Of a DNA stretch of 64,000 bases, positions 1 to 64,000 are shown piece by piece. The notes below the pieces were generated by a model. The model did no database searches and was not told the origin of the DNA. It was given only the letters and a program-made list of their open reading frames with translations. A program made the position numbers and the translations under genes. This DNA is from Heliocidaris erythrogramma (lineage: Eukaryota; Echinodermata; Echinoidea; Camarodonta; Echinometridae). The stretch spans positions 42,791,750 to 42,855,749 of the forward strand of contig CM046858.1 of assembly GCA_025617745.1 (NCBI GenBank). Reading direction: 5' to 3'. Position 1 is the first letter of the stretch. Each line of letters starts with the position of its first letter.

Positions 1-1227
1 ATGTGAATGATTTTCTTCCAAGTTTTTTTAATAAGCATGCCTTCAGCAGATTGTAGTTTCATGAACTTATAAAGTTACATATATAGGTAGCTTAGCGAAA
101 TGTTATGGCTTATAAAGACGAGGGAAGACGCTAAGAGGGAAAAAATGCCAGTTTTGTCTGTGCTTCTAAAATTAGAATCAGACATATCTGAAAAAAAAAA
201 GTTTTCATATTATTTTGCTTAAAAGTGTTCAAAGAGGTAAATACTAATTCTACATCCCGATGTTTTGGTTCTGCTTCCGTGAAATAAAATTTTGTCATGT
301 GCGTCTTTCCCGCGTTTTTACTCGCTACGTTTCGTTCAGCTACTAGTACATAAAGAACGAAAGAACAATCAAAGATTTCACAAAACTTGACAAAAAAGTT
401 TGCTTTTGCGTAAGCTGTGTCCGTTCAGTGAATGTTTTCCTGATTCATGTAACCCTTGCTGGAATTACTTTCCACTGTCCGAACGATGTGCGACATTTGG
501 CGGCGTTTCTTAGCACAAAAATATGTGATATGGTCAGCAATATGTCCATAAATGTATCGGCTTGCTTAATTTAAAACAGCGTGAGATTGCACAACGTACA
601 TGGACAACGAAATGTGCTTCGGACGAGGCTGATCTTGAATAAAGGCTGTCAGAATAACTGGGTATGGATGCACCGGGCACCAGGTGCCACCTCTAGCTAA
701 ACATAGGCCTTCCTTGATACACAGAGTGACAACCAGTTGCAAGTAAGCAATTTTCATAGTGATTCAGTATAAACCATGCGAAACTGTTCCAATCAACTTC
801 CTTTGAAACATTTATCCTAGTTTTGGCAGTTTCACATTTTAAAAATAACAACATTAGAAGTTTTTGAAGCATTTCCGTAAATTGCTGGTCTTGTGCCATA
901 AAACGTTTGATAACTTCACTGGCGAAATTCTGAGATATTCAAAAAGTAGTGTTTTCTTCTTTCTGAACGTGATTTGACGAAATTATGTCACATTCTTTGT
1001 TGTAAATTCCGACAAGCTTCGTTCTTGAAGCTTTTCAAGTGTAAGATGTTATTATTTAGTACGTTATCGAATATTCACTTGTCATTTGACCTTATAGTAG
1101 TAATTATTGAGTTTTAATTAAACAGGCAACCACAGATGTCATTTTAGCAAAATACCCCCCCCCCCCCGTGATTGGTCGTTAACTTGCGCGTGATCGTAAC
1201 TCTGTAAAAGCGGCCCCAGGTACTCAA

Positions 1228-1335
1228 TGACATCTGTCTTATACCACAGTCACACCGCCAAACCGATTCCAAACCGACTCCAAATCGACTGATTGTTGGC
1301 CATGGGGGTAAAGTAATGTAGTGTTCGGTCTGTTC
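1228..1335 (-). mobile_element. truncated copy of the element also at 56590-56776
   Basis: The segment reads as the reverse complement of the right part of the 56.6-kb element: a TATACCACAGTCACACC-type end, a G-T-C-G-G-T-T-T-G-G-rich centre on the minus strand, and a GTTCGGTCTGTT end. It stops where the GTTTCAT-type MITE at 1336 begins, which suggests an insertion or truncation boundary. Confidence 0.5.
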
Positions 1336-1473
1336 TCTTTCATAGAACTTGTTATCAGCAACAGCTGCCACATTTCCATGACAAAATTTGCTCTCAGTCA
1401 ATCAGATACAATGATTTCAGTAGCTTATAACAGTTATTGCATCTTGTTACTGATAACACGTTTTATGAAACAA
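1336..1473 (-). mobile_element. MITE family 1, copy a
   Basis: Imperfect terminal inverted repeats are visible: TTTCATAGAACTTGTTATC at the left and GATAACACGTTTTATGAAAC at the right. The core contains, on the minus strand, the TATAAGCTACTGAAAT motif and an ATTGACTGAGAGCAAATTTTGTC segment shared with the copies at 9232, 36604, 48566 and 54026. There is no coding capacity. The family assignment rests on direct comparison within the window. Confidence 0.7.
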
Positions 1474-1569
1474 GGCCCTGGTTCCGGTCTCGCTGGTGTG
1501 ACTACGTAAGCAGGAGCAATTTTCTGGTATAAGGGAGAAAGGGTATGGCTCATGCATTGGTTTTCTTAC

Positions 1570-1636
1570 CTGCTTGAAGACAGCTGTTGATGCTTCGCAC
1601 TTCTTCACTGCACCCGAGCAGAATATGTTAACAAGC
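1570..1636 (-). CDS. transgelin/calponin-like gene, alternative exon 3b
   Basis: This 67-base exon is bounded on the minus strand by a CAG acceptor and a GTAAG donor. Entering in the phase left by exon 2 (AA then G completes lysine), it reads LVNIFCSGAVKKCEASTAVF then KQ. This matches the part of the CH domain after the conserved L-C-K; vertebrate transgelins have a similar V-K-K-I-x-A-S-x-M-A-F-K-Q stretch. It ends in phase 0. Exon 3a at 2760 encodes the same segment with a different sequence. 3b is closer to the vertebrate consensus at its C-terminal end (E-A-S-T, F-K-Q), while 3a is closer at K-P-G-A-V. Because 67 is 1 modulo 3, joining 3a and 3b in one transcript would shift the frame, so they should be alternatives. 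Expression of 3b is inferred. Confidence 0.84.
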
Positions 1637-2759
1637 CTGATAGAAATGCACATATAATGTATATAGAGGGGTGACAACACTAAAGATACTCGAAGGGAGG
1701 AGGACACGGCGATTTGAGGTCAACAGAATTCAATCAAGAACAGATCCGTGAGATGGTTACTTTTAGACGCATAACTGGCCTGATGATGTTCCAAACAAAA
1801 ATCATGGATTATAGTCTAAGAGTAAACGTTTATAACCAGACCTGACATGCCTGAAGACTGATATAATGTCCTTTTGATTATTACCTTTCCCATTGCATGC
1901 CAATCAATAGCGTATTTTCCCTTTACAGATGGGTTTTAATGATTAAGAGAATTTGATTTGCATTGTCGCTTTGTCACCAAATGCTTTTTCCCCTTTCTTT
2001 TAACGATAAAATCTGTAAACTGATTAAACATTCTAAAATGGAAAATATCGATGAATAATATGGTTCGGAAACACCGATGTCTCCTTTCCTAATAAAACAG
2101 TAATCTGGTTGGTTCTAGTTAGACCAAGATGACCGAAGGAGAAGAGAGGGGAAAGTCAGAAAAGAAACCATCTGCTCTGCTGATTGAATTATCGTAGACC
2201 TACACGTGCATGCAACATCAGTTCTATTGTTTAATTTTCTACCAGAAAGACATGAAGATGGATTAATGGTCATCTGAATGTTGGTAACTTGGGGTTCTGA
2301 TTTGGGTATTTTAATAGATTAAAGCATAATGTGTGAGCATGTTCTAGATCTAGTATTGCAAGAATTACGTGTATGGCATCTCTATCAGTGTGTGATACTA
2401 ATATCGAGGTTAGTCTATATCTTTAAAGGATATTAGTCGCCGTTAATGTTGGACACACTAATAGGCCTACTTATAAATGTGCATGCGAAAAAATAGACTT
2501 GGTAAACAGCTGCTAGCACGGTCTTCTTTAATCATTTTAAAGGACCGGCTACGACCGATCCTACGTTGCAGATTCTTCATCGCATGCACTCAGCCTGCAA
2601 AGCGAAAGTTCAGCCGGAAGCCACGCAAGTACGACTAATCTACGGAAGAAGATATACATGCAACATCAAACTGCATTCCAATAATACAATACGAACATCA
2701 GTACTATACTTATTACGTCATGACCTCTTGGAACATGCACTTGTTCCTCTGGGACTTAC
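1637..2759. other. intron between alternative exons 3a and 3b
   Basis: About 1.1 kb of AT-rich DNA. No further exon-3-like sequence, repeat family or RNA gene was recognised. Confidence 0.5.
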
Positions 2760-2829
2760 CTTCGCGAATGTATTTTTTGTAGCGTTCTCAACTTTGTTTA
2801 CTGCGCCAGGTTTAAAAGTGTTTATCAAC
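2760..2829 (-). CDS. transgelin/calponin-like gene, alternative exon 3a
   Basis: This 70-base exon has a CATAG acceptor and a GTAAGT donor on the minus strand. With the AA carried over from exon 2 it reads K, then LINTFKPGAVNKVENA, then TKNTFAK. The L-I-N-x-x-x-P-G-A-V motif after L-C-K is characteristic of transgelin, calponin and muscle protein 20, where it forms part of the CH domain that binds or positions actin. It leaves phase 0, so a following exon starting with a residue such as Met or Gln would fit. It lies 1.1 kb upstream (in transcript direction) of its alternative 3b and 2.0 kb downstream of exon 2. Which of 3a or 3b is the major form cannot be told from sequence. Confidence 0.88.
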
Positions 2830-4247
2830 CTATGGATGTGATCGTTCGAATTCCGGACATGCAGGCAAAACAGAAAACATGAAAAAGAAGTTCAAGCTCA
2901 AATAATGCAAGACTCAAAACACAACAAAACAGAATTAATTTCTTAGTTATAAAAGTTTGAGAAAAGAGGGTTGCCTTAAACAGGAGGTCATCAAAACGCC
3001 CGAAAAAATGCAGTTTGTCGACAGCAAGCAATAGCCATCATGAGGCGCCAACAAGAAGTCAATGTAAGACACTGTAATCAAAATGAGTCAAACTGCCGAT
3101 ATCACCTTTTGTAAACTGAAATGGGATGTCTTCGTACTATGAAAATTGAAATAAAAGATTTTATTTTTATTGTAAAAATCCGCATGAATAAGGATACAAA
3201 GGTGTTCTTTTTATTTTAAAGGTCGCCAATCCAAAACAATGTCAATCCCTGTAGGTTGTAACATTGGAGAAAAAAAAATCGTGCTCAGGATAGGCATATT
3301 ACAAGTAGTATTACTATGTAAAACATCGACGTTCAGTTAAAGAAAATAATGAATCAAAAGAATCATAAAAATGTTATTGTTTACATTCCACAAAGCAGTG
3401 CGTTTTAAACCATTCCAGAAAAGCAAACGGCCCATAATCAAACTGCATAATAGTGCATTGAACCTTGATGCCGAGTAAATTAATATAACTCTATGTAAAA
3501 TGTTTGATATTGACAATTAAGTCCAACTAATCGATGAATGATATTGCTGTCACATGAAATGTTGAATGAGAGCAAAACATAACTCAAGTTAATGAAAAAA
3601 TGACCATCCATTCATACAAATTCTAAATAGTATGGGATGAAATATTGAAAATGATACAAAGAAAGAAATATCGGGGCATGATGTTATCCACTGTATCAAA
3701 AGAATACATGTACATGCAAGATCCAAATACCGTACTTTTAAAAAATCATAGTTGCAATGAATCTTTACTTTTATTTACTTTGAAGGCTTTTATCCCCCCC
3801 CCCTTTTTTTTTTTTTTTTACATAGCGTTAGCAGGATCACACTTCCCAACTAATGTTAGCTCGATACCTCTAAAGCCAGTTCGTAATATTAGTTCATTAT
3901 GATACAAATGACTCTGGAACGACCCCAATTCGTACACGCACGCGCATCTGTTTGGTGTATGTACAAAATTAATGACCTTTATCTGCACATGCGCAATTTA
4001 TAATTACGAACTGGCTCAATGCAAACATGAAACCTATCACGACTGACAGAAGAACCTTTGTTCTGGCCCCAAAACACTCCATTATTCTCTGAAATACATG
4101 TATGTAATTTTATAAAAAGTAAGGATATAAGATTATATATCAATAATACCTAGTTAAATTATTGTAGGTACATCAAAACAACGTTATCGTTCGTACCCGT
4201 TGGGTTAGTCTTATGCTGGTGTCAACATTGAACGAAAATGGCAGCAT

Positions 4248-4251
<4 letters not shown>

Positions 4252-4291
<40 letters not shown>
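4252..4291. repeat. (TA)n microsatellite
   Basis: An uninterrupted TA dinucleotide run of about 40 bases, the left part of a TA-rich block that continues around the palindromic element at 4379-4503. Confidence 0.95.
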
Positions 4292-4294
<3 letters not shown>

Positions 4295-4378
4295 GAATGA
4301 AAAGTCCGTATACGATGAAAAAAAAATGTATATAATGAAAAAAATTGTATATAATGTATATAGGCCTATGTATATATA

Positions 4379-4503
4379 TGGTTATGGGGACATTCGCATT
4401 GTTATACGTCATCCCAATGTCCCCATTACCGGGCTCCATGTCCCCGTAATCGGGTTGTTTTCACACTGACGGAATAAATCGCATTGTTATAGGTCCCCAT
4501 AAC
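4379..4503. mobile_element. palindromic MITE-like element lying within TA repeats
   Basis: The element starts with GTTATGGGGACATTCGCATT and ends with a GTCCCCATAAC inverted copy. The motif CGCATTGTTATA appears near both ends in direct orientation, and TGTCCCC recurs inside. Both flanks are TA microsatellite (to about 4378 and from about 4513), so the element appears to sit in a TA tract. No coding capacity. Confidence 0.55.
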
Positions 4504-4852
4504 CACAGTTTTGTATATATATATATATACATATATATATATACATAGGCCTGTATACATATATTTATATAATTGAAATGATTGGCTCAGAATTGGAGGG
4601 GGAAAAACGACCTTCCGAAGTAGGAAGAATCCAAACAAAATGATACTGATAGTTAATTATATATAAATTAAAGCAATTGTCTCAGGAAAACTAGAGATAT
4701 TGAAAACCAAGTAGGAATAATCCAAATATAGCAAACAAATCCTCTTTTGAAAGTGAGTGCCTTTGGTCCCCTACCAAATCATCATGAAAATATTAGTGGG
4801 ACCCTTGGAATGTTGTGTGACTTTGTGTCTTCTATTTTGTTCCAAGACTTAC

Positions 4853-4968
4853 TTGCAGAGAATGACGCCGTTCTTTAGGTCATCGAAACCGTTGACGGTC
4901 TCGCCTGTGTGGTGGACGATAAATTCGATGCACTGACGTTCAAGCTCGGGGTCGCGTTTTGACTCGAT
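4853..4968 (-). CDS. transgelin/calponin-like (muscle protein 20 type) gene, common exon 2 with start of CH domain
   Basis: This is the anchor exon of the gene: 116 bases between a TTTTCAG acceptor and an AA/GTAAGT donor on the minus strand. It begins in phase 0 with IESKRDPELERQCIEF and ends with DDLKNGVILC plus two bases of a lysine codon. Drosophila Mp20 and vertebrate transgelins/calponins have the same start (K-I-x-x-K-x-x-P-E), a helix with an E-x-I or W-I core, and the closing D-x-L-K-x-G-x-x-L-C-K of the first part of the calponin-homology domain. The protein family binds actin filaments in muscle and other contractile cells. No second copy of this exon was seen, so all eight first exons must splice here. 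The exact orthologue (transgelin or calponin) cannot be decided without the C-terminal repeats, which are outside the window. Confidence 0.92.
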
Positions 4969-6871
4969 CTGAAAAGATTGAGAAGAAAAAAAGATGATAA
5001 TTTGATTTTAGCAATGTCATGATCAGAATTCTAGAGCAGACTATCACCTTTGCTGACATGGTTGATGTAGAGTACCGACCGACCTCTTTAAAATTACTTG
5101 AAATAAAAGCTTTGAAATGGAAAAACATTTCTATTTTGTCAATACAGCTGAATCTCAAATGACCTTATGCACATCATTCATTGATTGCATGTTGATGTTT
5201 ACCGAAATAAAAACAAACAAACAAGCATAAAATAATTATGATAAATATATCATTAATTTGATCATTTGAATTGATTTGATCTGAACTTTATTGGTATCAG
5301 TATATGTATCATATTTCTGACCTTATAATTTCATCGTCACGCAAAGTAAGGTGTAACTAATTATAGTTTACAATGCATATAGTCTTAGAAGACAAGAATT
5401 GTGTTAAACATGTTTGATTCAGAGTAAAGCGTGGGCGCATATTTTATTTTTTTTCGCGATCGATAACGTAAATCACCTTTTCCATAATCTCGATAATGTA
5501 GGGTATTTTAATACATTAATTTTGCACTGCTTCGATGCAGGGTTTCCCCTTTCTTATGTCATTCGCTTGATTCAGACCAAAAGAATGATTTATAAGTAAT
5601 AATTTAAAACAATGCAGGCCGGCCCTACGATCCGATGATGGGTTATGGAAAGGCAATAAAGACTTGGGGCATTATCCTTGCTGGATTCATACATTATTCT
5701 CGCCATTGTCTTGCAGCATAGCTTGCAACCTCTTCACGCGAGAAAACCTCGGCAGTCGAAACCTTGCTACTCCCACCCTACGTCTCTCATCTTACCACGT
5801 TAGCGTACCAACCGACCGATGCCTATATAAGGTACCCGTTGAGCGCCGAAGCCCCTCCGATAACCCTATCCCCAGGAGGTTCAAATGACGAGATGCATTC
5901 CACTGCGGAATGACTGTACGTGTGTGTATGTACGCCCGCGCCCGTATACAGGCGTTTAATTTTGTGCCATTTCACACGTTCGCTCTTTCCAGCCGTTCAC
6001 TTTGATCTTAATTGAACTTGAACTTGAAAATTATTCATCCAATAACAATAACAAACACATAAAAAAAGATATACAAATTTAGATGCAACAGAGTTCAGGA
6101 TAAAAAGGACCAGAAAACAGCATGAATGCTATTCGAGTCTGGTACCTTTAGACATTGGAAAACATTGTTGTATCCTTAACCAAATTATTCATTTTGCACC
6201 ACACAGTAGTAGGAAGAAGGGGATCAACTTTGTAAGAGTAAATATGTAAATATTCAAATTGTTAGGAAAATATTTGACACTTATAAAAGTAATACATTAT
6301 GCGCAGTTTTCTGCAAAATCATCATGCACAATTTTTGTTTGTTTTCAGCGTCTGTCATTTCTAAACATCGTAAACAGCGACTCAGCGAATATTGTTTTTT
6401 TAATTCTATACAGTTTATTATATTTTACAAAATAAGCAGTTGAAAATGAATAAAGAAATTAATTATTACAACGCGGGCGAAGGTGACAGATACAACTTGC
6501 GTCATTCAAGTGTGGTTTTCTGAAATATGTACTTTATCGCTTGTTTTCTCATAATTCAAAGCTATATTCTTGAAATTGGGAATACGAGTAACTCTCATTC
6601 GCATCAAGTTATTTCCTGTTTTTTGTGCAATTTTCATTTTCTTTAATTGATTTTTTCCCCTTCAAATTAATTTACTATATTAAAAACCGAATAATTTCCC
6701 TCTTAAAATACACTTCTTTTTCATCGTGAATCAATCATACTCCACGAGCTCTCATAAGCACATTTCGCATAATCTTGATTTTGTATATTCTAAAAGTGCA
6801 TCCGTGGATTTACCGCTTAAGTATTTTTTTTTTTTAGAAGATCAGTACCAAATGTTAAAGGTGTGATCGCC

Positions 6872-7114
6872 TATCCCTTACAAAAAAGTACCATGGTAAT
6901 ACCGCGGTAAATTGGGACGGTATTACTGTGAAAGTACCATGAATTTACCGCGTTACCCATTGTCAAGATGAAAATACTATGAATATACAATTTTTTTCGT
7001 AGTAATACTGTGGCAATACGATGTTTACCACGGATTTACCATGTTTTCGTGGTATTATGGCGGTAATACCATGAAATACGTAGTATTAGCATGGTATTTT
7101 TTTTTATAAGGGAT
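6872..7114. mobile_element. foldback MITE with ATCCCTTA termini
   Basis: The ends are inverted copies: TATCCCTTACAAAAAAGTACC at the left (quoted to 20 bases: TATCCCTTACAAAAAAGTAC) and GGTATTTTTTTTTATAAGGG at the right. The interior is a series of variants of TACCATGGTAATACCGCGGTAA in both orientations, giving a strongly self-complementary 240-base element with no coding capacity. Confidence 0.7.
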
Positions 7115-7656
7115 TACTTTCAGATTATACATGATCACTGACATATTATGTCAAAGAGTACATCTTTGCCAACTTTCTCATAATAGAAAGTGAACATACC
7201 CTCTGCACTTCTTGATATAGGATATAACTCATTGTTCCTTTTTATCATATGTATTTTTATTTCAATTTGAACCGAGCGAAATCACTCCCGACGTATTCGA
7301 CCACGCCCCCTTGCATATAGATCGTGTTCCCAACAAAACATATTACTAGTAGAATCATCCGACACTGTAGTCCATATACGCCATCAGCTGTCACCGTTCT
7401 TCCGTGTCACTGCCTCAGGATCAAAGGTCTGAATGAAGACTATGCGTGTCAACATCCCTCGAGAAGTAAAACGTGATACAAAATTGATTGTGACGTTATC
7501 CGTACGGGTAATAATAACAGGCGCGTAATATCTCCTATTGTAAACACCGCCTCAGAAATGCCATTGATTCAATGCATTATCCATTACCCCCACCCTATAA
7601 ACTCATTACAGCTTCTTTTATTCTTTTTTATGTACAAGTTAATCAAGGGAGGCCTT

Positions 7657-7691
7657 CCCCCCCCCCCCCCCCTCTCTCTCTCTCTCTCTCC
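7657..7691. repeat. poly-C followed by (CT)n
   Basis: About 16 C residues run straight into a CT dinucleotide tract of about 18 bases. Confidence 0.95.
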
Positions 7692-7830
7692 TTCTCTCCT
7701 TGTGTCTTCATTTGAAAAAGCTATGATATAAGTTATGTCAGTTAAAAGGGTTCAACTCTTAACAAACAATGCATACGCTATATACTTTGTAGAACGGCTT
7801 GCTCTGATATGAGAACAGTGTGTTTATTAA

Positions 7831-8206
7831 AGGCCACCGCACACCTTACTATCGGTCTGCGATCCGATTTCAGAAGAAAATGTAATATCATTTGACAAAT
7901 TTAAAAACGAAAAATATTTTTGATTGAGGGTCTGAATAGTCATACAGATAGAAAACTCGATAATACGGCCTTCGGTGGAATGGCCAAATCGGCTCCGAGT
8001 CATAGTGACGTCACAAAAATCGTACAACTGCCTACGTTTTGCCCTTATTCCCTGTAGAAAGCTCACCAAAACCCTATGTTTAGTATTCATATTACTTTTC
8101 AGAACCTGAATAGGGTAGATTTTATTTGTTATAATGCCAATATTTAATGCCATAGCGATTTTTTTCACAAATCGGATAGCAGACCGATCGTAAGGTGTGT
8201 GATGGG
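7831..8206. mobile_element. MITE-like element with about 35-base terminal inverted repeats
   Basis: The left end GGCCACCGCACACCTTACTA continues TCGGTCTGCGATCCGATT; the right end is the inverted counterpart, AAATCGGATAGCAGACCGAT then CGTAAGGTGTGTGATGGG. The interior of about 300 bases contains a minus-strand open frame of 113 codons, which simply spans the element and shows no transposase motif. Confidence 0.75.
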
Positions 8207-8991
8207 AAAGTCCACCCTGATTACAAGTTGGTTTTAAATGAAGCAGAAAAATGAGAGAAACACAATATTACAAGCTTAATCAAAATCCGAAATAAGAAAG
8301 TTATAAATTTTAGAAATTGTAATAATAACACAAATGGGCAATTCTGTATCTTGCGAGCTACTCTCATATTTGCCCAGTACAGAAAATGTCATAAATTTTC
8401 ATTTTCTTAGTTTCTGATGAAGGAATGGATTTGTTTCATACAGGATTTGTGTAAGACATATGAGCAATGATTATATCTAAGGTTTATGTATGTTCCAATA
8501 TTTTCTTTAGAGAAAATGGAAATTATTGATTTTTGGGGTACAGGGCAAATGGGAGAGGAGCTCGCAAGATACGTCACGAGGTTGCCAATTTGTGTTTGAT
8601 TGATTACAACTTCAAAAATTCATAACTTTCTTAAATGCGCGCCAGCGACATTTAGGGGTATTCCATGTATAAGCAGGGAGGTGGAAGAGACATGCCCGCT
8701 TGTCACCCCTCTCGGTCGATGCTTTTAACAGCCATGTCGGATGCGCGGATACCATGGAAGAGACCCCTCCCGTCCCTCTGCCTTTCCAATCCCACCCTAA
8801 GCATGGTCCAAATCCTGACGACCTCGAATAAATTTCGGAATGCTAGGCACGCGGCCAACATGACATCGAACGCCATTTTTAGAAGTTGATCGACAGAGCA
8901 GCAAGTCATAACATGGCATATAGGCCCCATTGCATATATTCTGGAAAAGGTATAATGTTGTTTATATAAGATCTGAAGGTTTACATGACTG

Positions 8992-9048
8992 TATATATAT
9001 ATGTGTGTGTGTGTGTGTGGGTGTGTGTGTGTGTGTGTGTGTGTATAA
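8992..9048. repeat. (GT)n microsatellite
   Basis: A TA-to-GT compound dinucleotide tract, broken once by GGG. Confidence 0.95.
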
Positions 9049-9180
9049 TACCTTCATTTTAATGTTAGCATTATTGCATTACAAATTTTGTCCATAAAAA
9101 TTAAATGTAGTTGGGACACCATTCTGCAATTTCATTGTCAAAACAATCTTTGTTTAAGAGACTGATACTGTATTGTTAGC

Positions 9181-9403
9181 TTAACCCGTTGACTAAAATG
9201 AATTATCTTACTCCCATATAGGCTTAGTACTGGGGAGCGTTTCATGAAAGGAAGTTGTCGGATATTTTATTCGACGACTGTTATAAGCTACTGAAATCCT
9301 TGCATCTGATTGGCTGAGAGCAAATTTGTCGATGAAATATCTGACAAGTCCTTTCATGAAACGCCCCACAGGAATCACCCTGTTCCCGTAGGCAATGGGT
9401 TAA
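9181..9403. mobile_element. TTAACCC-ended element interrupted by MITE family 1
   Basis: The outer element begins TTAACCCGTTGACTAAAATG and ends GCAATGGGTTAA. In reverse complement it matches the uninterrupted copy at 12177-12256, apart from an insertion at 9232-9367 between CTTAGTAC and CAGG. This is a nested transposon with its empty counterpart in the same window. Confidence 0.7.
9232..9367 (+). mobile_element. MITE family 1, copy b (nested)
   Basis: Inverted ends are GGGGAGCGTTTCATGAAAGG and CCTTTCATGAAACGCCCC. The core has TATAAGCTACTGAAATCCTT then GCATCTGATTGGCTGAGAGC, nearly identical to the copies at 36604 and 48566. It splits the outer TTAACCC element; the junction suggests a very short target duplication (AC or C). 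Confidence 0.8.
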
Positions 9404-10031
9404 AATTGGTGAAGAATATAGTCTCGCAAATTGATGAATAACGCGAGTGAGGTCGGTCATTACTTGGTTAATGTCTGGCCATATACAATACAATTGGCAA
9501 TTGCCGGGAGGCATTGACCCAAAGTAATGCATGGTGGGAAGGCGTCTGCAAAAATGACAAGATTAAGAAACGAATAGCAGCATTACAAGTTGAAATCGGA
9601 CTTATTATATCTATATTTACGATAGATAATATTCTTAGTTTTTAACGTAAGATGTTAATACAGATCGAACTACATGTATATCAAAATAAAAAAGAAGCAA
9701 TATAATTCAATTGGACTGATTTTCTTGAACTAGGTTATTTCTGTGAGGGGGTTTGCATTTTGTGTCTGTTTTTCCGTTTATGTTTCGTCTGCCTCGCAGT
9801 CATTCAAAAGCTATGTCGAGAATCCTAAGCTGGCATTCTCAGCTGTCATTGCTAAGTCACCACGATCCGCCTCCGCGCGAGGTCTGGATGCTTCCAGGAT
9901 TTGACAGTTTATGCATCCATGTAAAAAAACAAAGGATGTCAACTGTATTGATACATACTCTAACATTGAAAGCTTTGTAACTTATTAAAGGCTTAATCTA
10001 GGTGCAGGGGTGACTGCCCCCTTGATTTGCC

Positions 10032-10101
10032 AAGGAGGGGGGGGGGGGTGAAAGGTGTACAGAGACAAAGGGAAAGAATATTTGCCCCCCCCCCCCCCCC
10101 A
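10032..10101. repeat. poly-G tract and nearby poly-C tract
   Basis: A G run of about 13 near 10036-10048 and a C run of about 17 near 10084-10100, separated by about 35 bases. They are complementary homopolymers and could pair. Confidence 0.85.
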
Positions 10102-11608
10102 ACAGAATACTCTGTCACTGCCACTGGCCATATATACAGGTATATGTTGATGTCATCATCTTGTCTCGGCTGCTAAGAAATCCGGGCGAGCGAGGGGGTA
10201 TATTTTGTCTCATTAAGTAACGAAATCGTAATTGAAATTCGCCCCCTTCCCCCTCCCCAGCTCGCCAAAGATCAATTAGATATAGGTCTCGTACATTTTA
10301 GAATATTCAAATAAAATCTGCTGTAGATAAATAAGAGGATAATGCATCATTATATATTTCAGTTATTTCAATTACAATTTTTCAAAGCTTTTACTCCGTC
10401 AATCAAAATATATTATATATCAATATAGAAATACATTTCTGACTATTCAATATTCTTATTGTTTTGACTATATTGAATTCGATCATTTAATGAGCACAAA
10501 AGCAAATGACTGTAATAATTTCATAAGAAAAAGAAGATGAGTTAAAAAAAAGTTATAAACATCAAAAATAATGAAGACATGTGTTTTCAATATAAATTGA
10601 ATATATATGGAATATATGTGGAATAATTATATTCTCCCAGCTCAACTACATTGAGTAGAAATACTTCGTTATCGCGATCAAATGAATAATTAAAAACCAG
10701 GAATAAACTAAGAAATCGTTCCTGTGAGATTTGTTTCACATTTAAAAATAATTTCCATATTCTGAAACCAAGCCGAAATCTTGCAATGAACTCGGTAAAC
10801 CAGGAATGATATCTCTATCATGTGCATCACAGCAGGACGGTGTTTCATCAAGAGGGCAACGTCTATGCTTGGAATGCTAAAAATTCGCGATTGTTTCCAA
10901 TTAGTTTTGTGGGAATGAGGACCTCGAGAACTCATTGTTGCTGAGAATAGGTCCATATTTGGTGGGTTAAGTTTTCATTACCAGAATGTACGCTATTTTC
11001 TTAATGACCGAAACTAGATCACGATCAACTTTGACTTAGGGATATCTGGAACCCAGTAGAAGACAAATTTGAGTGACTGGGGAAATACCTTAATAATATT
11101 CGTGATGTTGCCTTCAGTCAGTCTTTCCACTTTGAAGGGCATTTCCTGAAATTCAGGAAGTTCTGGTAATCTGCAGGTAATTTTATAGCAAAATCAATTC
11201 ATTTCAGGAACATTAGGAATTTTGAAAGTGAAACTTTTCTCTTTTTATTATTTGTTTAAAATTAGAAATTTATATTTTCCCATTTTCTCTGAATTGAATG
11301 TAATTTTTGCTCGCTCGCGAAATTTACAGACTAAAAAGTTGATATTCAGGTGTGGCAAGACGTTAAACGTTAACACCATTGGTAATTCGTAGAAGAAAAC
11401 AGCAAAAAATAGCACGTAAAGAGTCTTCTTGAAAATTTCTGGAAATTCCATCAAAATTCTTGAAATTTTGAGTTCTGTTTCAGGAAATCTGTTTTGACGA
11501 GTGGAAGCACTGCCTTCAGTTGCGGTAGATAAAAGATACATATTTATAGAATCATTCAGTCAAATGTTTATTGTCTACGCGAGTACTAATTTGACATGTT
11601 TTATAATA

Positions 11609-12137
11609 GGCGGGTTCACATGTAGAGCGATAGCATCGATGCTATCTAGGTTTCGAGACTGTTTTGGTCATGACCAGATAGTTTTAAGACCAAACGCTGT
11701 CTGAACGCAGATAGTCACGAGATAGAAGCGAGTTGGAGCTAGGTTTCGAAACTATTCTGGCAGCGAGTTTGGCAGGAGTAAATCTCAGGATCAAGCGACA
11801 AAGCATCGATGCTTTGCGGTAGACCACCCACCGCGCTTGCGACTATAATGTGAACGCAATCGCTGCTTCACTCGCTGCTATCTTCACTCGCAACTTCGCA
11901 TGATATGACCCCTGTGCACAAACTTCCGCGTGTTTTGACCATACCAATTATACTCGGGTCACCGTGTGTGGCGCAGTAATTATTGTTTTGGCAGCGAGTG
12001 AGCGATGAATTTAGTCACGAGTGGGTGATAGAAGCAAGTCGATCATGGCCGGTCTGAACGCAATGGAAATAGTTTCGAGACTTACAAAGCATCGATGCTA
12101 ACATAGCATCGGGGCTATGGACTACGTGTAAACATAA
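11609..12137. mobile_element. about 530-base foldback element rich in GCATCGATGC palindromes
   Basis: The left part has GTTCACATGTAGAGCGATAG, then GCATCGATGCTATC, then GTTTCGAGAC. The right part has the inverted set GTTTCGAGACTTACAAAGCA, ATCGATGCTAACATAGCATC and ACGTGTAAAC. AAGCATCGATGCTTTG lies in the centre. No coding capacity. The ends are imperfect, so the limits are approximate. Confidence 0.6.
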
Positions 12138-12176
12138 CTAATGATCCAGTAAACCTTAAAGTCATCGGAATCGCAA

Positions 12177-12256
12177 TTAACCCATTGCCCACGGGAACCG
12201 GGTCATCCCTGTACTAAGTCTATGGGAATTAGAGAATTCAGAAGTCAATGGGTTCG
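12177..12256. mobile_element. short TTAACCC-type element, uninterrupted copy
   Basis: It begins TTAACCCATTGCCCACGGGA, passes TGTACTAAGTCTATGGGAAT and ends near GTCAATGGGTT. The same sequence, in reverse orientation and split by a MITE, lies at 9181-9403, so this copy shows the pre-insertion state. Confidence 0.65.
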
Positions 12257-12775
12257 GTTTGTTCCCGTATGGTGGTGGATATGGTAGATTGTGTTTCTAT
12301 ATGACCTAACCAAAGGTCTCAAACTTGTTCATTTACATATTTGTTTAATTTCTCTAAAAATAATTTCTCCAAATTAGGGTAAAAGGCCAAAAGTAAATAT
12401 GCATTCCAGATAGATATATGAATAAATTAAAAACTTCACATTTCATTCTATCAATAATTTAAAATGTATATAAAGTTACTTTATATATAAAATATCACAA
12501 ATTAAAACAAATGCTGAACACTCTTAAGAAGAGTCTTAGAAATGTACGATAAAGCAACGTAGCAGTCAGGGAGACTAGAAATATGAAGACATTATTTTCT
12601 TGAGAAGAAGATTAATTTAATAAGATGGCTTGTTCCTACCAGCTTACCAATTTACAGAGAATACATCTCACATGCCATGGCATACCGAAAACTAATTTGA
12701 CGGACCGCCACTTATAATGACAAAAACAGCAACCCATCTAGGAACATTACAATGACGTCTATTTGTAATACTCAC

Positions 12776-12826
12776 CTTCAGTTGAACTTGTTTGGAAAGA
12801 CCATATGCAGGACCTTGAGTAGCCAT
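12776..12826 (-). CDS. transgelin-like gene, alternative first coding exon A
   Basis: The exon encodes MATQGPAYGLSKQVQLK and is followed by GTGAG on the minus strand. The G-P-A-Y-G-L-S-K-x-V-Q-x-K pattern is the classic transgelin N-terminus (A-N-K/R-G-P-x-Y-G-x-S-R-E-V-Q-x-K-I), so joined to exon 2 (I-E-S-K) it gives a normal transgelin-like start. It is the first exon nearest to exon 2, 7.8 kb away, and the best match to known family members. A TTTTAAA element lies about 160 bases upstream (12985-12991) as a weak TATA candidate. The phase-0 lysine end matches all other first exons. The ATG context is good (A at -3, G at +4). Confidence 0.9.
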
Positions 12827-13508
12827 TGTAACATATAAACCTACAATTAGCACTATAACCTGGAAGATATCCTGAAATACCAGACTGGTCCAAGAGATCC
12901 AGAGACATCCATGTAGCATGCACAGTACAGAATATTGAAAGGGCAAGAACCGTCGTCTAAAGCAAGGCTGATGCATATGGTGGGTTTAAAAGGTTTGGCT
13001 AATTATCGGGCTCATTTATCACGAAGAAATGTTTCTTATCTATGAATTTTGCGACCCTGATTGGTCAGTTGACATTCGACTGGGGGTGGACTGACCATCC
13101 CATGGCTGACCATAATGACGAACAGATAAGACGGATATGAAGATGGATCTATATGGACGGCTATCAGCGGATTCCATCTTTATCTTTTGTGGACAATCAA
13201 AATATATATTGAGAAGCATGCAACCAGCTCATTGTATCATTGATGGATTGAGATGATAACAGATGATAATTATATCAATATTATTTATCTATTTTTATTA
13301 ATTTTTAGTTTTATGTTACGAGAGCTAATTGCCTCATCGGTTATGACTGCTATCCGTAAAGATCATGCGCTATCATATCCTGTAGCAGTTTAATGAAGTT
13401 AATTGGAGAAATTGTATATAAGATTTTTTTTTAAACAAAAGGCCAGTATCATTACTAAAGCAAAACGAGGAAAATACTAGCAAATACAAAGTTAGTGTCA
13501 ATTCTCAC

Positions 13509-13565
13509 CTTCATTTGGCGCTGTCTCAGATCGCCGTAAGAGGGTCCCCTGTTTGCTTCGCACAT
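13509..13565 (-). CDS. transgelin-like gene, alternative first coding exon B
   Basis: The exon reads MCEANRGPSYGDLRQRQMK and is followed by GTGAG. A-N-R-G-P-S-Y-G is the same motif as in vertebrate transgelins, but the following S-R-E-V is replaced by D-L-R-Q-R, and an extra Met-Cys-Glu precedes the motif. It lies 680 bases upstream of exon A, so its transcripts must skip A (which has no acceptor). A consensus TATA box (TATAAAAG) stands at 13847-13854, 280 bases upstream. The frame stays open upstream of this ATG as far as 13961, but no other Met occurs downstream of the TATA box, so I take this ATG as the start. Confidence 0.86.
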
Positions 13566-13846
13566 ATTGATTACGTCTATTTGGTCCCGAATTCCCAGCC
13601 AAAGTCCTCTCAAAGGAGCCTTTAAAATGCTCTTTACTCTATCCTTAAAAACAAGTCGCTTCCAATAATAGAAAAAGACTCCTCTTCCTTCACTCGCACA
13701 CTGTTGCAATGACCAACGTATCTTTACAAATCTGACTTTTTGACAGCGGCGCGTGCGAGATTGGGCACTAAAATAATGCCTCGTTTGAGTCACTGCATTC
13801 TTCGCTTCAAATGGGGCGTCAGTTGCTGGCTTGAGGAGGAATCGCC

Positions 13847-13854
13847 CTTTTATA
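13847..13854 (-). promoter_or_regulatory. TATA box for first exon B
   Basis: On the minus strand the sequence reads TATAAAAG in a GTATAAAAGGGCG context, an excellent metazoan TATA box. It predicts a 5' UTR of about 250 bases in front of exon B. Confidence 0.6.
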
Positions 13855-15714
13855 CAGATCGAGCTCTGTTGGATTCCAAAGTGCCAACAAGGGCAACCTT
13901 CCCGGATTTTTATACCCTCACGACAAAATACGCCAGACTGAGGGAGGTGGGAATATTTCAAAATGTGGGTAGTGTTTTAGGGTTATCCAAAACCAAATGA
14001 CTTTGACAGTGATCTCCTGGTATTCCGATCAACTCCATTTGTCGGTATACCTCATTGTTTTTTGGTAAAGAGGCATTGTTTTGATAGGTGCCTTCACAAA
14101 GAATCGATTTCATGGAGAATTCTAGCTAGGCTTATTAAACAGTGTGGTATTCGTTATTTGACTCTGGCAAAAAATATTTCTGTATGTACTTTTCTAGAAT
14201 TTTCACCTTTCGAAACGCCTTCTCTTTTATTGAACAGTCGGTTTAGTGATATTTGAAACTTATTACCATTTTGCCCCTATTGTAATTTGTTTCCTCTTTT
14301 ATTTTATACTTTCCTTTCAAGTGTCAATAAAACATTCGTCTTTGTATCATTTCCCCTCTCTGTACTGAGGTTACTCTACTGCTTCATAAACTTAGAGATT
14401 AAAGATTAAGGAAAGATCTAGATCCAATTTATCAAGTATGATAATTGAAGTTAATATATTTCATTATTTTGAATCTCAGAAATGTTTCGAATGATACATA
14501 AATGGACTTTATATGCAAAACATTGCATCCGCGTTGAGATGCCTGACCATTTCGCGGGTATTTAATCTACTTCCCAAACTCTATGAATAGAGTATTTTTT
14601 TCGCGGCATGGACACATTTAAAATTAATAATACTTACACCACAATGCTGGGGCAAAACTTGCATATCTAATGTTTTGCGCTTTCGATTTTGGCAATGGTG
14701 ACTGTGCCCATATTTAGTAAAACAAAAAACACATTAAAAATGCATGTTTTGAGATTTGTGGAAGAAGGTTGCATTGCATAGCTGAATTGTTTCGCTTCAA
14801 TCGAGGCTTGTTATTTACATTTAGGCGGTAATAGAATAAAATATAATGAAAACATAAAGATGAATACATTCTATATGAAAGAATAAAAAGAATATGGAGG
14901 GGATAATATACTAGTTGTTTTCAATAAATTGCACGTATTACTTGTCCCCCATCACTATTTGCATTATTTTCTGCAAAATAACTGACTAGATGTATATTAT
15001 GATGCTCTGAAACAATTAATAGACCCAGCATATTTCATTATATATTTACATAAAAACAGTGACAATAGCTGGGAAAAGCTCCCCAAAATCAATAAAGTAA
15101 GATTTAAAAGTAATATATATTTATTTTTGTGCAGTCGGAGAGGTAAAAAGTGATATTTTTGTTATTAATGAAGAATTATACGGAAACATAAAAATCCGCT
15201 TTTAATTATTTTGTATTAATATTGTATTGTCTTGATTTATTCGCATCGGTGCTGATCATATCTCTAGATATTGTTAAGCTCACATAGATAATGTCTCATT
15301 ACAGTACCAGTAATTGAACAAGAAATATTTTCAAGTGTATAATAATCCAAAGACATTTCTGCTTCTCCTTCCATGGTCAGCAATTTGATAGAATTGAGTA
15401 TCTTTGTGGTCTCGGATCATTTTGATGCACAAAGAAAGAAAATGTATTAACAACACAGCAAGGAATCTATATGCTAGATATGCTAGATCTATATCTGGAC
15501 TAACAGGCAGTGTTAATGCGTGTATTGCAAAAATTGACACAATCTTCCCCTTTGAAATTGTTATTTCAAATGTATACATGGTAGTATTTGTTCCATTTTC
15601 CTAAAGTGGTTTGACCATCAGGAGAACCCTATCACTAACCAACACCATGTAAACCTGGTGGAAAAGGTATTAAAATTCCTTTCGAACACTTGCTGAATCG
15701 ACCAATTATCTTAC
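13855..15714. other. interval between first exons B and C
   Basis: AT-rich DNA with no recognised gene or repeat family; it includes the distal promoter area of exon B. Confidence 0.5.
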
Positions 15715-15765
15715 CTTCATCTGATTGTATCGTTGGTCACCCATAGGTGCTGCTTTGGTCGCCAT
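15715..15765 (-). CDS. transgelin-like gene, alternative first coding exon C
   Basis: The exon encodes MATKAAPMGDQRYNQMK before GTAAG. It belongs to the A-A-P-M-G-D class shared with D, E and F, but has Lys instead of Gln at residue 4 and an unrelated last helix turn (Y-N-Q-M-K). Relative to exon A, A-A-P-M-G-D-Q-R aligns with G-P-A-Y-G-L-S-K at the same distance from the splice site, so both classes have 17 residues. A TATAAATA motif is at 16083-16090, about 320 bases upstream. The ATG context ACCATGGCG is near-optimal. Confidence 0.88.
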
Positions 15766-16082
15766 GGTTAATACTAAGTCTTTGTTATCCACAGGAACAG
15801 AAAAAGAAAACTTATAAGAATGTATGTTAAAGGTGGCGCCAGGTAGGAATGGATGAAGAGCAATGGGGATGGATGTCACTAGTTACTCGGTCACCAAGAT
15901 AATGACAACTGCATCTGCTCCGACACACTCTTGGAACGCGTTTGCGGGAGTGGTGGTATGCAATTAGATTTTGGAGGTTTGTCTTTTAGCCCTCGACACC
16001 ACGATATATTATGGGGAAAGACAGCGCGAATGCGGAGAATGTGTCTTCACCATTTCTCAATGCCGCCCTCTGATTGGCTAAA

Positions 16083-16090
16083 TATTTATA
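16083..16090 (-). promoter_or_regulatory. TATA box candidate for first exon C
   Basis: The minus strand reads CTATAAATATTTAGCCAAT, with a TATA core and a CCAAT just downstream. The spacing to the exon C start codon, about 320 bases, is like that of exons B and E. Confidence 0.5.
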
Positions 16091-16653
16091 GAAAGGAGAG
16101 ACAAGTCGGGCAGACGGACGCGCAGCAATTATGAAGTCTTTGACATGTTACATGTGGAACAGGCAAAAGGAATTTCGTTTTAGGACCAATGGGTAAATGT
16201 AACACAGATGTAAAAAAGGTTTAAGTGACATCTCTCGCCATGTATTGATTTCACTACAAGGCTGACATCAATTATTAAATCAATTGAGTGATCTAATAAA
16301 TGACTCACTGGCGGGGAGAAAGACACACTCATAATTTTGTCAAGATAATCTGACACATATGAGACTGATACGTTACAGAAGTATAATAAATATCTTTCTA
16401 AATTATACACTTATTGAGTGTAGGTTTCATTAGTTTTGTTAATATTGTTTGTTTATTCTGCCAATTGCACTATGAAAGGTCATGAACTACAGATGCATCT
16501 GTGGATATATCTCTTTTATATTTAACAAAATGTGTGTTCTTTTTTCACCTTTGATAAGGAGGCTTTAAAAAGGGGTGATCTTTGTCTTTCAGTGTCTTCC
16601 CTTCTAAAAGTCCTCTATTGGCGATTGTTTCTAAACTTGAAATGTTGAGTCCC

Positions 16654-16672
16654 ACCCCCCCCCCCCCCCCCC
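16654..16672. repeat. poly-C tract
   Basis: A run of about 19 C residues, preceded by CCCA. Confidence 0.9.
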
Positions 16673-16835
16673 ATCCTCCTTAAATGTAACTTTAGTTGCA
16701 ATCAATACTTTGAAATCTATCATAATTCAATGTTTGCATTTTTCTGGGGTATTTTTTTTTCTTTTCATTTTGGGTCTGCTGTTTAAAAACATTTTGGGGG
16801 TTGTTGTCACCTTGCTTAATCTATAAACAGTAACC

Positions 16836-17352
16836 CTACACTTACTTTACTTTACTTTGTCTTATTTCCACTTACTTTACTTTATTTTATCTTATTTGCT
16901 CTTGCTTTACTTTACTTTGTCTTATTTCCACTTACTTTACTTTGTCTTATTTCCACTAACTTTACTTTACTTTGTCTTATTTCCACTTACTTTACTTTGT
17001 CTTATTTCCACTTACTTTACTTTACTTTGTCTTACTTCCACTTACTTTACTTTGTCTTATTTCCACTAACTTTACTTTACTTTGTCTTATTTCCACTTAC
17101 TTTACTTTACTTTGTCTTATTTCCACTTACTTTACTTTACTTTGTCTTATTTCCACTTACTTTACTTTACTTTGTCTTACTTCCACTTACTTAACTTTGT
17201 CTTATTTCCACTTACTTTACTTTACTTTGTCTTACTTCCACTTACTTTACTTTGTCTTATTTCCACTTACTTTACTTTACTTTGTCTTATTTCCACTTAC
17301 TTTACTTTACTTTGTCTTACTTCCACTTACTTTACTTTATTTTGTCTTACAT
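16836..17352. repeat. minisatellite, about 25/30-base units
   Basis: Tandem copies of CTTACTTTACTTTGTCTTAT then TTCCA, with or without an extra TTTAC, run for more than 500 bases with few changes (TTATTTCCA or TTACTTCCA; CACTAAC in two units). Mixed 25- and 30-base units keep several frames open, which creates spurious Ser/Thr/Phe/Leu-rich reading frames. Confidence 0.95.
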
Positions 17353-19060
17353 TCTTCTCTATATTCCTTCGTATTTCCTATCAATGACTGTTTCTAAAAT
17401 TCAAAATTCTACCCCCGAAACCTAAGAAAAATTTTAATTTGTTCCCGATTGTATACATTTACATTTCATTTTAATATTTCTATTTTTACTGTTCTTTTTC
17501 TTAAAACGAGTCTTGTCTACTAGTACTATTAATCAATGGAAATTCACATTTGTTTATTCCGTCATTCTTCGCCTTATTAGCATTTTCCATTGATGATTTT
17601 ATTTTCTTAGCTTCAGCTTTTGCCTCCCCAATCCCTCAAAATGCCTAGAGTCCGAATCAGTATTTCAATTTAATCTCATTTAGATAGGGGTTTTTCTCAT
17701 GCCAAATAAGTTTACTCATCACTCACACTACTAAAGACGATTCTTATGTTATCGTGTTTTCACCTTCATCTTCATCTTCTTCATTCTTTTCTTCTTTCCC
17801 CCTTTTCATCTTTCGTTCCTTCTCCTACAAGCGATGGTTTATAAACTTCGAATTTTGACATCCCAGAAAGATAAATCTTGTTTTAATCAATATTTCTAGA
17901 CTTTATTTTTCAGGTTTCATGCTATTAATCTTTTTTTTTTTACTTCTTAAACTTACGTTGTCTTTACTTCTACCTACGTACGTTTTATAGTTTTCTGTCA
18001 CCGGTTGTTTATAGAATCTTACCCCTAAAAAGGGTTCAAATCAACATTTCAAGATAAATTTTAACATGTTCACATTTTTTATTTCATGGTACCTAAAATG
18101 CTGCAATATAAATTGGCCAATAGGTATGCAATTCAAAAAATCTATATTCGGAAATCAGAACAATTGGCATTTCGATTGATATCAACGCTAGTGGATATAA
18201 ATTTTATATGGGCACAACAATGGGTAACAATGCTTTAACTGGTAAGGCGCTACATAAGAAAGAGCTATTATTATTTTTATTATTAAAATGAGTAACGTTA
18301 TTTGCTTAAAAGCGCATAGCATAGATGATAATTACAACCGATAAGTTCTGTAAAACATGTTTTGTGTTACAGCACATAGTATAAACGGTAATTACAACCA
18401 ATCAGTTATGTACGACAACCAAGTCGGGGTGGTAAAACTACAGTTTAGAAATAAAATTTGTTGCACAGCCTATCCCACTGCGGGGACGCACTAATATTGA
18501 ACATGTCTCACAATTCAGTGCACCCTACCAAGATGCAAAGAGCACGTCATCAATTGGACAAACAACGCGTTGTTTGACTATTTTCTCCAATGAATGATTG
18601 TTGAGGACATGGTATAAACTAATTTCAATATATACATTGTAGAAATCACATAAAATTCGATCATTCAAAGCCTATTTTGTAGCCTTGGGGAAATTCAGAC
18701 CGGGAAAAATAGCAATATGAACCCTGTGTAATTTCGTAACCAAACATCAATCTGGAATTCGTGGTTGAAAAAAAAATGCCATTATCGCTACATAGCCTGA
18801 GTGGTACAACATTATTGTACGCTCTTTATTGCATTCATTTGATTTCAGGTGCCGTTTATTCGACATGTTCGACGAGTAAGGTTAGCAAAAAAAAAGAAAA
18901 AATATAAAACAATATAAAACAAAACCGAACGCTAGAAGGGGATGGGGAGGTAAAGTCGAAAATAAACTCAAAGAATCAAATTCAAATTCAAAATTCAAAT
19001 TTCAAAGAAAAACTAAAAATCATAATATTATAATCTAATTCTTCATCGGAGAGGGGTTGG

Positions 19061-19094
<34 letters not shown>

Positions 19095-20525
19095 TAGAGA
19101 TGAGTACAAGTGTATGTCGTCGCCGGAAACAAACACTCATTTGGAATTTAGTTGAAACGCCCCTGGGATTTGCGAAAGCTATTCCAACATCGCGGAGAAT
19201 CTCGATGAGTTTCAGGAGGGGCCAACCATCATGCAATCTTTCGGGGGTTAACAAGACTGTACAAAGGTCAATACAGCTGACAGAAGATCCCAGCTCCATA
19301 GGAGAGCATCAAGCATAGTCATTTTTGGTAGGGGCGACCATTCTCGACTGCCTATTAATAGATAGAACCCTAGTGTGTGCATCCTTCTGTGTATATGTCG
19401 TACCCGAACAAAGAGACACAGTTGTTTTTCGCTGGCATGATCTGCGTAATCAAAATATACCACGCAACAAGAATTTTGGCGCCCTGCTGTTGTGAAAGCA
19501 TTTCTCAACGAAAAATAACCCAGATATCCACTCGTAAATGATCGACAAAATATGAATAATTCGAAATGAAATCTGAACACATCTAAATCATTGATTAACA
19601 ATGACATTTCAAGAATGCAATGATAATGTATCTTTTATAGAGTGGTTGTATATGTAACAGATTAAAAGTCACTGGTAATTGAATGGGTAAATGAGATAGT
19701 AGCTGATTCGTTTCGAGTCATATATTAAGTATATACGTCAATATCTGTAATTCAGTGTGAATAATCCTATTAAAATCCATCACGCAGTATACATTACTTC
19801 ATAAAATAAAACTTTAAAAAAATCGATTAACAGCTCAGTGAAGATGTTATTCGTAATAAGTTATACCTTCCGCGTCACAAACAATCATTCATGTTTAAAA
19901 ATCATCTTATCTATTTAAAAACAATATCAATAGGTGAAACCTCTACATATCAAGTATCGAATATGTACCAAAAACTTTCTTGTATTTCGGATACGCCTTT
20001 CGATATGTGATAATATAAGACCAGTATTTACTGGCGGCTTATGCCACTTCAATGTTTAATCATAACACCAAAGACAGAAGAAAGCTTAATTAAAAATAAA
20101 GAAAGCTGACAGTTGGTACACGAAAATCAATCGTCATAGAAAACACACGAGCAAAGTTTTCTTGAGAAAAATAAGCTGCATATTTTCTCGGTCTTGGTAC
20201 CACAAACCCAAAAGGTAATTAGCTCTCTGGGTATCATCTGCTTCTTGAAATCGCGAGGCTAAGGGTCAGAACATGTTCGGAATCAGCATAAGAATCCGAA
20301 AAGACAATTCGATGATAAATGGTGTACTTCACTGACATTTCAGTGTCACCTGAGAAATGTCAGACATTAATTATCTAATTAGCTAGGAACTAACGTGGAG
20401 ACCATTTCAGACCACTAGGATGTGTCCCTGCAATGCCAAACAAAATTAGCAGCAAGTTCTAAGAATAGTTATGGACAGTTTGAAGACACTCCTATATTTT
20501 GTCCCCAAATTTTCTTTTCCCTTAC
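17353..20525. other. interval between first exons C and D
   Basis: AT-rich intron DNA containing a TA microsatellite at 19063-19092. No exon, SINE or MITE was confidently recognised. Confidence 0.5.
19063..19092. repeat. (TA)n microsatellite
   Basis: A perfect TA run of about 30 bases. Confidence 0.95.
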
Positions 20526-20576
20526 CTTAAGTGCATGGTGGCGCTGATCGCCCATAGGTGCAGCTTGAGTAGCCAT
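20526..20576 (-). CDS. transgelin-like gene, alternative first coding exon D
   Basis: The exon reads MATQAAPMGDQRHHALK before GTAAG. It differs from exon E only in the last helix turn (H-H-A-L-K versus K-H-A-A-K), and the two lie 360 bases apart, so they look like a recent local duplication. A stretch starting TTACC and the antisense of GCACCTATGGG are conserved between them at nucleotide level, with scattered third-position changes (GCTACTCAAGCT versus GCGACACAGGCT). This shows the peptide is kept while silent sites drift, which is evidence for selection on protein. An ATAAAAG motif at 20724-20730 is a likely TATA box. Confidence 0.9.
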
Positions 20577-20723
20577 TTCAATAGCAATGTCTTATCTTCA
20601 ACAAGCGCAAAGTAAACGGGGGACACACTGCGTCCTCCAACAGAACTGTACCAATTGTGTCGTACGGGAAAGACAGGTGGAGGATAGAGCAGGAATGGTA
20701 AGCAAGATACAAAGACAAGGGGT

Positions 20724-20730
20724 CTTTTAT
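20724..20730 (-). promoter_or_regulatory. TATA-like box for first exon D
   Basis: The minus strand reads GCATAAAAGACCCC, about 150 bases upstream of the exon D ATG and still downstream of exon E. This gives exon D its own promoter candidate between two first exons. Confidence 0.45.
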
Positions 20731-20936
20731 GCATTGGAAATACGTATTGCTCCTCACTGCAATTTCCGAAAGAGATAGGCGTTATTGGAGGATGACTTTC
20801 CGTACGTGTTCCAATAGGGAATGCATGTATATTCCCGTGCGCAAAGATGGACGCGCGTTGACCATCGCGAAATACTTTTCACAGTATTTTCATACCCTAT
20901 CAAGTTTTCGGTTGTTTTCCTAACGTTTCAGCTTAC

Positions 20937-20987
20937 CTTTGCAGCGTGCTTACGCTGGTCGCCCATAGGTGCAGCCTGTGTCGCCAT
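20937..20987 (-). CDS. transgelin-like gene, alternative first coding exon E
   Basis: The exon encodes MATQAAPMGDQRKHAAK, then GTAAGC. It is the near twin of exon D. The tail K-H-A-A-K is basic and helix-compatible and would run directly into the I-E-S-K helix of exon 2. Upstream lie a TTTATAAC element (21334-21341) and, about 60 bases further, a perfect SRF-type CArG box (21397-21406), the arrangement found in promoters of smooth-muscle contractile genes including vertebrate transgelin. Muscle expression of this form is therefore inferred. Confidence 0.9.
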
Positions 20988-21333
20988 GTTGATGTGTTTG
21001 AGTGTATCCTAATACCAAGGCTAAATATGTCAATGCAGGAGAGGCGATGATCTACCTTTATCCCTTGTGAGAGTCACAGCAACAGTGATAACTGGGAGTA
21101 AGTTCAAGTAGGACTACTTCAGCAATTACAATTTGTAAATAATTCGTACGCTCCGACGAGTTAGCACGCGCGTGTACTGCTTGATTTCTTTAATTAGAAG
21201 GTAGCAAGCGCGCATAAGAACAGGTCCCCGCAGGTTGCACAGCAACCTCATTGGTCAGTTTTATTCCACCCCCTCTTCTTCCGCGCGTGCTTCATAGACA
21301 TTAGAACGCACGAGAAATGGGCGGATGGGCGGG

Positions 21334-21341
21334 TTATAAAT
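21334..21341 (-). promoter_or_regulatory. weak TATA box for first exon E
   Basis: The minus strand reads ATTTATAACCCGCCC. TATAAC is a weaker match than the boxes of exons B and C, but its position (about 350 bases upstream of the ATG) is similar. Confidence 0.35.
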
Positions 21342-21396
21342 CTAGGGCATCTGGTATCGCGAGGGTAGGAATTCCCACTCGTCAGGAATGCAACGA

Positions 21397-21406
21397 CCTT
21401 TTATGG
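21397..21406. promoter_or_regulatory. CArG box (SRF-site consensus) upstream of first exon E
   Basis: CCTTTTATGG fits CC(A/T)6GG exactly. SRF binding to such sites drives transgelin, calponin and actin genes in vertebrate muscle (established knowledge). I saw no other exact match close to the other first exons. A chance match is possible in AT-rich DNA. Confidence 0.5.
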
Positions 21407-23059
21407 GGTTAACAGAAGATGGCAGATAGTTCCTTCCAGGGAGGGAGGGGATTCCACATTTAGGCATGCGACATTCTACCAGACAGTTGCTCCTTGTAAA
21501 GATATTACCGAAACTCCAATTACCTGACACTCAGCAGAAGTTTTAGTATTGAGACGCATCACTTGATGAAAACTTCAATCAATCAAATAGATCTATTTAA
21601 CAGTGCGACCCCTCTAGCCCTGCCCTCTACCGCTTGTACACACGACACATAAACGCACACACGCATGACACATAAACACACACCCGCACACACACGCATG
21701 CACACTCACACACATATACAATGTTCTTCGTGATACACAATTCCTCCTCCATACCCCCATAATGTTACGAATGACAACGTGCTTAAAAAACACTTATAGA
21801 GTAATCAAATTAAAATTTGATGTACAGCGAAGACGAACATTTAACATAGATATGACCTTTGACCCTTCTTCCTTGTACATGTATATATATCTTGTCGTTT
21901 CAGACACTTTCTTATTAGTTATATATTTTTAGACATCTCATATAAAACGTAACATCATGCTTAGCCAAGAGTTAGGAAACCAGCATGATTCAAATTCTGT
22001 TAAACTGTACTAAGTGGTTTGTTTAACGTTTACTGGAATTCGAACATCTTATCCAAGAGGCTGTCAATATTCACTTGACCTAATTTTCTCACAAGTATAT
22101 GTATGAACACAATTCTTTCTTTATTAAACAAAGAAGGCTGAATTGTTCACTATTTAGAAAGTTAAGAATAAAAGGTTAATCAAGCACTATGTCCATCTAC
22201 TCCTTTTGATAGGCTACCTTAATGGTATTTTTACACTAATTCTAGCAGTTTATGTCTCTACGTTCATGTTCAAAAGAACTGTCAGGAAACATGAATACAG
22301 CATATGAAACATTTGCATTTCTTGTAGTTGTCTTATACATGGCGCCATTAGCCGAATACGTATTCGTATAAACAATGTTGCTATGTTACGATGTAGACAG
22401 ATAATGATAATAAACATTCCAAAATGTGTTGGTCAAGCGTGTTTGCCTTATGAAAGAGAAAAACGATAATACAGTATCAATAGATGCTGATATCCTGTTC
22501 CACCGAGTGTCTGCTTAGGTATATGTCTTCTGTGGAAGAGGTGAATCGTTTATAGATCATTAATGAATTAATGTTGCGCTGTAATGAGTAGTTTTGTGTG
22601 AATAAACTATCGTGTTTTTCATGACCTTAATCTTATGTAGATATGAAAGGATAGTGAAAACTGAGGCAACATAGATGCAGGGTGAAGGTACTCGCAGTGG
22701 GTGCCAGGGTTTCTCACGCGTATCCGATATGTTGTTTTTGGATTAATTTTCAAATGTTGAGGGTGTGAAAGGGCTGGAGACAGGTGTTGCTCGATCTGGT
22801 AAAGGGTGCCACCCCACTCCACTTATCTCTGTTTGATAATAGCTTTCATGATTATCCAATCTTTGTTGAGGATCTTGAAGAATGCTAGAGTTCCATCGCC
22901 ACCAACCCAACGTTCACGTGTTGCTCTATATTAAAGTCCAAATGGGGTTACGGTCCTTAAAAAGACATTATGCAGATAACTACACACCGATTTGTGACCT
23001 TTACAAGGCTACAAACTCAACCGTTGTTATAGAAAATGAAGAGCTTTTAGACGTCTTAC
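21407..23059. other. interval between first exons E and F
   Basis: AT-rich DNA with a short CA-rich patch near 21650-21720. No gene or repeat family was recognised. Confidence 0.5.
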
Positions 23060-23110
23060 CTTCCTTCTGAGGGCACGCATGTCACCCATAGGGGCTGCCT
23101 GGGTCGCCAT
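23060..23110 (-). CDS. transgelin-like gene, alternative first coding exon F
   Basis: The exon reads MATQAAPMGDMRALRRK before GTAAG. It shares ten identical N-terminal residues with D and E but has Met for Gln at residue 11 and a much more basic tail (R-A-L-R-R-K). The tail, the part that meets the CH domain, is the variable half in the whole A-A-P-M-G-D class. A CCAGCTTTTAAGCC segment about 230 bases upstream (TTTTAAG, 23335-23341) is the best TATA candidate, and CCTAAAAGG nearby is one base short of a CArG box. Confidence 0.88.
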
Positions 23111-23797
23111 GTTGATTTGTATGTGTGTGTTTATCCAAAGGATACAAAGAATGTAAAAAGGGAAGATCAGATTGAACACCAAATCCACACAGACGATACC
23201 GACACTGTTCCGACGAAACCCGGTATGCCGACTGAATTCAAAGAACCAGCCGGAAAGTTTATTTACCTTTTAGGATCTGACCGAGTAATCGGAACCCCCA
23301 GGTCGGGGTTGGGCGCGCACGCTCTTGAAATTGGCTTAAAAGCTGGAAAGGGGACGTGCTGCCATGCAAAATGGGCGTCGGGGTGGATGTCGGGATCTCG
23401 AATTTTCTATTACGCGCGTGCACACACGCTCAGTCTAAATAGTATACAATTATCAGCTGCTGGTCTGGATGATGAGTCATTAGTTACCCGAGACCCCTTA
23501 CCTAATGGTATTTCAATTGACTCCTCCATTCGAGGTTTGTCTCTGAAGTGGCCAACAGGGCTGGTTTGTGATAAAAGAGATGTGAAAAACACATTACCTC
23601 TAGATATGAAACTATTCTTCATTTTGGGGCTGTTATGATATATTTTAGAAGAATTATAGCTGACTTTTCGTTCTTGGTATACCAGGCACATGACCATTGT
23701 GCTTCTGATCAAAAAGTTAATGTGAATTGAATTTAATTGAATTTCATCACACATCATTGATTTAAATCATTGTTCATAAACATGTGACAGAGTTTAT

Positions 23798-23800
<3 letters not shown>

Positions 23801-23829
<29 letters not shown>
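23801..23829. repeat. (TA)n microsatellite
   Basis: A perfect TA tract of about 29 bases. Confidence 0.95.
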
Positions 23830-23831
<2 letters not shown>

Positions 23832-23983
23832 GTAAGGAAATAACATATACAACAGCTTTGGCAACTCTCGTGGAAATAAAAACAATGTGAAAGGAAATGA
23901 GAGAATAATGGTTGCGTAACTTAAATCAAAGTTCCCCAGAGCTGTCCTCCCTTTTTGAATTTTTTGCAAAGGTTGAAAAAAAT

Positions 23984-24054
23984 GTTTCCGCCGGGAATCG
24001 ACCCCGGGTCGTTGGCTTAGCACGCCAATGCCTTAACCACTAGACCACGGAGAC
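23984..24054 (-). tRNA. tRNA-like sequence with Pol III terminator (possible pseudogene or SINE head)
   Basis: The minus strand folds as a 71-base cloverleaf: acceptor GTCTCCG / CGGAAAC with one mismatch (C3-A70), an A-box TGGTCTAGTGG, an anticodon arm TTGGC-GTGCTAA-GCCAA (loop bases 34-36 GCT), a four-base variable loop, and a perfect T arm CCGGG-GTCGATT-CCCGG. TTTTTTT starts two bases after the acceptor, a proper Pol III terminator. A GCT anticodon would read serine, but tRNA-Ser needs a long variable arm, which is absent. So the identity is doubtful; it may be a mutated alanine- or valine-type tRNA copy. Confidence 0.5.
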
Positions 24055-24118
24055 GGGTCAGTGGTTTCGGCGACACCAGATTCAATTGACCGACAGATTG
24101 ACAAATCTTCAACCTTAT

Positions 24119-24149
24119 TAATATATATATATATATATGTATATATATA
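24119..24149. repeat. (TA)n microsatellite
   Basis: TA run with one G interruption, just upstream (minus strand) of the tRNA-like locus. Confidence 0.9.
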
Positions 24150-26629
24150 AACTAAAATATAGATAACATTTAGAGGGTAGAGTAGAAGTATAACATATGT
24201 CCAATGGAAGGTAAGTACAACATAATGCAATGGAAAATATGAACATCGAATTCATTGTAATTTATGATAGTATCCTAAAAGGTATTATGTTAAACATGCA
24301 TAGCTACAGAAAAATATACACATAACGCTTTTAAATCGAGTCATTTTGTTTTATCTACATAAATATATTACTTTGGCAGTAGGCCTATTTAAGAAGCAAT
24401 ATAAATTATAATAATATCCCCAAGATATTTATGTCAACATACAAATACTATGTAATGACGCTTACCTATAATTATGATAGCAATAGAAATTACAGGTTAC
24501 AATTGCCAGTTATCAGGTAAGACATACATGCACATGTGTACCGAAGAGTATAATTATACAAACTCTACAGCCATGGAAAAAATTATTAAACCAAGAATGG
24601 TTACTGATTTTTGTGGTAAGAAGGAAATAAAATATCACAAAAGCAAGGCATAATTGCTGGAATTTGGTATTCATTCAATGAAATACAAAGACAAATCATT
24701 TTTATAATTTTGTTTGCATATTATAGTACCCTTATTACAGAAGCTTGGTCTAATAATATTTTGTAGGGCTCTACGAAAGAAAAAAAAAGATTCTCTTCCA
24801 GTCAAATGATACTATAAGAATATTAAATTCATCATGATCATAACACTTAAAGACCAAGTTTGATATCGTATACATGCCCATGCATATAGACTTACAGATG
24901 ACCCTTTGCATTGAGTATATGATCAGATAATATATAGCTGGTCATGTTTTATCTCTTTAGGGGCTGTCTTTATTTGAATAAATGCAAACGAAGTCAAAAT
25001 GTGAACCATCAATGCCAGAATTCAGCAGAACGTTATCGAGTTCCTTAGAGATCACTTTTATCCAATAAATGCTCAAATAAATGATTCTTGTATGAAGACA
25101 ATACAAATATATATTCCATCTACCTCATTTCTGTTATTCAACTCTAAGACGGAGCAATATATATCCGAATCTATTATGTTTTTACTTTTTAATATTTAAG
25201 CTGTGCAAGCTCTGTTATTGTTGCATATTACCAACGTATTTTCATGTATAAGAACACAAATAAGGCAATAAATTTTGCCTTAGTGTCATCGTGAAATTGC
25301 TAAGTATTGAATACGGTTTCATTTTATTGAAAAGGCAACCCAAGCAGCAGTATTTTGGAACCAAGAAAAGTAATGCATCCTATTGAATGTTACTGAACTT
25401 AGAACATCTTCTTGAATTAAAGTTTTAAAAAGGACGAATTATATTTTTTTAATCTGATTCAAAGATTATTGTGAAATCATGCAGAAAACTCGTACAGAAA
25501 AATCATAATAGCAAAAATGAATCTTTTTCCTGAATCTTTGTTTAATGGCTTTGATGACTTGGTACTAGTTGTAATATCACCTTGGTGTTTTTTTATATAT
25601 AGAACTAGAAGGGTATTACCTAATCAATTTTAATAGGATAAATAGCGTAGTATGGTATTATAGCCTATTTTAAATTATTAATGGAGTTATTTTTCGGGAA
25701 TATTATCCAAAATGTAGCTGATAAACCTGGTACAGCTCTGTCATCAATTAATTACAGCGTTAATAGTTTTATGTCAAACATTTCGTACATTTCTGTTTTG
25801 TTATTTATTTGTATGTATTTGTTTACCATATTTTCCGTTTCACAATAAACAAACATAAACGATATGTAGCAATTTCCTATGTTTAATATAATACAGTGCA
25901 TTTAATAAATATTTATCCATAATTATGAAATAATCAAGAATTAGGTTAATGGAGTCTTTTTGGTCCGACAAAATTTTGGTAAGAAAAATGATCGTTTCAA
26001 ATTGTGTACTAAGATAAAGCTGCAAAATAAGACATTGGAAAAGGAAAGAAAACCAGAACATGAAGATTAGGGGATTTGGAACAGGTGCGAATACCATTCA
26101 TGAGGCTCGTGTTCATGACAAATATTCACACTAAATTCAAGATTATCCAAATTAGATCTCAAATGTTGATTTCGAAATTGTATCGTACCCCACTATCTTA
26201 CTTTATTCATTGCTTGATGATGTACTGACTTGAAGAAGTTTTGTATTTATGGTAAAAAATAGTATTAACATTAATAATAATGCTATGATAATTATTTTTA
26301 TAATTATAACGATTGAAAAAAAACTATTAAAAAGACAATAGCAATATAATTTATTCAACGCAATTTTCTGATAGAGTACAATTCAACGCGTTACAACATA
26401 ATGTCAGTAAGTAAGGAAGCTACAATGTAAGCTACCTCGCTATCCGATCATGTTGAAAATTAAGATGCCAACGTCACACGAGAACAGGTTTAATTGATTT
26501 AGCATTCAAAATTAATGACACACGTGTATGTAACGTGAACACCACCACCCACACACGTGGACATAAAGACCAACTAAATTTGTTAAAGGTAACATCTTTT
26601 AGGCTATGATATTAAATAGTCAAACAAGC

Positions 26630-26805
26630 GTTGTGGCGTGCGCCTGTAATCCAGCTACCAGTGGAAGTTATAAACTGATTCAGCGGACCCAGGTTCGAGA
26701 CTGAGTCACGTCTTTCGGATGGTGACGTTAAAGGTCGGTCCCAGACGTAAATAATCATATCTGATTGATACACGTCTGTAAAAACCCAATTACATACATA
26801 CATAC
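26630..26805 (+). mobile_element. SINE with a 7SL/Alu-domain-like head
   Basis: The head reads GTTGTGGCGTGCGCCTGTAA then TCCAGCTACCAG, very like the conserved 5' domain of metazoan 7SL RNA (GTGGCGCGTGCCTGTAGTCC-type). It is followed by GCGGACCCAGGTTCGAGACT, comparable to the second conserved 7SL loop region. The body GTCTTTCGGATGGTGACGTT and the TACA-type tail (CATACATACATAC) are typical of invertebrate SINEs. The relation to 7SL is by eye and needs a covariance-model search. Confidence 0.55.
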
Positions 26806-27446
26806 GTTAGGAGTATTACAATAATCTATGAAAAAACTATGAGACTTTCATGCAAAAATAAAAAGTGTAGGTCATTTCACAGCAATTTATGTATTGGTAC
26901 TACAAAACTGAAAGAAGAAAGCTTTAAAATTGTCATTTGAATTCCTTTTCCCAGCATCTCAGTACAGAAAAAAAATTGTACAAAACGAATACTTTTATTG
27001 TCTCTTATAAATTGGAATGGTACCTTATCCCCATCTAATCGAAATATATTCTAGCAAATACAATTTGCCCAGAGGCCGACACATAAATATTGTGGCAACT
27101 ATAATGGTTGGTAAAAGACATGAAATTGATTTTCAATGTGTCCATCTAACATGCCTTACTGCTTGATTAACTGTATTTCTTCTTTTACCCAAAAAGTGAT
27201 GACGTAAGAGATCTGTGTCTGAAGCGGTGAATGACACAAAGGTAGTTCAGTTTTAAAGTTAATCTTGAGTTGTTTGAATTTACGAAATTTCCCCTGGAAA
27301 TAAAATATACGAATTTTATAGGAATCGTATACTTTAATCAAACTAATTTATTCAGTTAGAATGGGAAGTTGAAGATTATTGTTTTCATTAAGTATTCGTA
27401 GCTGTAGAAAGGTAGAAAGTGGACTAAATCACTATAACTCGTTGTT

Positions 27447-27767
27447 CTCTTATTCCGATGTAAGTTTTTGGGATGCAGGGTGGACCAGTACTAACACCGG
27501 GGTTCTCCCTCACCGTTCACGAGCAGCACATATGGGTTCTTAACTTGAAGAGGTGGTCACTCTCCTACCGTAGAAGACTCCGATAACGTCCGTTCCTAGG
27601 GACACAGTGTTTCCTTTTTCACTATAACCTAGCTTGCGTCTATGGAACAGGGGATGGGCACGTTAACACCCATCGAAGGCTTCAGTCATCGGCCTGTGCT
27701 GGATTCAGACCAACGATTGTTGGTTTGACCGGCAGATGTTTTTCCGACTGAGCCAACTCGCCTCTTC
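27447..27767 (-). mobile_element. tRNA-derived SINE
   Basis: On the minus strand the 5' part GGCGAGTTGGCTCAGTCGG contains an A-box (TGGCTCAGTCGG) and, about 45 bases later, a degenerate B-box (GGTCTGAATCC). A unique body of about 230 bases follows. The end is uncertain. The family was not identified. Confidence 0.5.
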
Positions 27768-28501
27768 GATATCGGGCTGCAATGTTGCGATATCGGGCTG
27801 CACATTGTTGCATTGACGTCAACGTCAATGCTCTGTTCTCGTTCGTGTTCTGCATTCTTCTTCTTCTTCTTCTTCTTCTTCCTCTGCAGCCATTTGTTTT
27901 GCATGCAGTTCTTGTTCTCTATAGTCACATTATGTGCATATTATTATTGACGATTTTATAATAGCATTTTATTATTGACGATTTTAGAATAGCATTTTGA
28001 TGTATTTCTGTCTACGTGTACGTTTAAATAAGAAAAAAAAAGAGACTTTTCTCCACTGTCAAAAACCATAAATTTCAGATAATATAATTCGAACTTGATG
28101 TTAGACGTGCACATAGGGTAGCAAATGTGTTACTCATGGAGGGTGCTGGAAAGTTCTATCCGCCTCATGAACGACTGTAACGATGTGCTCCAGTGACAAT
28201 TCCTCTGCGTTCAACTGCTAACACTTGTCGAATTCCCGACTTTAACTCTGGATCCATTTTATACCTAGCCTTCAACCCAGATCGAATATCAGCAACTTGT
28301 CCCATCAATTAACTGATAATTAGACAGTGATTATGTCCTGATAAATTTGTTTTATTCATGACGTAATCAAGGCATTCTGTTTCACATGATACCAAAGAAT
28401 TTTTGACAGTGTCGTGCATGAATGGAATTTAACGGTTTAAAATGAGTGGAGTCAGAACTTGTTGCGCATAATGAAGAATGTGATTGTTTAAATACAAGCA
28501 G

Positions 28502-28503
<2 letters not shown>

Positions 28504-28533
<30 letters not shown>
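28504..28533. repeat. (CA)n microsatellite flanking a MITE
   Basis: A perfect CA run that ends exactly where the element at 28534 begins; a second CA run follows the element from about 28729. Confidence 0.95.
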
Positions 28534-28538
<5 letters not shown>

Positions 28539-28729
28539 ACATGGCTTTACTTCCGAGGACAACTATTGTTCCTCTATTGTTACTCGTCCTCGGACAGTCG
28601 ACGGAATAAGGCATAAATTAATTGTTCGACGTTCGAGGACTATTGTCCGGCTTCCGAGGACCATTGTTGTCATGATTTTTTTCTTGTTCTCTGTCCGAAA
28701 ATGTCCTCGGACATAATGCTAAACAAACG
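28534..28729 (+). mobile_element. MITE in CA microsatellite, copy 1
   Basis: Terminal inverted repeats are CGTTTACATGGCTTTACTTC then CGAGGAC at the left and GTCCTCGGACATAATGCTAA then ACAAACG at the right. GTCCTCGGA-type motifs recur inside. The same 196-base element lies in the opposite orientation at 35733-35930, again between CA/GT tracts. No coding capacity. Confidence 0.8.
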
Positions 28730-30851
28730 CACACACACACACAAAATAAATAAACTTAAAACTAAATCACAGATAAGGACAAACAAAGATAAATGATCTT
28801 TTATGATGTTCCTTTAATCATCATTCAACATGTTTGCAACTTTGAAACGATACTAGAGTCCATAATTAGTCCAAATGTGACTGAAAGACAAAATGAAAAT
28901 TAGGCACTGGGGATTTCAATAGATCTAACTCTCCTAGCTGCGCAATCCGTTTTGACATTTTTGGTTATTACAAGGTTATATTTCGAAGATTCCGAGATCT
29001 ACCACCAAAAATGTGGTGTCCTATTAATTAAGAAATTTCTTTTGAATTATGTTGGTAAATCATGTTATGTTTATTTCACGAGATATTGTTGTGAAAGGCT
29101 GGGTTTCGTTTTATTAGAAAACACATATACATTATTCGTGTACGGTTTGTCACAATCACAATAGTGTTTTTCTTTAGAGAGCAGTGAGTAAAGAAAAGTC
29201 ATTTCCATCTTCGGATAGTGATATAAGATGCAACAGGGTGTTGAAAACATACTAAGTGCTATAATGTAACACGGCCGTGAATGCACTCTTTATTTGATGT
29301 CTCACATAAAATAAAGGAATACGAAAGGCATTATTTCATGACCGTTACAATAAGAAGAAATTCTCACAAAATGAAAAATTCAATGTCATGTTGCATATCC
29401 ATTTAGAAATTTTAGTTGTCTGAAAAGAATTTGCTACTTTAGCTTCACGAATATTCGAAATTGCTGATTGATGGCTACGTGATGGACTGTTTCAGTTTTA
29501 TAATCAGGATTGAAAGATATCTACAGCTTGTAAGCCGAATCCATTCTCAGTTAAGACAATAAATCCTCAAATTGTTTATACTCATGATTACAGCATGAAT
29601 TATATAAACAAGATGGCAAATAAACTACAGACATGAGACACCAATGGTAGCGCACAGTTTAGATGTTGGAACGGCAGTGTGTGAAATGAAGAAAAGCATA
29701 ATACCACCGACCTCTTTAAGAAGTGATATTTTAAGTTTGTATCTCTAATTCATATCTTAGGCACTCAGAAACACAAATAGAGGAAATTTAAAGGACCTAT
29801 GGAAGGTGAAGGTGCATCTTTTCTCGATTCCTTTTACGGCACTGACTATATTTCAGGAACTTGATCTGGACACCCCTTCTTGATGGCGCCAACGGGCTAT
29901 AGCAGAATGATATTCAAGCATAGCATGCCTCTCTGTAACGTAAGTACATGTGGATCCAAGAGGGGCGGGGGAGGGTGATTAGGGGTCGTACTATGAACTG
30001 ATATTTTTCATTGTATTCATATGGTGCTGTGTAGTGGACTCCTGAAGATCATGGCGATAACATGGGCTACATTATAATCCATATCTTAATCGAATTAGCC
30101 CGTTGCTCCCTCAACCCAATGTTACTCGCGCGCATCATCACTGGAAATGTAATTGTGTCTTCCCTGCCGGCCCTTGGGTTAAACACGATTTGAGTTTTAT
30201 TGCGTTGATAATCATCTACCTGCAATAACACTGCAAATTGCCCCATCCACAGACAATGAATTATTCCATGATAAAGCAATGCTGACTGACTATCTGCCCC
30301 GTTGAGTATAAAATTTGATTATCTAGCACTTAACTGATAAAACATTTTAACCAATGATGCATTTTGTCTAGTTCAACATGAATAATTCAAAATAAAATTA
30401 AATAACCAACAAAAAAATTTGGGCGTGGAAAAGAAATCCCGTATATCTGATGTACTTAGTTTTCAAAAGATAAGTTCACCCCCTAAAGAGTCGCTTACCA
30501 ATACAATAGTACACTCCAAATACTGAACTTTAAATCTGGACTGGACACTACCTACCCATAATACTAACCTTAAACCTAGCCTAAAACCCCAATCCCAACC
30601 CTACATCTTTGACGAAATAAAACAGCCAGGAGCAATTTTCGCAGAAGCATTTCGTACTATAGCACGGTGGAAAGACAAAAAAAAAAAACACGATAGTTCG
30701 TACTAAATTGAAAGGCGTATATCAATGCAACAAAACAAGATGTAGACGTACATGTACAGACAGATGTTATTATCAATGTTATGATGAATTATTGAAATGA
30801 TGGGATGATAAAGTCATGGATGGTTGATGTTTTATATCTTCATGTTCTTAC

Positions 30852-30920
30852 CTTTGCGTGAATCGCCCGCCACATTCCGAGTAGCGGGCCGCGGTTTGCC
30901 CTTTGTGTTTGGTAAGACAT
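30852..30920 (-). CDS. transgelin-like gene, alternative first coding exon H (divergent)
   Basis: The exon starts MSYQTQRANRGPLLGMW and ends R-A-I-H-A-K before GTAAG. A-N-R-G-P marks it as the transgelin-type class, but the following Tyr-Gly is Leu-Leu-Gly and a six-residue extension precedes the motif, giving 23 residues. The end R-A-I-H-A-K resembles R-A-I-K-I-K of exon G, so H and G may be sisters. It was recognised by motif, phase-0 lysine end, consensus donor and GCC-ATG-T start context, not by an open frame. A TTATAA element about 330 bases upstream (31252-31257) is a weak TATA candidate. It is the least certain of the eight, because its motif match is weaker. Confidence 0.76.
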
Positions 30921-32597
30921 GGCGACAGATGACTAAGAAACAAGGAATTAACGAAATTACAAGCTCCAGTATCAAACGTTCCTGCAAATTGCTGCACTTA
31001 TTAGCCACGATATATCACCACTCTCTCCTGAAATTAATATTCTGATTTATTTCCAATATAGTGTGGTGATTAATCCTTAAAATGTTCGCCCGGAAAAAAT
31101 CCGATGGATTTGACGAAACACTGGGACGGGAGAAAAGTGATCAAAGAATGTGGAGAGATAATGATTATCAGCTGTGACCGATTCGAGGAAAGTTAAATGA
31201 TTTGGTTCTACTCCTACCAGTCCCTGCCTTGGCCAGGTCCCGGTCCAAATATTATAAGAGGTGTTAATTACACCCCCTCCATTATTACGTACACATCTTC
31301 ATTACAGATAGGTAGCGATATTGCTTACACCGGAGGCAGGGTTGTCTGATATTGTCTTAATGAAATCAACATGTTGATGGTGTGAAATTTTAGTCGTAGG
31401 CAAGAGTCCGAAAAGAATTTCAGGGGGTTGGTTACGTGTTGGACGAGGTGTATGCAACTACAGCACACAAATTTCTACTTCCATGCCCAGAGATAAGCCT
31501 CACAATTATATTTAGTGGGTAAGAAGTAACATAAAATTGTGATTTAGGTCAATCTTGACATTTGTATTTCACAAATAAATCCGTTTTCCCCACAGGAGTG
31601 TGGCTGTGTGTTTATGTGTGTGTGGGGGGGGGGGGGAGGCTTTATGTTAGCGCTTTTTATCATATAACTTCGGTTAGTATTATGCTTTCGATTCATAGGT
31701 TTGTAGCATAATAGCAATATCTTCCTTTTAAAAAAAATCAGGGAAAGAGAGCATGGTTTTGTTTAGAATGGCATTACACCAGGCCCAAAATACCCAAAGT
31801 GTATTGGATTCATGTCAGTGGTTGATGATTAACTAGATTAAAATTGTCAGACCAAGTGCGATCAATAGCGTCTATCGTATTTTTGAAGGGGCAAGTAAAC
31901 TGGTGAGCAACATTTATTTTCTTGATAAAACAAAATTAAAATAACAAAAACATCATCCTACCATAATGGATGTACAAAAGGGAAGTGTTTAGGTGGTTGG
32001 CAAATGCATACGTGCAGCGACTTTCAAGGTTTGGAATCCATTTAACATCTTTATTATGTTCTGGGGTTTTGCATATATCTGAAAAGCTATCTCCAGCAAG
32101 GGAGGTAGGGGACTATCTTTTGACTAAATTTTAGTATGATGACATATGACAAATGGGTAAGTGTCATTTTATCGTAAAAGTAATGACATGTTTGAACTTG
32201 TATCCAGAGAGGTCTTTTTTTTACACGGGATAACAAGGAAGTACTTAAAGATAAGTGTCAGTATAGTCAGGTAAATTGCATTGTGAAAGGTAGTTTGTGG
32301 GTTTTTTATTTATAGGCTATGTTCTAAAATTTACATAATTAAGTGACACAGTCTCACTGATAATCGTATACAATGGAAAACACTGCACACATGGGTATAT
32401 ACACTACATAATTATATAGGTGACATCTAATATTTGCTCCAAAGTTTTAATTTTTTTCTCAAACGATATTCGTAAGTTCAGTGGCAGTTATTTTCAGATA
32501 TTTAAAAAAAATCATAATCATAATATATTTACCAGTTGGGGAAGGATATAACTATGCATTTTGGTGTATTTCAAAAGACCATTAATTGATGGTTATT

Positions 32598-32642
32598 ATT
32601 ATTATTATTGAAAGATTATTATTATTATTATTATTATTATTA
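32598..32642. repeat. (ATT)n microsatellite
   Basis: TTA/ATT trinucleotide repeat, broken once by GAAAG. Confidence 0.9.
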
Positions 32643-33600
32643 TTTCTTTTAATGCAATATCCTCTCACAAAAGCTTGAGTTTTTACCTACCAAAGAATAT
32701 CAGCCGTTATTTTTGCATCTTTCATTTTCTCATCATCTTTTAAAGGCTATTCAAAACAACTTCCTGGAATTACAGAATTAAGAAAAAGAAAAAAAAGTTT
32801 CATCAATCATAAAACTTTCTCTCTCATATCGCAGTGCTCAGTATGTTCTCTGCATCAATGATGAAAATTGTATGAAGGGATAAAACACTTTTGTGACTAT
32901 ATTGACGCCTAGAAGTTCATACCCTTGTTCAAATAACCCATACTGTATTACCGCGTCCAGCATGTTGATTAGAAATAATCCTCTCTTGAATTTACTTGAG
33001 TAATTGCTAGTTTTATAGGGTAAACGGTATGGATTTCGTTAATTTGTATTTCTCTGTACAGCTAGTAGGTCCAAGACAAAAGGAGTAATTATTTCTTTTC
33101 AGATAGGTTTGAAAATTATTGATGGTGTTTCAGCGATATAAAAAGCAATGATATGCTATTAAAACACACTATTCTTCGTTGGGAATTCCCAATTTTCCTT
33201 TATCTGCGATCTCTAAAAAAAGATTGCAGTATGTTTTCAAGTCATTTCAACAACATGGTTCATTCCTTAATGAGCGAATCATTAGTTAAAGGATGAAATT
33301 AATTCGTGACATACCTAGTCCTGATGAATACTAAAATATGTATTTTCTCGAAAATACAGGCGTTCCATATCGAAAGTTTTGAGGGGAGAGATTCCCCAAG
33401 GGGTGTCCAGAGATTTGAAAATTAATGGAATTCAATATTACCTATAAAGGAGTCATGGGAGTGGATACCACAGCATCATAATATGTGTGAGTTTGAAGAC
33501 CAGTAGCGATAACTGGGGCAAACATATTTGATGTATACCTTATACTGGTTATGACATGACCGCGAAACATTTCACCGTGTGTGGGCTTATTTCCATTATG

Positions 33601-34254
33601 TTGTTTGGTTCATGCGGTGTATGTCCGCACATAGTATGTCCAATTTGGTCTCACAGCGTACACTTGTTGAGCAGACGCTCATTAGAATTCGAGCGGTCAC
33701 TGGGGTGTGGGTGAGGGTGTGCGTGCCTTACCATAAGTGGAAGAATGCCATTCTGTCTCCCTGAAATGCGATACGTTAGACGAATGAGTTCACACATACC
33801 GCTCTTGGGAGGGCATCTCGGATCTGAAAGCAAAGCGCTTCGTACAAGAGAGATTTGATTATGTTATCCATCGCCTGCATCTTCATTAGCATCAACCAAA
33901 GTTTTGTGAAAAAGGGTATAAGTTATGTTGTTTGGTTCGTGCGGTGCATGTCCGCACAGAGTATGTCCAATTTGGTAACACAGCGTACACTTGTTGAGCA
34001 GACGCTCAGTAGAATTCGAGCGGTCACTGGGGTGTGGGTGAGGGTGTGCGTGCCTTACCATAAGAGGAAGAATGCCATTCTGTCTCCCTGAAATGCGATA
34101 CGTTAGACGGATGTGTTCACACATACCACTCTTGAGGGCATCTCGGATCTGAAAGCAAAGCGCGTCGTACAAAAGAGATTTGATTATGTTATCCATCCCT
34201 GCATCTTCATTAGCATCAACCAAACTTTTGTGAAAAAGGGTAAAAGTTATGTTC
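33601..34254. repeat. 327-base tandem duplication
   Basis: The block beginning TTGTTTGGTTCATGCGGTGT at 33601 recurs at 33928 with about 95 percent identity by eye, and the second copy ends near 34254. A minus-strand open frame of 147 codons runs across both, giving a repeated peptide with L-V-D-A-N-E-D-A-G and H-P-H-P-H-P motifs. I could not relate this peptide to a known family, so coding status is undecided. Confidence 0.85.
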
Positions 34255-34635
34255 TTTTGACCAGAACCCAACAATTGCTGTGAAAGTAGGCTCTTCTTGT
34301 TATACATCCAAAGACTCGATCATGGCATGGCTCATGGGTTCATACTCTACCGTTTCGTCCATTTTAATGAAACGTATAGAATAAAAACCCTTCAAATTTA
34401 GGCATTGGCTTTTACATTAAAGTCTATTTTTTCATACAGAATCTGAATAACAATGGAATAATCAACATGATCAAGGAGCAATAAAGAATACTAGTACATG
34501 ATAAGCGATTCCGGATATAAAGTTATAAAATCCGGATCATACTCTGAGTACTGAGTTCTTTGCATTAAAAAAAATATAAACATGAATTTTGATATATTGC
34601 TTCATGATGTTTTGAACAATTTTATGCAGTCTAAT

Positions 34636-34789
34636 GGGGTGTTACAAGAAAGTTGCGATTGATTGCAAGTTGCAACTGATCGGTGCTGACCAATCAAAAT
34701 CATTGTTGCAAGCGCATCTTCTTGAATGGGCAGACCCTGAACCATTCAGAATGGTTGTTCTAATTTGCTTTACAATTTGCAACACCCCA
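34636..34789. mobile_element. MITE-like element with GGGGTGTTRCAA ends
   Basis: GGGGTGTTACAAGAAAGTTG at the left and TTTACAATTTGCAACACCCC at the right form an imperfect inverted repeat around about 120 bases, including a GACCAATCA core like those in the other MITEs here. Confidence 0.5.
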
Positions 34790-35732
34790 TAAGATAGTTA
34801 AAGTGAATCGTAGACCTAAACATACAGTGTCTGATTGCGCTCTCATGAAACTGTATAGAAATCTATAGGATCTCCGAAGCTGCACATGTGGGCAAGACCA
34901 AGGTATGTCCATACGTTACCAAGTATTTGGGATTGTACTACAGAACTGTCAACAACAAAAAATGCAGAATGTCATTTTATTTGATGTTTTGTCTGATCCA
35001 CACTGTAGGAGGCCTATCAGCTTGATACAGTCATCAGATATACTAGAAATCTTAGATGTGGTCGGTACAGTATATCGAATAGCTCGGACTTGGCAAAGGA
35101 GCAGTTTCTAACGTGAGAGTATAGTAAAGAAGAACTTAAAGTAAAGAACTTTCCCCAAAGCTGAGCCAGTGGTGTATTCAGCATAGCGTGGTGAAGATGT
35201 TCACCAACCCCCCCCCCCCCCACGGCAGCCCAATTAATGTTTATTAATATATGGATACGCCACCATTCCAATACTCACACTCCCATGCACACATGCACTT
35301 GCTATGTACAGGGGGTGTGTTAGACATTTAGTTGTCGGCTATAATAATTGTACCTAATCACTGAAACGCTATTACAAAGACTTTTAAGAAATCAACTCGA
35401 GGCAATTCCAATACTCCGATTTATTACCTATAGAAATTATGTTCACGTAATGTTCGAACGTGTCAATAGGTGACGCACAAGGCCATTGGAATTGCCTAAT
35501 GGGTAAATTTCTTTGCAAGCGTGTTCTCAATAGTTATCAGCTATTATAATCTTAGTTCATAATAATTATGAGGGCGATCGTATAGCTATCTGTCTAAATT
35601 TCCATTCTCTCTCCCTCTGTCTTAACCTCTCTTTTGATAAGTCGGTTTACATGCCTAAAGTAAATTTTAATGTTCATTTTCTCTACAAGAGTTTGCTTGT
35701 GTGGGCGCGTGTGTGTGCGTGTGTGTGTGTGT

Positions 35733-35930
35733 GCGTTTGTTTAGCATTATGTCCGAGGACATTTTCGGACAGAGAACAAAAAAAAAATCATGACAACAAT
35801 GGTCCTCGGAAGCCGGACAATAGTCCTCGAACGTCGAACAATGAATTTATGCCTTATTCCGTCGACTGTCCGAGGACGAGTAACAATAGAGGAACAATAG
35901 TTGTCCTCGGAAGTAAAGCCATGTAAACGT
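35733..35930 (-). mobile_element. MITE in GT microsatellite, copy 2 (inverted)
   Basis: The reverse complement of copy 1 at 28534-28729 with only a few differences. It lies between a GT run (about 35710-35732) and another (about 35929-35957). The two copies point in opposite directions and enclose first exon H. Confidence 0.8.
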
Positions 35931-36603
35931 GTGTGCGTGTGTGTGTGTGTGTGTGTGGGGCGGGGGCTTTATTTAGCGCTTTTGCGCAAGGAGCAAGGAG
36001 ATGAATTACTAGTAATTCTGCGTGCACATTCTCTTGAGCTATATGACATGCTACTTTATAGAGCAGGCAAATAAACAAATATATCAACACTTTCAGGTTT
36101 TTTAACAATTCTTTCATTCAGGAAGTCATGCACGGCAGCGGGTGTTATTGCTAAACTTGCTCTTGCTTATTTGGTTTTTCCCCTTTATGGTTGCTTAATG
36201 TGTTTAACATGCGAGCCTGGAAATACTGCTGATTGATTTAGCATGGAGTGGCCCTAACCATGACATTTACACTGCAACGCCAACAAGGGGACTCAGTGTG
36301 TGTACAGACGTTCATATATCATCATACACATTAGACAGCTGTCTAGTTTGGCTTGTACTAGACACATGAATAATGAACAAAAAGAAAACATCATGTGGAA
36401 AAAAATTCTCTAAATATTTCTATACGATATTTATTCTATTTTCACATCTTCATACGAAAGCAAAACAGAAAAACAAAAACAACAATAAAAGCTTATTCAA
36501 CTTTACGCTGTTTTAGTGTTTTGCACATAAAGTGTTTATTTGGGAATGGGTAAATATTTGTTTTAACGATATATACCAAATCTAGTAATGTGATATCAGG
36601 GTT

Positions 36604-36736
36604 AGCGTTTCATCAAGCGTTTTGTCAGTGATTTCTACCGACAGCTGTTACAAGCTACTGAAATCCTTGCATCTGATTGGTTGAGAGTAAATTTGTCAGT
36701 AAAAATCACTGACAAGACACTTGATGAAACGCTCCC
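36604..36736 (+). mobile_element. MITE family 1, copy c
   Basis: Inverted ends are GCGTTTCATCAAGCGTTTTG and GACACTTGATGAAACGCTCC. The core TACAAGCTACTGAAATCCTT then GCATCTGATTGGTTGAGAGT matches copies b and d. Confidence 0.8.
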
Positions 36737-37779
36737 CCAGATATCATGCAGAGACTTTTAATATTTTTTGGTTCATTATTCACTTTAAGTGTTCATTAAT
36801 TATCGTAATTATGACTTTAGAAATTATGAATATATTATTTTGTGCTCCCAGTATTTGTATGAGCTTTCCAGTTTAGCTAGCGCCAGACCCATTTATGAGA
36901 ACAGCGGACACTGATATACATGTGAGGGTTATAGGTAGAATCCCATATTGATGTGATATCTATCCTACTTTCATATCTTCGTACGAAAGCAAATGAATAA
37001 GAACCATCCAACAATATAAAAATGTCCTTTTACTGTTGTATACGATTGTATACAATTTTTTTTCTTTGAATTCTTGGATACGTATCAATATAAAAAAATC
37101 ATGTTTGTATATAATGAGCCAATTCATAATGCAAAAAAAAACCTTTTCAAGTGGTAACGTTATGCATAATTAAGAGTACAAAGCGTGAATGGGTCGTCGT
37201 AATAGTCATGAGGAAGAAGTATGAATGTTAGTCTTTTCATACCATTATCATTGCAAGCTATAATTTGATCCGTAGATGATAGGGCCTATGCACTGAAGGC
37301 CTATTGGGTATGAATGTTTGTTAATACATCCAGGGTAGTGAGTAAGAAGCGAGACTGTCATCTTAGCTCAACTCTACGAACCCTGTTCAGTGCCAAGATA
37401 GTATAATGGTCGAGTCACGAACGAGTTGAACCATACTAAGGTCGATGGTAAGAATCGGGGCTTGCTCGTATCAGGGTCAAGATCGTAATGTCCAAATATC
37501 TCTCCCTAAAACCTGTCAGATCATTCTAGATCCAGAGCATGCAACAATTATGACAGCTCAGTGATGAAAAGGGAGAAACATTTATCGAGGCCTCACATTC
37601 TCGCGGCCCGGAACCTTGAACAGGACATACTTCTAGTTCTACATTGGTCGGGTTACATTGCTTTATAACTAAACCCTACATGTTCGGAGACGGTCACTGT
37701 CACGCGACACTGCCAAGACAGGTCAAAGGTCAAGTTAAAGATCTTATAATTGGCACAAATAATGAGATGATGCACTTAC

Positions 37780-37842
37780 CTTGATTTTAATGGCACGTGA
37801 AAGTCCATACGAGGGGCCCTGGTTAGCCATACACATCGCCAT
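37780..37842 (-). CDS. transgelin-like gene, alternative first coding exon G (most distal)
   Basis: The exon reads MAMCMANQGPSYGLSR then A-I-K-I-K before GTAAG. A-N-Q-G-P-S-Y-G-L-S-R is very close to vertebrate transgelin. Three in-frame ATGs (37842, 37836, 37830) are possible; I chose the first because it has a strong context (G at -3, G at +4) and an in-frame TAG lies 18 bases further upstream. The shortest form would start M-A-N-Q, like vertebrate proteins. It lies 33 kb from exon 2. A CTATTTTTGG sequence (one base from a CArG box) lies within 30 bases upstream. Confidence 0.9.
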
Positions 37843-39871
37843 GCCTTGGAATGTCGTCTATTTTTGGTAGCGCCCCTCTTGCTCACACACACACCCCACA
37901 CACTCCCTCTGGAATTTCTTTTTAATTGTATTCACAACAAAGATGAGATTTTTTGGCCGATTGAGTGACCGCAATAACACGCACACTTGTCGCCAGTCTG
38001 TAGGCTGCGATGGGTCCGTGGGGCCCCGATCAATCGCAAACAGCGAGTTCTAATTACACCATCGCGGGAGATCAATGAGTGGTGTTTTCTGATTGGCTAA
38101 TTAGCCCCTCGGGAATTAGTATGCATTTGATTAGGATTAAAGCCGTGAGGTGATTGGCTTAGAGTAGACAATTAAACTATTTCAACCATGCGGAACAGTC
38201 AACGTGTACTTTTCACGCATGAGATGTTGCACGGGCCGTGTAAGCATCCATTTACCTATCAGACAATCGCCGCAGTCGGTACGGAACATTAATTTACTCT
38301 GACTTTTATTGGGAACGATCTGCCAGCTATCACCAAAGTCTACACCTAGCTGCCCTATCCCTGCCATTGAGTTGAACAGAGAAGGAGACGCGATGAGTGA
38401 AAAGCAAATGTTATAGTGTTACTTCTCATCTGTTCATACATTGAAATATGTTCCGGAACAGAATGCAAAAGTGTGCTCTTACCATATGGATGACAGTGCA
38501 AAAAGACATATCACTTCGCCCTCGATATTTTTTTTTCCAGCTTGACAATGACTAATGTGAAATTGTTTTCTGTCTAAATATGTTACCGAATGTGGACAAA
38601 ACGGACTGTGTTTTTTGAGAAGCCATGCAACCCTAAGTACAGACACCTGGGTTGATGAACTAGTCTAACTGACATAAAAATATAAGACATTTTTAAGGGG
38701 GAAAAAAACGTTCAAAGCACTACACCACTTGGCTATCAAAGTTACTCTTTACCATGATCATTTTTGTCATAAGATTGCGCGGGGTGAACAGAATATTTGA
38801 TGCTTGCAATATTATTATCCTTTAGAGAAAAATATCGGTTACAGGCTTTGGGAGAAGGGCAAGAAATAATAACTTTTCGTTCGAGTCAGTTTTATCATTA
38901 AAATGCTCTCTCAAGTGGATGTATTCCATAGGTTATTGGCCTTGAATCATCGAATACGCATTATATTCAAAATGCTACAAACGAATAAAGAAGAGATGCT
39001 ATACAAACAGAAATCTTTAACATAATTATTTAATATTTTTCGAAATATTCGATTGTCTATCATGAAGAACCTTTACAAGGAAAAAAATACCTATTCATCC
39101 TCAATGATAAAAAATTGAAAAATATTAGTTTTACATGTTTGTTTTATTCATAATTGTATAGCATTTGGTGATGTATTTTATATGGTGCGTTTATTCCACC
39201 GATTCCTGAAATCCATGCTTTAGGTGCATCAGACTGACGCGTTCATATCCACACCGTCCTCTTTCCATTAGTAAGAAAATAATGGTCATTTTTTTTTCGT
39301 CTTATATTTGTACATCATCCTTTTAGACGGTCTCTCTCTCTCGCTCTCTCTATCTCTCCAACTCATCTTTCTCTTTTTCTCACTCTCTATAACCATGATA
39401 ACAACAAGATCGAATCTCCCTTTTAAAGAATATTATTACAGATAAAGTGAGTCATTTCACATTAGTGAAACCTATTCACGATAATGTTTCGTTTATCATA
39501 GACGTTTGTGTTGTTGTTTTTATGAGGGATGAAATATCGAAGTGTTGGAATATTATAGCAAAGAATTAAAGATGACGAAACAATTTCCACGTGTCATGCT
39601 TTGATTTCAACGTCTGTTCTGTTTTTGTTCTACCTGTGGCGTCGTGTCGCTCTCAAGTATTTATCGACCTCAGAAACAAAACCTGATAATCCTTACCAAT
39701 TAGTAAAGTATAATAAAGTATAATATCGCTGTCAACTGTCACAGTATTGTATCTGTTGATACATTTTACTCCAGTCGAGGGATAGCTGCACGCTCCAAGG
39801 CTATTTAATCCCTCACCAAGGAGCACCTCGAATGATCGTGACGTAGAAAAGACAAATTCATTCACAAATGT

Positions 39872-39872
<1 letters not shown>

Positions 39873-39912
<40 letters not shown>

Positions 39913-40545
39913 ATATCACTCCACGCTCTTATCATCGCCTTCTCTTCTCTGTTTAAATATGTTTTTGTCTCCTTCTCTTTTTCCGTTGCTTTCTCTCTCT
40001 CTCTCCCTCTCTCTCCACGCTCTTGTCATCGCCTTTTCTTCTCTGTTTAAATATTTTTTTGTCTCCTTCTCTTTTTCTCTCTCTCTCTCTCTCCCCCTCT
40101 CTCTCTCTCCCTCTCTCTCTCTCTCAATTCATCACCTTCCCTTTCCCAGTTTAATTTTGTCTTTATCTCTCTTTATCTTTTTTCTGATTCTTTTTATTTC
40201 TCTCTCCACCCATCGCCTTCCCTTTCCCTGCTTAATGTTGTCTTTATCTCTCTCTTTCTCCTTTTCTGTTTCTTTCTCTCTCTTTCACTTGTTCTGTTCC
40301 TTTCTCTCTCTCTCCATCCATCGCCTTCCCATTCCCTGTTTAATGTTGTCTTTAGCTCTCTCACTTTCTCCCTTTCTGTTTCTTTCTCCTTTTTGCTCTT
40401 TTTCTGTTTCTTTCTCACTCTCTCTTTCCCTCTTTTTCTCTCTCCATCCATCGCCTTGACTTTTCCTGTTTTATTTTGTCTTTATAATTCTTTATTTCTC
40501 TTTTTTTCTGATTCTTTCTCTCTCTCTTTCTCTATCTATCTTTCT
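39873..40545. repeat. long CT-rich low-complexity tract with embedded tandem copies
   Basis: A CT run of about 40 bases is followed by imperfect repeats of a block with CATCGCCTTCCCTTTCCCTG then TTTAATGTTGTCTTTATCTC, separated by CT tracts. An earlier pair of blocks starts CACGCTCTTATCATCGCCTT. Open frames over it encode only Ser/Leu/Phe runs. Confidence 0.9.
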
Positions 40546-41550
40546 CTCTTCCAGCTTATTCGTCACCTTATAGGAAAGGTTCACATGGTGGTGTATGTTT
40601 ACACTTTTTAAATCTCCACTTTAATAGCCATGACTCGTAATAAATACCAAATGATCAAAACGTGTTGGTACCCAGGTGCATGTACAGAGCAATATAACAT
40701 TGGGGGACATAATACATTCCTTTGCGTGCGTCCTTGTCACTAAGATGTGCATTGCGGAAGTACCTAATGAAATCATAATGCACTATTAACCAAATCAGGT
40801 GTTCATTGTAGAGATATATACACAGAAGATATAAATCAATTAGATAAACCAATGAAATAATTCAATGTAATTAGATTTTATAACGCCAAATAGTACGTTC
40901 TACTATCATAAACATATTAGTGAAATATCAATACGTTTTTATGAATGGATGTAGACGCTTCTGTATAACATCTGCGTCATAAGCAAATTATGATACTGGT
41001 ATTAGTACTACTATAGTACTAATAGTATCATTGCCTATTCAGGTGCAATTTGTCACACTGGTATGGTCGTAAAAGTTTTGATTTTATTTGATATTTGATT
41101 GATTTGTTTATTTATTTCTCTGAACGTTAGGAAAAATTTATCCCTGAAAGTATTAAAAGATTTTTTTTATATTTACGACCGAGAAAAGTGAAAAAAGTAA
41201 CGTTGCTTTCTTTTAATAGCAAATATTTATATTCGTATACGGTGCTTATATTGTCTCATACATGTGAAATCTGTTGTTGTTGTTTTTAATTCTTATATAA
41301 TTTTATATTCATCGTTCACAATAAGCTCCCTAGATAAATGTGTAAAAGACTGTTTCAATAAGCTTCATAGTGTTTCAATTTATGCATTTTCCTTCGATTG
41401 AATAGCTGACCAAGAGGAAGGGTCCGCGTTAATTAGATTAATGTCGAGTGGGTGCGAACCACGAGGTAGATAGAATTAATTGTTACATAAAGGGACAATC
41501 AAAGTTGATTATATTAAACAAAATTATTGCCTGGTATGACAAAATGTTCA

Positions 41551-41697
41551 GGGCCCTCTTGCATAAAGAGTTGCGATTAAACGCAACTCAAAAAATTAAA
41601 CGCAACTCGATTTTCAACCAATCAGGATCGCGTATTTGGGACTTGCGTTTAATTTTTTGAGTCGCGTTTAATCGCAACTCTTTATGCAAGAGGGCCC
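41551..41697. mobile_element. nearly perfect palindromic MITE
   Basis: GGGCCCTCTTGCATAAAGAG at the left and CTCTTTATGCAAGAGGGCCC at the right continue inward as inverted copies of TTGCGATTAAACGCAACTCA then AAAAATTAAACGCAA. Only about 35 bases separate the arms, including ACCAATCAGGATCGCG. A large stem-loop would form in RNA. Confidence 0.85.
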
Positions 41698-41724
41698 CGA
41701 TCACATGAAACAGGATGGTGTACA

Positions 41725-41990
41725 TCATAAGCAGAGCTTAACCCATATGTTATTTGTAATGCGCATTCGGTCAACATGGATGTACGGCGACCACATGGCG
41801 TATAGACGATAGGGATAGACATAAATGGCAGAAGTTATCCCGAGTTGGCATTTCATCGGAGGACCCCCTTCGGATGCGGGGTAACTAACCGTGTCATGAT
41901 GGTTTAGCTCCCTTCCACAAACCCCTGTGTGAGACAAATTACCACTCGCTGTGGCGTTAACTAATAACAGTGCCACTCGAGGACAGAATG
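41725..41990 (-). mobile_element. SINE-like body fragment
   Basis: The minus strand has GCATCCGAAGGGGGTCCTCC then GATGAAATG, similar in style to SINE bodies that follow tRNA heads. No A- or B-box was found. The limits are approximate. Confidence 0.3.
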
Positions 41991-42055
41991 ATGTAGGCTA
42001 TACTGCTATTATTAACCCTTACTGTACTGGACTATTTCAAGCACCTCTCTGACCG

Positions 42056-42073
42056 AGGGGGGGGGGGGGGGGG
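42056..42073. repeat. poly-G tract
   Basis: About 18 consecutive G residues. Confidence 0.9.
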
Positions 42074-43063
42074 CTCTTTTCTCGGCCATGACATGACCGT
42101 TCAACGCAAAATTTTGCAAGGACCTTGAAAATCGCGTAAAGAACACAAATCCATTGTTATTTTTTAAATGTAAATCTTTGTTTTTTATTTCATATTGTAA
42201 TTTATGCAAATTTACGCGTAAATATACATTTCCACTGATAATCAATTAAAGAAGGGGCTGGGAGATAAAATTTTAAGGCAAGAAGTTATTTCTAAACCTT
42301 AAAAACACTGTTACATAAGATTATGTATTCTATTGTTTTACGAATTTCTTATGTATTTCTTTGTTTTACAACTTTTCAACTTTTTTATTGTGTTTTTTAG
42401 TCTGCTGTTTCAGAGTGTTATCTGAACCGATATTCAGTTGGAATAAATGATAATTACAGCTTAAAGAAGAAATTATAGGTGATAAAGGAGAAACATGAGG
42501 AAATGCAGTTTTTGTACACAAAAGTTTTCTTCGTTAAAAGCCTACCAATGGCTTCATATTAAAAAATAAATGATATGAGAGTGACAAGAGTCTCAGTTTG
42601 ATTAAAACAAGTATAGCCTCCACATGTGAGATTGGTAACTAAATCAAATGTCGTTTTAGAATTAATAAAAAATTAACAAATATTGTTGAGTGGTGTAGCC
42701 ACATGTCATATGTATATATTTTTGTATTATTATTTACAATTCGAATTCAAAGTGCTCGAATGGATCAAAACCTGGAGATGGAATTACGAAGCACCCATTT
42801 GAAGAAAAAAATCTGTAGGTTATATGTTCAGATGATATTTTTTCAGTACATTTCTAATGGGCCTGTATATATTTTGTATGAGATAGCATAATAAAAATTA
42901 TTCGTCCAAAATACTCCTCTTCTAAAATGTGGCTTTATCCATACATACCCTGGTCTTGCTTTGCGATTTCCATTTCTGATTTCCTACCTTCCTTGTGGAT
43001 CAAATATTTTAATCATGAATTTAATTTATCGTTTTCTACATGCTTCGTTATACATTTCGTCCC

Positions 43064-43562
43064 TGTTTTCACGAAGTGACGGTAATGAGGAAAATCGCAT
43101 ATGTTTTCAATTTTGAGTTTTTTGCATTTTTGGACATCATTCACTAAACATCTTGAACCTTGCAATTTTTCACACCATAATAACGTCTAATTATGTAAAT
43201 ATGGCGATAAAGTGAAGAAAAAAATACCTAGGAAATGGATTTTCTGTTTTCACGAAGTGACGTCTTACAGCCGTCCCGTATTTTTTACGTGCGCGGCTGA
43301 GATCCGTCACTTCGTGAAAACAAGTCAAAGCGCGTCCTTGATTTTTTCACAAAATGACGGTTATGTTTACAGCTCATTTCCCCCAAAATATAAACAATTA
43401 TGCAAATACTTAAACATAGAACTAAACATTGAAATATGATCTATCCCAGGATATAAAATTTATTCACCCTTCATACATTAAAGAGGTTGAAGATTATGCT
43501 TTAAAACTCCGAAAGCGATTTATTCAAATTGCGCGCTCATCCGTCACGTCGTGAAAAAAACT
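43064..43562. mobile_element. element with repeated GTTTTCACGAAGTGACG motif
   Basis: The motif TTTTCACGAAGTGACG occurs in direct orientation at about 43066 and 43247 and in inverted orientation at about 43303, with weaker copies at about 43345 (direct) and 43538 (inverted). The outer pair can fold over the whole 500 bases. No coding capacity was recognised. Confidence 0.5.
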
Positions 43563-44595
43563 ATTTATAATTCTTGATATAGTACTTTTAGTCTGTTCCT
43601 GCTTTCATCTTATTACAGTGTAGCATCCGGGCTTTTCCGAGATTTTTTTTCGATTTAAAAAATTGTGAAAAATCACTGAATTTATCTATTTATTCCTTTC
43701 TTTATTTTTTGTTTGACTACTAGTCAGAGATCTTGCGGATTTGTGCCCCTGCAAGAAGATCATGGATCCACTACTCTCCTAGCTATCATATCTTTTCACA
43801 CCTATACAGCTGTAAAAGAGTTCGCCCCCTGTGAAGCCATCGTATAGATTGTAAATAGATAGATGATGTCGACTTATATATGCATGCAGGGGCGGAGGGG
43901 GCCAGGATTCTGTAAAAGAGGGACATGTGACTCCTAAATGTTCTGGAAAGCAGTAAAGAAAGATAATTGTCATCACATTTTGGGGTGCCTTTGTACTCCA
44001 AAATTCCAGCAACAAAACACAAGAAAGGTCTTTGGGTTGTACAGTTTACTCGAAAATTCTTTGACAAGTAATAAAAGAAATATTATTTAAAAAAGAAAAA
44101 GAGATGGGATCTTGAAGTTGACTGTGCACTGAAGGTATGCCACATCTCTTTTAAAAGGGGGCAGGGGGCAGGAATGTGCCCCCTCCCCCTAAATGCGCCA
44201 TTGAGTTCATGATCCAGGGAGAGGGTATCCTACACGTTAGAAAACATACATACTGTAGATACCCTTGGTGCATCGATGAGGCGAGCATATGTTGCCCGCA
44301 GCAGTGGGAAGCGAAGGAAATATGGGAGGAATTTTCAAGCGTTATAAATGAACAGCTATGCATATAATGTTCTATTAAAGAGAGATGACCGTCCCAATAA
44401 ATATTTGGACGAATCAAACATAACTTGTCATGTGAGAACGGAATGATGCTATAGTGAAATAGACACGAATGCCTATGCATTTAAAAGCTAATGGTGTGGT
44501 TTTGAGTGGGATCGGGTTTGTTCGTGTATATGATATTGGGTAAGGCCAAGGCAGCATTCCTCCGGGAAATGGCGGCACTAGCAGATGGGGTAATT

Positions 44596-44620
44596 GGGGG
44601 GGGGGGGGGGGGGGGGGGGG
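44596..44620. repeat. poly-G tract of about 25
   Basis: The longest homopolymer in the window. Confidence 0.9.
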
Positions 44621-45837
44621 TAGGTCACAAGTACACTACCCCTTTCACATTTTCGACAAAAACAAAAACACAAGGATAATGTTATAATCATATTGGCTTT
44701 TCCTGAGTAATTCTTTGGAATTACCCGGAAATTGTTCGTTTCACTATCTTCAAAATGTAGGCTGGTTGAAGGCTGCTAACCATCTTTTCGAACGCTTCAG
44801 TGAAGATGGAGGGCGTACTTCTTTCCGCACTATGTGGAACATAAAAGTTATTTTATATAATCACTGGGATGACGAAGGTTAAGTGTGTCCGCTTCAAAGT
44901 CGTAGTTTCTTTTTTGTCAAGATTCGTAAACTTTGATTATGATTATTAGGCAACATCATGAACCATAATTATGATACAAAGTGAGTCATGTGGATCTCTG
45001 CCACCTTCCAGTCTAGAGTTTAGGGTTTGCGCGTTGCAGTTCTCGCCTCAACTATTCATCATGCAGACGACCGCTTCTGATCGGTTCTCTCTTGCAGTCA
45101 CATTCCTTGGATGTTGATTGTAACCTCCGAGGTCAACAGATGTTCTCCCCAGACAAGAAGATGCTGTTGAGGGCAAGAAGGTCGTTAATTCATATCATTT
45201 GTCACATGATTATAAACGCCCTTCTGCATGGCTCTTAACAGTCTGGTCTAAGCCTATCAATCGTATGCGTATATTAATGACAGCATTATTAACATGAAAT
45301 TGTGTGTTTATTACATTAGGTAATAATACCCGAGGTCTTTCTGTCGATAAGGGGCTAGGATAAAGTCTTATTTAAAACTATGTATAGGCCTCTAAAGTCT
45401 ACATACCTTGCATACGGGATCAAATTACACATAAGATGATTTGGGAAGATTTTGGTGATGTTTTTGAGAATGTTTAGTTATTGCCGTGTGTCCTGACGGT
45501 GATCATAATTATGATAGGAATATTACAAAGGGAGTGGAGATCGTGCACACATAATGCAATGTGCGGGAACGCATCCGGGTAATCTACAAAGCCCTTATAC
45601 AAATTATTTGTATTAAGCGCTATGTAAACCCCGATATATTACTATTATTATTATTATTGTTATATCCTGATCTTTGAAAAGGGGTGAAATTGGTTCTTAA
45701 ATAGAATAATTAGTTAGATATACCCACAAAGAAAAAAATACCAAACTCGCTTAAGAATTTTTCAAACTCTGTGTAAGAAAAGTACAAATATCTTTATACA
45801 TGTATTTATTCTTATAAATAATAATAATAATAGTGGC

Positions 45838-46172
45838 TACTTGTATAGCGCGCAGGTCCGCCTTTCGACGCTCATGGCGCTGTATAGATATATATTATTA
45901 CCCCGGTCATTGGATTCTGGCACGCCCGCACACAGTGTATGCACATTCTCCACTCCCTGGGGAGCATTCCAGCCAGTCGCCTGGTAAGCGCACACATGCT
46001 AAGCAAAGGACATTACCTTTCGCCATCCTACCGGGTACCCATTTAACACCTGGGTGGAGAGTGGCAAATGTAGATTAACGTCTTGCCAAAGGACGCTAGT
46101 GCTGCGGTGGGATTCGAACCCCGGACCTCGTGGTTCAAAGTCCGGGGACTTATCCACTGATCCACAACACAT
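45838..46172 (-). mobile_element. tRNA-derived SINE, copy 1
   Basis: On the minus strand the head has TGTGGATCAGTGGATAAGTC (A-box) and GGTTCGAATCCC (perfect B-box). The body has CCTTTGGCAAGACGTTAATC then TACATTTGCCACTCTCCACC and GGTACCCGGTAGGATGGCG. A shorter copy lies at 51628-51847. The 3' part (45838-45900) contains an ATAATAATAATAG tail in minus orientation. Confidence 0.75.
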
Positions 46173-46451
46173 CTATATACGATGTGCATTCAGTAGATTA
46201 CAAACTTTCTGTACCCCTTTAGTTACTTATTTTACCATATCACTGGGTTTCGTCTGAAGTAGATATTAAAACATTTTAAACCGTCTCAGTCGAAGTGCTA
46301 TATTATTTCCACCAAATAATTTGTTAAAAATCAATATTTCTTTTAAAAAATTAACAGATTTATTGTAAAGGGTTACCATGATTACCGATCTAATATTTTA
46401 AAAATGGAGTGAAGATCTCCTGAAAGTAAGTTTTTTTTTTCTTTTCTTTCA

Positions 46452-46471
46452 GCCCCCCCCCCCCCCCCCCC
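46452..46471. repeat. poly-C tract
   Basis: About 18 C residues, following a T-rich stretch. Confidence 0.9.
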
Positions 46472-46623
46472 TCTCCTCACCCTTATGTTGATTCAAACAA
46501 AGTTATTGAGATCCTGAAAATACATATAAGCCGTTATTGCGATCTTAAATAGAATATTTGAAGAATTTGAAAAATGTAACTCGGCATGTCGAGATTGATT
46601 AAAGTTGATGGTCTAGTCCGTAC

Positions 46624-46692
46624 ACCCCCCCCCCTCCCCCGTTATGTTCCTTCTCTCCCTACCCCCCCCCCCCCTCTCTCTCTCTCTCTCTG
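46624..46692. repeat. poly-C and CT-rich tract
   Basis: Two C runs interrupted by CCTTCTCTCCCTA, then a CT dinucleotide run. Confidence 0.85.
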
Positions 46693-48565
46693 TGTCTATC
46701 TTTCTATTTCTTCCTCGTCGACTCGCTCTATAGTACTCCATCTCTCTCGTTTGCTTTATTTTATATTGTTCCCTCTCCCCTCCCTCTATTTTCCTTCCTC
46801 TCAATATATCTATCTATCCTTGCGCCTTTGGTGTATATCATAGAAGTTTATACTAATTATAGTATAGAAGAAGAATAGAAGAAGAATTAAAGAATAGTAT
46901 AAGTATCCGGCAACCGTTTGAAAAGAGTGTCTAACGGTACCCTTCATCTTTCGTTGATGATGTTTATTGCCCGGTCATAGACTAAACACATCCGTTTCTC
47001 TTTCACCTCTTCTCATCGATCTCCGCATCTATCCGGTTACGTCATCTCTCCTCGACTATGGCCGTCTACAGTTGTATAAACTATCTCAGTCATTTGGGGC
47101 TGGAAGAAATGCTTGACATCGAGGGGATACGTTGTCCGATATATAGCCATATAATCAATATATCCTGCTAGAAATATTTTTTAGGTCCTAATTTTTGCCA
47201 AACAGATTTTTTTTCGCCCAATTTTTAAGGTGAAAAAGCTATTGCATGTAGTTGGACTAAGTATTACCTAGTTGGTCACAAAATGGTCCACATATTTTGA
47301 TAAGATATTAATATTGGTTTCTTGTTAGACACCATTCTGTCCAGGTTTTCGAAGAGTGTAGGCCTATAAATGTTAAATTATGGTTTCTTAATAATTCTTT
47401 AGTTGATAAGTAAAGTAATTCGTAAAGAAATGTCCCCATGACCTGTTGTTTCCGATAAAAGGTATCCTCTTGTTAATAATTAGACGATGGAGAATTTCAT
47501 TGAAATTATCATCCCTACTCATTTACAAAAAAAAACATCCTACTGCATTTTCCCCTTCAAGATAGGCTTTCTTTTGATAATCATCTAAACCTCGGAATTC
47601 AAACCTTAATATCGCATTCTACAATGAATATTCCACTTTACAGGGCTCTAGAAAGTGAAAATGATTTAAGAATGCGTGGGTCATTACCAAAAGGTGTTTT
47701 AAAATATATAGTATTTTATAAAAAGGGCACTGTGGTTTTTAGTAGTTTAAATCTGACTGTGCATGCCATGTGGTTTTCAGTCGTTTAAGTCTTACTGTGC
47801 ATGCCTTTGTGCTATTTGTTACAGACTCTACACACAAATCCACTAGAAGAGTGTTTATGTATGGCAAACAAAGATTTAAAGATACCCATTTTAGTATTTT
47901 ATAGGGGCTACTTTCCCCTCCCCATACAATTCACAATCAGAGGCAGAACAGTTTTATTGCTATTTTATTCGCATCAAGAAAGGGAAAAGTTACATTTCAT
48001 ATTCGCCTTGTCTGATAGTTGATTTGATTTATTTATTTCTCTTTATGATTTTTTTTTCTTCAAACATATTTTACAAACTGATTACAACATAATAAACAAA
48101 ATATCAATACATTATCAAGTAAATTAATTATATTGTACAGTTAACGTAAATGGATCATAAAGAAGGACTGTCACATAAGCAAAGCTTGATGGCATAACAA
48201 TCCTTCACAAAGAATAGGAAATACTACAGAAAGGGGGATATTAAAAAAGGGGAAAAGAAAAAAAAATCGTTGTATTCAAAGTATATAATAGAAGTCAAAG
48301 AAGGATGGGGGTTAGATGAGATGTATGGAGAAAAATGGAGAGGAGAGGATGGTAAGTAGAAAGGTGAACTGTGTAGAAGAGATATTAGAGAAGAATTAGG
48401 CAGAAGGAAGAAGTGAAAATGGGAAGTGTAGGGAATGCAAAGAAAGAGAGAGAGAAAAGGAGAAGGGGGATGAAGAAAGAAAGAATATGATTGTATCTTT
48501 CTGTATATCATCACTGGACTACAGACCACGAGACTGGCACGTCGGTCTCATGGGCCTTCCGAGTT

Positions 48566-48707
48566 CAGGGGAGCGTTTCATCAAGTGCTTTGTCAGTGAT
48601 TTTAACTGACAACTGTTATAAGCTACTGAAATCCTTGCATCTGATTGGCTGAGAGCAAGTTTGTCGGTAAAAATTACTGACAAAACGCTTGATGAAACGC
48701 TCCCCTG
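48566..48707 (+). mobile_element. MITE family 1, copy d
   Basis: The most symmetrical copy: CAGGGGAGCGTTTCATCAAG at the left and CTTGATGAAACGCTCCCCTG at the right, around TATAAGCTACTGAAATCCTT then GCATCTGATTGGCTGAGAGC. It is 142 bases long with no coding capacity. Confidence 0.85.
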
Positions 48708-48771
48708 ACATTTTGTCGGGTTCACTATATATAGATCGACAGCGTCGGTCTCCTGCCCTGCGATGTCCCGT

Positions 48772-49366
48772 CATTAAAGGGAAATCCAACCTTAATAGCA
48801 AGTTGCTCTGAAAGAAAGAGGAAAAATCAAAGAAGCAGATTGGTGAAAGTTTGAACGAAATCGGACAAGTAGTTAAAGAAAGTTATGAATTTTTGAAAGT
48901 TGTAATCACTATACATATGGGAATTTCAAATTGGCCGAATAGGTAATGACATTGTCACTGTGATGTAGTTGCGGACAACCCAAAATACGCTCAAACACAA
49001 AATTACTAAAATGTTATTTTTTTTCTTCAAAATGTATTACTCAGTTGGATCTTTTTCTTTCATGAGGACCTATAACAATATGTTATCTCCACTAGTTGAG
49101 TACTGCCCCGAGGGTAAAGGCGCTTCGAAGAAAACCGCAAATTAATGATATTTTTGTGTACGACAAACAGCCGGGGAGAGTTGTCCATAACTATGTCACA
49201 ATCGACTCACCAAACTGCCAATCTGATATTCCTATAGATGTAGTGATCTCATTTTTCAAACCTCCATAACTTTCTTATTCCTTGTCCGATTTCTTATCCT
49301 GTTTTTCTTATTTTTCTGCTTTCACACAAATCATCTTATTACAAAGGTTGGTTTGCCCTTTAATGA
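48772..49366. mobile_element. about 595-base non-autonomous element with TCATTAAAGGG termini
   Basis: The left end TCATTAAAGGGAAATCCAAC and the right end GGTTGGTTTGCCCTTTAATG are inverted copies. Sub-terminal inverted pieces (CGGACAAGTAGTTAAAGAAA versus the TAACTTTCTTATTCCTTGTC side) extend the symmetry. No transposase motif. Confidence 0.7.
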
Positions 49367-50170
49367 TACAAAGTAAGCAATTCTTCAGCAATAACATCCC
49401 CAGAGACAGAGTATTGCATTTGCAAAGGAAGGAAATTGTTGTTTGCAATCATTCTCTGGAATGAGGAGGCTTAAGAGGAACAAAAGATACCTACGAGAAT
49501 AAAGCATGAAACATATAGACGTTAAAAAAAAAATTATTTTGGAATTTGCTCAGTAGAGAAACACTTCGTTCATTTCCCCCTTTTGTATGATGTATCTTGA
49601 TGGACTTTGAGGTCAAACCCTCAAAAATGGTAAATATTGCCTTTAGAGACTAAATAAGCCTTGAAAATTTCACACCAGTACTGGCCGCCTTATACTTCGC
49701 AGCACTGAATCTAAACATGATGCCAAGTGCATTCCGCGACTAACATTCTCGACGAGGCTTTCACATGAGCTGTCTTTCCCGGGGGCACCGGCGAGCCGAA
49801 TGCTTGGGATTCCGTTCATCTGTCGCTCTCACTCGCACGTCGTAATCAAACCTAGAAGCTTCCATCCTTCTTTAAACGTTGACATTGATTTTGATCCCAC
49901 GGCCCTGAAAGCGAATTATAATTATGTAGATGATAACAATAGCAGTCCTTCGTTCTGAGGATCAAATTTGAAGAAGGGGCTTTGCTCCCTCACCCCGGGC
50001 CCCACCCCTTCCTACCCCTCATATTTATCCCATATCCATCCATCATCGAATGGAAAGCTCGTGCCTCGTGCATCAAAATCGTTGTGTAGCAGTAATAGTC
50101 CCAAAGCACAATCCTTTTCTTTGTGATGCAGAGGCGGCACTCCTGGGAGCGGGGGCAGGGGGCACAGTGC

Positions 50171-50660
50171 CCCCCCCCCCCCCCCGATTTTCAAGTACCC
50201 AAAAAAGTACCCTTTTTAATTCTTAAAAAAAGTCCTCCTTCTCTCTGATAAGTGCCCTTTTTACTACTGAAATGTCCTTTTCCCTTTCTAATAAATGCCC
50301 TTTTCCTTTCTGATAAGTTCCTTCTTTGTTTCCTTCTTTGAAATCTGATAACTGCCTCCTTATCTCTCTAATAAGTGCCATTTCTCTCCTTCTTATAAGT
50401 GCCTCTTTTCAAATCTAATAATTGCCCCCTTTTCTCTTTAATATGTCCCCTTTCTCCTTTGATAATTGCAATTTTACTTCGGATAGGTACCCCTTTTTCT
50501 TTCCGATAAGTGCCTCTTTTCTCCTTTGGTATGTGCATTCTTACTTCTAATAAGTGGCCCTTTTCCTATCTAATATATGCCATTTTCCTCTTCTCATAAC
50601 TGCCCCTTTCCACCTCTGATAAACCACCTTTCCTCTTCTGATAAGTGCATGCCACCTTCT
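50171..50660. repeat. poly-C tract plus degenerate tandem repeat of about 25-35 bases
   Basis: After a C run, units of the form CTGATAAGTGCCCCTTTTTC recur more than a dozen times with much variation (ATAAGTGCC, ATAATTGCC, ATAAATGCC). The decay suggests an old array. Confidence 0.7.
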
Positions 50661-50813
50661 ACCTATATTTCCCATTGTTTCTTACAAAAAGAGCGTCAGA
50701 GAATCGCTGCGGTTTTATGTAGGAACAGGTAGCCATGTTACTACATGTACAACTACAATGTAAAGCAGTGGAGCTGGAGGCAAGAGGGGCACTATGCCTA
50801 CACCCCACCCTAA

Positions 50814-50834
50814 CCCCCCCCCCCCCCCCCCCCC
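50814..50834. repeat. poly-C tract
   Basis: About 20 C residues. Confidence 0.9.
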
Positions 50835-51342
50835 AGCGAAGGATTTCTCATTCCACTCGCTCGAGAGTGCCTATAATTTACACGAAGGGCGGGCAATATT
50901 TTCTGGAAATTTCTCAAAAACTCGCTCTTATAGTAAGTATAAATCAAGCAGATCGCATAAAGTATATTGATATCGATGTAATCCTAAAGAAAAACAGCAG
51001 GGTTAATTTACGAATTAAAAGATCATGCGACATTCCCCCAAAATTAATTTGCTCTTGTCATTTTCATTGTATTGCTGTAAATAATGCCCAACCAGCATTA
51101 GAAAAAAATCTGAAAATTTTTGCTCGCTCGCTCGCACATGAATCTTTATACCATTACGCACATTACTAATTACGGGTAGCTGAAGCAGTGTCCAGAACCA
51201 CAATTAAAAGGAAGAAGAATGATGCTTGATAATGTATTAATTAGACGGTAGGGTAATACCAATGTCACAAAATGGTCCCTTTTCGGTTTATGTTCACCCC
51301 TTGTATAGGTGCCCCCTCCTCCAAGTGCCCATTTTTTCTCCT

Positions 51343-51364
51343 CCCCCCCCCCCCCCCCCCCCCC
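51343..51364. repeat. poly-C tract
   Basis: About 21 C residues. Confidence 0.9.
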
Positions 51365-51627
51365 ATCTGAAAGTCGCTCCGCCGCCCCTGTTGTGATATC
51401 AAATAATTGTTTTGTACGGTTACCTTTTCTATCAGTCAAGATGACGCATTGAGGTTAAATTTTCTGTCCTGGAAAAAAAATCCCGTTAATTCTGCGTTTG
51501 TCATAATTATGTGATATTCAGCTTCCTTGGCGTCATTTTCCGTCATCACGGTCATAATAATAATATGTCTTGTTTACCCAGGGTATAGCCTCATCAGTAC
51601 TAAATACTGTTCTCCCTGAGGGCCCTG

Positions 51628-51847
51628 CATATTATTACCCCGGCTTTAGCATGGCAACCGTAGCGCTCCGTGCATTCAAGGAATTCAAGGAATAAATCCT
51701 ACCAGGTACCCACTTACTATACCTGGGTCGAGTGTGGCAAATGTAGATTAATGCCTTGCCAAAGGACGTTAGTGCCGGCAGGGAATCGAACTTCATACCT
51801 TTGGATCTGCAGTCCGGTAACTTATCCATTAGACCACAACACCTCTA
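51628..51847 (-). mobile_element. tRNA-derived SINE, copy 2 (shorter)
   Basis: The same family as 45838-46172: minus-strand head TGTGGTCTAATGGATAAGTT, a decayed B-box (GGTATGAAGTTCGATTCCC), body CTTTGGCAAGGCATTAATCT and TACATTTGCCACACTCGACC. The 3' part has a short internal duplication (GAATTCAAG twice) and lacks about 100 bases present in copy 1. Confidence 0.7.
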
Positions 51848-52945
51848 CATAGTTCTCTCAACAGTTTAACTTCACAATATTTACAATATATAATCGAGGT
51901 AAAACAATGAATATTCCTAGAGTAAAAATAGCGTGACTTGTTAACCTCTGAAAGCAAAGTGTCCAACTTTTGCCTCCCCTTGCCCCTTCCCCAGATACTC
52001 AGGAGAACAATAGATATTTGAATGATATATTGTTTGTGTTTTTTGTACACATTACATACTTGCCAACCTTCCATATAGGAAAAGATAGGAATCTCCCGAA
52101 GGCTAGATTATAGATCAGGAGAACAACATTATTGTACATGACTTGCAATAACCTCTTCATACTTTGTACCAGTGATGCTTACATTTTATTGGTGTTTCAT
52201 TTCGTTAATTCATTATTTTTGCTGCTAGAGGTTTATTCAATATCGATGAAATTTAGTTTATGTTAATTGCCAGTGGCGGTGGCGTGGGTCTCGACATTGA
52301 AGGGGACTGGCATCAATAGGGGTGGCACCCACGGTCTTACCCGGTTTATGAAATACAAATTATTATTATCATTATCATTATCATTATTATTATCATTCAT
52401 TCGGCAAAGACGAAATCAAGAAAGCAGTGAATACAAATAGCAGTAGATTTAGAAAAAGGGTCACATGGATGCCGGGAAAAGAAAAAAAATTAATTAAATA
52501 ACTATAACCCGGCCAGAATGTCTGCTTTTCCAATGTGACTTTACACAGATGAAATGGAATAAAATGGTGAGATATAACAAATAATGAATTACATTTGTAA
52601 TTACGAGATTTGGAGACAATAAACATTGACTTAATTAAGAATGTCATTAATTAGGGAGAGGGTGCAGGAGGGAGTCGTAGTACATTGTATCTTCTTATCT
52701 CTTTCCCTTTCTCCCCTGTTCATTTTTCTCTCCCCCTGTTCTTTGCCATTTGACTGGGGGCACGTGCCCCATCCCTTTCCCCTGTAGCTATCCTTTCTGT
52801 CTGTGGGCCCTTGTAAGATGCATCAGCATTGCGACCATTAATCGTGGTAATGTTCAGCTCATCTCCTGCTAATTAACTTGAGCAGGTAGTGAAGTGCTTG
52901 AAATCTTGAAGTTATTTCTAATCCCTTAGGGATTCCCTATCACTC

Positions 52946-52964
52946 CCCCCCCCCCCCCCCCCCC
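52946..52964. repeat. poly-C tract
   Basis: About 18 C residues. Confidence 0.9.
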
Positions 52965-53229
52965 ACTCTCTCCCCAACACAAGCACACAACGCACATATA
53001 TATCGACACGCCCTGGAAGAAGCTGTTAAGGAAGTGAAATACAAATCATAGGTGCTTGTAAATAAGTGGTGCACCCAACCAAGCATTTATTTCTGTGATA
53101 ACTTCTTGACCTACATGTAACATGTCGTAAGAGACGTTTTTAGATAGGAGAATACGGTCAAGGCAAAGGAAAAGAGACATTCGAGGTTGAATGAAGTCAT
53201 ATGGCGGAATTTCAAGAATGAAGTTGTGG

Positions 53230-53580
53230 CTGAGGAGGAGGGAGACGAGGATGGACGGGGAAAGAGGAGGGAGGGAGGAAGAGGGAGTTCGAGGAGGAGA
53301 AGGAGGGAGGAGGTGAATTGGAGGGGAGATGGAGGAAGAGGAAGATGGGCGGGGACAGAGGAGGGAGGAAGGAAGAGGGAATTCGAGGAGGAGAAGGAAG
53401 GAGGAGGTGAATTGGAGGGGAGATGGAGGAAGAGGAAGATGGGCGGGGACAGAGGAGGGAGGGAGGAAGAGGGAGTTCGAGGAGGAGGAGGTGGAGGAGG
53501 AGGAGGGATGGAGGAGGAGTGGGAGGAGCAAGAGGGTGGAAGGAAGAGCTAGTGGAGAGTAGAAGAGAGATAAGGATGAG
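53230..53580. repeat. polypurine minisatellite with 94-base period
   Basis: An almost pure G/A strand. The marker GGGCGGGGACAGAGGAGGGA occurs at 53347 and 53441, with a variant at 53253, giving about three units of 94 bases. Reading frames on both strands are low-complexity (Gly/Glu/Arg or Ser/Pro/Leu). Confidence 0.9.
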
Positions 53581-54025
53581 GGAGAAGGAGGCGGAAGAGG
53601 ACTACCCTGAATAAGTAAAAGCGAGTAACATGTGATCCGACATGCAGGCATTTAACTGACGACCAGGAACGATGAAGATCACCAATACAATGGAATGTAA
53701 ACAGGCAAAAGCAAATTGAGACGGCAGAAAGGCAATACAAGAAGATGTCTGCCTAAATACATGACAGCTGATATTGAACACAATGAAGAACATTAATCAT
53801 TCATGGAGGGCTTGCCAGAAAAATGACGACGAAGAGGAATGGGAGATGTACACTGCACATCAAAGCATGATCCTGAGCAAACCAGAACAGCCCGCCTGCT
53901 GTTAAAGAAACCTACCAATCACACGCCAGGAAAACATGCAACGCATCGCATATTAAAGCAGACTTATAATATAGATTATAAATTACAACAAATAAAAACA
54001 CGTGCAATGAATTAATCGAACTGAG

Positions 54026-54186
54026 CCCGGTTTCATCAAAATTGTTATATTTTTTTATATAACATGCCACTGATTTATGATAATTCACATGCTCACAAGT
54101 CACAACCAATCAGATGAAGGGATTTCAGTAGCTTATATCAGTTGTCGTAACTTGTTATTGATAACAAGTTTTATGAAACAGGGTTC
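54026..54186 (-). mobile_element. MITE family 1, copy e (divergent)
   Basis: Ends are CCCGGTTTCATCAAAATTGT and AACAAGTTTTATGAAACAGGG; the core contains AACCAATCAGATGAAGGGAT then TTCAGTAGCTTATA, in the orientation of copy a. It is longer (160 bases) than the others. Confidence 0.7.
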
Positions 54187-54764
54187 TGATTCTTTTGTAG
54201 AGTTTACCTATCATTGATAAGACAAGACAGTACAGAAGGAAATGTGGAAATAAAAGTTAGAAACAAAGAAGTTTAGCTGAGTTCAGACAAAATGTTCTAA
54301 TGGCAAGTGTCAGGGAGAAAAGATGGAAAGAACAAAAGACAAAAGGAATAAAGGACAGTACTAGAAAAAATGGGAAATGGGATATAAGAGGCACAAGGAG
54401 ATGGCTAAAATAACGAAATGAAGAGTGGACATTGTTGAAATGGAGGAAACATGAAGAAAATGTGACCAAACTCTTCTCTGTACCCAATTCAAAAATTATA
54501 AATTTCACTTTTAAAACGCTGATTATTTGTTTATTAAAATTAATATCAAGCACCAAGTAAATACAGTCTGACCCACTTCAACCCCCCCTTAAAAAAAAGT
54601 TTGTTTTTGTTTCTTCAAAGTTTAGTTTTGTTTGAAATGAAGACATTGTTACTTCTACAAAATCAAACAGTAGCTTTGAACAGACATACAGAGTTTTCGT
54701 CTGCACCAATCAGAGAAGAACGTAAGAGTAAACGGAGAGCAAAAAATCAAACAATTACTATAAC

Positions 54765-54970
54765 CTGGGGGTGTTTCACAAAGAGTTAAGTTTGACTAAC
54801 AGTTGCACTTAAATTCCTAGTTGTGTGCGGTATATGACACATCACCGCGTTGGTCAGATCATGCGCTATTGGGTAATCTACCAATGAGATTACGCGTTTA
54901 ATACCGTATGCGCATTGGCACTTACGCATGATTTTAAGTCAAACTTTACTCTTTGTGAAACACCCCCCTG
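54765..54970. mobile_element. MITE with GGGGGTGTTTCACAAAGAGT termini
   Basis: GGGGGTGTTTCACAAAGAGT at the left and CTCTTTGTGAAACACCCCCC at the right, with AAGTTTGACT / AGTCAAACTT as second inverted pair. The core includes TACCAATGAGATTACGCG. No coding capacity. Confidence 0.8.
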
Positions 54971-55300
54971 ATATCAAGGTTGTTACCCCGTCATACCCAG
55001 CAACCAATCAGAATACTTGACTTTATCACTCCAAACTTTATTCCTTTATTTTCCATTTATATTGTCCCATTTCAGCTGTTTATTCATTCTTGTGTTCAAC
55101 AATGCTGCTGTTGTTGTTGTTTCTGCTGCTGTCGTTGTTTTAAATTTAGTTTGGAGCGAGTCATTCAATTTTGAATATTTACGCCAAACACATTTTAGTC
55201 GTCTTTGTTTAAAGCTTTTCTGTGATACTTGAGAGTACAGAGTTAAAAAGTCTTTAAACTTCAAACTGACAAAGCACATTAAACATGGATATCAAAATGA

Positions 55301-56589
55301 CAATTCATTATAACAATTTTATTGCAAATATACATTTAACTTTAACGAACAGTGGTATATAATATATACTTTCACAATCACTTACATTTTCAGTACAAAC
55401 AAAAGTTTCAAGGCATAGAAAACCCTTGTGAAAACAAATCATGGACGGCAGGTAGCTGGAAGAGTGGAATGATAGAAGCTCTTTACCATTCTAGCACTCA
55501 TTGAATAATTTATGCAGCCATGGCAAGGCAATTACCCTATATTTACAATGAAAGTAAAGATAATTTATCTTGTGATATTTTAGCTTCTGAATGTCACTTA
55601 CAGCTCATCCATATACATTTATTGTTAGAAATATATTCAGGACATTGACCATTAATATTATAAATTACCTATACAGGGCATTTTAGCTGCAAAATAAAAA
55701 GCCGTATTTTGCGCGCTACTCCGAATCCGTAACCGGAGCAGGCAATATTTGCCATATTGCCCTCTTCCGGGTTTTCCCCATAGACCATTGTACTAAAAAA
55801 GAGGGCAACATTTTGCCATATTCGACCCTTTCTTGTCAGTGCGCTTTTATCAAAGTGCATACGCGCGGTAACAATTTACGTCACAATTGCTTGGCCCAAA
55901 TTACATACCTTTAGGAATAACCTGAAATCAGAGGGACTGACAGGCAAGCAGACGTGTTTGTAATTGCCACAAAAATGGGCATAATTATACATGATACATG
56001 TGATATAGGTAATAATAATAATATTGACTGGCTCTACTTTCGGGGAATATCGAAAACATTGCCCTTAAAAGAACCATATTGCCCACGTCTTCGACTCGGG
56101 GCAAGATGATTCTGTTGCGGGCAATATATTCTGATATCCCCCTCAAGGTCAGCCAATATTTTATAAATATTTGTAGTTACTGCCTTTTGCTTATCGTAGG
56201 AGTTTTTTATCTAATATTTATTTCTTAATTGGTATTACATGTATTATTTTCAATACTACAAAGACTTGCAAAACGATAACTGAAAGCAAATATTGTAGCA
56301 CTCTGACTCAGAGATCCATAACAGCTTTGACCTGTCATTAATCTAAAACTAAGAAAAACTATCCACTAGAATTATTTCACTGTTCTTCAAAGTAAGAATT
56401 CTTCCAAAGAATGTGTAACCAAACATAAGAAAGCATACATGTAAGGGATCCTCCGAACCTTCTTTTCTTCCTCTCAATACAATGGTGAAACCTATCCAAC
56501 ACTTAATTTTTGTTTCAGAGGCCATTGATTTCACTAATGACCAGACGACATTACGACATTGTGGACCATCATCCATACTCCCAAATTTG
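55301..56589. other. unassigned region upstream of the 56.6-kb element
   Basis: AT-rich, with two short stretches repeating G-G-G-C-A-A-T-A-T-T motifs near 55740-55830 and 56050-56160. I looked on the minus strand for the last exon of gene 2 and could not identify it. Confidence 0.4.
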
Positions 56590-56776
56590 AACTATACCCC
56601 AGTCACATCAACGGTTGGTGTGACTGGGGTATAGTTCAAATTTGGTCAAAGTTCGGTCTGTTGTTGGTCTGGTTGGCAACCAGACCGACAACAGACTGAA
56701 CAAAACATTACATTGCCACCAATGGCCAAGAAATGGTCAGTTTGGAGTCCGTGTGGTGGTGTGACTGTGGTATAAG
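56590..56776. mobile_element. palindromic element with TATACCCCAGTCACA motifs
   Basis: A near-perfect hairpin, TGAACTATACCCCAGTCACA with inverted copy TGTGACTGGGGTATAGTTCA, is followed by an inner hairpin GTCGGTCTGGTTGCC-type (CTGTTGTTGGTCTGGTTGGC and its inverse). It ends GGTGTGACTGTGGTATAAG. A partial copy lies at 1228-1335. Confidence 0.65.
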
Positions 56777-57326
56777 TAACCACATAGTCTACAGACTTGA
56801 TTTACAGAGTACCTACATGTACTATCAGTCCTTTCTGGGAACGACTGACAATTTACCAGCTCAATACTTATGGGTCATTCCATGGGGTTGGGGCAAAAAT
56901 TATGACAATGTCCATGTACTTGTAACACTGGTATGAGATCTTCTATTACACATGGAAGATGAAATCATCTGTTGAAGATTTGTATGCGATGAATATGTAT
57001 AGTGGTGCCCAGTCAGGATCATTGCTGTTTCAGTTGGTACTCTTTCAAAGCTTTGCTTAAAATGGAAAAAATTCTTTTTTTACCGTCGCTACATTGACAT
57101 CACATTTATATAACAATACATACAATTTGGGTCTGCCATATTGATTCACCATGAAGCTAGAGTACTTCTCAACATAAGTGGGTATACTTTTTACGCCGAA
57201 CTCAATTTTAGCAAACATTGTTATACATGTAGTTCCTTACTTCTGGTATGTAACAAGAATAGCCCCAAACCCATAGAATGACCCTTATCTAATAATAAGG
57301 CAATACATGTAAGTCAATCACATACT

Positions 57327-57537
57327 ACACTCTAAAAACTAAAGTGTTAAATCACCATTTAAAAGGGCCGAGGAGGGACCACTTTTTCAAAATGGTAGAT
57401 TAACACTTTTAACATGCTGGATGCAACACTATAAATGCTGAATCCAGCATGTTAAAGTGTTAATGTGCCATTTTGAACAAGTGGTCACTCCTCGGCCCTT
57501 TTCAATTGTGATTTTAACACTTTAGTTTTTAGAGTGT
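57327..57537. mobile_element. MITE with about 95-base inverted arms
   Basis: ACACTCTAAAAACTAAAGTG at the left and CACTTTAGTTTTTAGAGTGT at the right. Inverted copies continue inward through AAAAGGGCCGAGGAGGGACC, TTAACACTTT and AACATGCTGGAT, leaving a loop of about 15 bases. Almost the entire element is one hairpin. Confidence 0.9.
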
Positions 57538-59764
57538 AGTCAATGCAAATCTGTCCTGCGATATGAATCAAGTGTCTTCCTAAAAAGTTCAGAGTGTTAC
57601 ACTTAATATAACTTAATTTTCACCATTTAATAGTATTGTTTACATTTAAATTTTGTGTCGATAAGCCCCTGGCCGCCAATCAATATTATTTTCCCTTACT
57701 GTTCTCCCTCAAACCCCACTCTAAGATCATGGTACACCTAGCATTCTCCATCTTCTTTAATAATCCTTTCACATTTCAACCCCTAATTTAAGCTTGCCAT
57801 CTAAATCTTACCCCACTGAAACTCTAAGGAACAAATTTCAGCTGTGATTCGAGCAGCAATGCTGAGTGCTGAGCTAGGCTCTGTGAAATAGGCCAAGAAG
57901 ATACATGACGGGTATACAAACAATTCTTCATTGACATACATGTATTGACATAATAAAGATAAATCTAGATGTGTCAAGGGATGGTTTCCTTAGTGTTTTA
58001 TTGTTAGCTGTCTATTAAGCTTGCTTAAACAGGTTTCCCAGAGAAATTTGAGAAACAAATTCCATGACTTTCGGTTTCCATGACCAGATTATTACAATTT
58101 TGGTATGTGTTGCAGCATCCAAGCGGTGATATATTATTTCATGTTTGTGATGCAAGGCTGCCACAGTCACACATGGCCCACACCCACGATCATTTCCATG
58201 ACTTGGGGAGACTTTTTTCATTTCCCATGACTTTCCAGGCTTTTCCACGATCGTGGGAACCCTGTTAAAGCTACGTTTATGTTCTCCTTCCTCCATTTTG
58301 TTGTGGCTCTGCATGAATGATCCAGGGTTACTCCTGTTCACATAAATCTGATTCATCTCCAAAAGTTTTATGGCTCATTTCACACTGTTCCTCTCAGCTT
58401 ACAGCTCTGTCTTCCATCTGAAGAGGAAAGCATGACTAGTCCACAGACACTCCTTCAATATCAAAATCTGATGGTGCCATATTTTGTTTTGTTTTCACAT
58501 TGTCGGTCACGGTTCCAATGTTTTAGACTATCCTCTCAGATGACGAAATGTGGGAGCTATTTCTCCAATTTCCTTTATCAATGGCTGTTTCAGTTGACAG
58601 CTATATCTTCTATCTGTAGTTTTGTTGTGGTACTCCGTGACTTGGCTGTTGTAACTCGAGACGGTGAGGGCGCGGAAGGGAGAGATTCTCTCATGGTGAA
58701 GGTGAACTCATAAGGATCTTGCTTACTCGTTTTGAACTGTAATCTCTCCTCTGATAAAAGAGCAGGATAGAAAAATACGAAATTTAGAATGAGCAGACCT
58801 CAAAACCCACAACAAAATTATTAAGAGTGGCCATTTCGGAACAAGAGGCTTGCGCAAATTGCGAAATTCAGTGTTGTGAAACTGTGGTAAATCTGAATCA
58901 CAAACTAGTTCTGAAGTTTCTGGATACTAAAATAAATACTAAAATTTGGGGTTTCTGCAGTACATAAATGTAAAATCAAAACATGTCCTTCATTAATTTG
59001 CTTTCCATGAAACTATAATTTATACATGCATGTAAAGCTTGCGAAAATTGCAAAAAATTTGACGTTGTATTTCCTTCATTTTTGGCATGAAACTTCACGA
59101 ATCTGGACCACTCACAGTGTCATTCACGCTAAAATTTCTGTTGTTACAGTATACAAAGTTCTGTGAATCATATCTTTTGTCAAATTTACTTTGGATGAAA
59201 CTATATAATCGTATACATTTAGGGCAATGTAAACTGAATGAATGTGCCACAGTAATTAGGTAAGGTGGTACGATTTTATTGGTATATTTGATAGGAATAA
59301 CTTCCTGTATATTTGAAACCCATGGTGTAAAGATTTAAGAAGGATGACAAATTCATGCAAACTGTAATTTAAATGCTGATCTGCTCATTGAAACTATTTT
59401 CACCTCTGTTTTGTGTACGAGACAGACACAAAGTTACAACATGTACAACTCTAGAATTGACGGTATCTTACTCTTTAGATACAGTAACTGACAGATAGAT
59501 ATTATGGATGTCTGGAAGAATATATGAATGGACATACAGCTAGCCAGTACAGAAGCTACCATTTCCACTCTACACAAGATCAATGCTCATACTCTCTATG
59601 CCCCTTTGGAACATACACCAGTACTTCACACAATGAAGTAGTCAGAAGAGTTCATTTATCTTTCAAATATTAACAACAAATCAGGAGAGCTCTAGGGGCC
59701 TGGCCTTGGGCTAGTAGCCTCCCTTTCTTGTAGTGCTAGAGCCATGGGTAGGGTCTAAACTCAC
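57538..59764. other. presumed intron or 3' region of gene 2
   Basis: No exon recognised. A minus-strand open frame of 115 codons (58015-58362) is present but shows no match to the MFI C-terminus and looks repeat-derived. The sequence contains a palindromic CACGATCGTGGGAACCCTG patch near 58245. Confidence 0.4.
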
Positions 59765-59820
59765 CGATATAGGTCTCTGATCCTGCAGAGGTGGCTATCT
59801 CCTGCCAGGACTTCTGGTAG
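59765..59820 (-). CDS. MFI / C11orf65 orthologue, internal exon (downstream)
   Basis: This 56-base exon has a TTCAG acceptor and a GTGAGT donor on the minus strand. With two bases from the preceding exon it reads D, then YQKSWQEIATSAGSETYI, leaving one base for the next codon. Human MFI has E-Y-x-x-S-W-K-E-I-A-T-S at the same place. MFI is reported to interact with mitochondrial fission factor and hold back Drp1 recruitment. The human protein continues for about 50 residues; I did not find that exon in the window. Confidence 0.85.
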
Positions 59821-60383
59821 CTGAAGAAAGAGAAAAAAATGAGAAATGATAATGAGGCAGATCCATTTACCACAGCACACACACACACAAAATTTCATCA
59901 CCATCAATGAATAGTCATAATTTAACTGAACTCCAAACCATAGACATTAAAATTGCTTGAAGGAAATGTAGAACACTAATTCTAAAGGCAAGTGCAATTG
60001 AGCTCCACCCCTTTTGCAACATTTCATGTTTTCTAAAGTAGCTGGTATTGGAGATACAACTGTATGTCAGCTACTAGTTCTATTGTCTTTGGACATGATC
60101 ATGAGAAGCTCTATGGAACTTCAGAGAGTTAGACATGCAAGTTCAGGAATTCAGTCAAAGTCCACTTTGAATTTGTAGACTATTTTTTAAATAGTATTAT
60201 TTTTAAACTGTTTTTGGTGATGCATTCTTTTTACTTCTTTATGTATAAACCTGCCGTGAACTAAAATAGGTACATTTACATTATTTCATCATTACATGTA
60301 TGTGCAATAAAATTTAAACTTTTCTTGAATAATTTCCTGTCATATGAAGAAATTATTAAAACAGCAACTGTCGTAGGGAGAAA

Positions 60384-60600
60384 GTACTGTAAATGTGGAT
60401 TATTCCGCGGTGTGGGGAAAATTTTTCGCGCATTTTGCGCGGCATGAATTTTGCACGACAATAAAAACACTCAAATATTTGTGTGTATGTATTCTTTTGC
60501 CCATGAGCCTAGAGCATCGGCGAAATTAAAAACGTGAAATTCGCCTTACTTGGCCGAGCACGAAAAATTAATCGCATGAAAATTTCCAATTTTACAGTAT
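60384..60600. mobile_element. foldback MITE with TACTGTAAA termini, next to a splice donor
   Basis: TACTGTAAATGTGGATTATT at the left and CCAATTTTACAGTA at the right are inverted. Inner pairs such as TTTTTCGCGCATTTTGCGCG versus GAAAAATTAATCGCATGAAA are looser. It ends about 10 bases inside the intron, just after the GTAAGT donor of the exon at 60611. Confidence 0.65.
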
Positions 60601-60610
60601 ATCCACTTAC

Positions 60611-60781
60611 TCATCAAAGTTCAAGCCACTGGTCCACTGTAGGAGCTCATCGACCTCCCAGTCGTCCACGGCCTGGGAGCCCCTGTTCTCAAACTGAGCC
60701 ATCAGACCATCTGTGGCATCTTCCACAAGATCGTTGAGACTCTCATCCTCAGCCTGAGCTTGGAGCATGCCCTCTTTGTAC
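60611..60781 (-). CDS. MFI / C11orf65 orthologue, central exon
   Basis: This 171-base exon runs from a CTGCAG acceptor to a GA/GTAAGT donor. It completes a Met codon and reads YKEGMLQAQAEDESLNDL, then a stretch with D-A-T-D-G-L-M-A-Q-F-E-N, and ends DDWEVDELLQWTSGLNFD. Human MFI has M-Y-Y-S-G-S-L, A-T-K-G-L-I-R-A-F-E and W-E-V-D-E-V-L-N-W-T-N-T-L-N-F-D-E-Y in the same order with the same spacing, so orthology is very likely. The protein is acidic here and probably helical. It sits between the exons at 61423 and 59765 with compatible phases. Confidence 0.92.
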
Positions 60782-61422
60782 CTGCAGGTCAGAGATCAGG
60801 AGGTCAAAAGTCAGCATAAACAGGGGATTTGTAAATGGAATACCGGTACCAAGGTGCTAAATGTAAACCTGTCTTTCAGGTTGGTCACTGGTTTAAACAA
60901 GGAAATCTCTTTTCTTGCTACATGTAGCATTCAATTACTGAATCAGGGACAGTTGTGCCAAAGGTGTGACTTTGCCAAGATTCAAAGTTATTTGGGTCAT
61001 TCACCACCAGGAATTTTGCAATATTCCATATCTTTATTTTTCATTATTCACATGACAATTTAGAACCTCTTTCAGGATGGTTTGATTAAGAACGGATTTT
61101 AATCAAATCATGTTTAATTTTGAGCGATGACTGCATTATGTATTATGTATGCTTCTTCTCAAATTGACTTTGTATGCTTCTTCTCAAATTGACTTTGCCT
61201 GTTTCTTTGCCTATTGTGCATTTCTAATCAAGGACATTACTACTGAAATTGTAGATAATCACCAACTACAAGGTAAATGCAGGAGCTATACCATAGCTAC
61301 AGCCACCAGGACAGGCAACTAACCCTTTGTCACGTGACCTTTCTTTGACCAATCATGTTGCAAGATTCTACATAGATTATTACACACTCTATGGTCTTTG
61401 AAAGAGCCTTTCTGCTACTTAC
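60782..61422. other. intron of the MFI-like gene
   Basis: 640 bases with a short direct duplication of TATGCTTCTTCTCAAATTGA around 61150-61190. Nothing else was recognised. Confidence 0.7.
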
Positions 61423-61562
61423 ATTTTTTTCATCCATTCCAGTTTCTTCCTCCTTTTCTTCTTCTCAACATCTTCTTTCCTCTGTAGCTTGGAGTGGGGA
61501 AACTCTTGCTTGGTCTTAGAACTCTCCCATGTGACTGAGTCCTGGTCTGCTCTCAGCATCAA
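61423..61562 (-). CDS. MFI / C11orf65 orthologue, internal exon (upstream)
   Basis: This 140-base exon has a GCACAG acceptor and an AT/GTAAGT donor. It reads LMLRADQDSVTWESSKTKQE, then F-P-H-S-K-L-Q-R-K-E-D-V-E-K-K-K-R-R-K-K-L-E-W-M-K-K, and splits a Met codon with the next exon. Human MFI has F-H-F-S-K-L-K-R-R-Q-D-L-E-K-K-R-K-L-R-K-I-E-W-M-R-Q-M in this position. The highly basic coiled-coil-like segment leading into E-W-M is the family signature. Exons encoding the N-terminus (including an IQ-like segment in the human protein) should lie beyond 64000. Confidence 0.9.
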
Positions 61563-61848
61563 CTGTGCACAATAACAACAACAAAGCACTGCTTTCATAT
61601 TCAGTTGTTTGTATTGAGCAACACAGATTAACTAAGATTACATATTTCTTTAACAGGTATATTATCAGGTATATCAAACATTTCTAGAATGATACAGAGG
61701 AAAATCAACATAATGGATTCTGTAAGAATATTATAACAAGTATTCAAATATTTGCAGGTGTACCACTTCACTGGGTTTTAGGTTTTATCCCTATTTCTAA
61801 TGAGATAAGGAATGGCTTTTTAGTGTGCATAAAGATAAACTTTACCAA

Positions 61849-62740
61849 TTAAAGGAGAATTAACCTCAAACAATAAAGACGATAGTGTTCAAAGGTGTTA
61901 TTTATTCCTACTTGTTAGACTATATGGCTTCGTGTCAAAATATACGAGATCGATACGAATCAAGATTTTCTGAGCAAAATTTATCACCTGCTAGCAATAT
62001 GTATCGTCTGCTAGCAATACATGGGGGCTGCCATTTTTTTTATGTGTACAAGAAGATTTTCTTAATCCAAATGCCCAATTGCCTTTTTCAAAATTAAAAA
62101 CCCATTTGAGATTAAAAATATAGAATAGATATGTCAATTTATTTTTAAACTGAAGATTTCCTTATATATTTCTGTTGAAAATCGATATTCGCTTAATAGA
62201 AATCTATTTTCTCGATACTGGACGTATGGGACGGAGCAAATTAATTCAAATTTTATGGATGCTTCTTCCCTGAGCATCTATAGCGGCAAACTATGCATTC
62301 ACCTGCTTTCGGATAATGGGACTTGAAAAGTCAGAATGCATGCTGTTTGGCAAACCCAAGAAAATAGATTTTTGTTAAGCAAAACCAGACAATTAAAAAG
62401 TATCATTATAAAGATTTAATTTTTATAATACATGTAAACACCCACTTTATATTTTTCGTCACATATGGGATTTTTAGGTAATGAAGAAAATCAATTTAGG
62501 TCTTGGATTCAAAATATCTTCCTGACTGGAACATTTCTCAATGGTTCATGTACAACTCCAAATCAGCAAGAAAATGGCAGCCCCCATGGAAATGAGTAGG
62601 AGACGATACCGGGTGTTGGAATATCTTTATTTATACCCTTTTCTGATATCTTATTAGAAAATGATTTAGGCCAATAAGTAGGAATATATTACACCTTCCA
62701 ATATAAGTAAATGTGTAATCAGGGGTTAATTCTCCTTTAA
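61849..62740. mobile_element. about 890-base non-autonomous element with TTAAAGGAGAATTAACC termini
   Basis: Left TTAAAGGAGAATTAACCTC and right GGGGTTAATTCTCCTTTAA are inverted. Sub-terminal inverted pairs include GGTGTTATTTATTCCTACTT versus AAGTAGGAATATATTACACC and GGGGGCTGCCATTTT versus AAAATGGCAGCCCCC. It lies in an intron of gene 2. No transposase motif. Confidence 0.8.
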
Positions 62741-63259
62741 GAAACTTTCCCAAATTTCAAAGAGCAGTTGAGATTACTGCAAGTTCCCTGAAGTAAAATG
62801 ATTTAAATACAACATGTACAAGATTGAGTTTTGCAAATCTTGACAATTTCTTGACACAAAAATTTTTCGGAATGAGTAATACCCCAAAAATGGTCGGAAT
62901 GAGAAATTCACAAAAGCATCTAATTTGTAGCCTCCATTTAACATGTTACCAAACAATATATAACTAGATGAATCTTCGACTGCGCGTGGTCAGAATTTAT
63001 GCCTCCGCCATCACCAGCTTGGAAATGTATGGCATACATGTACACTCTTAAAAGGATTGGTCCAACAAAATTACAAATCTTTTCACTTAAAAGGCACAGG
63101 AGACAGAAAACTTATTTCATTTCATTTTCATCCTGTACAACTAAAAAACTTACCATTGATGACTTACAATCATCAAATACACCAAGGAAATAAGATATTT
63201 TATAGCAAATAGACCACTGTCCCCTTGAAATTTCTAAAATAGGTAGACCTAGACTCCAT
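62741..63259. other. intron DNA of the MFI-like gene
   Basis: No exon, repeat family or RNA gene was recognised. Confidence 0.5.
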
Positions 63260-63985
63260 ACATCACAAACCATTTTTATGTATATAATGACCTCTTTGAA
63301 CTTTGACCTTGAGACCCTAAAATCTAATCCGTTCATCGTCCCTCACATATGCATACATGGGCCAAGTTAGAGGTTGATCCGTCAAACAGTTCTGAAGTTA
63401 TTGCGAGAACGAACCATTTTTATGTACATAATGATGCCTCTGACCTTTGACCTTTGACCTTGAGACCCTAAAATCTAATCAGTTCATCGTCCCTCCCATA
63501 TGCAAACATGGGCCAGGTTAGAAGCTGATCTGTCAAACAGTTCTTCAGTTATCGCGAGAACTAACCATTTTTATGTACATAATTACCTCTGTGACCTTTG
63601 ACCTTTGACCTTGAGACCCCAAAATCTAATCAGTTCATCGTCCCTCCCATATGAATACATGGGCCAAGTTAGAAGCTAATCCGCCAAACGGTTCCTAAGT
63701 TATCACAAGAACGAACCATTTTTATGTATATAATGACCTCTATGACCTTTGAACTTTGACCTTGAGACCCTAAAATCTAATCAGTTCATCGTCCCTCACA
63801 TATGCATACATGGGCCAAGTTAGAAGCTGATCCGTCAAACAGTTCTGAAGTTATTGCGAGAACGAACCATTTTTATGTACATAATGACCTCTGTGACCTT
63901 TGACCTTTGACCTTGAGACCCCAAAATCTAATCAGTTCATCGTCCCTCCCATATGCATACATGGACCAAGTTACAAACTGATAAA
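63260..63985. repeat. 151-base tandem repeat, about 4.7 copies
   Basis: The marker GAGACCCTAAAATCTAATC (or the C variant) falls at 63311, 63462, 63613, 63764 and 63915, a constant 151-base period. Units contain TGACCTTTGACCTTTGACCT (or GAACTTTGACCT in copies 1 and 4), CAGTTCATCGTCCCTC, CATACATGGGCCAAGTTAGA and CAAACAGTTCTGAAGTTATT. The last copy breaks off into an A run near 63985. Confidence 0.95.
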
Positions 63986-64000
63986 AAAAAAAACGGTCGC

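Follow-up and report, generated by a model that had tools for sequence, protein, structure and literature searches.

Eight alternative first coding exons predicted to serve one CH-domain gene of the transgelin family in a sea urchin

Introduction

In plectin, the actin-binding CH region starts with exon 2, and in UGT1, GCNT2 and the clustered protocadherins the variable exon codes for a large functional domain. In smooth muscle and in motile cells, transgelin and calponin determine how actin behaves; in vertebrates, separate genes supply the variety of these proteins. To our knowledge, vertebrate transgelin genes have no comparable array of first exons. The plectin gene (PLEC), as described in part of a published account (PMC8468861), has a dozen alternative first exons, each of which encodes a short, distinct N-terminus and is spliced to a common exon 2. 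For UGT1, passages of two papers (PMC1885805, PMC3325998) place a separate promoter before each variable first exon. In the available text of a review of the transgelin family (PMC10285543), there are no matches for "alternative splic" or "sea urchin" and such an exon array is unmentioned; the titles and abstract openings of the literature searched likewise report no transgelin exon array in echinoderms.

Here, a 64,000-nucleotide stretch of DNA from the sea urchin Heliocidaris erythrogramma was analysed (the window). It very probably contains most of one myophilin/transgelin gene in which eight variable first exons, spread over 25 kb and most likely with one promoter each, are spliced to a single exon 2, followed by exon 3a or 3b and then exons 4 and 5.

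The leader exons

The eight leaders, each named after its first nucleotide in the direction of reading, are as follows.

12776..12826, minus strand: leader 12826, alternative first coding exon, MATQGPAYGLSKQVQLK, donor GTGAGT; transgelin-type N-terminus
13509..13565, minus strand: leader 13565, alternative first coding exon, MCEANRGPSYGDLRQRQMK, donor GTGAGA
15715..15765, minus strand: leader 15765, alternative first coding exon, MATKAAPMGDQRYNQMK, donor GTAAGA
20526..20576, minus strand: leader 20576, alternative first coding exon, MATQAAPMGDQRHHALK, donor GTAAGG; silent-site pattern present
20937..20987, minus strand: leader 20987, alternative first coding exon, MATQAAPMGDQRKHAAK, donor GTAAGC
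23060..23110, minus strand: leader 23110, alternative first coding exon, MATQAAPMGDMRALRRK, donor GTAAGA
30852..30920, minus strand: leader 30920, alternative first coding exon, MSYQTQRANRGPLLGMWRAIHAK, donor GTAAGA; in both assembled copies of the locus
37780..37842, minus strand: leader 37842, alternative first coding exon, MAMCMANQGPSYGLSRAIKIK, donor GTAAGT; near the general transgelin N-terminus

All are on the minus strand, begin with ATG, span 51–69 nt (17–23 codons) and end in phase 0 with a lysine and a GT[AG]AG donor. A first-pass annotation had described eight minus-strand exons with these properties, and both the coordinates and a strict scan agree with it. The scan, which required ATG, 14–26 open codons, Lys and GT[AG]AG, covered 144 kb (the window plus 40 kb per side). 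On the minus strand it returned precisely the donor sites of the eight leaders, and on the plus strand a single site at window position 5304, which is read as chance. First-order Markov versions of the 64-kb window gave a mean of 0.33 sites and a maximum of 2 in 60 runs, which rules out the leaders as chance open frames.

The locus was assembled twice. The second copy, at C6:43.03 Mb, contains the same eight leaders with ATG, frame and donor intact, and the one amino-acid change among them is in leader 12826 (MAHQ... in the second copy). A 500-N gap lies approximately 0.5 kb beyond exon 5 of this copy and a piece on C11 ends at a 500-N gap as well. Because of these gaps, both are read as separately placed haplotype contigs, and a recent real duplication of the locus is less favoured. 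A genome similarity search (38 of 16588 candidates scored) returned the C11 piece and a dispersed repeat; the window itself was absent from its matches, and it has no bearing on copy number.

At this locus, related first coding exons lie in tandem, all with donors of the same phase. Leader 30920 resembles the others weakly, with at most 9 residues in common with any of them. The most alike pair is that of the neighbours 20576 and 20987 (15/17). A codon pattern common to four related leaders has 8 matches in the genome, all of them in the array (control, 0). The identity of these four exons is 0.80 in the first 36 nt, 0.35 upstream and 0.26 in the intron. Over their first 12 codons, the six pairs have a pS of 0.46–1.02 and a pN of 0–0.12, that is, the differences are nearly all silent. 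These four leaders are under coding constraint.

The likeness of 20576 and 20987 is also what tandem duplication would be expected to leave, and the leaders could be relics of whole-gene duplicates whose other exons have been lost, with one or two still working. This is highly improbable, as a tblastn search of 144 kb found no stray exon 2 or exon 3–5 among the leaders (the sole non-leader match has an E of 0.3, a stop and 23% identity) and ATG, frame and donor are intact in 8/8 leaders in both assembled copies. In addition, the changes among the four related leaders are mainly silent, and four leader types are matched in other species.

One exon 2 and a choice at exon 3

Downstream of the leaders, the following exons complete the gene.

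4853..4968, minus strand: common exon 2, 116 nt, phase 0 in and phase 2 out; first part of the CH domain
2760..2829, minus strand: exon 3a, 70 nt, phase 2 in and phase 0 out, LINTFKPGAVNKVENATKNTFAK
1570..1636, minus strand: exon 3b, 67 nt, phase 2 in and phase 0 out, LVNIFCSGAVKKCEASTAVFKQ; forms a mutually exclusive pair with 3a
C6:42791105-42790968: exon 4, just left of the window
C6:42790119-42789925: exon 5, just left of the window

A genome search with exon 2 finds only the two assembled copies of the locus, with one match in each, which gives the leaders of a copy one shared set of downstream exons. Since there is one exon 2 in the locus and, second copy apart, one in the genome search, tandem separate genes are very unlikely and were rejected. 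Exon 2 had been called the sole acceptor exon of the right phase. This holds within the window and fails for the whole gene, because exons 4 and 5 also accept phase 0.

The earlier reading contained neither the exon 3 pair nor the second 3' half considered below. Exons 3a and 3b are homologous neighbours with the same phases, and including both or skipping both breaks the frame (checked with one leader, the eight having phase 0 in common). This frame logic, together with the use of each exon alone in some protein of another species, marks them as a mutually exclusive pair.

The spliced product has approximately 188 residues, with a CH domain and one calponin repeat. Three spliced forms score 64.8, 57.1 and 62.2 bits for a single, N-terminal CH domain (PF00307, cut-off 26), and one C-terminal stretch scores 38.3–42.7 bits for the calponin repeat, or CLIK (PF00402, cut-off 21.1). 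By these matches, the product would belong to the transgelin/calponin (myophilin/transgelin) family and is predicted to bind actin. In a weak structure model of P0001, a homologue described below (7 sequences, mean pLDDT 64.8), residues 1–21 have a pLDDT below 50 and the ten-residue blocks of the CH domain range from 58 to 92.

Leaders in proteins of other species

Fusions of leader and exon 2 occur in proteins of other species. P0001, P0004 and other species-named proteins are public gene models; P0002, P0003, P0005, P0009, P0012, P0013 and P0020 come from contigs, the longest of 1.5–1.9 kb, which are probably cDNA. The leader 13565 type is found in Lytechinus variegatus P0001 (19/19) and the 15765 type in L. 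pictus P0004 (16/17), both directly joined to exon 2. The 20987 type is joined to exon 2 in P0002 and P0003 (17/17), and its last 10 residues occur in P0006 and P0008. The 23110 type is joined to exon 2 in P0005 (15/17) and matches P0009 at 13/17. Proteins of other species show the proposed junction of leader and exon 2 for 4/8 types, two of which were seen in the contig sequences only. The other four (12826, 20576, 30920 and 37842) were not seen among the 35 proteins compared, a set with one representative per 90% cluster in which clustering could hide them. Leader 37842 has 12 residues in common with the transgelin-like P0012 and P0013.

An exon 3a-like segment is present in P0001 (20/23) and, more weakly, in sea cucumber P0024 (13/23) and in P0020 (14/23). 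Leaders of the form MAxxGPxYG occur in sea star, crinoid and acorn worm proteins and in P0012 and P0013; the AAPMGD class was seen, among the proteins compared, in sea urchins and close relatives only. At least some leaders appear to be kept type by type in other species.

Upstream of the leaders

The leaders had also been said to lack an upstream acceptor. Statistically this stands: acceptor scores exceed the 95% null at 0/8 leaders at 60 or 150 nt, and at 300 nt leader 30920 reaches 0.95. As an absolute statement it does not, as there are acceptor-like AGs at -33 of 12826 and -12 of 30920. The test is weak, because the known acceptor of exon 3a scores just 0.4, which is within noise and no better than the AGs near the leaders, and the leaders may therefore have spliced 5' UTRs.

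These AGs, and the equally low score of a real acceptor, fit a different arrangement, in which one or a few common non-coding first exons precede the leaders, and splicing then selects one leader as a mutually exclusive internal exon. The first exon of vertebrate transgelin genes is non-coding, and this gene already uses a mutually exclusive pair at exon 3. Such an arrangement is nevertheless unlikely, since acceptor scores upstream of the leaders are about those of random places and the 60 nt before 23110 contain no scorable AG; the upstream GC content and a positioned CCAAT motif also speak against it. In the 350 nt upstream, GC is above the median for 8/8 leaders. CCAAT[CG][AG] occurs in the sense orientation at -238 to -315 of 4/8 leaders and is matched by 0/1500 random sets, the motif having been picked after the sequence was viewed.

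None of nine motif classes, CArG and TATA included, was significant in a 600-nt upstream test. TATA boxes precede 4/8 leaders, which is below background. Vertebrate SM22 is under SRF/CArG control; for the leaders such control is not supported (CArG upstream of 1/8, p 0.375).

A separate promoter for each leader is the favoured reading. The first-pass interpretation of alternative promoters and first exons, not tandem genes, fares accordingly: the single exon 2 makes tandem genes very unlikely, the fusions support first exons joined to exon 2, and GC (8/8) and CCAAT (4/8), unlike TATA and CArG, favour individual promoters.

A second 3' half downstream

Downstream of the gene lies a second 3' half (exons 3', 4' and 5') with exons and splice sites intact. 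No exon 2 or leader was found in the 4.3 kb upstream of it, and a permissive tblastn search for a second exon 2 before this unit gave a best E of 1.4. Because exon 3' is entered in phase 2 and every leader ends in phase 0, a direct junction is out of frame; a leader joined to 3b, which has the same phase as 3', runs into an immediate stop. A transcript that leads from a leader to 3' must therefore pass through exon 2, and would represent an alternative splice form of this gene.

The intact half without its own exon 2 or leader could mean that some leaders serve only 3', 4' and 5', with two overlapping transcription units in the region. This is improbable, given that the phases would still require exon 2 and that the proteins compared include no clear example of it.

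Nor is there, among these proteins, a clear case of the second 3' half used with leaders. P0004 and P0007 have exon 3b-like segments, with 18 residues each versus 17 for 3', one residue apart, and P0004 matches exons 4–5 of this gene at 94.5% versus 88.2%. In a tree of exons 4–5, the downstream unit groups with L. pictus P0016 with modest support (83/81). Diadema P0017 falls beside Diadema P0007 and apart from the downstream unit; it is closer to exons 4–5 of the first half than to those of the second. The tree leaves use of the downstream half by P0002, P0005, P0006 and P0009 undecided.

Tentatively, the locus may be an hourglass of approximately 47 kb, in which eight leaders converge on exon 2 and continue into 3a-4-5, 3b-4-5 or 3'-4'-5', for up to 8 x 3 = 24 predicted actin-binding proteins. 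Here, 3'-4'-5' would be a kept alternative terminal unit and not a broken gene, common to at least Lytechinus pictus and perhaps Diadema.

Proposed mechanism

In the preferred reading of one gene with eight variable first exons, each first exon would most likely be transcribed from its own promoter and its donor spliced to the sole exon 2. Exon 3a or 3b would complete the CH domain, with exons 4 and 5 after it. Promoter choice by cell or stage would set the N-terminal leader, and splicing at exon 3 would be a second choice, independent of the leader. We infer eight working promoters and cell-specific use, and the leaders may differ in function.

Comparison with known systems

Clusters of variable first exons are already known from UGT1, the protocadherins and plectin; what would be new here is a case in the transgelin family. 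TAGLN, Mp20 and myophilin of other animals also combine a CH domain with a calponin repeat, and MAxxGPxYG-type leaders occur in the proteins named above. One invertebrate gene seems to diversify transgelin by promoters and exon choice. It is also a compact case of the growth of a first-exon array, from an apparently ancestral MAxxGPSYG leader to the AAPMGD class. Since other species retain the individual types of at least some leaders, the role of the short tail before the CH domain is open to direct study.

In the parts of the published accounts considered, UGT1, GCNT2 and the clustered protocadherins likewise place tandem, related variable first exons before common exons. The sea urchin gene differs in that its variable exon encodes just 17–23 residues ahead of the CH domain. 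Plectin resembles it in that alternative first exons with short N-termini lead into a common exon 2. However, plectin is a giant cytolinker of another family, whereas the sea urchin leaders largely form one family with the general transgelin leader, and the sea urchin gene has a second choice, at exon 3.

One gene with eight probable first exons

Eight short minus-strand exons (the leaders, named by their starts 12826, 13565, 15765, 20576, 20987, 23110, 30920 and 37842) each contain an ATG, 17-23 codons with lysine as the last, and a GT[AG]AG donor. Scanned mechanically under strict rules, the window and 40 kb on either side gave exactly these eight as minus-strand donor sites, together with one plus-strand site. 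Sequences simulated from a first-order Markov model of the window had a mean of 0.33 sites and a maximum of 2 in 60 runs. The array described in the first-pass annotation is real and well constrained.

That annotation also read the leaders as alternative first exons of one gene and not as tandem genes, a reading that the evidence supports. With four related proteins as tblastn queries, a single exon 2 was found in 144 kb, and among the leaders there were no copies of exons 3-5 beyond spurious matches (E >=0.3). Genome-wide, where all 32 of 32 candidates were scored, exon 2 was found only in the two C6 copies of the locus. With one exon 2 and no repeated exons 3-5 found among the leaders, eight separate tandem genes are very improbable. 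Distant transgelin/calponin family exons lie at C7:43981369-43983851 and C7:25183752-25183958 (identical at 61%, 39% and 46% to segments of the Lytechinus pictus protein P0004), and are presumably other family genes.

In the second C6 copy (C6:43005750-43125749), a 500-N gap follows exon 5 at a distance of ~0.5 kb, and an incomplete third copy (C11:20021688-20035331) ends at a 500-N gap. Identity between the C6 copies across their ten longest blocks is 93.7-99.7%, and on this basis the further assembled copies are probably misplaced, unpurged haplotype contigs. The two C6 copies differ at 2/1030 exon sites and at 55/10371 sites in 400-nt flanks, numbers too few to prove selection. Part of the second C6 copy occurs again as an inverted stretch, with 99.4% identity over 19.7 kb.

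Structure and origin of the leaders

Leaders 15765, 20576, 20987 and 23110 (4/8) share the motif MAT[QK]AAPMGD[QM]R. In the six pairs of these, pS is 0.46-1.02 and pN 0-0.12 over the first 12 codons, and DNA identity is 0.80 over the first 36 nt, whereas upstream of them it is 0.35 and within the intron 0.26. This excess of pS over pN, with the drop in identity outside the 36 nt, is typical of coding sequence that was duplicated long ago and has stayed under purifying selection. The exact AAPMGD codon pattern has 8 matches in the 1.06 Gb genome, which are the four leaders in two assembled copies; a reversed control pattern has 0. The codon pattern of the other leader class has 3 genome matches, each either in this locus or in its copy; as its controls have 3 and 5, this pattern is uninformative.

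Several repeats lie in and around the array. Between leaders 15765 and 20576 is a minisatellite with a 30-nt unit (window 16839-17349, ~18 copies, higher orders of 55 and 85 nt). Leader 30920 is flanked by a 241-nt inverted pair (28503-28743 and 35720-35960), with arms that are 98% complementary and separated by 6976 nt; these may be a mobile element in two copies. A 327-nt unit stands twice in tandem at 33596-34257 (94% matches), a 151-nt tandem repeat of 4.6 copies at the window end (63294-63982), and a dispersed repeat at 11607-12142 occurs in at least 37 places elsewhere in the genome (identity 91-97%).

Body of the gene and the second 3' half

Most of the first-pass interpretation was correct, and the gene contains more than was described there. 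With the window at C6:42791750-42855749 of the 26-contig genome, the exons that follow the leaders are:

Window 4968-4853, minus strand: exon 2
Window 2829-2760, minus strand: exon 3a, alternative third exon
Window 1636-1570, minus strand: exon 3b, alternative third exon
C6:42791105-42790968, minus strand, left of the window: exon 4
Ending at C6:42789925, minus strand, left of the window: exon 5, with the stop codon
C6:42785608-42785542 (exon 3'), then exons 4' and 5' to C6:42782465, ~4.3 kb past exon 5 and also left of the window: second 3' half

With leader 20987, the frame is open for 189 codons through 2-3a-4-5 and for 188 codons through 2-3b-4-5, and the spliced proteins match Pfam CH and calponin repeat well above cut-off. 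Inclusion of both 3a and 3b gives a stop within a few codons and skipping both shifts the frame; by this reading of the sequence, the two are mutually exclusive. A 3a-like segment is found in Lytechinus variegatus P0001 (20/23) and, more weakly, in sea cucumber P0024 (13/23) and unnamed P0020 (14/23). P0004 and Diadema P0007 have a 3b-like segment (18 residues vs 17 for 3').

Exons 3', 4' and 5' keep splice sites, frame, the phases of the first half and a stop codon. Exons 4' and 5' are set apart from 4 and 5 by mostly silent changes (pS 0.46 and pN 0.027 for exon 4 vs 4'; pS 0.30 and pN 0.056 for exon 5 vs 5'). No exon 2 of its own was found for this half (best E 1.4), nor, in the strict leader scan, a leader. 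A leader joined to 2-3'-4'-5' gives an open frame of 188 codons. The two 3' halves may share exon 2, in which case 3'-4'-5' would be an alternative terminal cassette. Two database proteins, P0016 (L. pictus, a "partial" model) and P0017 (Diadema setosum, 137 residues), both start at the third exon, as though no exon 2 had turned up in their annotation either. Over exons 4-5, P0016 clearly resembles the second half more (95.5% vs 92.7% for the first). P0017 is nearer 3' in its third-exon segment (19 residues vs 16 for 3b) and nearer the first half over exons 4-5 (89.1% vs 86.4%), and a tree places it with P0007, a mixed affinity as would be expected after gene conversion or a separate duplication.

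Leaders in other species

A first protein search gave 14 matches, including ten close relatives (P0001, P0004, P0007 and P0010 from named sea urchins, six unnamed). A second, with an alignment of seven as query, gave 1038 matches, 120 of them listed; 35 sequences were compared in all. The database shows a single representative for each 90% cluster, so that variants differing only in the leader could be hidden; the P0001 cluster has 10 sequences and its label names isoform X1 and isoform X4.

Leader 13565 is identical to that of P0001 (19/19 residues) and leader 20987 to those of unnamed P0002 and P0003 (17/17), while P0006 and P0008 start at an inner Met and match 20987 at 10/10. Leader 15765 matches P0004 at 16/17. 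Leader 23110 is nearest P0005 (15/17) and P0009 (13/17, the next leader one residue behind), both unnamed, and P0007 matches 20987 at 13/17, again with the next leader one residue behind. The start of P0010 is unrelated to the leaders and looks like translated intron. The expected direct join to exon 2 is thus seen for four of the eight types (13565, 15765, 20987 and 23110) in proteins of other species, and these were therefore probably distinct before the species split. Types 12826, 20576, 30920 and 37842 were not seen among the 35 proteins, which are 90% cluster representatives. In proteins of sea star, brittle star, crinoid and acorn worm the leader is roughly of the form MAxxGxxYG and resembles 12826 and 37842 most, unlike that of the sea cucumber. 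We infer an ancestral MAxxGxxYG type and an origin of the AAPMGD class within sea urchins.

Proposed promoter choice and function

The leaders were also said to lack upstream acceptors and were expected to have their own promoters. Scored with a generic matrix, the best upstream acceptor exceeded the 95% null for 0/8 leaders at 60 nt and 0/8 at 150 nt, with one at 0.95 for 300 nt. The seven true acceptors of the gene score 0.4 to 7.2, and since that of 3a scores only 0.4, weak acceptors upstream of the leaders could have escaped this scoring. GC in the 350 nt upstream is above the median for 8/8 leaders (percentiles 0.68-0.95). A sense CCAAT[CG][AG] lies at -238 to -315 of 4/8, matched by 0/1500 random sets of eight places, for a motif chosen post hoc; in a plain 600-nt upstream test, 0/9 motif classes were significant. 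The unremarkable acceptors, raised GC and CCAAT sites speak for the claim and the motif-class test against it; a separate promoter per leader is favoured.

Here, the cell would pick a start site, which sets the leader, and splicing would then pick exon 3a or 3b. The leader is predicted to be a disordered tail ahead of the CH fold, with pLDDT <50 for P0001 residues 1-21 in a low-confidence model (7 sequences). The role of such a predicted tail would thus more probably lie in adjusting partners, location or N-terminal processing than in shaping the CH fold.

Comparison with known systems

Among the titles and abstract starts listed on transgelin, myophilin or calponin exons and on sea urchin first exons, there is no report of this gene, and the terms "alternative splic" and "sea urchin" are absent from the portion consulted of a transgelin-family review (PMC10285543). 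Such isoforms are partly in databases, since public Lytechinus and Diadema gene models already carry isoform numbers, yet they are undescribed in print as far as those titles and abstract starts show. As in the sea urchin gene, variable first exons stand ahead of common exons in UGT1, GCNT2 and the protocadherins (PMC1885805, PMC3325998, in the parts consulted). Plectin, in the part consulted of PMC8468861, is similar in that a dozen first exons supply short N-termini before a common exon 2. Variable-first-exon arrays are already known, and this transgelin-family gene adds another case.
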